A stretch of DNA of 36,223 nucleotides from Candidatus Woesearchaeota archaeon (GCA_016180105.1 JACPBZ010000004.1:1-36223), one strand, 5' to 3'. Positions 1 through 36,223 are shown, counted from the first letter of the stretch. Notes: generated by a model from the letters alone, not told the origin. Made by a program: numbers and translations.

Positions 1-3000
1 TCCACATAACTATGTTTTTCCTCTATAGGCATCGCTTTAAAGAAATCATCTGTTATCTTATCCTCGAAGAAAGAGGGTGTTTTCCTTAGTTTCGCATGAG
101 TTGCTTCATGGTAAATTGTATACTTTTTAACATCGTTAAAATTATGAGATAAAGCCAATCTGTTAAGGTGAAGATTCCTTCGACCATCAGCAAGATAACC
201 AAAGCCGGTATCACCTCTCCCGATCGTAATTACATCAACACTCCCAGGTTCAAGCGCAAGGCCTTTTTCGGCCTTCCGGAGCGTTGCGCTTATCTCGTCT
301 GCCTTCCCAGCAAATTTTTGTCCAGTATCAACGATTAAATCAGGATTTTTCTTTATATCGGCCTCATCAGCGTAAAATAGGAGTCTGCCAAATGTTCTTT
401 TGTTGACATTTTCCACTTCCACTTTCTTTCCCATGCCTATCCAGAAGTCAATCCCATCCTTTTTGTACAAGTGTATGGGAAAATCCTTCAGAAATGGATC
501 TTTTAACTGTTCAACTTCACCCGCAAACAGATGAGTGGCACTTCTGGGGTTCTTTTTCACTGCTTCGTCTATGTCGTCTATGTTCAGTTTTATGCCATTA
601 ATAAATTCATCAAACTTTTTGTATGTATGGGCAAGATCTCCATACTCATTCAAGGCTGGCCCATGTCTGCCAGCTAATGTGCCAAATTTCGGGTTGCCGG
701 TCGTATGTGATAGTTCAGAAACCTCTTCCATGGCATTTGCCGGTGTTTTGGCATAACTGGTGCCAAGAGGAAGGAGTACGGCTGCCCCATCAAACACACA
801 CCAACCCATTTTGCTCAAACTGAATGATTGAAAGTCAAAAATACTATCCCCGGCCTGATATGCATCTACGGGGGTATCGAGATAGGGAATAAATCCTGCC
901 ACAGTGACGCCGATATCAATCAGATTCAGCCCATCGCCGTCTGCAAATTCTCTCCACTGTTTTTTTTGCACTATGTGAGCAAAAACAGTTGTCGCCAGGT
1001 CAGAATATTCCTGATTAGTATTAATCACGACAGCGTGCTTATTGCCGTCCCACACGTTTCTTTGAATCGTTATTTGAGGGAAAGTTGTCTCTGCGACCCA
1101 CGGAAGGCATGCGATGGCGTTGTTTGTTGTTGCGTTTCCTATGAGGATTAGGTTACGTTTGTCCAATTTTGCAAAAGAATTGCAAGTTACATCTGAAGAG
1201 GCATATACCGTTATCTTGTCTTGGGCTTTTAGTTCAGGATTGCCAACTACGCAGCCACAGCAGTTTTTCATATAATCTGGAAGGTAAGTTCCCTCTTCAA
1301 TTATGCCCAAGCAGGGCTTAGTAAAAGGCAAGGTCTTTTCCCCATATATTTCTACCAATGCTTGCTTTATCCCATAAACATCATCTTCACTAAGATAGTC
1401 TGGGGTGACTATGTAAACGCCGCCTGTCGAAAAAACCTGGTCCAAGTCATTAAAATCCGGACTGCTGGTGGATATGAATGGGTTATCCGTGTAAATAGAC
1501 TCAATTTCCTTGCTTTTCCATAGCCAGCCAATAACCGGGATTTTCAATCCAGTCCATTGGCTTGTGTCCCTTCTGTAGTAAGGCAGCACAAAATCATCAC
1601 CAAGAAGTATCGTGTGATGGCATTTGTTGCATTTTCTCTGTATGAAAGAAGAAAGGGATAGGCTATACGAATTATCTGTGTATTTTGGATTTGCTATACT
1701 CTCGTCATAGTCTTCAAAGTTCTTCCAGGGCCTTGGGCCGAGGTTTTCCTCGCTGAGGTCGTAGACTACGCCTTGGTTGTCGTTTGCCAGGCTGTGTGCC
1801 TTTGCCAGGACGTCTTTCACTGTTGTGCCTGTGAAGAGGTAGGATTGCTTTTCGGTGTCTTCCGGGATGTAGAACTTGAGCTTGTTCCAGCCTTTCTCGA
1901 CTGAGGCCTTGCCGTTGAGCACAGAGCCTTCCACTGGGATAAGCTCGTCCGGGTAGGTGAAGCTTATCTTTTGCTTTCCCCAGGAGTAAACTTTGAAGGC
2001 TATGAAGTCTCCCGGCTGCTTGTGGATTGTGTTCCAGTCGCTGTTTTCGAGCTGTATGGTGTAAGGCTGCTCTGATGTGCAGCTTCCTTCCTCGCAGCCT
2101 TCCTTGCAGGTTTCCTTCTTTGTTGGTGTTGAGGTGTATTCGCAGGAGGATGTTGTCTGTCCTGGTTTTATGCACTTTGGCGTGAGGTAGCTTTGGTATA
2201 TGTCGTTTCCTGAGCAGGTTGGGGTGCCTGTCCAGCCTGCGCTCTTGCAGTCTTTTTCTGATTTGCAGGCTATGCTTTCCTTGCAGGCTCCGTTTGAGCA
2301 GCCTATGCCGCATATCTTGATGATTTTGTCGCTGTCTTCATCCTTGCAGCTTGACTGTGGGGTGCCTGGGTTCTGGCACGTGTATGACCTGTACGTGCGA
2401 TGGACGTTCTCGTCCGCATCGCAGTGGTTGTTATCCACGAAGCCGTCCGTGCCGCAGCCTGCATTTGAGTTGCATATTATGTTTTCACAGTCGTCTGGGC
2501 AGAAGTCGTGGTCTTCCTCTTGTTCACAATGCCCGTTGCCGCAGTACCACGGGTTTGCGCTGCAAAAGTTCTGGACGCAGTATGGGTTCTGGCATTCTGC
2601 AGCTCCATCGCAGTGGCTGCCTGCTGGGTTGTTGAGGCAGGCGTCCACCACTCCGGGATTGTCAGTGCACGGAGTTCCAACAAGGAAGTCTTCTTCCTCG
2701 CAGTCACCACCACCGCTGAGACACGCCTTGAACGTGTGGCTTCCCTCGCTGAACGTGTCCTTTATGCTGCCAGTGTCGCTCCTGCTGCCTTTTGGCGCTA
2801 TGGGCGGCACCATTATGACTGAGGAATATTCTTTTGTGTCGACATAACGTGAGTATCCTGAGTCGTAGTCCTTGCAAAGGTCATTGTAAACTTTTAGTTC
2901 ATAGTCAACTGAGCTTGATGTGCCCTGGACCCAGAGTATTGAGACTGATGGGTCTTCGGGAGTGCAGTCGGATGGTGGGATTCCTTCCCAGTTAAAGCGT

Positions 3001-4790
3001 CCTGGGCTTCCTTTCCAGGAGTATTGCGGTGAGCCGCCATTGCCGCTGCACCACACCCACGCCTGGAATTCTCCCGGGCCTTCGTGCTCGCTTAGGACTG
3101 TGAAGGTAAGCGTTATTTTCCAGGGTCCGCTGCCGGCTGGCATGGAATCTCTTAGTTTTCCGCGTTCAGGAGGGCCTGAATGTTCTTCGGTGGCGTGGAG
3201 GTAGGCTATCAGGTCGCAGTAATCGTATATTTGGTTCTTGCCGCCAAGCTGCGAGTAGCCCAGGGTTTCTTCCATCTCGATTGTTACTTCCTCGCCTATG
3301 GTGTATGATGGTTCGTCACCGTCGATGATTTCAAGGAGTATTCCGACTATGCCTTTTCTGTCAGCAAGGGTTATTTTTATGTTGCTTTCCGTTGGCTCCA
3401 GCGCCGTGATTTCCGGAGGCAGCGGTTCAGGTGCTATGAGGTCGAGGTTAATGACTCCTAGGTCCCTGACTCCAGTGGGCTCTTCCTGCTGTGCCTCGCC
3501 GTATATTTCTCCGGCTTCCTTTATTTTCAGTGCTGCTGTGGTGAGGTTTACCACGCCGCTTCCGAATTTTGTGTCCTTTCCTTCCTCGCCCAGGTCTGTG
3601 CTTGTTGCCGCCAGGACTGCTTTTAGCTGTGCCGGTTTGATGTTTGGGACTGCCTGGCTGACTACGGCTGCAGCGCCTGCCGCAATGGCTGTTGATATGC
3701 TTGTGCCAGAATACTCCTTGCCGTCTATAATCACTCCAACGCCTGGTGCGGTGATGTCAGGCTTTGTTATTCCTCTCGTGCGCTCGCCAGACGAGAATGC
3801 GGCGTGGTTGCCCTGCCTGTCAACTGCGCCAACCGTAATGGCGTATGGGCTGTTTCCAGGTGTTGTCACACCCACATAGCCGCCGCAGGATGTACTTGTT
3901 CCCTCCTTTCCGCAGTTGCCTGCCGCTGCAACAACGGCAATGCCTTGCTCGCTTGCTTCCTTGACTGCGCGATTCAGTGGGGAGTCTATGTCAGAGTATG
4001 GGCCGCCAAGGCTGAGCACTATTACGTCTGCCTTGTTGTCAGCTGCCCAGTTTATCCCGGATATTATGCTGCTTTCGAGCCCTCTTCCAGTATTATCGAG
4101 GACTTTTGCGTTGAGTAGTTCTGCTTTTGGTGCTATTGCCATTATTGCCGCTGCCACTATTGTGCCGTGGCCGTTGTCATCTGAGGCGTCGTTTCCAGTG
4201 AAGCTTTTTGCGAGATGAACGTCGCTGCCATTGACTCCGGTGTCGAGAATGGCTACTCTCACGCCTTCGCCGGTGTGGCTGTTTTCCCAGGCAGTTGCTG
4301 CTCCGATTGAGGCAGTGCTCTCTGCCAGTAATGCATAGAATATCCTGTCGGGATGCACGCTTTCAATGTCTTTTTCAGAAGCCAGGCTGGCAAGCTGTTC
4401 TTGTGTTATCGGCACTGTCACGGTGTTGCCAATGGCGTTTTCCGTGGCCGTTATCTCTCTCTGGTGCAGCTTCCTTGACAGCTCGTACCTTTTCTTTTTC
4501 GCGTTTTCCTTGTTGCCTTCTCTTTTTAGCTGGACTATTGCGTTTGTGCTTTCCTTTTCGTCAAGCTCTGAAATGAGGGACTGGCTGATTTTTGGCCTTG
4601 TTGTCTCAGGCACCGGATAGTCTTCCCTGGTTTGGAGGGACAAATCCTGGGCGTATGGCAGCTGAGTTTGTTGTGGTGGCGCATTGAGTTCAGGCGTCAT
4701 AAAACTCGTCAGGCTCAACAGCAGAAGCAAGGAGGCTGTTAATAGAAGCAGGACTACGCTGATTATTGCGACTCTGCGTAAAACCCCCAT
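1..4790 (-). CDS. Giant secreted subtilase with C-terminal toxin-like/HExxH region, C-terminus outside window
   Basis: The minus frame is open from ATG at 4790 to base 1 (over 1596 codons, no stop), so the C-terminus is missing. Residues 8-30 form a hydrophobic signal or anchor. An inhibitor-like propeptide (about 75-150) precedes an S8 subtilisin domain with the triad D183 (ILDTG), H208 (NGHGT) and S364 (SGTSIS), plus N292 (AAAGN). The usual Pro after GTSxS is replaced by Ala. Next come beta-sandwich-like segments, then a Cys-rich stretch (about 680-900) with many CxxxxC/CxxxC pairs. From about residue 1035 (base 1690 leftward) the DNA becomes visibly AT-richer. A hydrophobic segment with FIPYLDTPVDAY and LLPLG (about 1300-1345) resembles pre-toxin linkers of polymorphic toxins. 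Residues 1561-1565 are HEATH, a zinc-metallopeptidase HExxH motif. The protease is well supported. The toxin reading is inference; a cell-surface adhesin or protease is the alternative. Confidence 0.88.
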   Translation of the reverse strand, partial: MGVLRRVAIISVVLLLLTASLLLLLSLTSFMTPELNAPPQQTQLPYAQDLSLQTREDYPVPETTRPKISQSLISELDEKESTNAIVQLKREGNKENAKKKRYELSRKLHQREITATENAIGNTVTVPITQEQLASLASEKDIESVHPDRIFYALLAESTASIGAATAWENSHTGEGVRVAILDTGVNGSDVHLAKSFTGNDASDDNGHGTIVAAAIMAIAPKAELLNAKVLDNTGRGLESSIISGINWAADNKADVIVLSLGGPYSDIDSPLNRAVKEASEQGIAVVAAAGNCGKEGTSTSCGGYVGVTTPGNSPYAITVGAVDRQGNHAAFSSGERTRGITKPDITAPGVGVIIDGKEYSGTSISTAIAAGAAAVVSQAVPNIKPAQLKAVLAATSTDLGEEGKDTKFGSGVVNLTTAALKIKEAGEIYGEAQQEEPTGVRDLGVINLDLIAPEPLPPEITALEPTESNIKITLADRKGIVGILLEIIDGDEPSYTIGEEVTIEMEETLGYSQLGGKNQIYDYCDLIAYLHATEEHSGPPERGKLRDSMPAGSGPWKITLTFTVLSEHEGPGEFQAWVWCSGNGGSPQYSWKGSPGRFNWEGIPPSDCTPEDPSVSILWVQGTSSSVDYELKVYNDLCKDYDSGYSRYVDTKEYSSVIMVPPIAPKGSRSDTGSIKDTFSEGSHTFKACLSGGGDCEEEDFLVGTPCTDNPGVVDACLNNPAGSHCDGAAECQNPYCVQNFCSANPWYCGNGHCEQEEDHDFCPDDCENIICNSNAGCGTDGFVDNNHCDADENVHRTYRSYTCQNPGTPQSSCKDEDSDKIIKICGIGCSNGACKESIACKSEKDCKSAGWTGTPTCSGNDIYQSYLTPKCIKPGQTTSSCEYTSTPTKKETCKEGCEEGSCTSEQPYTIQLENSDWNTIHKQPGDFIAFKVYSWGKQKISFTYPDELIPVEGSVLNGKASVEKGWNKLKFYIPEDTEKQSYLFTGTTVKDVLAKAHSLANDNQGVVYDLSEENLGPRPWKNFEDYDESIANPKYTDNSYSLSLSSFIQRKCNKCHHTILLGDDFVLPYYRRDTSQWTGLKIPVIGWLWKSKEIESIYTDNPFISTSSPDFNDLDQVFSTGGVYIVTPDYLSEDDVYGIKQALVEIYGEKTLPFTKPCLGIIEEGTYLPDYMKNCCGCVVGNPELKAQDKITVYASSDVTCNSFAKLDKRNLILIGNATTNNAIACLPWVAETTFPQITIQRNVWDGNKHAVVINTNQEYSDLATTVFAHIVQKKQWREFADGDGLNLIDIGVTVAGFIPYLDTPVDAYQAGDSIFDFQSFSLSKMGWCVFDGAAVLLPLGTSYAKTPANAMEEVSELSHTTGNPKFGTLAGRHGPALNEYGDLAHTYKKFDEFINGIKLNIDDIDEAVKKNPRSATHLFAGEVEQLKDPFLKDFPIHLYKKDGIDFWIGMGKKVEVENVNKRTFGRLLFYADEADIKKNPDLIVDTGQKFAGKADEISATLRKAEKGLALEPGSVDVITIGRGDTGFGYLADGRRNLHLNRLALSHNFNDVKKYTIYHEATHAKLRKTPSFFEDKITDDFFKAMPIEEKHSYV

Positions 4791-4828
4791 CCAAAATTCA
4801 CGCTCTTTTTCACTGTATGACGGTAGTC

Positions 4829-4840
4829 TTATTTAAACTC
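4829..4840 (-). promoter_or_regulatory. Probable TATA box for the giant subtilase gene
   Basis: On the minus strand this reads GTTTAAATAAG, about 45 bases before the ATG, so transcription would start about 15-20 bases upstream of the gene. A second candidate, CTTATATAAAAC, lies at 4851-4862. Confidence 0.45.
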
Positions 4841-4927
4841 ATCGTATAGCGTTTTATATAAGACACGGATTCAAATGCATTTCTGCAAAAATGCCGGAAA
4901 GGTTGCGAGGTTTCCGAATAAGTTTCG

Positions 4928-4963
4928 GAAAAAAGAAGATAAGAAAAGGGAAAAAGAAAATTA
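4928..4963 (-). terminator. T-rich terminator after the surface-protein gene
   Basis: Just past the stop of the 4975-6750 gene the minus strand reads as repeated pyrimidine/T runs (CTTTTTCCC, CTTTTCTTATC, CTTTTTTCC). This is the typical form of archaeal intrinsic termination. No strong hairpin is needed or seen. Confidence 0.5.
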
Positions 4964-4974
4964 AGGCCGCTTGA

Positions 4975-6750
4975 TTACGGCTTTCTGAGCAGCTTCACGA
5001 GCAGCGCAATGCCGCCGCCCACGACTACAATGTATCCGAGCACGAGCAATGCTACGTACTGTGGAGTGTCAATGAAGCGCTTCTGCACTACTGGCTGCTG
5101 TGGAGGCGTCACGTTTGCCGGAGGCTGCTGTGGAGGTGGAACAATGACCACTGGGCCGTTCTCGTCCTTTGGGGGCACGACTGGCGGCTCAACAACAGGC
5201 GGCTCTGGTCCGCACCTTTCAACCTTGAGCAGCGCAACGTCTGTGTTGCTTTTGACGCCGCTATCATAATATGTGTCAACAATGAAGCTGTAAGTTGCCG
5301 GTCTGCGTGCGCTTTCAGGCACGGGTATTGTGAAGGAAACCGTGTCCTCATCATTCCTATCAAGCTCAATCGTGTCTGACACGGCGCCGAAGCCTAGTTC
5401 AGGGCTTGCAGCCATGACAATCACTGACCTCTCATTGTTTTTGCCTGAGTTCCTTATGCTGGCTGTCAGTCGTGCTTCCTTCTCGCAGCTTACAATTTGC
5501 GGAATTAACAGCAAGCTTTTGATTTCGATCTCGTGGGATTTTCTCTTGATTTCAAACCGTATTACGACCCTTTCGCCGTGCTTGGCTCCAAACTCGTCCT
5601 TGCCTTCAGCGGTTATCTCAACATCGTACGTGTTGTCGCTGGCATCCTCATCGATGGTTATGGTGAACTTTATGGTTTCCTTGTCCTGCGGCGAGATGTC
5701 TCCAATATCCTCCTCTTCGTCTATGTCAAGCAGGTCACTTCTCATCTTGACTAGAACATCATGTATGTCGACATTTTCCCGCTCAAGAAAAGTGTTTTTT
5801 ACGGCTATTTCCACGTCCATTGTCTGGCCAGCCCTTATGTCCTTGACAAGCTCGTCATTGCTTGCCGACTTGATTTTGCCACCGTAGACGAACTTAACGT
5901 CGCTAACTATGTCCAGCTCGTTGACAGTCTGGAGTGTCAGGGCAGTTGACGCTTTTATGGTTGTGCTGCTTGCTGTCGACACGCCGCTGAACTCAAGCGT
6001 TCCTACGCTGACAGGCTCTGGCTTGAGAAGTTTTGAGGTAACTGCGTCAAGTTTCTCAGGCACCCTGATAACTACTGGAATTGCCATGCTTTCACCTGGT
6101 GCGAGTGTCGTCTTCGGCAGGGTGTAATTTACCTTAAGGTCGTTTTCGCTGAATCCGGCCTGTGGCACCAGTTTTGCGGTTATGGATGATATGGTTTCAG
6201 GCGCTGGACCGTCATTTGAGAGTGTTATGGTGCCGGTGGCATTCTGTCCTCTTGAGGTCTCTGTATCGTGGAGTGGGTTGGTTTTTGGGTATCCCTCGTT
6301 TCCAAGGGCAAGAATTACGGTTGCGCCAAACTTCGGAGGGACATCGTTAACCGTAACCTTCAGGAGCGTTGAATTCGTGCTGTCACCATCAGATATGCTT
6401 AAGTTGAAGTAGTATGCTGCTGTTCCCTGGGTAAAGCTTGGCGTCCAGTTGAACTCTCCAGATGTTGCTGAAAGTGTTGAAATGTTAGCAGTTGTTGGGC
6501 CAACAGCCACGCTTGTGGTGCTATAGGCTGCCGTGCACAAGCCTGTTGAGGCTGCAGGGCATACGCTGAATGAAGTTGCTGCGCCTGAATCGGCAGCAGA
6601 AGCTACCAGGGCAAGCTTCAAGGCTGAGCCTTCGCTGATTGTCTGCTCTGAAATCGGATTCACTGCCGGCGCATTGGGCCCGGCAAAAACAAAGGTTGCT
6701 GATAAAACAAGAACCACAGCGAATAAAACAGCCTTGAAAACATTTTTCAT
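4975..6750 (-). CDS. Membrane-anchored surface protein with cadherin-like and Ig-like domains
   Basis: 591 aa from ATG 6750. That start puts MKNVFKAVLFAVVLVLSA at the N-terminus as a clean signal peptide; the ATG at 6774 only adds 8 residues. Residues about 25-135 resemble a putative-Ig/cadherin-like domain (ISEQTISEGSAL, then FNWTPSFTQG and FNLSISDGD). Several beta-sandwich segments of the NEW/CARDB type follow, with phrases such as TLAPGESMAIPVVI and ASIRNSGKNNE. A Pro-rich, acidic linker (about 505-555) leads to a single C-terminal transmembrane helix (YVALLVLGYIVVVGGG) and a basic KLLRKP tail. This is the topology of an archaeal S-layer-associated or stalk protein: outside, anchored at the C-terminus. 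Several N-x-S/T sequons are present. The exact role is unknown. It is monocistronic, with its own promoter and T-rich terminator. Confidence 0.85.
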   Translation of the reverse strand: MKNVFKAVLFAVVLVLSATFVFAGPNAPAVNPISEQTISEGSALKLALVASAADSGAATSFSVCPAASTGLCTAAYSTTSVAVGPTTANISTLSATSGEFNWTPSFTQGTAAYYFNLSISDGDSTNSTLLKVTVNDVPPKFGATVILALGNEGYPKTNPLHDTETSRGQNATGTITLSNDGPAPETISSITAKLVPQAGFSENDLKVNYTLPKTTLAPGESMAIPVVIRVPEKLDAVTSKLLKPEPVSVGTLEFSGVSTASSTTIKASTALTLQTVNELDIVSDVKFVYGGKIKSASNDELVKDIRAGQTMDVEIAVKNTFLERENVDIHDVLVKMRSDLLDIDEEEDIGDISPQDKETIKFTITIDEDASDNTYDVEITAEGKDEFGAKHGERVVIRFEIKRKSHEIEIKSLLLIPQIVSCEKEARLTASIRNSGKNNERSVIVMAASPELGFGAVSDTIELDRNDEDTVSFTIPVPESARRPATYSFIVDTYYDSGVKSNTDVALLKVERCGPEPPVVEPPVVPPKDENGPVVIVPPPQQPPANVTPPQQPVVQKRFIDTPQYVALLVLGYIVVVGGGIALLVKLLRKP

Positions 6751-6817
6751 AGCGTAGCCAACCCCCAACAACATTTTTAGCTAATTTGAAATATTAATTA
6801 TTTCGGAGTAGTTACAA

Positions 6818-6830
6818 GTTATATATAAAC
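6818..6830 (-). promoter_or_regulatory. TATA box for the surface-protein gene
   Basis: The minus strand reads GTTTATATATAAC. The expected transcription start is near 6795, giving a leader of about 45 nt before ATG 6750. Confidence 0.55.
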
Positions 6831-6878
6831 GTTTTGCTTTTGGAGAATATAGTTGCCCTAAGCTACGGCACTATATAA

Positions 6879-6893
6879 TAGAAAAAAGAAGAA
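6879..6893 (-). terminator. T-rich terminator after the coiled-coil gene
   Basis: Directly after the stop at 6895 the minus strand reads CTTCTTCTTTTTTCTATT, a T-rich archaeal-type termination signal. Confidence 0.45.
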
Positions 6894-6894
6894 G

Positions 6895-7434
6895 CTACTT
6901 TCCGAAGTAGAATATTTTCTCTATTGCGACGTCTTCAGGCTGGAACTCTGCCTTGCCTGTCTTAACGTTAATCATTTTTTGCTGCTGTGGTTGCGGGGCT
7001 GGCGCCTGGACAGCCTCTCTCGCAAAGGATTGCACGGGTGCTTGAACTTCCTCCTTGGCGGCAGCGAAAGCTGCGTGAGCTTGCACAGGCTGCTGCACGG
7101 AAAGCCTGTTGACTTGCCTGTTCACGTCTCCCAAGCCTTCGTTAAACTTTCTAACCTCATCCTTCAGGCTCAGGATTTCCCGGGCCATTGCGTCGAATCT
7201 TACTCCCAAGGACCTCACGTCCATATTCAGGCTCGATATTGCCTCATTCGAGGCGTGATATTCAGACTTGCCTATTGACGTGTTTGAGGTTATGGCAGCA
7301 GTCATTGAGTTCACGCCGTTGCCTCTCAGCATTTCCTCTGCCTTCAACAATGCCTCGTCAGAAGTAGCCGCTATGTTGTGCCGCATCAGCTCCCTTGCCA
7401 ATGCGTTGATTTTCTGTATTTCTTCGACGCCCAT
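6895..7434 (-). CDS. Coiled-coil protein with Ala/Gln/Pro-rich linker, unknown function
   Basis: Not recognised as a named family. The start is placed at ATG 7434 (MGVEEIQKINAL) because GAGGTG lies 6 nt upstream; an in-frame ATG at 7491 lacks a ribosome site. The product is 179 aa. Residues 1-40 are helical and contain a small helical module (EEIQKINALARELMRHNIA, then DEALLKAEEML). Residues about 60-115 form a coiled coil (heptads in ISSLNMDVRSLGVRFDAMAR, EILSLKDEVRKFN). Residues 115-160 are an Ala/Gln/Pro-rich flexible linker. The conserved-looking tail DVAIEKIFYFGK probably binds a partner. No signal peptide or membrane segment is seen, so it should be cytoplasmic. It is preceded by two operator-like repeats. 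Cytoskeletal or scaffold roles are possible, but nothing in the sequence decides this. Confidence 0.75.
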   Translation of the reverse strand: MGVEEIQKINALARELMRHNIAATSDEALLKAEEMLRGNGVNSMTAAITSNTSIGKSEYHASNEAISSLNMDVRSLGVRFDAMAREILSLKDEVRKFNEGLGDVNRQVNRLSVQQPVQAHAAFAAAKEEVQAPVQSFAREAVQAPAPQPQQQKMINVKTGKAEFQPEDVAIEKIFYFGK

Positions 7435-7511
7435 CCTGCCCACCTCAAAAAACCTATTCGAATGAATCGGCAATCGCAATTCGACGTGCATCGCAAATGT
7501 CGACCGACGCC

Positions 7512-7553
7512 AGTATACTAATATCCGGACTACCCGCTTTAGTATACTAATAT
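7512..7553. promoter_or_regulatory. Two direct copies of a 13-bp operator-like motif with palindromic core
   Basis: AGTATACTAATAT occurs exactly at 7512-7524 and 7541-7553, 29 bp apart (nearly three helical turns). Its core AGTATACT is a perfect palindrome. The pair sits in the intergenic region between divergent genes. The right copy abuts the minus-strand TATA box (7549-7560) and the left copy covers the expected start of transcription. A dimeric repressor acting on the coiled-coil gene is the likely reading. Confidence 0.6.
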
Positions 7554-7560
7554 TTAAAGC
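7549..7560 (-). promoter_or_regulatory. Probable TATA box for the coiled-coil gene
   Basis: The minus strand reads GCTTTAAATATT. It overlaps the end of the second operator-like repeat and would give a leader of about 90 nt that includes the left repeat. Confidence 0.4.
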
Positions 7561-7592
7561 TTTTGTTTTCCCATTTTATACCATATATGGAA

Positions 7593-7603
7593 GTTATATA
7601 AGG
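7593..7603 (+). promoter_or_regulatory. TATA box of the 7626 gene
   Basis: GTTATATAAGG is centred 28 bases upstream of ATG 7626, which predicts a leaderless mRNA. A palindromic CCATATATGG (7581-7590) lies just upstream. Confidence 0.6.
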
Positions 7604-7625
7604 AAACACGCCAATTTTATGCAAT

Positions 7626-8051
7626 ATGCCGTTACCTTTAGTGAGTGCTGAGGGCATTGCGAGGGCTGTCAGGGAGTATGATGCCGAGTGCAGGAGCCGT
7701 GGTGACTTTCTTGGGCTTGCCGCTCTGGCAAACGAGTATTTTGGCCTTGCTGAGCAGAATCGGCATTCGGGCGATATGTCCTCTGCGCTTTTGCTGCAAG
7801 TCTACACTTCAGCGATTGATATGGCTGGGGAAGCCAGGGATGCGTACCTTGCCAGGCAAGGCACAGAGCCCGGACTTAACATTCCCGGCTTTACGGAAGG
7901 ATTGGATGATTTGGTGCAAATGGCATCTGCAACAAGAGGCTATCTGACGCCAAGTGGCAGCCAGCATTCGCGCTGGAGCGAAGGGCCAGAGCCTCAGCTT
8001 CAGCCGCAACCGAGGCCGGTTTCAAGACGTGTTGCAGTAATGGACCGGTAG
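7626..8051 (+). CDS. Unknown helical protein
   Basis: 141 aa, not recognised. Residues 1-105 are predicted helical with paired-helix spacing (LAALANEYFGLAEQNRHSGD, SSALLLQVYTSAIDMAGEAR) reminiscent of a TPR-like fold. The tail (about 108-141) is Pro/Gln/Arg-rich and probably disordered. There is no signal peptide, membrane helix or catalytic motif. The start is fixed by the TATA box 28 bases upstream (leaderless). The gene is 37 bases before the Rieske gene, which has its own TATA box, so the two are probably separate units. Confidence 0.7.
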   Translation: MPLPLVSAEGIARAVREYDAECRSRGDFLGLAALANEYFGLAEQNRHSGDMSSALLLQVYTSAIDMAGEARDAYLARQGTEPGLNIPGFTEGLDDLVQMASATRGYLTPSGSQHSRWSEGPEPQLQPQPRPVSRRVAVMDR

Positions 8052-8056
8052 CCAAA

Positions 8057-8069
8057 CTTTTAAATAATG
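8057..8069 (+). promoter_or_regulatory. TATA box of the Rieske gene
   Basis: CTTTTAAATAATG is centred 27 bases upstream of ATG 8089, again predicting a leaderless transcript. Confidence 0.6.
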
Positions 8070-8088
8070 CAGGGATTGCTGAAATTCT

Positions 8089-8400
8089 ATGGGAGAATTT
8101 GTCAAGGTTGCCTCCGTGAAGGACATTGCGCCCGGTAGCTCGAGGATTGTCGAGCTGAAAGGCGAGCCGATTGCGATTTTCAACGTCAAGGGAAGTTTCT
8201 ACGCGATTCACAACACCTGCCTTCATCAGGGTGGCCCATTGGGAGAAGGCTTTGTTGACGACAATGGCCTGACTGTGGAGTGCCCCTGGCACGGCTGGAC
8301 CTACAAGCTCCAGACAGGCCAGACAACATTCGACCCTGGCAAAAAAGTGAAAATTTACAAGGTCAAGGTTCAGGGCAGCGATGTTTTCTTGGAGATTTAG
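8089..8400 (+). CDS. Rieske-type [2Fe-2S] ferredoxin
   Basis: 103 aa, the normal length of a stand-alone Rieske ferredoxin. The two cluster-binding boxes are complete: C44-L-H46 in NTCLHQGGPLGEG and C65-P-W-H68 in VECPWHGWTY. The cluster is therefore held by two Cys and two His. There is no membrane anchor, so this is a soluble electron carrier of the NirD/dioxygenase-ferredoxin type rather than a bc1 subunit. No oxygenase or reductase partner is adjacent. The flavoprotein at 9635-10990 is a possible but unproven partner. Confidence 0.93.
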   Translation: MGEFVKVASVKDIAPGSSRIVELKGEPIAIFNVKGSFYAIHNTCLHQGGPLGEGFVDDNGLTVECPWHGWTYKLQTGQTTFDPGKKVKIYKVKVQGSDVFLEI

Positions 8401-8407
8401 CAGCAAC

Positions 8408-8418
8408 GTTTATATATC
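8408..8418 (+). promoter_or_regulatory. TATA box upstream of tRNA-Leu
   Basis: GTTTATATATC lies 70-80 bases before the tRNA. The expected start near 8440 leaves a leader of about 48 nt, which coincides with a predicted hairpin. Confidence 0.5.
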
Positions 8419-8440
8419 ATCTGCAGGGTTTATTTCTCTC

Positions 8441-8489
8441 GCGGCAGTTGCAGTAAAAACGAGTTTTTTACTTCAAAAGCTGTTGCCGC
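8441..8489 (+). other. Stem-loop in the tRNA-Leu leader
   Basis: GCGGCA (8441-8446) pairs with TGCCGC (8484-8489), and GTAAAAA (8453-8459) pairs with TTTTTAC (8465-8471) around a 5-nt loop. The basal stem uses the first two bases of the mature tRNA, so it competes with the acceptor stem. It may be a processing element or a small structured RNA; it is not recognised as a known family. Confidence 0.45.
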
Positions 8490-8585
8490 GGGGATAGCAA
8501 AGCCTGGCTAAATGCGCAGGACTTAAGTCTCTTTGAGAAATCCTGTGGGTTAGTCCCTTCGGGGGTTCAAATCCCCTTCCCCGCA
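8488..8585 (+). tRNA. tRNA-Leu(TAA) with 12-nt intron
   Basis: Acceptor GCGGGGA/TCCCCGC, long class II variable arm (GGG..CCC), T-loop TTCAAAT, discriminator A at 8585, no encoded CCA. The anticodon stem is CAGGA/TCCTG with anticodon TAA at 8524-8526. An intron at the canonical 37/38 position is 8528-8539. The precursor folds as a bulge-helix-loop: 4-bp helix CTTA (8522-8525) with TGAG (8534-8537), a 3-nt bulge AGT on one side and AAA on the other. Cutting after the second base of each bulge leaves the 7-base loop CTTAAGA. This is the archaeal splicing-endonuclease rule. Confidence 0.92.
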
Positions 8586-8588
8586 TTC

Positions 8589-9263
8589 ATGGAAGTTGGG
8601 GACATTATTGACTATTGGCAAATGTGCGCTGAGGAAGGTGCCAGTTTGCAAAGAGGTATGAACTACAGGCTTAAAGGTAAAAATACAGTCATACTGATGA
8701 GCCTAAGGCCTAATGCACCTTACGCAGATAGAGTTGAAGAAAATGGTAAAGTACTAATTTACGAAGGTCATGATGTTGCTCGTAGTTTGTCAAAAAACCC
8801 TAAAATGGAAAATCAACCAAGGGAAGTTAATGGAAAACTTACCCAAAATGGGCTTTTCCAAGCAGCAGTTGCTAGGTATAAGGACGGTGCACAACCTGAG
8901 CTTGTGAGGGTATACGAAAAGGTCAGAGATGGAATATGGACTTATAATGGAATTTTCAAATTGGTTGAGTGTTGGAATGAGGAATCAGAAAAAAGAGATG
9001 TTTTTAAATTTCGCTTAGAAGTCACTGACGAACAAATCTCTTGGCAGGCTCAAGATTTAGAGCATAATAGAATTATTCCAGCTTCGGTTAAAATCACAGT
9101 ATGGAGAAGGGATAAGGCCGCATGCGTAATATGTCAAAGCAAAGATAATCTTCACTTCGATCACATAATCCCTTTTTCAAAAGGTGGCTCGTCTTTGATT
9201 GCCGAAAACATACAAGTACTTTGTGCAAGGCACAACTTATCAAAACGAGATAAAATAGAGTAA
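8589..9263 (+). CDS. SRA-HNH modification-dependent endonuclease (type IV restriction-like)
   Basis: 224 aa. Residues about 15-145 resemble a YDG/SRA modified-cytosine-reading domain: GASLQRGMNYRL, VLIYEGHD, KLTQNGLFQAAV, ELVRVYEK and WTYNGIFKLVECW follow the SRA order. Residues 170-222 are an HNH nuclease: C179-x2-C182, D191-H192 (FDHIIPFSKGG), N207, and C212-x2-H215 for the structural zinc. Known SRA-HNH proteins cut DNA bearing 5-methyl- or 5-hydroxymethylcytosine, so a defence role against modified phage or foreign DNA is the natural call. The gene is visibly AT-richer than its neighbours and starts 3 nt after the tRNA-Leu, with no room for its own promoter. It must be cotranscribed with the tRNA and released by tRNA 3' processing, or read from an unseen signal inside the tRNA. 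No methylase is adjacent. Confidence 0.85.
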   Translation: MEVGDIIDYWQMCAEEGASLQRGMNYRLKGKNTVILMSLRPNAPYADRVEENGKVLIYEGHDVARSLSKNPKMENQPREVNGKLTQNGLFQAAVARYKDGAQPELVRVYEKVRDGIWTYNGIFKLVECWNEESEKRDVFKFRLEVTDEQISWQAQDLEHNRIIPASVKITVWRRDKAACVICQSKDNLHFDHIIPFSKGGSSLIAENIQVLCARHNLSKRDKIE

Positions 9264-9273
9264 AAATACACAC

Positions 9274-9402
9274 TTAAGTAACTGCTTCAGAATGCTCCGA
9301 CTCCACGTGCCTTTCGAGCATTATGTTTGTGCAAAAAGTCTCCCCGCACTGCCCGCAGCGAAATCGTCCCGGCGAGGGACGATTTGTCGCCATAGGCGAC
9401 AT
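9274..9402 (-). CDS. C2H2 zinc-finger microprotein
   Basis: 42 aa (MSPMATNRPSPGRF then one finger). The finger is FRCGQCGETFCTNIMLERHV followed by ESEH: Cys-x2-Cys, aromatic, Leu, His-x4-His. The in-frame alternative start is ATG 9393. It lies 16 bases after the stop of a second zinc-finger gene on the same strand and in a different frame, so it is probably expressed from the same transcript. Its 5' part contains two abutting perfect hairpins (9361-9400). Single-finger proteins of this size are common in archaea and usually bind nucleic acid or protein; the target is unknown. Confidence 0.65.
   Translation of the reverse strand: MSPMATNRPSPGRFRCGQCGETFCTNIMLERHVESEHSEAVT
9361..9400. repeat. 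Two abutting perfect hairpins
   Basis: 9361-9385 is a 10-bp perfect stem (AAATCGTCCC/GGGACGATTT) around GGCGA. 9386-9400 is a 6-bp perfect stem (GTCGCC/GGCGAC) around ATA. They lie at the 5' end of the small zinc-finger gene and could be an inserted dyad element or an RNA control structure. Confidence 0.7.
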
Positions 9403-9418
9403 AATTTCATTAGCATTT

Positions 9419-9586
9419 TCAAGCCTTCGCGGTTTCGCCGCCCGGCGCGATTGCCTCGCCAGTTGCACCTGGCAGTTCAGGACCTGCTTCTTCAGGCACG
9501 TGCACTGAAGCCTTGTGGCTTTCGAGCTCTTCCTTTGTGGGAAACTTAAGGCCGCATTTTTCACAGAAGTGCTCAAGCGTTTCCAT
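9419..9586 (-). CDS. C2H2 zinc-finger microprotein
   Basis: 55 aa, ATG 9586 to TGA 9419-9421. The finger occupies residues 7-29: HFCEKCGLKFPTKEELESHK then ASVH, i.e. Cys8-x2-Cys11, Phe15, Leu21, His24-x4-His29. The tail (about 30-55) is acidic, Pro/Gly/Ala-rich and probably disordered. A TATA box lies 37-50 bases upstream. A 100-codon reading frame in another phase overlaps it, but only this frame gives a finger here. First gene of a probable two-finger-protein transcript with the 9274-9402 gene. Confidence 0.78.
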   Translation of the reverse strand: METLEHFCEKCGLKFPTKEELESHKASVHVPEEAGPELPGATGEAIAPGGETAKA

Positions 9587-9622
9587 AGAAAGAGAACAGG
9601 ACGTCAGGGTATAATAATTTTG

Positions 9623-9636
9623 CTTATATAAATTTT
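9623..9636 (-). promoter_or_regulatory. TATA box of the zinc-finger transcript
   Basis: The minus strand reads AAAATTTATATAAG. It overlaps the last codon of the flavoprotein gene and would start RNA near 9603, 17 bases before ATG 9586. Confidence 0.55.
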
Positions 9637-10990
9637 AAAGGGAGTTTGCAGCCCTTTGCACCACTTCTGAAAGCGCAGGGTGCACGTGCACTGCCCTCGT
9701 GATGTTGTCAATCGTGCCGTGGCCTGACTTCATTGCAACAACAACCTCGTGTATCAGGGTTGAGGCGTCAGGCCCGATAATGTGGCAGCCGAGGATTTTG
9801 CCAGTCTTTTTTTCAATGAGAATTTTTGCAAAGCCAGTCTCATCTTGCAGTGCTGCGCCCATCCCAGTGTCCTTGTAAGAGTATCTTCCAGCTGCATAGC
9901 TGCCTTTTTTCAGGTCCTGCTCCTTTAAGCCGACTCCGGCAATTTGCGGCGATGAGAATATGGCGTGGGGCATTGCAGAGTAGTCAACCTTTCTTTTCGC
10001 TTTTGGGTTGAATGCGTTATGGTAGATGTATTGCGATTCAAGGTTTGCGGAGTGCTTGAACTGGTATTTGCCAGCAATGTCGCCTCCGGCCCAGACACCA
10101 TCTGCTGTTGTTTCGAGATAATCATTCGCTACTATGAAGCCTTCCTTGTTCACTTTTACTCCAGCCTTTTCAACATCAAGTATGTCCGCATTTGGCGTTC
10201 TTCCCGCTGCCACCAGAAGCTGGTCTGAGACGACTATCCTCCTCGTCTTCCCATTTGTGGCAGCAACGGCGAATTTGCCCTTGGCCTTTGAAACGCTTTC
10301 AGCAGAATGCCCCAGGAGCACATTGAACTTCTTGCCGTAAGCTTCAGTGAACGCTTTTGCAATTTCCGAATCCTCGCTTGGCACAAGGGTGCTGCCTCGC
10401 TCCAGGATTGTGACTTTGCTTCCCATTGCGCCAAAGAAATGCGCCAATTCGGCAGCTATGTAGCCTCCTCCGATTATTGTGAGTGTCTTTGGCAGTTTTT
10501 GCAGCCTGAGGGCTTCTGTGCTTGTGATGTAGCCTGAAGTTTCAATTCCCTTGACTGGCGGGATTGCTGGCCTTGTGCCGGCAAAGATGAAGATTTTATC
10601 TGCGGTTATTGTTTTGTTTCCGACATTGAGCGTTTTCTTGCCAGAGAACTTTCCTTTTTCCTTGAATAGCGTGATGTTCCTTGTTGCCCTAATGCTTGCC
10701 TCGATTTCACGCGAGTCATTGTCAACGAATCTTGATACCCTTGAAACGATGCCCTTGAAGTTCACGGAGCTTATCCTGGATTTTACTCCGAATTTTTCCG
10801 CATTGCGTATTGTCTCAGCAACATCAGCAGAATGGATGAGCATTTTTGAGGGGATGCAGCCCCTGTTCAGGCAGGTTCCGCCCATTGGGCCATTCTCGAC
10901 AAGGGCAACTTTTAACCCCTGGCTTGCCGCAGCATCCACGATGTTAAGCCCGGAACCAGCTCCTATGACGATTACATCAAAGCTTTCCAT
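9635..10990 (-). CDS. Dihydrolipoamide-dehydrogenase-like flavoprotein disulfide reductase
   Basis: 451 aa, the normal length for class I pyridine-nucleotide-disulfide oxidoreductases. FAD site: VIVIGAGSGLN at residues 6-16. Redox disulfide: GGTC40-LNRG-C45-IPSKML. NAD(P) site: TIIGGGYIAAELAHFFGAMG (about 171-190). Second FAD motif: TTADGVWAGGDIAGKY. The C-terminal dimerisation domain carries the catalytic dyad in HVHPALSEVV. The GxGSGLN form recalls the mycothione-reductase/Hg-reductase side of the family, and no 2-oxoacid dehydrogenase subunits are adjacent. Its substrate could therefore be lipoamide, a low-molecular-weight thiol or another disulfide. It is leaderless: its TATA box is 26 bases upstream. 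Confidence 0.92.
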   Translation of the reverse strand: MESFDVIVIGAGSGLNIVDAAASQGLKVALVENGPMGGTCLNRGCIPSKMLIHSADVAETIRNAEKFGVKSRISSVNFKGIVSRVSRFVDNDSREIEASIRATRNITLFKEKGKFSGKKTLNVGNKTITADKIFIFAGTRPAIPPVKGIETSGYITSTEALRLQKLPKTLTIIGGGYIAAELAHFFGAMGSKVTILERGSTLVPSEDSEIAKAFTEAYGKKFNVLLGHSAESVSKAKGKFAVAATNGKTRRIVVSDQLLVAAGRTPNADILDVEKAGVKVNKEGFIVANDYLETTADGVWAGGDIAGKYQFKHSANLESQYIYHNAFNPKAKRKVDYSAMPHAIFSSPQIAGVGLKEQDLKKGSYAAGRYSYKDTGMGAALQDETGFAKILIEKKTGKILGCHIIGPDASTLIHEVVVAMKSGHGTIDNITRAVHVHPALSEVVQRAANSL

Positions 10991-11010
10991 TGCCTTGATT
11001 TCATTTTGGC

Positions 11011-11022
11011 CGTTTAAATACC
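11011..11022 (-). promoter_or_regulatory. TATA box of the flavoprotein gene
   Basis: The minus strand reads GGTATTTAAACG, centred 26 bases before ATG 10990, in the 43-bp gap after the DUF192 gene. A leaderless mRNA is predicted. Confidence 0.6.
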
Positions 11023-11033
11023 TTGCGCTGTGT

Positions 11034-11498
11034 TTATCGCGCTATTTTCACGGCCTGTCCCTCAGCTATTCCTTGCCTGTCAGTGAAATTGCCATTTACT
11101 TCCAGCACGTACATTGCCGGTGCTTCTGAGCTGTAAGTGGGGCAGGGGTCGGAAACGCAGGGAATTGCGTGATGTATTTTCACGATTCTCATTCCTTCTG
11201 AAAGGGATATGATGTCAAGCGGTATCAGCGTGTTTTTCATCCAGAATGTCCTCTGTGCAGAATCCGGAAAGATAAAAATCATTCCCTCATCCTCACGAAG
11301 GGACTGCCTGTGCATAAGCCCAAGTTTCCTCTCCTCGGGCGAATCGGCAATTTCGGCAGTGATTTTGACAGGCTCTGAGTCTTCCGGGTAAAGTGTCACT
11401 GTTGCCGGTTTTCCATCAGGGGCATTGGCAAAGTAGTAAGTCGCGGCTGCAGCAACAATGGCAAATGCGATAACAGCCAAAGTCACTTTTTTTCTCAT
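11034..11498 (-). CDS. DUF192 family exported protein
   Basis: 154 aa. Residues 1-24 are a basic N-terminus plus a hydrophobic helix (signal peptide or anchor). Residues about 35-152 match the DUF192 (PF02643) pattern: ITAEIADSPEERKLGLMHR, EGMIFIFPDSAQRTFWMKNT and LIPLDIISLSEG, with the characteristic W-M-K-N core, then YVLEVNGNF and GIAEGQAVKI. The family is small, monomeric, usually exported, and biochemically poorly defined. The gene is preceded by a TATA box that also serves the divergent tRNA-Thr. Confidence 0.92.
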   Translation of the reverse strand: MRKKVTLAVIAFAIVAAAATYYFANAPDGKPATVTLYPEDSEPVKITAEIADSPEERKLGLMHRQSLREDEGMIFIFPDSAQRTFWMKNTLIPLDIISLSEGMRIVKIHHAIPCVSDPCPTYSSEAPAMYVLEVNGNFTDRQGIAEGQAVKIAR

Positions 11499-11520
11499 TT
11501 ACCCGAATTTTGGGGAATAG

Positions 11521-11530
11521 CTTTAAAAAT
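11521..11530. promoter_or_regulatory. Shared TATA element for divergent DUF192 gene and tRNA-Thr
   Basis: CTTTAAAAAT is AT-symmetric. Its centre is 28 bases before the DUF192 ATG on the minus strand and 30 bases before the tRNA-Thr 5' end on the plus strand, so both units fit promoter spacing from one element. Confidence 0.5.
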
Positions 11531-11555
11531 CATTTCCATTAGCGGATTTGTTATT

Positions 11556-11627
11556 GCCTCTATGGCGCAGCAGTAGCGCGCGTCCTTGGTAAGGACGAGG
11601 TCCCGGGTGCAACTCCCGGTAGAGGCT
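11556..11627 (+). tRNA. tRNA-Thr(GGT) with atypical elbow bases
   Basis: Acceptor GCCTCTA/TAGAGGC, D-stem GCGC/GCGC, anticodon stem CGTCC/GGACG with loop TTGGTAA (anticodon GGT), T-stem CCGGG/CCCGG, discriminator T at 11627, no intron and no encoded CCA. The T-loop is TGCAACT, so position 55 is G (11609) instead of the near-universal T. The D-loop is AGCAGTA, so position 18 is A (11572) instead of G. The G18-T55 tertiary pair is therefore replaced at both ends, while G19 and C56 are retained. Followed by a TTTT run. Confidence 0.93.
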
Positions 11628-11647
11628 TTTCTTCTGGCATTCCGAAG

Positions 11648-11660
11648 TTTTTTATATTCC
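11648..11660 (+). promoter_or_regulatory. TATA box of the two small membrane-protein genes
   Basis: TTTTTTATATTCC predicts RNA starting near 11682. That is downstream of the ATG at 11669, which helps place the true start at 11699. Confidence 0.5.
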
Positions 11661-11698
11661 ATCATCCTATGAGGGATGACAAGTTCGGGGGTGAGAGT

Positions 11699-11896
11699 AT
11701 GGCAAGGAGGGACGAGCAGATGTTTAACGCGGATGTTCTAAGGGAGCGGATTGACGAGATAAAGCACAGGATTGCGGACATTGAGGGCAACTTTGAAAAG
11801 TCAATCGGGGACCACCCTTTCAAGTCTGTTGCCGCTGCCTTCGGCGCGGGTGTTATGCTTGGCGCATTGGGAGCGCTCCTGATGAAGAGGAAGTAA
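11699..11896 (+). CDS. DUF883-like (YqjD/ElaB-type) membrane-anchored protein
   Basis: 65 aa from ATG 11699, chosen because GGGGGTGAG lies about 4 nt upstream and because an in-frame ATG at 11669 falls before the expected transcription start. Residues 5-40 form a charged amphipathic helix (VLRERIDEIKHRIADIEGNF). DHPFKSVAAAFGAGVMLGAL then gives one C-terminal membrane helix ending in KRK. The phrase with a short 'HPFKS' turn before a Gly/Ala-rich helix is characteristic of the DUF883 fold. Bacterial relatives tether ribosomes to the inner membrane in stationary phase; whether that applies here is inference. Seven bases separate it from the next gene, so the two are an operon. Confidence 0.72.
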   Translation: MARRDEQMFNADVLRERIDEIKHRIADIEGNFEKSIGDHPFKSVAAAFGAGVMLGALGALLMKRK

Positions 11897-11903
11897 TGCC
11901 AAA

Positions 11904-12140
11904 ATGGTCTTCGCAAGCCTGATGAGAGGCATTGAAGGCGCGGTCAGCCAAAAAGTCAGTTCTCTCAAGAGGAAAGTGATGCTTGCAGGAGTTGAGTTTC
12001 TTCTCTACTCCTTGAGCATTGTTTTCCTTGCTGTCGGCAGCGTGCTATTTATCTCAAGGTTTTTCCCGCTGGACCTGGTTCTTCTGGTTGCCGGGACGAT
12101 CCTGCTCTACGTCGGCTTGCTGACCAGGAGGCTGCGATAA
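11904..12140 (+). CDS. Small two-helix membrane protein
   Basis: 78 aa. Residues 1-28 are an amphipathic N-terminus (SLMRGIEGAVSQKVSSLKRK). Two hydrophobic helices follow, at about 30-50 (FLLYSLSIVFLAVGSVLFI) and 56-73 (LDLVLLVAGTILLYVGLL), then a basic RRLR end. An alternative start is ATG 11922 (MRGIEG). It is cotranscribed with the DUF883-like gene and resembles the phage-holin-like/YqjE partner that often accompanies YqjD-type proteins. That parallel is inference. Confidence 0.7.
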   Translation: MVFASLMRGIEGAVSQKVSSLKRKVMLAGVEFLLYSLSIVFLAVGSVLFISRFFPLDLVLLVAGTILLYVGLLTRRLR

Positions 12141-12147
12141 AGGAAAG

Positions 12148-12294
12148 CTAAGCCCGTGCCTTTGCCTTCTTCGCTGCTTCCTCTCCCATTGCCTCTGGAT
12201 GCGTTGCCCTGTTATGGCTCTCAAGCTCACTCCAAGAATCAAAGCTCGCGTTGCACATTTCGCACTTGTTTTTCATCACGCCCATCACCCGCAT
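12148..12294 (-). CDS. C2H2 zinc-finger microprotein
   Basis: 48 aa if started at ATG 12294; in-frame ATGs at 12285 and 12276 are possible. The finger is KCEMCNASFDSWSELESHNR then ATH: Cys-x2-Cys, Phe, Leu, His-x4-His, closely similar in layout to the 9419-9586 protein. The tail is Glu/Ala/Lys-rich and helical. The gene is convergent with the small membrane-protein operon, with only 7 bases between stops. It has its own TATA box upstream. It is the third such protein in 3 kb. Confidence 0.75.
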   Translation of the reverse strand: MRVMGVMKNKCEMCNASFDSWSELESHNRATHPEAMGEEAAKKAKARA

Positions 12295-12547
12295 CGGGAA
12301 ATGGTTGCAAACTATTTAATTCTGCCTTATATAAACTTTAGAAGGATTCTCAAGCAGGTTTTTGGATTAAAAGCCGTTTATTAAAAATTCGTTATGTTTA
12401 TAAATTTTATAAAGTATAAGCGAAATTTATTAATTTGCTCGCACCGTTTTTTGTCATTGCTATTTTTGGGGGGGGAGCTTTTCCCAGAGACTGCAAAACA
12501 GGGACGACATAACACAAAGCACGAGCTGCATAGAGGAGGTGTGAAGG
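12295..12547 (+). promoter_or_regulatory. Intergenic region with promoter candidates for the polysaccharide operon and the zinc-finger gene
   Basis: Minus strand: GTTTATATAA at 12327-12336 is the TATA box for the zinc-finger gene. Plus strand: AT-rich TATA candidates at 12396-12408 (GTTTATAAATTTT) and 12423-12436 (AAATTTATTAATTT) probably start the long operon, with a leader of 90-120 nt. The leader contains a run of eight G (12470-12477) and ends with GAGGAGGTG (12533-12541), a near-perfect ribosome site 7 nt before the GTG start. Confidence 0.5.
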
Positions 12548-13459
12548 GTGCCGCAAAAGAAGTCAAGCATAGCTGGAGCTTTAAGCTTCGATTCGCAAGC
12601 CGAATCGGTTACAAAGAATACTGCAACGGAAAAGGTTAGCACGGCCTGTGTGGTTATCCCCACTTACAATGAAGCTCAGAATATTTTAGATGTTCTTGAT
12701 GCTTTTTTCGATCAGGCAAGGCTGATTAACAGGAACGCCAATGGCGATGCCATAGCTGTCCAAGTCTTGGTTGTTGATGACAGTTCCCCTGATGGCACTG
12801 CGTTCGTGGTCGAAAGGTATGCCAGGAAGAATTCCAGCGTTCATCTTCTGTTAAGGCCGGGAAAGGGCGGGCTTGGCTCTGCCTATATTGCGGGCATGAG
12901 GCACGCCATTGATGCCATCAATCCCGACGTGATTGTTGAGATGGATGCTGACCTTTCGCACAATCCAAGGGATGCTTTCCGGCTTATTATGGGCATTCGC
13001 GAAGGTGCTGATTTTGCAATCGGCTCCAGGTATGTTGACGGCGGCAGGTTGCCTGATAATTGGGGACTTCACAGGAGGGTGATTAGCACGCTTTCCAATT
13101 TGACAACGAAGCTTATTCTTGGCCTGTGGTCGGTGAAGGATTGCACTGGGGGTTTCAGGGCAATCCGGACTAGCATTCTGAAAAAAATCGACCTTGCTGG
13201 CCTGAATGTCAGGGGTTATGCGTTCCAGGCCGTGATTCTTGATGCTGCAATTCGCAATGGCGCCAGCGTGGTTGAGATTCCAATCACTTTCTCTGAGAGG
13301 AATGCTGGCAAAAGCAAGATGGGATTGATTGACCTTGTTGAGGGCGGCCTTGTTCTGCTTAAGGCAAGGCTTGGCCGTGCATCCGGTCGGAGGCTGCCTG
13401 TTGCGCCGGGAATTTTTGCAAAGCGCGAACTTGGTTCGGGTGGGAACAATGATGCTTGA
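12548..13459 (+). CDS. Dolichol-phosphate-mannose-synthase-like GT2
   Basis: 303 aa, GTG start fixed by GAGGAGGTG. It is a GT-A glycosyltransferase of the DPM1/GtrB type, which loads a sugar from a nucleotide donor onto a polyprenyl phosphate at the cytoplasmic membrane face. Motifs: VVIPTYNEAQNI (about 35-46), VLVVDDSSPDGT, GKGGLGSAYIAGM, the metal-binding DADLSHNP, IGSRYVDGG and VKDCTGGFRA, then IPITFSERNAGKSKM. There is no membrane domain; in many archaea a GtrA membrane domain is fused here, but in this operon it is the first domain of the next gene. The 3' end overlaps that gene by 11 bases, so translation is coupled. First gene of the operon. Confidence 0.93.
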   Translation: MPQKKSSIAGALSFDSQAESVTKNTATEKVSTACVVIPTYNEAQNILDVLDAFFDQARLINRNANGDAIAVQVLVVDDSSPDGTAFVVERYARKNSSVHLLLRPGKGGLGSAYIAGMRHAIDAINPDVIVEMDADLSHNPRDAFRLIMGIREGADFAIGSRYVDGGRLPDNWGLHRRVISTLSNLTTKLILGLWSVKDCTGGFRAIRTSILKKIDLAGLNVRGYAFQAVILDAAIRNGASVVEIPITFSERNAGKSKMGLIDLVEGGLVLLKARLGRASGRRLPVAPGIFAKRELGSGGNNDA

Positions 13460-16400
13460 CGTTGACAGCCGGAAGGCAAGAAGGCTGCTTGCGTTTGGTG
13501 CCGTGGGCGGTTTTGGCATGCTTCTTAACACGTTGATTCTTTACGCACTGACGGGCATCGGAGTTCACTATCTTCTGGCTTCGATAATAGCTACTGAGGC
13601 GGCCATTCTTTCGAATTTTATCAACAATCACGTGTTCACATTCAAGAATAGCATAAAGGGCCCCTGGCTCAGGAAGCTTGTTTCCTTTCAGACAATCAGC
13701 GTCACCACAATTCTTGGGACTGCTTCCATCCTGTGGCTTCTTGTCACGCTTTTTGGGGAGAGGCTGTTGCTTGTGTGGAATGCGGTTGCCATCCTGGTGA
13801 TGTTCCTGTTTAATTTCTCGCTTAATTCGCGTTACACCTGGCCTGAAAATGACCAGAATGCCCTTAAGGTGGTTTCAAGAGCTTCTGTGGTTGCGGCTGC
13901 GATTTTCTTGAGCGCGATGTTTTCCACAGTTGAAGTTGCGGCTGCAGACACTGTTGCAGTTTCCCAGCTGGGCTATCACCCGGACTCGTTCAAGCAGGTT
14001 GTCGTATATACCGGTGCCAGTAGCGGAACAGCTTATTTGCACCAGCAGGGCTCTGGCTTGGTTGTTGCGCAGTTTGCTCTTTCAAAGCCCGTGAATTATT
14101 ATGGTGCTTCAGTTGAGTGCCAGGGGAACCAGTCCTGTCTTGTGGCAGACTTTTCAAGCTTTAAAACGCCAGGCGCGTATTATGTTGAGACTGCGGATGG
14201 CGACCGATCTCCCTCTTTTATTGTCAGCAGCAGTGTTTTTTCAGGCAATGCCCCGGTGCTCCTTGAATTTTTTAACGCCCAGCTCCAGCAGGATTCAGCA
14301 TACCACGCTGATATGCATTCAGGATATGACCCTGCATTCAATGCCATTGCTGACGGAAGTTTCTTGATGGAGTCTGACCAGGCGTCCATTTCTTTGATGA
14401 GGCTTGGCAGTGCCTATCGCAGGAATCCCGCAGTCTTCTCCAGTGACTCATACAATATTCTTGCTGCTGGGAAGCCTGACATCCAGGAATACATTGTCAC
14501 GTATGTGGATTATCTTGAGGGCCTTCAGGGAGTTGAGGTTGAGGAGAGGAGTGACGGCTCGGGCTTCAGGCTTGACAGGGGCGTGAAGGTCAATAATGCG
14601 TTTGTGCCTGGCCCGACATCGCTTACTTCCTTGGACGTTTACATTCCAGGCAGCCCGCCCCAGCTTCTTGAGACGGTTCCTGTTGTTTCGCTATGCGGTG
14701 CTGATGATGGCAGCCCTGCGTGGGACAGTTGCGTGGCTGACGCCGCATTGTACTACAAGTGCCAGGTTGATGAGCCGTGCCTGAGCATAAGCTACGTGGA
14801 TAAGACAGGGTCGGTTTTGGGGAGAAGCGGTTATGCAATGCCTAAGGGCTGGGGCTATGAGTTTGGGTGCTTCTTTGACGTTGAATTGGGTGAGGAGATT
14901 TTCAATGGAAAATACAACCCGTGCATGGTGTTCCATCCCGAGTCTAGCCGGGACCATACTGCCAAGGCGCTTCTTGCTTACCTTGAGGCTGTTCCGGCAG
15001 TTTATGATTATTCTTCCGCGCGCGGCGAGTCTTTGCTTTCAAGGGCGGTAGCGACTTACGATTACATTAAGGGCAGTTATCCTGCTTTTGGAGTTGGTGA
15101 CAGCGATGCCGGATACTGGGGCGCTTCGCTTTTCCTGCTTTACGACTATACTGGCAGTTCGAGCTATCTTGCCGAGGCTTATGGGATGCGTGACAAGGTT
15201 TCAGCGTTATTTATTTCAGATGCAACCCGGGGCAATGATTTTTACTGGGAGGAGTATGTTCGGCACAGGGCCGCAATCGCTGCAGCCGGCTTTTCTTACC
15301 AGTACAATGGCCAGAATCCGGAAGAGTTTTTCCGCGGAAAGATGTTTGGCGACTACAAGGACCTGGGCTATACTTCCATATCCAATAATGGCGAGCGCGT
15401 TTACCAGTTTGCGCCAGGCATACAGTTCCATAACAGCAGGTATATGCTGATTGAGGGTCTTTTTGCTGCCAAGACAGGGAGCCTGCATCCTAGTCCAGAA
15501 TCTTTCATCACTGATGTTGCCGATGCCCAGCTTGCCTGGCTCACTGGGATGAACAGGGTGCAGCAGGATGTTTCGCTGGGAAGCCCTGTGGGTTCTATGA
15601 GCTTTATTTACGGAATTGGGGACTTCCCGGAAAAGTTCCATTCCAGGTACCTTGTTGATACAGGCTACAGCGCAGCGAGCAACGGTGAGGTCGTGGGAGC
15701 CAGGGGGACTGATCTGCTATTTTATGATGGCTCAGGTTATGTTTCGCTTGATGGAAAACACGAGATTCTCGGCAGCGTCCTGGGCTCCCTTGGCAACGGT
15801 TGGAAGAGCGAGCCAAAGCTGAGCACGTTTTCGCTGAAGCCGTTCAATAACGGCAAGAGCTACATTCCAGGATGGATTTCCGGGGCTTTTGACATAACTA
15901 CCCCGGCCGAGACTGATGTCATCTTCAATTTCAAGGACAGCTTCACTTACGAGTTTACCGAGACAACCAATGAGATGGTTGCCATCGCTGTTGAGCTCTT
16001 CGCTTACCGCGACGCTGAATTGAACAATCGCCAGCCTCACCCTGGCATTCCAGGCGGGATTCCTCCGGAGATTATAGTTGGCAACAGCACCAATGCAACA
16101 ATCATTCCGCCTGGCAATAGCACGAATAACACAATTACGCCGCCAAACAATGGCACAAACGCGACAATATTGCCGCCTGGCAATAGCACAGGCACCCGGG
16201 GCAACAGTTCAGCCAAAATTACAGGCTCCAGCACCAACCTCACGAAGCCATTGCTTGCAAGCGCTTATCATATGTTTGAAACGGACAGTGCAAGATTTTT
16301 CGTTAATCTCAATCAGTCGGGGAACGTGTCGTGGTCTGTTGACGGCAAAGGCGTGCTGAACACCACAGGGCCTAACAGCACTTTCATTTGGACTCCGGGG

Positions 16401-17777
16401 TTGCTATACACTAGCAACGTGAAAAAATCCGCCGTGACCGCCAGCACCGGCACTGACTTTGAGCAATGGGATGTTGATGTTGAGTTCGTCGTTAACGCGT
16501 TTTTCTCTGGCCAGGATGACGGGCCTGACTCTGTTGGAAGCGCTGACGCCAAGGTGCACGTCTTCACTAACACGAAAAAGGCGAGCTTTACGCAGCTTGC
16601 AGTCGTGCTTGAAAGCGAGGGCGGCGTGAAAAGCACGCACAATCTTGCTGTCCAGTTCGCCAACAATAGTGAAGTTGACTGGAGCGCCTTCATTCAGGGC
16701 CTTCCCTACGGGGATAGTTACATTGCGGAAGCGGTTGGATTTGACAACAATACTAATTTAACAACGAAGTTTGTCTTTCCCCGCCTCAGGGCACATTACC
16801 ACAACTGGCCCCCGAATGTCCAGTCCAATTCCCAAAGCAGTTCAGTCTCCTCATCTGAAAGGAGCTCTGAAGAAGCCGCGCCTCGCCAATATCTGCCTAA
16901 TTTAGTGTATGTCTTGTTTGAGCACGATGTAGTTAACATCAGCCAAAGGCAAAGAGTCACGTTGGATGCGAAGATTGACCGCGGCGAGATTTTGGGCATT
17001 CGGGCATTTATACTCACTCCGGCAGGCAGCCGTATGGAGCCAAATCTCAAGTTGGTTTCTGGCACTGCAGGTTACGGCACCTGGCAGGCTGAATTCGATG
17101 TGCCTTCGGTTCCCGGCAGGTACCTTCTTGAGCGCGTTGCAATTAGGGTTAATAACACCAGGGAGTCTTTCCAGGTCCTTGCCAATGGCACGTCATTCTA
17201 TGCGATTAACGAGACTGTATCGCCTGAAGAGCGTTTGATGCTCGTGAACACGCTGTTGAACGTGAGCGTTGTTGACCCAAGGGGGCGCGTGCTTTTCAGT
17301 GTTGACGCCAGGGACAGCGCTGGCATCACGAATGCAACCGCTGAAGTTGAGATTTCAAGGGGCAGGAAACGGATTGGGATTTTTACTGTGCAGCTTGGCC
17401 TTAAAGGCAACAACAGCCAGTATGGCACTTGGCAGGCCGTGATTGCTGCTGAGGAGCAGGATTCCACGTACTCCGTAAGGGAAGTTACGCTTTACAACAG
17501 GAATGACAGCAAGCCTTACGCGATAACTAAGAGGAGTTTTTACGTCAATCCTGAGCGGAAAAGCGCCAGCCTGGCTGCCAACCAGATAACAGGCTACGTT
17601 ACTGGCCCGATTGAAAGGGCCGGGAAGTGGTCAATTGACCAAATTCGAAAAATGCCTTTGGTTCCGACCCTTCTTGGCTTTGGGATTGCCCTTGCCATAG
17701 CCGGCGTTATGGTAACTGGTGGCAACGTGAAACAGCGCCTTAAGGGAGCGCGCTCAGAGGGGGAGGCTAAGGGATGA
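13449..17777 (+). CDS. GtrA flippase domain fused to GH9 cellulase-like ectodomain
   Basis: 1442 aa from ATG 13449 (a second ATG follows at once); upstream in-frame codons lie inside the GT2 gene. Residues 10-132: GtrA, four helices with SNFINNHVFTF and FNFSLNSRYTW, typical of lipid-linked-sugar flippases. Residues 141-166: hydrophobic helix ending VEVAAA, like the signal peptide of a once separate enzyme. Residues 168-275: CelD-type N-terminal Ig domain (VAVSQLGYHPDSFKQ). About 280-855: GH9-like (alpha/alpha)6 region with TETTNE near 842 (acid position) and KFHSR near 729, but ADGSF where GH9 normally has DAGDY. Then an Asn-rich sequon linker (867-935), Ig-like domains, and a C-terminal membrane helix (about 1401-1423) with a basic tail. 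Its stop overlaps the next ATG (ATGA). Hydrolysis is likely but not certain. Confidence 0.88.
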   Translation: MMLDVDSRKARRLLAFGAVGGFGMLLNTLILYALTGIGVHYLLASIIATEAAILSNFINNHVFTFKNSIKGPWLRKLVSFQTISVTTILGTASILWLLVTLFGERLLLVWNAVAILVMFLFNFSLNSRYTWPENDQNALKVVSRASVVAAAIFLSAMFSTVEVAAADTVAVSQLGYHPDSFKQVVVYTGASSGTAYLHQQGSGLVVAQFALSKPVNYYGASVECQGNQSCLVADFSSFKTPGAYYVETADGDRSPSFIVSSSVFSGNAPVLLEFFNAQLQQDSAYHADMHSGYDPAFNAIADGSFLMESDQASISLMRLGSAYRRNPAVFSSDSYNILAAGKPDIQEYIVTYVDYLEGLQGVEVEERSDGSGFRLDRGVKVNNAFVPGPTSLTSLDVYIPGSPPQLLETVPVVSLCGADDGSPAWDSCVADAALYYKCQVDEPCLSISYVDKTGSVLGRSGYAMPKGWGYEFGCFFDVELGEEIFNGKYNPCMVFHPESSRDHTAKALLAYLEAVPAVYDYSSARGESLLSRAVATYDYIKGSYPAFGVGDSDAGYWGASLFLLYDYTGSSSYLAEAYGMRDKVSALFISDATRGNDFYWEEYVRHRAAIAAAGFSYQYNGQNPEEFFRGKMFGDYKDLGYTSISNNGERVYQFAPGIQFHNSRYMLIEGLFAAKTGSLHPSPESFITDVADAQLAWLTGMNRVQQDVSLGSPVGSMSFIYGIGDFPEKFHSRYLVDTGYSAASNGEVVGARGTDLLFYDGSGYVSLDGKHEILGSVLGSLGNGWKSEPKLSTFSLKPFNNGKSYIPGWISGAFDITTPAETDVIFNFKDSFTYEFTETTNEMVAIAVELFAYRDAELNNRQPHPGIPGGIPPEIIVGNSTNATIIPPGNSTNNTITPPNNGTNATILPPGNSTGTRGNSSAKITGSSTNLTKPLLASAYHMFETDSARFFVNLNQSGNVSWSVDGKGVLNTTGPNSTFIWTPGLLYTSNVKKSAVTASTGTDFEQWDVDVEFVVNAFFSGQDDGPDSVGSADAKVHVFTNTKKASFTQLAVVLESEGGVKSTHNLAVQFANNSEVDWSAFIQGLPYGDSYIAEAVGFDNNTNLTTKFVFPRLRAHYHNWPPNVQSNSQSSSVSSSERSSEEAAPRQYLPNLVYVLFEHDVVNISQRQRVTLDAKIDRGEILGIRAFILTPAGSRMEPNLKLVSGTAGYGTWQAEFDVPSVPGRYLLERVAIRVNNTRESFQVLANGTSFYAINETVSPEERLMLVNTLLNVSVVDPRGRVLFSVDARDSAGITNATAEVEISRGRKRIGIFTVQLGLKGNNSQYGTWQAVIAAEEQDSTYSVREVTLYNRNDSKPYAITKRSFYVNPERKSASLAANQITGYVTGPIERAGKWSIDQIRKMPLVPTLLGFGIALAIAGVMVTGGNVKQRLKGARSEGEAKG
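16074..16195 (+). repeat. Tandem Asn/Pro sequon-linker repeat
   Basis: Imperfect units encode PPGNSTN-T-I-type blocks (GNSTNATIIPPGNSTNNT, then PPNNGTNATILPPGNST). The DNA phrase CCTGGCAATAGCAC recurs. The stretch supplies six or more N-x-S/T glycosylation sites between the GH9 and Ig regions. Confidence 0.75.
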
Positions 17778-19519
17778 ACCAGGTTCTGAGGCTTTTGCCT
17801 TTTGCAAGCTTGAAAGCGAATGGCGATGGCTCGCGCTCAGGAGCGGAGTATGCCTCTATGATTGAGTCTGCTGATGTCGTCGAGATAAAGCGCCAGGGCT
17901 GGCCCTATCTTGCGTTTTATGTCGTGTTTGGCCTTATCAGTCTCGGGCTGATGATTTACTACCTTTCAAACACCATTATTCACTACACGACAGGGCAGCA
18001 GTTTCCAATAAACTCTTTCCAGAGGTTCCCGCTGACTTTTCTCATATTCCCCGCTGAGGTTTTTTCATTCTGCTTTGGGATGTATTTTGTTTACCTTCTG
18101 GTTTCAGGCGCAAGGAAGGGGCTTCCTCCCAAGCCGTTGAGGAGGGCGATGAGCGGGAAGGTTGCGTTGCTTGTTCCGGTCTATAATGAGCCTTCCGAGA
18201 TTGTTGAAAGGACAGTTGCAGCCTGCAAGAGAGTAAGATGGTGGAGGGGCACGTCTGTTTACATACTTGACGACTCAACTGAAGAGCAGCACGTTGATGC
18301 AATGGCGTCCCTTGGGAGAAAATACGGATGCCACGTTGTGAGGAGGCCTGACAGGGTTGGCTATAAGGCGGGCAACGTTAACAATGCCGTTGCCAATGTT
18401 ATCAGGGAGCCTTATTTCGCGATTTTTGATGCGGACCAGGCGCCGCTGCCTGAGTTTCTTGAGGAGAGTATGGACTATTTCAGTGACTCCACTGTTGCCT
18501 TTGTACAGGCGCCCCAGCATTACGTTAACGCCAATACTCCTCTTGAGAAGGCTGCAAGGATGGGCACCGGTCTTTTCTTCCAGGCACAGTGCTCAAGCAA
18601 GGCCAAGGATGGCGCAATGCCCTTTTGCGGCACAAATGCGGTAATAAGGGCTGATGTTTTTCGCGCTGTCAGGGGGTTCTCCTACTATACCTCCACGGAG
18701 GATGTTGAGCTTGGCTTGAGGATGAATGACGCTGGTTACCAGGGCGCTTTCGTGCCAAAAGTCCTCGTTCACGGCTATGCCCCTCCGGATTTTGTTGCGT
18801 ATTCATCCCAGCAGTATCGCTGGGCTAATGGCAACCTTGCCATTTTGAGGGAGAATTGGCTGAGGATTTTGTCAGGCAATCTCTCATTGAAGCAGCAAGT
18901 CCACACTTTTTTCACGCTTGGATGGTGGCTTGTTGGGATTGTCAGCCTGATTTACATTGCCGTCCCGCTGCTTTCACTCTTCCTGAACACCGGCACTCAC
19001 CATACCTGGCTGCCCAATGCGCTTCTTTTGCTGCTTTATTTGAATGTCTCAATGGGCATGATACTTGTTTACATTGCCCTGCGCAACCGCACCGGGGAGC
19101 CTGTCCGGTTCACAGATACCCTCCTGCAGTACAGCCTCATTGTTAACAGCGCCTTCATTTACGCAAGGGCGGCAATTGGCGCCTTCCTGAAAAGGTACAT
19201 TGGCTTTGTCCGCACAAACAAGGCTGGTTCCAGTTCAGGCTGGAGGCACATTGCCGGGAATGTGGCTTTGTCTGGGATTTGCTTTTCAGCAAGCATATAT
19301 GCGCTTTTCAGGTCAGCTTCGGCAGTGAGTCCCGAAGAGATAAGGGCATTCGTTCCAATTTCCCTGTGGCTGCTTTTCTACAGCGTTGTTTTCGCCAGTT
19401 CGATGCTGTTCATAGGCGCCAAACCGGCTTCTGTTGCCCTTCCCGTGAAAAGCCCGCACGCAGGGATTAGCTTGGCTGGTGCGAGGCCATCCAATGGAGG
19501 TGTGCCTAATGCAGCGTAG
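17774..19519 (+). CDS. Cellulose-synthase-like processive GT2
   Basis: 581 aa, the third gene, overlapping the previous stop (ATGA). Residues 42-115 hold two or three membrane helices. The GT domain is cytoplasmic: ALLVPVYNEP (131-140), D166-D167 (ILDDS), D219-A-D221, FCGTNAVIR (284-292), catalytic base T308-E-D310 and Q346-Q-Y-R-W350 (QxxRW). Four to five more helices follow (about 375-540). This is the BcsA/hyaluronan-synthase arrangement, in which one protein both polymerises a beta-linked glycan and translocates it. FCGTNAV matches the BcsA FCGS-A pattern. There is no PilZ domain, so no c-di-GMP control is expected. With GH8- and GH9-like hydrolases in the same operon, a beta-1,4-glucan-like product is a reasonable guess; other beta-glycans are possible. 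Confidence 0.93.
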   Translation: MNQVLRLLPFASLKANGDGSRSGAEYASMIESADVVEIKRQGWPYLAFYVVFGLISLGLMIYYLSNTIIHYTTGQQFPINSFQRFPLTFLIFPAEVFSFCFGMYFVYLLVSGARKGLPPKPLRRAMSGKVALLVPVYNEPSEIVERTVAACKRVRWWRGTSVYILDDSTEEQHVDAMASLGRKYGCHVVRRPDRVGYKAGNVNNAVANVIREPYFAIFDADQAPLPEFLEESMDYFSDSTVAFVQAPQHYVNANTPLEKAARMGTGLFFQAQCSSKAKDGAMPFCGTNAVIRADVFRAVRGFSYYTSTEDVELGLRMNDAGYQGAFVPKVLVHGYAPPDFVAYSSQQYRWANGNLAILRENWLRILSGNLSLKQQVHTFFTLGWWLVGIVSLIYIAVPLLSLFLNTGTHHTWLPNALLLLLYLNVSMGMILVYIALRNRTGEPVRFTDTLLQYSLIVNSAFIYARAAIGAFLKRYIGFVRTNKAGSSSGWRHIAGNVALSGICFSASIYALFRSASAVSPEEIRAFVPISLWLLFYSVVFASSMLFIGAKPASVALPVKSPHAGISLAGARPSNGGVPNAA

Positions 19520-21743
19520 CTATGGCTATAATGACTCGGAGCTTGTGCGCGGCAATGGTAGTGGAAGCACTCTTGGGAAAGCCTTCAGCATTTGCGCCGC
19601 AGTGGTCTTGATATTTGCTCTTTGGCTTGCATTGAATCAAAAGCTTTTGTTTGGGAAGGAATGGATTTCTGCAACTTATGATAACTCAGAATGGCGAACT
19701 AATGAGGGAGGGCTTTCAACTTACGGCGCCTGGGACTTTGAAGCCCACGTCTGGAAGACTGAGTTCATACTGAAGTATTTTCCGCACTTTAACTGGAATC
19801 CTTTCTGGTATATGGGAATGCCGCTGCTGGAATATTACCAGCCGGCATTTTACGCAGTTCACGCTGCCGTGATGTTCCTTACGGGGTTGAGCGCCCCAAA
19901 GGCTGCGTTGATGCTTGTCATATTCGGGCATCTGCTTGCCACGTACGTGACTTTCCTGCTTTGCTACAAGCTTTCAAGAAGGGTCTGGATTTCAGCAATG
20001 TGCGCCGCATTTCTTCTCAGCAACACTTTTGTCACGCTGCGAAGCTATGGCTGGGAGCCCATTACCGTTGTCTTCCTCTTCCTTTACCCTCTGGGGCTGC
20101 TATTCTTTTTCAAGGAGCCGTTAAAGCCTTTCAGGGCTTCTGTTATCATCACGTTGGCGGTTTCCTATCTTGCTCATCCACTGATTTTTTTCGCTTTGGC
20201 GATGACAATGGGCGTGTATCTTCTCATAATTGCCATTACTGCTGAGCCCGGGTCAAGCGCTGCGAACACAAGATACCTGCTTGGCCTCGCAGGCGCTGTT
20301 GCCGTGAGCCTGCTTCTTTCGGCAGTCCAGTTCATACCTCAGCTCTCATACAACCAGGTGACTTCCGGGGCCCATATGGGCGTGAAGTACCTGCCTTTTT
20401 ATCAGGTGCCATATAACATCATCACGCCGCAGGATTTTTTTCTTGATGCTGGGAATCTTAAGGGGCCTGGCCCTATTATAATCATTGCAACTCTTCTGAT
20501 CCTGATTTTTTTCCTGGCGGAAGTCAGCAGGAAGAAGTACTCTTTGTCAGGTTTTATTCCGTCTACCCTGAGGACGATAAGGAATCACGAGCTGGTTTGC
20601 GGCCTGGCCGGTGTCCTGGCGATAATGGTGCTGCTCTATTATCTTGAGCGCTTTAATGTTTTCCCGATGAATATCCTGCGGTCAATCCAGTACCACAGGA
20701 TTATTCCTGAATTTGTCATTGTGGCTGCGGCACTTATTGCTGCCCTGTCTAATATTGCCATCACTAGCCGGCAGAAAATAGCATACGCGAGCTTGCTTTT
20801 TGCATTCATCCTTTCATCAGGGATAATAGTCTATAACGTCCAGGAAAAGTGGGCCACTTACGATGACATAAGCAGCAGGCCTGAGTTTGTTGAGCCCGGG
20901 AAAGGCCGCATCAGCTTCCCTTACATCGACCAGAGCATCTCTGTTAGGAGCTCCTTTGCTGAAATTCCCCAAACCTACGGCTATTATGAGCAAGGCATCA
21001 CGAATCCTTACAATGATGAGGTGTTTTCTGTTTCGTCCGGCTTTCATAATTCCAATTTGATGCTGCTTTACCTGCAGGCCGCAAACGTGGACAGGCTTTA
21101 CGTTAACACTGAGGAGGGCTTGCGGGGCAGGATAGTGATGGAGAGGATGAACATCACGTTCCCCTTGGTGCAAAATGGCTCTCGCTACGCCTACTTTGAG
21201 ATTCCGGTTGCTAACCCGTCGTTCAGCCAAGCCGTCAGTGCCAAGAGAGCATCAAAAGTCAGGGAACTGGAGCCAAACTGCCGCGTTATGTTCAGGGAAA
21301 GGTACTGCGGCAGCGCAAGGGAAGAGTTCGTGACCACTGACATTGAGGAAGTGCGTTACCTGGCGGCCTACGTTTCCCTGCTTGAGGAGCCTTACAGTGC
21401 AAATGCAAGCATTCTCATGATTAATCCCGAGCAGTATGAAATTCGGGTCGATAATGCGTCCTCTGACACTGCCGTTGTTGTCAAGATGACGTATGACAAG
21501 AATTTTGTTGCCACGGTAGATGGCAAGTCTGTTCCGATTGAGCCGTTTGGCCCGTACTTTATGCTGATAAAGCCCGGGCTGCAAGGCGGCTATTCTGTCA
21601 GGCTTGATTACGGCCTGAGCGTGGCAAGGATAGCCGGCATTGTCGTAAGCGCTCTGACAGCGACAGGCTTGGTGATGTTTAATGTCGTGAGGGCTTTTAG
21701 GCCGCTTAGGATGCTTAAGTTCAAGGAGGGTGATTTGGCTTGA
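19509..21743 (+). CDS. Multi-pass GT-C-like membrane protein
   Basis: 744 aa from ATG 19509, chosen because GGAGG lies 8 nt upstream; it overlaps the previous gene by 11 bases. A first helix (about 25-45) is followed by a loop WDFEAHVWKTEFILKYFPHF and WYMGMPLLEYYQPAFY. This acidic/aromatic first extracytoplasmic loop is typical of GT-C-fold polyprenyl-sugar transferases and of the '6-pyruvoyl-tetrahydropterin-synthase-related' membrane family. About ten further helices run to about 475. An extracytoplasmic beta-rich domain (about 480-715) and a last helix before a basic tail complete it. Likely role: transfer of lipid-linked sugars (supplied by the DPM-like GT2 and flipped by GtrA) onto the exported glycan or its protein anchor. 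That is inference from fold and position. Confidence 0.8.
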   Translation: MQRSYGYNDSELVRGNGSGSTLGKAFSICAAVVLIFALWLALNQKLLFGKEWISATYDNSEWRTNEGGLSTYGAWDFEAHVWKTEFILKYFPHFNWNPFWYMGMPLLEYYQPAFYAVHAAVMFLTGLSAPKAALMLVIFGHLLATYVTFLLCYKLSRRVWISAMCAAFLLSNTFVTLRSYGWEPITVVFLFLYPLGLLFFFKEPLKPFRASVIITLAVSYLAHPLIFFALAMTMGVYLLIIAITAEPGSSAANTRYLLGLAGAVAVSLLLSAVQFIPQLSYNQVTSGAHMGVKYLPFYQVPYNIITPQDFFLDAGNLKGPGPIIIIATLLILIFFLAEVSRKKYSLSGFIPSTLRTIRNHELVCGLAGVLAIMVLLYYLERFNVFPMNILRSIQYHRIIPEFVIVAAALIAALSNIAITSRQKIAYASLLFAFILSSGIIVYNVQEKWATYDDISSRPEFVEPGKGRISFPYIDQSISVRSSFAEIPQTYGYYEQGITNPYNDEVFSVSSGFHNSNLMLLYLQAANVDRLYVNTEEGLRGRIVMERMNITFPLVQNGSRYAYFEIPVANPSFSQAVSAKRASKVRELEPNCRVMFRERYCGSAREEFVTTDIEEVRYLAAYVSLLEEPYSANASILMINPEQYEIRVDNASSDTAVVVKMTYDKNFVATVDGKSVPIEPFGPYFMLIKPGLQGGYSVRLDYGLSVARIAGIVVSALTATGLVMFNVVRAFRPLRMLKFKEGDLA

Positions 21744-23050
21744 AGCGTAGCCGCCAGCCAAGCGCGAATTCGATTGCGCAGACCATCAAGGTGCTTTCGC
21801 TCGTGCTTATGGTGATTGCCTATGCAATTGCCGCCGTGGGCTTCAGGTGGCTCGCTGACAATGGCGTGATTGAAAAATCGCCTCCAATGGCGGCGCTTGA
21901 GGAAGGTTCAGACACATTGGTGGAGTTCGGCCCCGAAACGGACATTGTCGTGAATCTTCAGGCCGCGCAGTCCTTTTTTGAAACATCTTTGGTGCAGGAT
22001 AACGGCCACGTCAACCTTTACCTTCCTCGTGATGGAAAAAGCAAGGCCCAGTGGGATAACACAACCAATAGCGAAGCAATGAGTTACTATCTGCTGTGGA
22101 GCGCCATTGATGGCAACAAGGAAACGTTTGATCACGTGCTGAACTTTATCGAATACAGGATGCTTCATCCTGAGGGCTTTATGATGTGGCACCTGGATGA
22201 GAACGATGCTCCCGTGAGCGATGGCCGCAACATTGCTTCCGATGCTGACTTGAGGGCGATAAGGGCCCTGCTGATTGCTGAACAAAAATGGGGCGGCAAG
22301 AAGTATTCAGGATTGATTGGCAGTTTGGCCGATGGCCTTGAAAAAGTCGCGATAACTAATGACACGATGCTTGCGCCGTATGGCGGAATGTCTGGCAACT
22401 CGACGTGGACCAGCGAGGAGGTCTGGATTTCCTATTCTGATTTTGTCGCGCTTCAGGCTCTTGCTGACCGGCGCGGCTCTCCGTGGAAGGATGTTTATGC
22501 CAATATGAAGAACGCTTCGCTTGGCGCTCAGATTCACAACGGCCTTTACAATTCCCAGCTTACCGACAAAAGGGCTTATGGCAACGGTATTGACAATGGC
22601 GGCTATAGCATCAATTCGCTTTGGATAATGGTTCGGAATGCGGAAAGCAACGACCAGGATTTGAAAAAATCTGCACGGAAGTCCCTTGATTTTTACAAAC
22701 AGCGTTTTGCCAAGGATGGAAAGCTTTACGCGTCTTACCAGTCAAATGGCGAGCCAACCGGGAATGCTGAAAGCCCCTGGGTTTACGCTTTGGTCGCGAG
22801 GGCGGCTGTCAATCTTGAGGATTGGGATTTCAGCCATACGTTGAAGGACAAGCTTCTCGAGTATCAGGATTTCAATGCAAGCTCGCCGTTTTACGGCGCC
22901 TTCCCTGAAGGCAGGAAGCCTGATTTGCGAGTGGGCCAGTTCACGATGCAGGAAACGATTCTGACGCTGCAGGGCTTTATGCGCAACAAGCACGAGTATG
23001 AGCTCTATCTTGCGCTTAATGCTAACAGCACGGCATTGGGGGGTGGGTGA
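21740..23050 (+). CDS. Membrane-anchored GH8-like endoglucanase
   Basis: 436 aa with a TTG start (TTGA overlap with the previous stop; AAGGAGGGTGAT 9 nt upstream). Residues 14-36 are an N-terminal membrane anchor. The rest resembles glycoside hydrolase family 8 in its (alpha/alpha)6 layout: NSEAMSYYLLWSAIDGNKETF (general acid candidate E112), FMMWHLDEND, and ASDADLRAIRALLIAEQKWG (D168/D170, base region). GH8 includes BcsZ, the cellulase encoded in bacterial cellulose operons, where it trims the nascent polymer. Its position right after a cellulose-synthase-like gene supports the same job on the outer membrane face. Several N-x-S/T sites suggest glycosylation. The C-terminal half is less typical and the overall similarity is distant. 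Confidence 0.78.
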   Translation: MKRSRQPSANSIAQTIKVLSLVLMVIAYAIAAVGFRWLADNGVIEKSPPMAALEEGSDTLVEFGPETDIVVNLQAAQSFFETSLVQDNGHVNLYLPRDGKSKAQWDNTTNSEAMSYYLLWSAIDGNKETFDHVLNFIEYRMLHPEGFMMWHLDENDAPVSDGRNIASDADLRAIRALLIAEQKWGGKKYSGLIGSLADGLEKVAITNDTMLAPYGGMSGNSTWTSEEVWISYSDFVALQALADRRGSPWKDVYANMKNASLGAQIHNGLYNSQLTDKRAYGNGIDNGGYSINSLWIMVRNAESNDQDLKKSARKSLDFYKQRFAKDGKLYASYQSNGEPTGNAESPWVYALVARAAVNLEDWDFSHTLKDKLLEYQDFNASSPFYGAFPEGRKPDLRVGQFTMQETILTLQGFMRNKHEYELYLALNANSTALGGG

Positions 23051-26000
23051 AAATGAAAATAAGGCTTGTTTTTGCAATATTCTCCTTGCTGATGCTGGCA
23101 GCAAGCTCGTTAGCGCCTGTGGCAGCCCACGGCACAAGCAGCAAGGAAGTCTATGTTCGCGTTGTATCAGCGAATCCGGACACAAGGACTTACACGTTCA
23201 GCTGCAGCACGTCCCCTGAAAACTCTTTCCTTCGCGACTGGTTCATAAGGCCCGATAACGGCGATACTGCTGATGACCAGAATGAGGCTGCCATTCTCGA
23301 CAAGCCTTCCGGGCAGCACCTCACATACACCTTTCCCAGTAATACCTTTTACCATATTGGCTGCCTTGTTTGGAATGACCAGGCATCAGAGCTTTACCGT
23401 GGAGACCTTCATCTTGACCTAAGAGGCCATCGTTGGGATCCCGAAATATTTCCCTTGAGTGGCAGCGACCTTCAGGCAAGTTACGAATGCAGGCACGGTG
23501 CAGGTGGCATTCCAAGCTGGGAAGTTGTCAATGCCTATACTGGGCAGCGCAGCTCCCTTCCTTCTGGAAATCCGCTCCAGCATTCTGTTTCAGGCCACGG
23601 CCTTTACGATTACATATGCCACATTAATGGGAAGTCAACAGGATTGCCTGTTGAATATTTTGATTCCGGCCAGCCTTATTTTCCTGACGCTTTTGGCGTC
23701 CCTCACGGAATCACTAATGTCTGGAACCGCAATGGCTCAACGCCCGCACCCCTGCCACCGCCTCCGCCTTCAGGCTCTTTTACAGCCTCGCTCAGTGTGA
23801 CTTCGGCAAGCGGCTTGCAAGCAAGCTTCCTTTGCGACCACAACGGCGGGAGCTCATACAACATCGACTGGTTTGCTGACCGGGCTGGAAAGCCGCAGCA
23901 AGTCCTGGCTATGGACGTGAAAGCCAAGGAGTTCAGCTACACTTTTGCCGAAACCGGAAGTTATAATGTAACCTGCGGCGTGTGGTCTGACAGCCTCAAC
24001 AGCTACGCGGACAGCACCAGGCAAATGACCCTTGGGTCATCTTCTCCCGCACCCCCGCCGCCGTCTAATGGCACGACAGACAATTCGGCAACGTGCACTG
24101 ACAAGACAGTGAACCAGCCTTGCGTGAAGTTGTCCGATGTTGATTCGGGCTGCCGAACCATCTCCTGGGCAGAGCCTGGCAAGTCCGCAATCGGGATAAA
24201 GGCGCAAGCTTGCAAGAAGCCAAACAACGTCCTGGAAGTTTCAAGGCAGGAATACAACAGCGAGCACAACCTTGAAGCGTGCTTCTCAGGGATTTGCGTA
24301 GACAAATACTGGGGATTCCGGAGCGGGGCAGCAAGCACGAACACGACAACTCCGCCTCCAGCAAACCAGACATACGGCCAGACTGACTTTCCTGAGCCTG
24401 GAAAGTTCGATGCAGCGCTGAACATTATGGCAGTCAATGGGCTGTTTGTGAATTTCCTTTGCGACCACAACGGCGGGAGCTCATACAACATCGACTGGTT
24501 TGCTGACCGGGCTGGAAAGCCGCAGCAAGTCCTGGCTATGGACGTGAAAGTCAAGGAGTTCAGCTACACTTTCCCGGAATCCGGGGCGTACACCGTGATT
24601 TGCGGCGTGTGGTCGGATTCCCTGAACGCATACGTTGATGACCGCAAGTCAGTTACTGTTTCAGGAACTTCTGGGGGGCAGAGCACGACATTCACTTCCC
24701 TTCCCATATGGATTGAGCCAACTAACGGCCTTGCAAATGTTGCGCCTAATTTCTTCCACCTGGCAATACAGGAGCCAAGCAGCAGCCAAAACGTCGCTTC
24801 CACGGATTGGGAAATCTGGAAGGCAGACCAGTCGGAAAGGCTATGGAGCGCAGTTGTCACGAGCTCAGCAAAGTACCACGTTCATACTCCTGACGGAACT
24901 TTCGAGGGAAGCCTGGCAGGCCAGCAACAGTTGCAATACGGCACGGCTTACAAGGCAAGGATGAGGCTGAAAGACACAAGCGGCAGTTACAGCCCCTGGG
25001 CAGAGTGGAGGGCATTCACCACAAGCGCACCTCCACCGAGCAATTTCAGCGGCACTTTAGCGTGGACTGCGGCAGCAGGCTTCAGGGTTGAAAAGTTCGC
25101 GACAGGGTTTGATGTGCCTGTTCACGTGGTGGCTGCTCCGCAGCAGCTCTACCAAAGTTATCCGGAAAGCCAAAGGCCATTCCTGTACGTGACAGAGCTC
25201 TACGGGCAGATAAAAGTAGTCTATAAGGACGGCAGTTCCTCAATATACGCCGACAATCTCCTGAACTTTGACCCGTTCGGCAGCATAACCGGCGGGGGCC
25301 AAATGGGCCTTGTCGGCCTGTATATCGACCCTCAAACAGGCGACCTGTTTGCCAGTATGACTTATGTTGAAAATGACCAGGTTAAGAACGAGGTTGAAAG
25401 GTTTTACTCGACAGACGACGGAAAATCCTACACCGTGAGGGCAACAGTAATCAGCAACCTTCCGTCCGCGCCGTCGCACCAGGTCCAGCAAATTGCAAAA
25501 GGGCCTGACGGCAAGCTCTACGTTGCTCTTGGGGATGCTGACACTCAAAGCTACCCGCAGAGCGACACTGTCCTGGCTGGAAAGATAATCAGCATGAATA
25601 TGGACGGCTCCGATGTCCAGGTTTATGCAAAGGGCTTCAGGAACCCATTCGGGATTGAATGGCGCCCTGGGATGAGCCAGCTCTTCGCGACAGACAATGC
25701 GCCTGATACCGGGGACAGGCTGCTTAAGGTCAATCAGGGTGGAAACTATGGATGGTGCTGCTCATTTCCTCCAGGCATAGCTCCGTTGAATGTTTCCCCG
25801 GTTGATGTTGAGTTCAATCCTGGAAGTTCAGGATTTCCTGACTCGCTCACAGGCAAGCTCTACGTTGCAGTCGCAGGGCCGGTTTATCAGCAGGGCCCGG
25901 TGAATGGCAAGCACATCCTGGAATTCACGTTGGATGCCAACGGCAACGTCCAATCAGGAAGGGAGTTTGTGAAATACACCGGCAGCGGATATGGAACCCC

Positions 26001-26436
26001 AATAGGAATGGACTTTGCAGCAGACGGGCTGTATTTCACGGACATCTATGGGGAGCCGGGCTTTGTCGGCCTTGGAGAAACAGAGGCTAACATCTATCGC
26101 GTGGTGCAGGGTGAGCCGACAGGCTGCACAAGTGGCTGCGCGGGAACGTTCAGGGCTGGAATCCAGGTAAAGCCCTGGTATCCGAAAGACACCGGGACAG
26201 GAATCGAGTACGTGTTCCAGTGCGACGGCATAGACGGCTCTGGAAATTATCTTTACGACTGGGATCTTGGGGATGGCAAGAAATCCTTCGGCAGCACATC
26301 CAACACTCAGTACAACAAGTACCCATATGGTAACAAGGACTACACGGTTTCTTGCACGGTTAACGACAAGACTACTGGCAAGGAAGCATCGGCCAGTATG
26401 GTAATCAACCCAGATGACTTTATTTTCGGAAGGTGA
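23047..26436 (+). CDS. Secreted glucose/sorbosone-dehydrogenase-like protein with PKD-like and Cys modules
   Basis: 1129 aa, GTG 23047 (ATG 23053 is nearly as good), overlapping the previous stop. Signal peptide 1-27. About 30-230: two Cys-containing beta domains. About 240-325 and 450-535: two copies of a PKD-like domain (FLCDHNGG, IDWFADRAGKPQQVLAMDV, TCGVWSDS). Between them (345-425) is a six-to-eight-Cys module (ATCTDKTVNQPC, CFSGICVDKYWG) also found in the last operon gene. About 545-655: fibronectin-III-like. About 670-1020: PQQ-type sugar-dehydrogenase beta-propeller (PF07995-like) with SHQVQQIAKGPDGKLYVALG, GKIISMNMDG and VYAKGFRNPFGIEW. About 1035-1120: C-terminal PKD-like (YDWDLGDGK). 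There is no membrane anchor. It may oxidise sugar ends of the exported polymer or simply bind it. Confidence 0.85.
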   Translation: MKMKIRLVFAIFSLLMLAASSLAPVAAHGTSSKEVYVRVVSANPDTRTYTFSCSTSPENSFLRDWFIRPDNGDTADDQNEAAILDKPSGQHLTYTFPSNTFYHIGCLVWNDQASELYRGDLHLDLRGHRWDPEIFPLSGSDLQASYECRHGAGGIPSWEVVNAYTGQRSSLPSGNPLQHSVSGHGLYDYICHINGKSTGLPVEYFDSGQPYFPDAFGVPHGITNVWNRNGSTPAPLPPPPPSGSFTASLSVTSASGLQASFLCDHNGGSSYNIDWFADRAGKPQQVLAMDVKAKEFSYTFAETGSYNVTCGVWSDSLNSYADSTRQMTLGSSSPAPPPPSNGTTDNSATCTDKTVNQPCVKLSDVDSGCRTISWAEPGKSAIGIKAQACKKPNNVLEVSRQEYNSEHNLEACFSGICVDKYWGFRSGAASTNTTTPPPANQTYGQTDFPEPGKFDAALNIMAVNGLFVNFLCDHNGGSSYNIDWFADRAGKPQQVLAMDVKVKEFSYTFPESGAYTVICGVWSDSLNAYVDDRKSVTVSGTSGGQSTTFTSLPIWIEPTNGLANVAPNFFHLAIQEPSSSQNVASTDWEIWKADQSERLWSAVVTSSAKYHVHTPDGTFEGSLAGQQQLQYGTAYKARMRLKDTSGSYSPWAEWRAFTTSAPPPSNFSGTLAWTAAAGFRVEKFATGFDVPVHVVAAPQQLYQSYPESQRPFLYVTELYGQIKVVYKDGSSSIYADNLLNFDPFGSITGGGQMGLVGLYIDPQTGDLFASMTYVENDQVKNEVERFYSTDDGKSYTVRATVISNLPSAPSHQVQQIAKGPDGKLYVALGDADTQSYPQSDTVLAGKIISMNMDGSDVQVYAKGFRNPFGIEWRPGMSQLFATDNAPDTGDRLLKVNQGGNYGWCCSFPPGIAPLNVSPVDVEFNPGSSGFPDSLTGKLYVAVAGPVYQQGPVNGKHILEFTLDANGNVQSGREFVKYTGSGYGTPIGMDFAADGLYFTDIYGEPGFVGLGETEANIYRVVQGEPTGCTSGCAGTFRAGIQVKPWYPKDTGTGIEYVFQCDGIDGSGNYLYDWDLGDGKKSFGSTSNTQYNKYPYGNKDYTVSCTVNDKTTGKEASASMVINPDDFIFGR
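23827..23945 (+). repeat. 119-bp intragenic direct repeat, copy 1
   Basis: Matches 24454-24572 with a single mismatch (C at 23924 versus T at 24551), 627 bp (209 codons) apart, inside the first PKD-like domain. The flanking parts of the domain are much more diverged, indicating recent duplication or gene conversion. Confidence 0.9.
24454..24572 (+). repeat. 119-bp intragenic direct repeat, copy 2
   Basis: Second near-identical copy, in the second PKD-like domain of the same gene. A third, protein-level copy lies in the next gene near 28980-29190. Confidence 0.9.
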
Positions 26437-26443
26437 GAAAAAT

Positions 26444-29400
26444 ATGACAAGCAACTCCGGGAGCATATTGAAAGTCGCACTGCTGTTGTGCGCTTTTCTT
26501 GCAATGGCGGCCGAGTCCAGGGCAGACATTGCCGCAGTCTCTCAGCTCGGATACCACCCTGACTCCTTCAAGCAGGCAGTGCTCTATACTTCGTTAGGGA
26601 GTGATTCCTTTCAGGTTATTGAAAAGTCAACCGGGGAGCCGGTTTATTCAGGCGCCTTTGCCAAGCCGAAAAACGACAATGGTGACAGCGTAAGCTGCCA
26701 AGGAGGGATGTCTTGCCTCGTCGGCGACTTCTCGTCGTTCACAAGAGAAGGAAGCTACTATGTCAAGGCGGGTTCCGGGACGATTTCTTCTGATTTCAGG
26801 ATTGGCAGCGATGTTTTCAGCAGCACATCCTTGCTCTTGCTTGAGCCGTTTAGTGCGTGGCTTCAGCAAGGCTCGGGTTATCACGCTGACGTGTTCAAGA
26901 ATGTTGAGCCTCCTTTCCCGATGATGGCCGATGGCTCGTTCATAATGAAGGCTGATATGGCAACTTTAACTCTCATAAGGCTTGGCGCTGCTTACAACCG
27001 AAATCCAGGACTTTTCAGCACTGATAAGTATTATGTCACGAGAGATGACACTCCTGACATTGCCGAGCACATCCGCAAGTACACTGACTACGTGGCGATG
27101 CTTCAGGATTATGAGCCTTCATCCGCTGTCTCGGAAGGATGGAAGAACAGCTTCAAGTGCCCCTGGGATGTTACTCCTGATACTTCAAAGTTCAACGACG
27201 CTCCGCAACCTTGCATGTCGTTTGTTTCTGAAACAAGCGATCTTAACACTGCAATGGCTCTCCTTGCCTATGTTGAGGCGATTCCGGCCATTTACCAGGA
27301 GGAAGGCAAGGGCGCTGCGCAAAAGCTCCTTGACAGGGCGATAAAAACAGAAGCTTATCTGAGAGGCAGGCAAATGGGCAGCGAAGCCTCAGGATTTTAC
27401 GCTGCTTCCCTTTTCCTGATTTACGATTACACGGGTGATGAGAAATACCTCAGGGCTGCCCACGGTGCAAGGGGCCAGGTTTCAAAGGCGCTTGATTCCC
27501 TCAGGACATACGGCAACGAGTACTACTGGGAGGAGTACGTGAGGCACAAGGCGGGCATCACGGGCCTCGGCCTTGAGTATGAGCACGGCGGCAAGGACCC
27601 GGCTGAGTATTTCAGCGATAAGCTTGAGCAGGACTGGAGCCGCATCCGGGACCCGGTTTCCCGCAATGGGGAGAGGCTTTTCCAGTATGACAACAACATC
27701 CAGTTTATGAACAGCAGGACGATGCTTGCCGAGGCAGTCATCGCAGCCAAGGCAGCTGATTTTGACTCGGATGAAAAGTTCAGGGTAATTGCGGATGCCC
27801 AGCTCGCTTGGCTGACTGGAATGAATGCGGTTCAGCACAGCAGCGACAGCTCTGGAGGCGGCCCGTTGGAATCCAGAAGCTTCATTTTCGGGATTGGAAA
27901 GTTCCCCAAGGAGTTTCATTTTCAGTTCACTCCAGCCTCATTCTTCAGGAATGGCTGGTCATTTAACAATGGCCTGCGATATGTGCCTGGCTGGATAAAT
28001 GGCGCGTTTGACACTTTCGGTGACGGCGACGGGATTTACAACTACGTGGACAAGCACTCATATTGGCAATATACTGAAACAACAAACGAAGTGGTTGCAA
28101 CGGCAATGGAGCTTTACTCAATTCTTGATTCGCAATACAATGAAAAAAGCACAGTGGGAAGGCCGAGACTGGCGGGCAGTTCTCCGGACATTCCTGAAAA
28201 TCCGATTCAGGATCCCGTTACAGGCGCGCCTTCAGGCCCCGGGATTTTTGTCTCGAAAAATCCTGAGAGGTCTGGCTCGTTTGAGCTTGAAGGGTCGGTT
28301 CTAAAAGGGGACGCATATGTTTTCGTGCAGCCTGATGCGAAAATCAGGAGGGTTGCGTTTTTTATTGATGACGTTTCTGGCAGCAAGCCTCCTTACGAAA
28401 TCGAGAACAGCCCTGCTTTTGACTTGGCCGGGACTGCGCCCAATGGCAACGCTCTTCCGTTTAGCGCAGCCAGCCTCTCTGTTGGGCAGCACACGATAAC
28501 CGCAATGGTCACGTTCAATGACGACACGCTGCAGGTTGCCAGCGCCGCTTTCACGATAGCAGGCAGCGATGACAGTGGCAGTCCAGTGCAAGATCCAGTC
28601 AACAATCCGGGAAATGGTGGAAGCGACCTTCCGGGTAACAATCAGGCTGCAACGTGCACTGACAGGACAGTGAACCAGCCCTGCGCAAGGCTTTCCGAAG
28701 CTTATGACGGCTGCACCACGACGGTGTGGGCTGAGCCTGGAAGCACAAGGCCCGCAATAATTGCGAAAGCCTGTAGCAAGCCAGACATTACGCTGGAAGT
28801 TTACAGGCAGTCTTATGACTCTTCCCACGACCTTGAGGCGTGCTTTCACGCTGTTTGCGTAGGCAAGAACTGGGGCTCAAGGTCTGGGCCTGATCCGGAC
28901 TCCCCATTCCAGCCCTCGCCAGGCCAAGGTCAGCCGGTGACGCCAAAGCAGTTCACTGCAAGCCTTAGCATCACGTCAATCAACGGCCTCTTTGTCGGGT
29001 TCCTGTGCGACCACGACGGCGGCGGCAGCTTCAACATAGACTGGTTCGCTGACCGCGAAGGGAAGCCGCAAGAGACCCTCGCATCAGACTTGAAGGTCAA
29101 GGACTTCACCCACTCGTTTTCAGAATCCGGCACCTATGCCATTACCTGCGGCGTCTGGTCGGAGACAATGAACAGCTATGCTGACAGCGTCAAGGAGATT
29201 AAGGTCGATGGCAGCAAGGATAAGATGCCAAAGAAGCCTGAAATTTCTGTTCCAGGGCTTATGCTTTCGTTCAGCCCTGACAGGTCAGGGGCAGTCAGCC
29301 TTGATGGGAGAGAAGTGGCCGGCAACATTTACGTTTTTGCGGCTCCTGACAGGAGCGTCAGGAAAGTTGAGTTCTACGTTGACCAGTCCCTGAATCAGGT

Positions 29401-30766
29401 GGAAAATTGGCCGGCGTTTGACCTTTCGGGCACTGCCTCGGATGGCTCTGCCCTGCCTTTTTCAACCTCCAGCCTTTCACCAGGCAGCCACGTTATTACT
29501 GCCGCGGTGAAGCTTTCTGACGACTCCGCCCGCACGTTATCGGCAACATTTACGGTTAAGGCTGGAAGCGACAACAAAGACGAGAAGGAGGAAAAGGGTG
29601 AGGGCGGCGATGAAGGCGGTGTCAGGGAAAATCCCGTGCAGCAACAGCAAGTCCGGCTGATGTTCTCTTCAAACGGTGACCGGTCAGGCGCACAGTTGCT
29701 TGATGGGCAGGAAGTTACTGGCAAGATTTACGCGTTCGTTGTTCCGGACGGGGGCATAGCACAAGCCAGGTTCTACGTTGACGACGAGACCCAAAGCCCG
29801 AGCCCTGTCAGGATTGAAAGCTTGTCTCCATTTGACCTGGGTGGCACGGCAGGAAATAGGGACTCGCTGCCTTTCAGCATTGAACAATGGCAGCCAGGCA
29901 CCCACTCGATAACCACTGTCGTAACATTCAAGGATGGCACACTGCAAACGCTTACTGCAACTGTGGTAAAGACCGAATCAAAGCAAAATCCCTCAAGCCC
30001 GCAGCGGCCCGTGTCGCCACAGCTTTTAGTCTCTGAAAGCCCGGATCGCTCAGGCGCCGGCCCTCTTGGGGGCAGCAGCGTGAGCGGTGACATTTATGTT
30101 TTTGCGCAACCTTCTGGCGCTATAACGAAGGTTGAATTTTACATCGACGACAGCGGCTCAGTTTTCCAGACAGAAAACATTCCGGAATTTGACCTTGCAG
30201 GGACGCACTGGGATGGCAGCGCGCTGCCGTTTGATACTGGAAGCCTTGAAAATGGGGAGCACGTCGTTACCGCGGTTGTCACGTTCAATGACGGCGCTAT
30301 GCAAAAAGTTACCTCGCTGTTCACGGTGAGCAATGCCGCGGTGGGTGAGAGCCAGGGTGACCAGTTTGCAAGCCTGATTCAGCCTGACACCCCAACTCTG
30401 GCCAGGGTACTGATTTATTCAGATGATTCCCAGGCGCAGTACCAGTTTTCAGATGGGCGCGTCGAGGTTATTTGCTCTGATGCGTCAACGCAGATAATTG
30501 GCCCGGGCGAGGTGGCTCAGCCGTGCACGCCAGGATACGTCAGCATATTGTCCGCCCCTTCGGCAAGTTCCGGCCAGGTTGACAGCGTCCAGCAGGAATC
30601 AGTCCCAAGCGCGCCGCCAACTGCCCAGGCTGATAGCCGTAGCCTGATTTACTTGGACGAGTTCCAGATTCAGTACAGCTTTGGGGACGGCAGCATTGAA
30701 ACAATCTGCACGAATGGCGTCACGGCGATTACAGGGCCTGGCCAAGACACGCCGGACTGCAATTAA
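26444..30766 (+). CDS. Secreted multidomain GH9-like protein
   Basis: 1440 aa. ATG 26444 is preferred because GGTGAG lies 6 nt upstream and it starts a signal peptide (SILKVALLLCAFLAMAAESRA). Residues 28-135: CelD-type Ig domain (IAAVSQLGYHPDSFKQA). About 140-555: GH9-like region with YTETTNEVVA at the acid position but MADGSFIMK in place of DAGD, and EFHFQ in place of HHR. Four Big_7-like Ig domains start near 601, 939, 1071 and 1192 (each with RSGA/S, G-IYVF, V-FY-DD and G-H-ITA). Between the first and second lie the Cys module and PKD-like domain shared with the preceding gene. Two unfamiliar 40-45-aa repeats (LIY-D--Q-QY-F-DG, GPG, C) end the protein near 1322 and 1397. There is no membrane anchor. 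Last gene of the operon; probably glycan binding or trimming outside the cell. Confidence 0.87.
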   Translation: MTSNSGSILKVALLLCAFLAMAAESRADIAAVSQLGYHPDSFKQAVLYTSLGSDSFQVIEKSTGEPVYSGAFAKPKNDNGDSVSCQGGMSCLVGDFSSFTREGSYYVKAGSGTISSDFRIGSDVFSSTSLLLLEPFSAWLQQGSGYHADVFKNVEPPFPMMADGSFIMKADMATLTLIRLGAAYNRNPGLFSTDKYYVTRDDTPDIAEHIRKYTDYVAMLQDYEPSSAVSEGWKNSFKCPWDVTPDTSKFNDAPQPCMSFVSETSDLNTAMALLAYVEAIPAIYQEEGKGAAQKLLDRAIKTEAYLRGRQMGSEASGFYAASLFLIYDYTGDEKYLRAAHGARGQVSKALDSLRTYGNEYYWEEYVRHKAGITGLGLEYEHGGKDPAEYFSDKLEQDWSRIRDPVSRNGERLFQYDNNIQFMNSRTMLAEAVIAAKAADFDSDEKFRVIADAQLAWLTGMNAVQHSSDSSGGGPLESRSFIFGIGKFPKEFHFQFTPASFFRNGWSFNNGLRYVPGWINGAFDTFGDGDGIYNYVDKHSYWQYTETTNEVVATAMELYSILDSQYNEKSTVGRPRLAGSSPDIPENPIQDPVTGAPSGPGIFVSKNPERSGSFELEGSVLKGDAYVFVQPDAKIRRVAFFIDDVSGSKPPYEIENSPAFDLAGTAPNGNALPFSAASLSVGQHTITAMVTFNDDTLQVASAAFTIAGSDDSGSPVQDPVNNPGNGGSDLPGNNQAATCTDRTVNQPCARLSEAYDGCTTTVWAEPGSTRPAIIAKACSKPDITLEVYRQSYDSSHDLEACFHAVCVGKNWGSRSGPDPDSPFQPSPGQGQPVTPKQFTASLSITSINGLFVGFLCDHDGGGSFNIDWFADREGKPQETLASDLKVKDFTHSFSESGTYAITCGVWSETMNSYADSVKEIKVDGSKDKMPKKPEISVPGLMLSFSPDRSGAVSLDGREVAGNIYVFAAPDRSVRKVEFYVDQSLNQVENWPAFDLSGTASDGSALPFSTSSLSPGSHVITAAVKLSDDSARTLSATFTVKAGSDNKDEKEEKGEGGDEGGVRENPVQQQQVRLMFSSNGDRSGAQLLDGQEVTGKIYAFVVPDGGIAQARFYVDDETQSPSPVRIESLSPFDLGGTAGNRDSLPFSIEQWQPGTHSITTVVTFKDGTLQTLTATVVKTESKQNPSSPQRPVSPQLLVSESPDRSGAGPLGGSSVSGDIYVFAQPSGAITKVEFYIDDSGSVFQTENIPEFDLAGTHWDGSALPFDTGSLENGEHVVTAVVTFNDGAMQKVTSLFTVSNAAVGESQGDQFASLIQPDTPTLARVLIYSDDSQAQYQFSDGRVEVICSDASTQIIGPGEVAQPCTPGYVSILSAPSASSGQVDSVQQESVPSAPPTAQADSRSLIYLDEFQIQYSFGDGSIETICTNGVTAITGPGQDTPDCN

Positions 30767-30793
30767 GCTGTATTTGAACAGGGGGTGATTGTG

Positions 30794-31096
30794 ATGAGAA
30801 AAACCAAGTTAGCCAAGCACCAAGCAGGCATCAAGACGAGCCGTAAGTTGGAAATGGACGTGGATGACCTCACTCCAGCCAGGGTCAAGGATTTGCTTGT
30901 AGGGATGAGCTATCCTATAACTAAAGAGGAGATAGTTCAGCACGCTGAGAGGCAGGGCGCTGATGGCTTGGCGCTGGATATCCTGCAAATGGTGCCAGAA
31001 GGGGTCTACGACACGCCACTTGACGTCAGCCAGCAGATTGACCTGGCATTTGAGCTGCGCAGGGAAACGAAGGCCCGTACAGCCCAATCACCGTAA
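30794..31096 (+). CDS. DUF2795-like small protein
   Basis: 100 aa from ATG 30794, with GGGGTGAT about 4 nt upstream (GTG 30785 adds three residues). Residues 1-25 are basic. About 33-90 match the DUF2795 pattern: VKDLLVGMSYPITKEEIVQHA, then QGADGLALDILQMVPEGVYD and PLDVSQQI, ending with a charged helix. DUF2795 is a small helical domain without defined biochemistry. No membrane segment is present. It lies 27 bases after the GH9-like gene and has no obvious promoter, so it may be cotranscribed as the operon's tail. Confidence 0.78.
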   Translation: MRKTKLAKHQAGIKTSRKLEMDVDDLTPARVKDLLVGMSYPITKEEIVQHAERQGADGLALDILQMVPEGVYDTPLDVSQQIDLAFELRRETKARTAQSP

Positions 31097-31110
31097 AGCT
31101 TAAATAGTCC
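31096..31110 (+). promoter_or_regulatory. TATA box of the 31167 gene
   Basis: AAGCTTAAATAGTCC, right after the stop of the DUF2795 gene, predicts RNA from about 31130. A strong ribosome site AAGGAGGGTG (31152-31161) precedes ATG 31167. Confidence 0.5.
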
Positions 31111-31166
31111 AAAGGCGGGAAAACTGGGAATTCAGCGTTAAGGCTGGAAAAAAGGAGGGTGTAAAA

Positions 31167-31556
31167 ATGGCTAAAAAGGCAATATCTATCGTGCCCGGTG
31201 TTTCAGACGGGTCGTTGCAGTCTATAGGCAGCTGGGCTTTCCTGCTTGGTGTGTTTGTCGCTTTGGTGACAGGGGCATTGCTCACGGACAGGTCCAACCC
31301 AACCGTAACGTCATTCCTTGTGCTGCTTGGCACAATAGTTGGCTTGCTCAATGTCACCACAAAGGAAACTAATTCATTCCTTGTGGCTTCCGTCTCATTG
31401 GTGCTGGTTGCAGCGCTTGGCGGCTCGGTCGTGAGCAGCGTTGTCCAAATAGGCACATACCTTGGGTCGATGCTCGACTCCACATTGGTGTTCGTCGTGC
31501 CGGCAACCATCGTGGTGGCGCTTAAGTCAATCTTTGCGCTTGCTGAGCGCAAGTAA
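31167..31556 (+). CDS. Small four-helix membrane protein
   Basis: 129 aa, unrecognised family. Four hydrophobic helices are visible at about 21-40 (IGSWAFLLGVFVALVTGALL), 46-63 (TSFLVLLGTIVGLLNVTT), 69-91 (FLVASVSLVLVAALGGSVVSS) and 104-122 (TLVFVVPATIVVALKSIF). The loops are short and the tail (LAERK) is charged. The strong Shine-Dalgarno sequence and own promoter suggest a well expressed monocistronic gene. The short, Gly/Ala/Val-rich helices suggest an oligomer-forming membrane protein, but no function can be assigned. Confidence 0.8.
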   Translation: MAKKAISIVPGVSDGSLQSIGSWAFLLGVFVALVTGALLTDRSNPTVTSFLVLLGTIVGLLNVTTKETNSFLVASVSLVLVAALGGSVVSSVVQIGTYLGSMLDSTLVFVVPATIVVALKSIFALAERK

Positions 31557-31566
31557 GCAGCAGCCA

Positions 31567-31598
31567 CTTTTTCTTTCTTTTTTTTATTGTTCCTTTTT
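31567..31598 (+). terminator. T-rich terminator
   Basis: CTTTTTCTTTCTTTTTTTTT and a further CTTTTT lie 10-40 bases after the stop of the small membrane-protein gene and before the tRNA promoter. This is a classic archaeal oligo-T termination signal. Confidence 0.7.
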
Positions 31599-31604
31599 GC
31601 CAAA

Positions 31605-31617
31605 AGTTTTAAATACG
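31605..31617 (+). promoter_or_regulatory. TATA box of tRNA-Val
   Basis: AGTTTTAAATACG is centred 30 bases upstream of the tRNA 5' end. Confidence 0.6.
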
Positions 31618-31640
31618 CTCTCCAAGTCCGCGAACTCATT

Positions 31641-31735
31641 GGGCTCGTGATCTAGTGGTTATGATGCTTCCTTGACGTGGAAGATGTCCCCAGTTCGAAA
31701 CGGCCTGGATGGCTTCGAAAGTCTGGGCGAGCCCA
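31641..31735 (+). tRNA. tRNA-Val(GAC) with 22-nt T-loop intron
   Basis: Acceptor GGGCTCG/CGAGCCC, anticodon stem CTTCC/GGAAG with loop TTGACGT (anticodon GAC at 31674-31676), T-stem CCCAG (31689-31693)/CTGGG (31723-31727), discriminator A 31735. The T-loop is 29 nt instead of 7. A bulge-helix-loop fold explains it: TTCG (31694-31697) pairs with CGAA (31716-31719), with 3-nt bulges AAA (31698-31700) and AGT (31720-31722). Cutting after the second bulge base removes 31700-31721 and leaves TTCGAAT, the standard T-loop. The intron sits at position 59/60, a non-canonical archaeal site. Confidence 0.92.
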
Positions 31736-31754
31736 TTTATCTTCACATTCAAAA

Positions 31755-31782
31755 GCTTTATATTTAGGGCAGCCTTTAAAAG
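31755..31782 (+). promoter_or_regulatory. TATA candidates for the AI-2E-family transporter
   Basis: GCTTTATATTTAG (31755-31767) and GCCTTTAAAAG (31772-31782). The second is centred about 25 bases before TTG 31802 and would give a leaderless mRNA. Confidence 0.45.
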
Positions 31783-31801
31783 ATAACCTTGGTATCATAA
31801 A

Positions 31802-32914
31802 TTGGCAAGGACTGCAAGAAACAACTCAAGGCCCAGGGCTTCACGGGGTGGGAACATCAAGGTAACTATTCGCTATTCGGTTTTGCTCATAGTCTTGTTC
31901 GGATTCCTGAGCGCCCTGATTCTAAGCTCGATATTCAGGACAGTTCTTGCCGGCCTTGTGCTGAGCTATGTATTTTATCCTATTTACAAGAGGCTTTATG
32001 CAAGGCTTAGGATGAAGACTGTCTCGGCGCTGATAATGACGGTTGGCGTGATGCTGCTTCTGACCATACCCGCTTTCTTGGTGATAAACAAGCTTTCAAC
32101 AGAAGCCTCTGTTGGGTTTGTTGTGGTCAAGCAGTATCTTGAGTCTGGAGGCAAGGGAATTGAATGCGAAGGCAGCGTGCTTTGCGGGCTCCTTCCACAC
32201 AACCTGAAGGATGCAAGCCCCCAGGTCAAGGCCCTCCTCACCAACACTCTCGGGAAGGGCACGGAGTTCATAGTTACCAGGACCACTCGGGCAATCCTGG
32301 CACTGCCGGGAATCGTGCTCAATCTTTTCATTGTCTTTTTCCTGATGTATTACCTGCTCAAGGACGGGGCGGTGTTTGTTGACAGGATAAAAAAGAGCCT
32401 TCCCCTCAGGAAGCAGAGGCAGGATGCGCTGATTGAGCAATTCAACCAGGTCTCGTCAGCAGTCATTTACGGGACTGTGGTCATCGCTATTCTTCAGGGC
32501 GTCCTGGCTGGCATTGGCTTTTACCTGTTTGGCGTGCCTTCGCCAGTGATATGGGGCGTGGTTACCCTGATTGTCTCCCTTGTTCCATTCCTGGGGCCCT
32601 TTATCATATGGCTCCCGGCCTCGCTTGTGCTAATAATCACAGGCTATTATGCGGGAGACAACTTCACCTTGCTGAGGGGCGTAGGCCTCTTTCTCTACGG
32701 CCTTCTTCTTGTTAGTGGCATCGACAATGTTCTCAAGCCAAGGATAATTGCAAGGAAGGCAAACATCCACCCGGGTTTGGTACTCATTGGCATCATTGGA
32801 GGGATAAATCTGTTTGGCATTGTCGGGCTGGTCGTTGGCCCTGTGATAATTGCCATGCTCAAGACGGCCTTTGAAGCCTATCTTCAGGAAAAGCCCGCGG
32901 CAGAAACAGTCTGA
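31802..32914 (+). CDS. AI-2E/PerM-family membrane permease
   Basis: 370 aa with a TTG start (MARTARNNS..., basic N-terminus). It has the AI-2E transporter family layout. Two N-terminal helices (about 25-60) with VLSYVFYPIYKRLY are followed by a third helix (75-95) and an extracytoplasmic loop with a Cys pair (IECEGSVLCGLLP). Helix FLMYYLLKDG, an amphipathic hairpin (RKQRQDALIEQFNQVSSAVI), and then four C-terminal helices come next, including LVPFLGPFIIWLPASLVL and the signature VLKPRIIARKANIHPGLVLIG. The family exports small molecules or acts as a proton-coupled antiporter in different organisms; 'AI-2' in the name should not be taken as the substrate. Its stop TGA abuts the stop of the converging gene with no spacer. 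Confidence 0.92.
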   Translation: MARTARNNSRPRASRGGNIKVTIRYSVLLIVLFGFLSALILSSIFRTVLAGLVLSYVFYPIYKRLYARLRMKTVSALIMTVGVMLLLTIPAFLVINKLSTEASVGFVVVKQYLESGGKGIECEGSVLCGLLPHNLKDASPQVKALLTNTLGKGTEFIVTRTTRAILALPGIVLNLFIVFFLMYYLLKDGAVFVDRIKKSLPLRKQRQDALIEQFNQVSSAVIYGTVVIAILQGVLAGIGFYLFGVPSPVIWGVVTLIVSLVPFLGPFIIWLPASLVLIITGYYAGDNFTLLRGVGLFLYGLLLVSGIDNVLKPRIIARKANIHPGLVLIGIIGGINLFGIVGLVVGPVIIAMLKTAFEAYLQEKPAAETV

Positions 32915-33706
32915 TTAAGCTGATTGGTTTTGCTTTGCCTGCCTTACCCTGTCGAAGCAGTTCTTGTTAAGGTTTGCCGGTATCCTGTTGCACAGGGACT
33001 CATCGCCGGTCGCAACCGCGACTCTGTGGTAGCACGTCCATCTCGTGGCTGGCTCGATTATTTCAGCGCACAGAAGCTTGTCATTTGTCTCTGTCCCCAG
33101 TTCGAGGTAACATCGGTCCCTTTTTTCATCATCTGTTATGTAGGCGCAGGCCGGGCCTGATCTCGCATTTTTTGCCAGCGCAGCGTAACAGTCCGCCCTG
33201 CCGTTTTCGCTGCTTATTTTGGCGCACGGCTCAGGCTTCTGAGTGACTATTGCCATCTGGCTGTAGCAGTACGTCTTCCATCCCGCATCTTCAATGTTCT
33301 CGCAAAGCGGCAGCTCTGCTTTCTTCACGGCAAGCTCGGCAACGCAATATCCTCTCGTCTTGAGGTTAAGAAGCTCAAAGCAGGCTGTCTTGTCGTTTGC
33401 CTCCACTGCCAGCTTTGCGTAGCACGTCTCGCTTATTGATGTGGAGTTGAAAACCTTGCCGCAAAAGTAAGTCTTGTTGGTCTCGAAGGCCAGGTCGCGG
33501 TAGCAGTTGTTTCTCTCAGCAAGGCCATTCGCGTCCTTGCACACGTCCAGCCTTTCAAGCTGGCGGTTGAATGGCCCTTTCTCTATCTGCCCGCCAAGCC
33601 TCGTGACTGCAAGGATTATGGCAACAACAATGGCCAGTGCTATGAGCACTGACGTCTTGCTAAACGTCCTCTTAAGCCAAGTTACCTTCACTTTTGCATC
33701 CGCCAT
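32915..33706 (-). CDS. Membrane-anchored cysteine-repeat protein
   Basis: 263 aa. Residues 18-37 are an N-terminal helix (TSVLIALAIVVAIILAVTRL), putting the rest outside or, less likely, inside the cell. Residues about 52-255 consist of seven or so repeats of 27-32 aa, each with a paired Cys pattern C-(x)8-14-C-Y-x2-L-A: NNCYRDLAFET, ETCYAKLAVEA, GYCVAELAVKK, TYCYSQMAIVT, ADCYAALAKNA, DRCYLELGTET, WTCYHRVAVAT. The units look like helix pairs stapled by disulfides, a solenoid of the type seen in other archaeal surface proteins. Function unknown. A TATA box lies 29 bases upstream (leaderless). Confidence 0.82.
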   Translation of the reverse strand: MADAKVKVTWLKRTFSKTSVLIALAIVVAIILAVTRLGGQIEKGPFNRQLERLDVCKDANGLAERNNCYRDLAFETNKTYFCGKVFNSTSISETCYAKLAVEANDKTACFELLNLKTRGYCVAELAVKKAELPLCENIEDAGWKTYCYSQMAIVTQKPEPCAKISSENGRADCYAALAKNARSGPACAYITDDEKRDRCYLELGTETNDKLLCAEIIEPATRWTCYHRVAVATGDESLCNRIPANLNKNCFDRVRQAKQNQSA

Positions 33707-33728
33707 AGTTGCACTTGAAGCTTAAAAT

Positions 33729-33741
33729 TACTATAAAAAGG
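33729..33741 (-). promoter_or_regulatory. TATA box of the cysteine-repeat gene
   Basis: The minus strand reads CCTTTTTATAGTA, centred 29 bases before ATG 33706. Confidence 0.55.
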
Positions 33742-33749
33742 TTATGAAT

Positions 33750-33807
33750 GAAGAACGCCGGGACAGGGAATCCTGCTTAATAGGCTAAATTCCGTCATTT
33801 CTTCTGA
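33750..33807 (+). repeat. Degenerate third copy of the abiE-flanking repeat
   Basis: GAAGAACGCCGGGACAGG (33750-33767) is identical to 36051-36068, and TTCTTCTGA (33799-33807) matches the other end of the repeat core at nearly the same spacing (53 versus 54 bases). The middle is diverged. Confidence 0.6.
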
Positions 33808-33825
33808 ACCTCCTTCTTGTTTTCA

Positions 33826-34092
33826 TTATTCGGCTTTCAAAAACTCATCAATGTACTGCATAATCTTTTCTTTCAGTTCAAGGTTGATTGAAACCTGTTT
33901 TCCATAGCCGGTCTTTTTCAGGTGCAGTATGCCTTCTTTTATCAACTCCTGCGACATGTTTTTTGCCCTACCACGCAACTCTGAAGGGAACCCTTTTGCT
34001 AAGTTGTCAAGTGCTGTATGACTGTGCTCAAACTTTCCCTTGCGGGCAAGCTTGTGCAATATTTTCCCCTTCATCCAGCCATCAGTCAACAT
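33826..34092 (-). CDS. Small winged-helix-like protein
   Basis: 88 aa from ATG 34092 (in-frame ATG 34074, MKGKIL, is possible). The sequence reads as a compact HTH: KILHKLARKG (helix 1), SHTALDNLAKGFP, RAKNMSQELIKEGILHLKKT (helices 2-3 with recognition-like positions) and GYGKQVSINLELKEKIMQYI (wing and last helix). It lacks a sensor domain. It is divergent from another winged-helix gene 65 bases away, so the two may control each other's shared promoter region. A DNA-binding role is likely; the regulon is unknown. Confidence 0.75.
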   Translation of the reverse strand: MLTDGWMKGKILHKLARKGKFEHSHTALDNLAKGFPSELRGRAKNMSQELIKEGILHLKKTGYGKQVSINLELKEKIMQYIDEFLKAE

Positions 34093-34107
34093 TAAAAGTC
34101 CACTGAA

Positions 34108-34138
34108 ATATACTTTGAATGATAATATTTATATACTT
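34108..34138. promoter_or_regulatory. Divergent promoter region of the winged-helix pair
   Basis: ATATTTATATACTTTCC (plus, about 34125-34141) fits a TATA box for ATG 34158. Minus-strand AGTATATTTCA (about 34107-34117) fits ATG 34092. Both genes would be leaderless or nearly so. Confidence 0.45.
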
Positions 34139-34157
34139 TCCTATTTCGGTTGTTCAT

Positions 34158-34487
34158 ATGGAAAAGTCGCTATTGCTTAACATAACAGGGAATACACCCC
34201 TGTTCAAGATAATTGATTTTCTTCTGGACAATAAGGGCATGGACTTCAGCAAGTCTGACATTGCCAGGGGCGCTGAAATATCGCGAGCTTCATTGTTCAA
34301 CTACTGGGAGGAAATAGAGAAGCACGGCATCGTAAGAGTAACGAGAAGCTTTGGCAAAACAAGACTTTACACTCTAAACAGCAAAAATCCTGTTACGCAA
34401 AAAATAATTGAGCTGGAAAGAACGCTGATTGCAGAAGCCATAGAGAAGGCTTCAAGCAAAAAGAGAGTGCTTGTAATAGAAAGTTGA
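34158..34487 (+). CDS. Winged-helix transcription regulator
   Basis: 109 aa from ATG 34158 (MEKSLLLNITG). The longer frame from 34119 would begin before the expected start of transcription. A classic archaeal winged helix: TPLFKIIDFLLDNKG (helix 1), FSKSDIARGAEIS (helix 2), SRASLFNYWEEIEKHGIV (recognition helix and turn), RVTRSFGKTRLYTLN (wing), then a C-terminal helix (QKIIELERTLIAEAIEKASS) suited to dimerisation. This domain order is common among archaeal single-domain regulators. Its divergent partner is the 33826-34092 gene. Confidence 0.85.
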   Translation: MEKSLLLNITGNTPLFKIIDFLLDNKGMDFSKSDIARGAEISRASLFNYWEEIEKHGIVRVTRSFGKTRLYTLNSKNPVTQKIIELERTLIAEAIEKASSKKRVLVIES

Positions 34488-34627
34488 ATAATGTCTGGCT
34501 ACTGAATTCCGCACGGTAAATCGGACACTTGGTGTTATTGTTTTACTTTTTTACGTTAACTTGCAACGCAAAACGAGCCATTCAACTGTTTTTGCCTTCC
34601 AAAGAGCAATCTGACTTGGTAGAATAG

Positions 34628-34719
34628 ACGCCGGGACAGGACGGCACTCTTGAAAGACGGGTCCGACACTGCTTCTTCTGACATACCGTGTCGGAGAAAG
34701 GATTTATAATGCTTGTCGT
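34628..34719 (+). repeat. 92-bp direct repeat, left copy flanking abiE
   Basis: 86 of 92 positions match 36056-36147; the first 54 are identical. It contains a hairpin GCCG-8 nt-CGGC and a stem TCCGACAC...GTGTCGGA. The last 16 bases overlap the 3' end of the toxin gene. The stretch from 34488 to 34627 to its left holds nothing recognisable. Confidence 0.88.
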
Positions 34720-35504
34720 CGCTGTTGCTCTTTTTCCGCCTCTTTCACTTCTTTCAGCTTGAAATGCCTGGCCAGCGTCCTCATTACTTCCACGAATGGC
34801 ACTTCATTAGCTAGTAGCGGTATCATGTCCCTGTCCCACCTGATCTTGAGCTTGTCTGCCTTGCTGAACATTCTGGGAATGTTGAATTCTACTCTGGACT
34901 GCTTGCATTTCTGCTTTACCAGCTCAAGATTGATTGGCAAGCCCGCTTTAATGATTGTGTAGACATCGTAGTGGTCACGAGGTCTGTTCCTGCCCACAGT
35001 GGCAGCTACTTTTTCTGCGAACATCTCGTCTCGTGCCAAAGTATTGACTGAAAAGGTCGGAATGTACTCAGCATAAAAATGTTTAATCTTATGTCGTTCA
35101 GGCTTAAGGAGGATCTTGGCTCGCTTGTTTAGGTCTATGAATACTGTGCCTTCCTCGTCGCCGAAGCCCTTGTAATGAATGACTAGACGGGTGAATCCTT
35201 CAACATCTTTATCCTTGGTGATGCTGGTTGCAAATTGACTGGCTTTTATTGTTTCAGTTATCTTTCTTTTTGCCTCTTCCATTTCTATTGCGACAGTGTA
35301 GTCAATATCTTCACTTAATCTACTATGGTCGAGGAATATTTTTTGCAGGGCGGTTCCTCCTTTGAAATACAAGCCATCAATATCTTTGCACAAGTATAGA
35401 AACGCGGTCACATAATAATCTTTGGTGAGTAAGATATTGTTAAATGGGTGCTGCGACGCAATATCTGCAAATTCTCTGGGGCTTATCTTGTTGATTTCAG
35501 CCAT
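34704..35504 (-). CDS. abiEii: AbiEii-type nucleotidyltransferase toxin
   Basis: 266 aa. The diagnostic AbiEii/AbiGii nucleotidyltransferase motifs are present: GLYFKGGTALQKIF (G-G-T box) followed by RLSEDIDYTV (D-x-D metal site, about residues 62-68). Further on are VDVEGFTRLVIHYKG/FIDLNKRAK and LARDEMFAEKVAATVGRNRPRDHYDVY, the conserved E-K and R-D-x-x-D region of this family. In bacteria AbiEii is a GTP-preferring nucleotidyltransferase toxin (some relatives modify tRNA acceptor ends) that causes growth arrest in type IV toxin-antitoxin and abortive-infection systems. The start lies inside the antitoxin gene (22-base overlap), so translation is coupled. Confidence 0.9.
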   Translation of the reverse strand: MAEINKISPREFADIASQHPFNNILLTKDYYVTAFLYLCKDIDGLYFKGGTALQKIFLDHSRLSEDIDYTVAIEMEEAKRKITETIKASQFATSITKDKDVEGFTRLVIHYKGFGDEEGTVFIDLNKRAKILLKPERHKIKHFYAEYIPTFSVNTLARDEMFAEKVAATVGRNRPRDHYDVYTIIKAGLPINLELVKQKCKQSRVEFNIPRMFSKADKLKIRWDRDMIPLLANEVPFVEVMRTLARHFKLKEVKEAEKEQQRRQAL

Positions 35505-35983
35505 TTTTTAGCATCCTCTTTTTTCTCAATCCGAAATGAGTGATTGCCTATTCGTCCCACAACAACACTGCTTACCCTTCTTTTAGTGCTCCTATGAAAC
35601 ACGATACGCGTATTGAGCACTCTCAAAACACCTTGCCGTTTTGTAGTATAAACATCAATTTGCATCGGGATTTGATCGGTCATATGCCAGTAGTTGGCTG
35701 CCGCCCATCCACCGATGACGTAATCCTTACCACCACACGCTTCATCTGCCAAAATGAAGGAATGTTCAGCCCAGCTTCCAGATTTTGCTTTTGTAGTTAT
35801 CAGGTAGTACCTGTCTCGGTTTAGCTTTACAATTCGTTTCTTTTTCAACAAATGTTTGACAAAATTGTAACGCTGAGTTTTGCTTTTTGCAAACCTATCT
35901 ACTTCTGATGATGAAAAAAAGTACTTGTCATAAAACTCAAGCCACGAAACAATTTCCATTTCCTTCTTCGACAGGCCTTCCAT
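35483..35983 (-). CDS. abiEi: AbiEi-type antitoxin/regulator
   Basis: 166 aa. Residues 1-62 are a winged helix (KKEMEIVSWLEFYDKYFFSS, KTQRYNFVKHLLKKKRIVKL, RYYLI). Residues about 75-160 are the AbiEi C-terminal domain: HSFILADEACGGKDYVIGGW, AANYWHMTDQIPMQIDVYTT and RIVFHRSTKRR. AbiEi antitoxins silence their own promoter through the N-terminal domain and counter AbiEii through the C-terminal one, without stable toxin binding (type IV). First gene of the abiE pair; its promoter carries a candidate inverted-repeat operator at 35997-36015. Confidence 0.88.
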   Translation of the reverse strand: MEGLSKKEMEIVSWLEFYDKYFFSSSEVDRFAKSKTQRYNFVKHLLKKKRIVKLNRDRYYLITTKAKSGSWAEHSFILADEACGGKDYVIGGWAAANYWHMTDQIPMQIDVYTTKRQGVLRVLNTRIVFHRSTKRRVSSVVVGRIGNHSFRIEKKEDAKKWLKSTR

Positions 35984-35996
35984 TTTATAACACCAA

Positions 35997-36015
35997 TTAG
36001 TAAGATATTAACTAA
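35997..36015. promoter_or_regulatory. Candidate AbiEi operator
   Basis: TTAGT...ACTAA inverted repeat with 9 bases between arms, located between the TATA box (36028-36039) and ATG 35983, where AbiEi-type autoregulation would be expected. Confidence 0.4.
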
Positions 36016-36027
36016 CTGATGTTACAA

Positions 36028-36039
36028 CTATATAAAGTT
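36028..36039 (-). promoter_or_regulatory. TATA box of the abiE operon
   Basis: The minus strand reads ACTTTATATAGT. RNA would start near 36006, leaving a leader of about 23 nt. Confidence 0.55.
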
Positions 36040-36055
36040 TCTGTTTTTAAGAAGA

Positions 36056-36147
36056 ACGCCGGGACAGGACGGCACTCTTGAAAGACGGGTCCGACACTGC
36101 TTCTTCTGATATACACTGTCGGAGAAAGGATATAAAAAGCTTGTCGT
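36056..36147 (+). repeat. 92-bp direct repeat, right copy flanking abiE
   Basis: Same orientation as 34628-34719, starting 1428 bp further right. The TCCGACA/TGTCGGA stem is kept at 7 bp. On the minus strand, TTTTTATATCC near the end could be a TATA box reading through the repeat. The last 76 bases of the window after it hold nothing recognisable. Confidence 0.88.
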
Positions 36148-36223
36148 GAATTCGGTTAATTTCGCTTATTTTCTTTCAAATTTTCCAAGCTAAAAGTTTT
36201 TTGTTGCTAACGAACAGCTTTCG

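What the first reader, a model, noticed from the sequence alone, without database searches (positions are those of the whole stretch)
12548..30766. An archaeal bcs-like surface-polysaccharide operon with its own parts list
Seven genes on one strand overlap or nearly touch (11-bp overlaps, ATGA, TTGA). They encode a DPM-like GT2, GtrA-GH9 fusion, cellulose-synthase-like GT2 with QxxRW, GT-C-like membrane protein, membrane-anchored GH8-like enzyme, secreted sugar-dehydrogenase-like protein and secreted GH9-like protein. GH8 next to a processive GT2 is the signature of bacterial cellulose operons, but BcsB, BcsC and PilZ are absent. Lipid-linked-sugar genes, GH9 and a dehydrogenase are added. Inference: a complete make-export-trim-decorate system for an extracellular beta-glycan in an archaeon.
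Basis: partly seen in the sequence, partly recalled or inferred. Interest (0 to 1): 0.88.

Follow-up and report, generated by a model that had tools for sequence, protein, structure and literature searches.

The report
Archaeal polysaccharide-making and decorating gene island
A tiny uncultured archaeon carries a ~19-kb block of seven overlapping genes that looks like a complete machine for making a surface sugar polymer, adding side sugars outside the cell and trimming it; a related block recurs in a few distantly related Woesearchaeota but not in close cousins, so it probably spreads between species.

Summary
In detail: seven same-strand genes overlap or nearly touch (overlaps of 11, 4, 11, 4, 4 bp, then a 7-bp gap). 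The host is a Woesearchaeon. The core order DPM-like GT2, GtrA/GH9/ectodomain protein, BcsA-like GT2, GT-C, GH8-like recurs in MAGs of several families, while two same-genus genomes hold the flanking genes without the cassette. It is an island, present in about 5 of 371 sampled genomes of the phylum.

'Bcs-like' is only partly right. The synthase keeps D/DxD/TED/QxxRW but forms its own clade outside BcsA, has FVRTxK instead of FxVTxK, and no PilZ or BcsB is detectable in the cassette genomes. The GH8-like enzyme lies between GH8 and GH126. D matches GT-C enzymes by fold, so A, GtrA and D make a three-component lipid-linked-sugar decoration set. B also carries a conserved membrane-anchored Ig-like ectodomain that is not BcsB.

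Best reading: synthase-dependent export of a polysaccharide backbone coupled to side-chain addition outside the cell, with built-in glycosidases. Backbone sugar, linkage, co-transcription and activities are unproven. New variant of a known kind.

The parts
11628..31160 (.). Genomic island between tRNA-Thr and ORF 31167 (approximate ends)
   Evidence: Same-genus G012 and G013 have the flanking genes on both sides in order, with about 1.7-1.8 kb between DUF192 and ORF 31167 and no cassette; tRNA-Thr is near ORF 31167 in G009; GC 0.519 inside vs 0.484 / 0.459 outside
12548..13459 (+). A: soluble GT2 like dolichyl-phosphate-mannose synthase / AglJ (polyprenyl-phosphate sugar synthase)
   Evidence: Glycos_transf_2 8e-28; AglJ model 4.7e-17, below cut-off; invariant DADxxHxP in relatives
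13449..17777 (+). B: GtrA domain, GH9-like domain with CelD_N, then Ig-like ectodomain and C-terminal TM helix
   Evidence: GtrA 4e-20, CelD_N 4e-9; same fusion in G107 and G311, GtrA split off in G096, no GtrA/GH9 in G230; TM 1444-1462
16209..17774 (+). Conserved all-beta ectodomain plus TM of B, next to the synthase
   Evidence: Alignment of 6 loci; model pLDDT 65, all beta, helix plus TM at the end; Foldseek: complement MG / Ig domains, no BcsB in the 50 matches shown
17774..19519 (+). C: processive GT2, BcsA-type core without PilZ; DDS, DxD, FCGT, TED, QQYRW, FVRTxK
   Evidence: Profile match to BcsA 5ej1 2.7e-45; motifs and tree
19509..21743 (+). D: GT-C-fold membrane glycosyltransferase with outer D-x-E and a C-terminal beta domain
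   Evidence: Model pLDDT 54; Foldseek PDB top 11 all GT-C (AftA 3.7e-5, OST, DPY19, AftD, PglB, ArnT); DxE kept
21740..23050 (+). E: membrane-anchored clan GH-M glycosidase between GH8 and GH126; E112, D168, Y232 kept
   Evidence: Pfam GH8 7.5e-13; 3ren (GH126) 1.7e-25 full length, CelA 5.6e-9
23047..26436 (+). F: secreted protein with Glucose/Sorbosone dehydrogenase domain, Cys-rich module and PKD
   Evidence: GSDH 3.8e-21; 3a9g 3e-16; His811 and Arg865 kept in G230
26444..30766 (+). G: secreted GH9-like protein with Big_7 repeats and Cys-rich module
   Evidence: CelD_N 6e-15, GH9 2e-5, Big_7 8e-13; TETTNE and SFIFGIGxFPxxFH signatures
24088..24327 (+). 80-aa cysteine-rich module in F (second copy in G, 28649-28888)
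   Evidence: 60% identical pair; only two copies in this genome; relatives in all five other cassette genomes

Best explanation
A horizontally moving gene island for a synthase-dependent, side-chain-decorated surface polysaccharide in Woesearchaeota. C polymerises a beta-linked backbone from an NDP-sugar and threads it out through its own TM channel, as BcsA does (inferred from homology and invariant motifs). A puts one sugar on a polyprenyl phosphate inside the cell, the GtrA domain of B flips it, and D, a GT-C enzyme, adds it to the emerging chain outside (inferred from family, fold and gene order). The Ig-like membrane-anchored ectodomain of B next to C acts as an outer guide, in the place BcsB takes in bacteria (inference). 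E, the GH9 of B and secreted G trim, edit or release the chain; F may oxidise sugar ends (weak inference). In relatives a nucleotidyltransferase or a phosphosugar mutase joins the cluster and would supply precursors. Shown here: gene content, packing, conservation, island, folds or families. Inferred: every catalytic step.
For: Conserved touching gene order across families; C matches BcsA at 1e-45 with all catalytic motifs invariant; D matches only GT-C enzymes at the top and has DxE in loop 1; A and GtrA hits; three-component systems consist of GT-A, GtrA, GT-C (PMC8035078, PMC11127046); nucleotidyltransferase and PGM/PMM in relatives' clusters; empty sites; GH9 and E co-occur.
Against: No activity is known; D model confidence is low (pLDDT 54, TM-scores 0.3-0.4); GH9 catalytic Asp pair not recognisable; general base of E not placed; GtrA domain could instead anchor A as in fused DPM synthases; B lacks GtrA and GH9 in G230; no integrase or att repeats found.
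Confidence: 0.6

Rival explanations
1. A genuine archaeal cellulose system: C makes beta-1,4-glucan from UDP-glucose, E and the GH9s are cellulases that help it, and A, GtrA and D are accessory.
For: BcsA is the best structural-database match; GH8 and GH9 are mainly cellulase families.
Against: C is outside the BcsA/Bgs clade with FVRTxK gate; no BcsB or PilZ in the genomes; E is nearer to GH126, whose PssZ member acts on a non-cellulose exopolysaccharide.
Confidence: 0.15
2. A protein glycosylation system: D is an oligosaccharyl- or O-mannosyl-type transferase that decorates the secreted proteins of the island or the surface layer, with lipid-linked sugars from A and GtrA.
For: OST, PglB and DPY19 are among D's fold matches; B is rich in N-x-S/T sequons, 26 in 1482 residues.
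Against: G has one sequon in 1450 residues; it leaves the processive GT2 and three glycosidase domains unexplained; best single match is the polysaccharide enzyme AftA.
Confidence: 0.12
3. A scavenging island: secreted and membrane-bound GH8/GH9 enzymes and the dehydrogenase break down outside glycans, and the glycosyltransferases are there only to coat the enzymes.
For: Three glycosidase domains and a sugar dehydrogenase carry signal or anchor sequences.
Against: No sugar importer or intracellular glycosidase in the island; E directly follows synthase and GT-C in every locus, and one GH9 is fused to GtrA; precursor-making genes join the cluster.
Confidence: 0.1

Closest known systems
Bacterial cellulose synthase (bcs) operons, BcsA/BcsB/BcsZ
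   Same: Processive GT2 core with D, DxD, TED, QxxRW; a clan GH-M glycosidase gene close by
   Different: Own clade, FVRTxK gate, no PilZ, no BcsB, Ig-like ectodomain instead, added decoration genes and GH9
Three-component (multi-component transmembrane) glycosylation systems: GtrA/GtrB/Gtr, CsbB/GtcA/YfhO
   Same: Polyprenyl-P GT2, GtrA domain and GT-C enzyme encoded together
   Different: GtrA fused to a glycosidase-ectodomain protein; encoded with a processive synthase; archaeal
GH126 glycosidases (CPF_2247, Listeria PssZ)
   Same: Best full-length match of E; PssZ is an exopolysaccharide-specific glycosidase
   Different: Asp in GH8 register, not shifted as in GH126; published surveys found no archaeal GH126 member
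Bacterial plasmid neighbourhoods in Lactiplantibacillus plantarum (L123) and Pseudoalteromonas (L122)
   Same: L123: GT2-GtrA fusion, BcsA-like GT2, polytopic protein in a row. L122: GT2 with FVRTPK, then GT87
   Different: No GH9, GH8-like or ectodomain gene seen in the stretch; L123 synthase has PilZ; the L123 polytopic protein shows no detectable similarity to D

Membership tests
Bacterial cellulose synthase system (Bcs) | GT2 core with D, DxD, TED, QxxRW | tested here: met
   Invariant in all cassette C proteins
Bacterial cellulose synthase system (Bcs) | FxVTxK gating loop | tested here: not met
   FVRT[NS]K in the five C proteins tested; FxVTxK in the BcsA/Bgs rows tested
Bacterial cellulose synthase system (Bcs) | C-terminal PilZ domain | tested here: not met
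   No PilZ in C nor in six cassette genomes; control genomes ring
Bacterial cellulose synthase system (Bcs) | BcsB partner | tested here: not met
   No PF03170 in six genomes; control rings in E. coli and B. subtilis; B ectodomain is Ig-like
Bacterial cellulose synthase system (Bcs) | Synthase inside the BcsA clade | tested here: not met
   Separate clade 100/100; BcsA clade 98/95 without it
Bacterial cellulose synthase system (Bcs) | Product is cellulose | not testable with these tools
   Needs biochemistry
Three-component glycosylation system | Polyprenyl-P sugar synthase (GT2) | tested here: met
   A: GT2 family, DPM/AglJ-like
Three-component glycosylation system | GtrA protein | tested here: met
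   PF04138 4e-20 in B; separate gene in G096
Three-component glycosylation system | GT-C-fold transferase | tested here: met
   Foldseek top 11 all GT-C, from a low-confidence model
Three-component glycosylation system | Sugar transfer to an outside polymer | not testable with these tools
   Needs biochemistry
GH8 | Catalytic acid Glu and Asp in CelA D152 register | tested here: met
   E112 and D168 align with CelA E95 and D152
GH8 | General base (CelA D278) | tested here: inconclusive
   Alignment ends before it
GH126 | Asp shifted by one relative to GH8 | tested here: not met
   D168 is in GH8 register (PMC13363691)
GH9 | Late signatures with His and catalytic Glu | tested here: met
   SFI[FY]GIGxFPxxFH and TETTNE in B and G; aligned with GH9 J30
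GH9 | DAGD nucleophile/base Asp pair | tested here: inconclusive
   Motif not recognisable; one invariant Asp in the DGSF motif may stand in
Soluble PQQ sugar dehydrogenase (GSDH) | Active-site His and Arg | tested here: met
   His811 and Arg865 aligned with 3a9g and kept in G230; PQQ supply not tested

The most novel reading that the evidence does not exclude
A distinct archaeal class of polysaccharide machine in which a BcsA-type synthase and a GT-C side-chain transferase work as one complex, with a GtrA-GH9-ectodomain fusion as its hub, carried as a mobile island among Woesearchaeota and giving some DPANN cells a custom glycan coat that may affect attachment to hosts.
Probability: 0.35. Interest if true: 0.8.

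Novelty: new variant of a known kind. Interest (0 to 1): 0.62.

Why it matters
DPANN archaea have very small genomes and are thought to depend on surface contact with hosts, yet this lineage spends about 2% of an 888-kb draft genome on one glycan machine. If the reading is right, it is a mobile surface-polysaccharide island in archaea, it joins two systems usually described apart (synthase-dependent export and three-component decoration), and it gives a concrete gene set for testing which glycan coats uncultured Woesearchaeota. The paper library searched here (open-licence PMC) gave no earlier description, but it is incomplete.

Tried and rejected
BcsB in disguise: the C-terminal part of B was folded and searched: all Ig/MG-like, rejected. 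Chimeric or contaminant contig: rejected by conserved flanks in the same genus. Attachment repeats around the island: none of 18 nt or longer matching the tRNA-Thr end. Simple GH126 assignment for E: rejected by the Asp register. Placing C with NdvB: shared FxRTxK gate, but no supported join in the trees. Sequence search for D in Pfam, NCBIfam and PDB: nothing. D outside the cassette: only two weak partial matches at its C-terminus in 371 genomes. Literature on Woesearchaeal cellulose synthase: nothing on point. One relative (G230) has C split in two frames; left as read.

Full report
Observation. With starts chosen from relatives, five of six junctions overlap (11, 4, 11, 4, 4 bp) and the sixth is a 7-bp gap. 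Hydropathy gives no TM in A, six segments in B (four in the GtrA region, one just after it, one at the very end), six in C, about 13 in D, an N-terminal anchor in E and signal-like N-termini in F and G. Families are as listed under parts. Whether one transcript covers them could not be tested.

Host. The window is a whole contig of an 888-kb, 49-contig genome, 89% complete. The named records that hold the closest cassettes are Candidatus Woesearchaeota MAGs plus one unnamed archaeon (isolate DeMMO2_30); four of them correspond to genomes of the same order as the window. So the archaeal host is right.

Conservation. Genes A-B-C-D-E keep their order in G107 and G096 (in G096 the GtrA part of B is a separate gene). 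G230 has it with C read in two frames and with a B that lacks the GtrA and GH9 parts. B-C-D-E, with only part of B on the contig, is seen in G074 and DeMMO2_30, D-E in UBA10207, and A-B with separate GH9 genes in the fragmented G311. Identities of A, C, D and E are 44-60%. Among 371 sampled genomes of the phylum E occurs in 5, full-length D in the same 5, and the GH9 in 5, four of them shared with E (P about 3e-8 by chance). None of the 18 other genomes of the window's own family has an orthologue of C. One scan of 84,980 species genomes with the E alignment found only archaeal loci of this kind; that scan uses two short peptide patterns and is not exhaustive.

Island. In G012 and G013 of the same genus the left neighbours (4975-6774, 6895-7491, Rieske, DUF192) and the right neighbours (31167, AI-2E transporter, 32915) lie in the same order with only about 1.7-1.8 kb between DUF192 and ORF 31167; the window has about 19.7 kb there. 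In G009 a tRNA-Thr(GGT) lies about 0.75 kb from that same ORF, and a tRNA-Thr(GGT) borders the island in the window. This is an empty site and also shows that the contig is not chimeric. GC is 0.519 in the island, 0.484 and 0.459 outside. No attachment repeat was found and no integrase is among the genes, so how it moves is unknown, and loss in the relatives is not excluded.

Synthase C. The profile matches BcsA structures at 3e-45 to 6e-40, far better than chondroitin synthase or DPM synthase. DDS, DxD, FCGT, TED, QQYRW and FVRTxK are invariant. In trees with BcsA, Bgs-like, NdvB, PgaC, OpgH and archaeal GT2s the cassette forms its own clade (100/99 and 100/100) outside BcsA; its sister position is not well supported and several rows have long branches. 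The V-to-R change in the gate is shared with NdvB and with a Pseudoalteromonas GT2 that sits next to a GT87. From general knowledge of the family the gating loop closes over the nucleotide; the change does not tell the product.

Decoration set. A is DPM/AglJ-like; B starts with a GtrA domain; D, unknown by sequence, gave a low-confidence model whose eleven best PDB matches are all GT-C transferases (AftA, OST, DPY19, AftD, PglB, ArnT). D also has an invariant D-x-E in its first outer loop, where GT-C enzymes keep acidic catalytic residues (established knowledge of the fold). These are the three parts of multi-component transmembrane glycosylation systems (PMC8035078, PMC11127046). Relatives add a nucleotidyltransferase whose best model is mannose-1-phosphate guanylyltransferase, below cut-off, and a phosphomannomutase/phosphoglucomutase-like gene, also below cut-off. 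A mannose side chain made from GDP-mannose would fit; this is a guess.

B ectodomain. The part of B present in every locus that reaches it is the C-terminal 500 or so residues, next to the synthase (one locus holds only its end). It is modelled as a chain of Ig/MG-like sandwiches with a short helix and a TM, unlike BcsB (BcsB's flavodoxin-like domains are from memory). Its place suggests an outer guide for the chain; this is inference.

Hydrolases. E matches 3ren (CPF_2247, GH126) over its full length at 1.7e-25 and CelA (GH8) over part of it at 5.6e-9. It keeps the acid Glu (E112), Tyr232 and the Asp in GH8 register (D168), while GH126 has that Asp shifted by one (PMC13363691). The same paper mentions proteins intermediate between GH126 and clan GH-M; E looks like one. 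An earlier GH126 survey found no archaeal member (PMC7479077). PssZ, the other solved GH126 member, is an exopolysaccharide-specific glycosidase of Listeria. The GH9 domains of B and G are divergent but keep the late GH9 signatures and the acid Glu.

F and the shared module. F's GSDH domain is closest to 3a9g, which from memory is a Pyrobaculum aldose sugar dehydrogenase. His811 and Arg865 are kept in G230's homologue, which sits next to a GH9 gene. Whether PQQ is available is unknown. F and G share an 80-aa cysteine-rich module found nowhere else in this genome and with relatives in all five other cassette genomes, possibly a tag for binding the glycan or the surface.

Verdict. The gene set is real, conserved, archaeal and island-borne. 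It works like a synthase-dependent polysaccharide system joined to a three-component decoration system; it is not a member of the bcs system by the features tested. Two bacterial plasmid neighbourhoods show partly similar gene rows, so the principle has precedents. New variant of a known kind, interest 0.62.

Noticed in passing
window 34628-36147: An AbiEii/AbiEi-like toxin-antitoxin pair (34704-35504 and 35483-35983, minus strand) lies between two 92-nt direct repeats, 93% identical.
   Followed up: partly
window 8589-9263: An SRA-HNH restriction-like gene with GC3 of 0.316 against about 0.5-0.66 in its neighbours, absent from the syntenic stretch of G012 and G013: probably a separate recent insertion.
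   Followed up: partly
window 8488-8585: A tRNA gene that ARAGORN reads with a four-base anticodon (taag); syntenic G012 has tRNA-Leu(TAA) between the same neighbours, so it is probably a mis-parsed tRNA-Leu.
   Followed up: no
window 3-4790: A very large secreted-type subtilase (over 1596 aa, cut by the contig end) on the minus strand.
   Followed up: no
window 23827-24634 and 29000-29180: A 181-nt segment repeated twice in F (87% identical) and once in G (72%), encoding a PKD/Ig-like module: recent exchange between the two secreted genes.
   Followed up: no
L123:3680-8604 and L122:2032-5797: Bacterial plasmid gene rows with partly the same logic (GT2-GtrA fusion, BcsA-like GT2, polytopic protein; GT2 then GT87).
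   Followed up: partly
L056:6154-7864: The synthase gene of G230 is read in two overlapping frames, a frameshift or assembly error.
   Followed up: no
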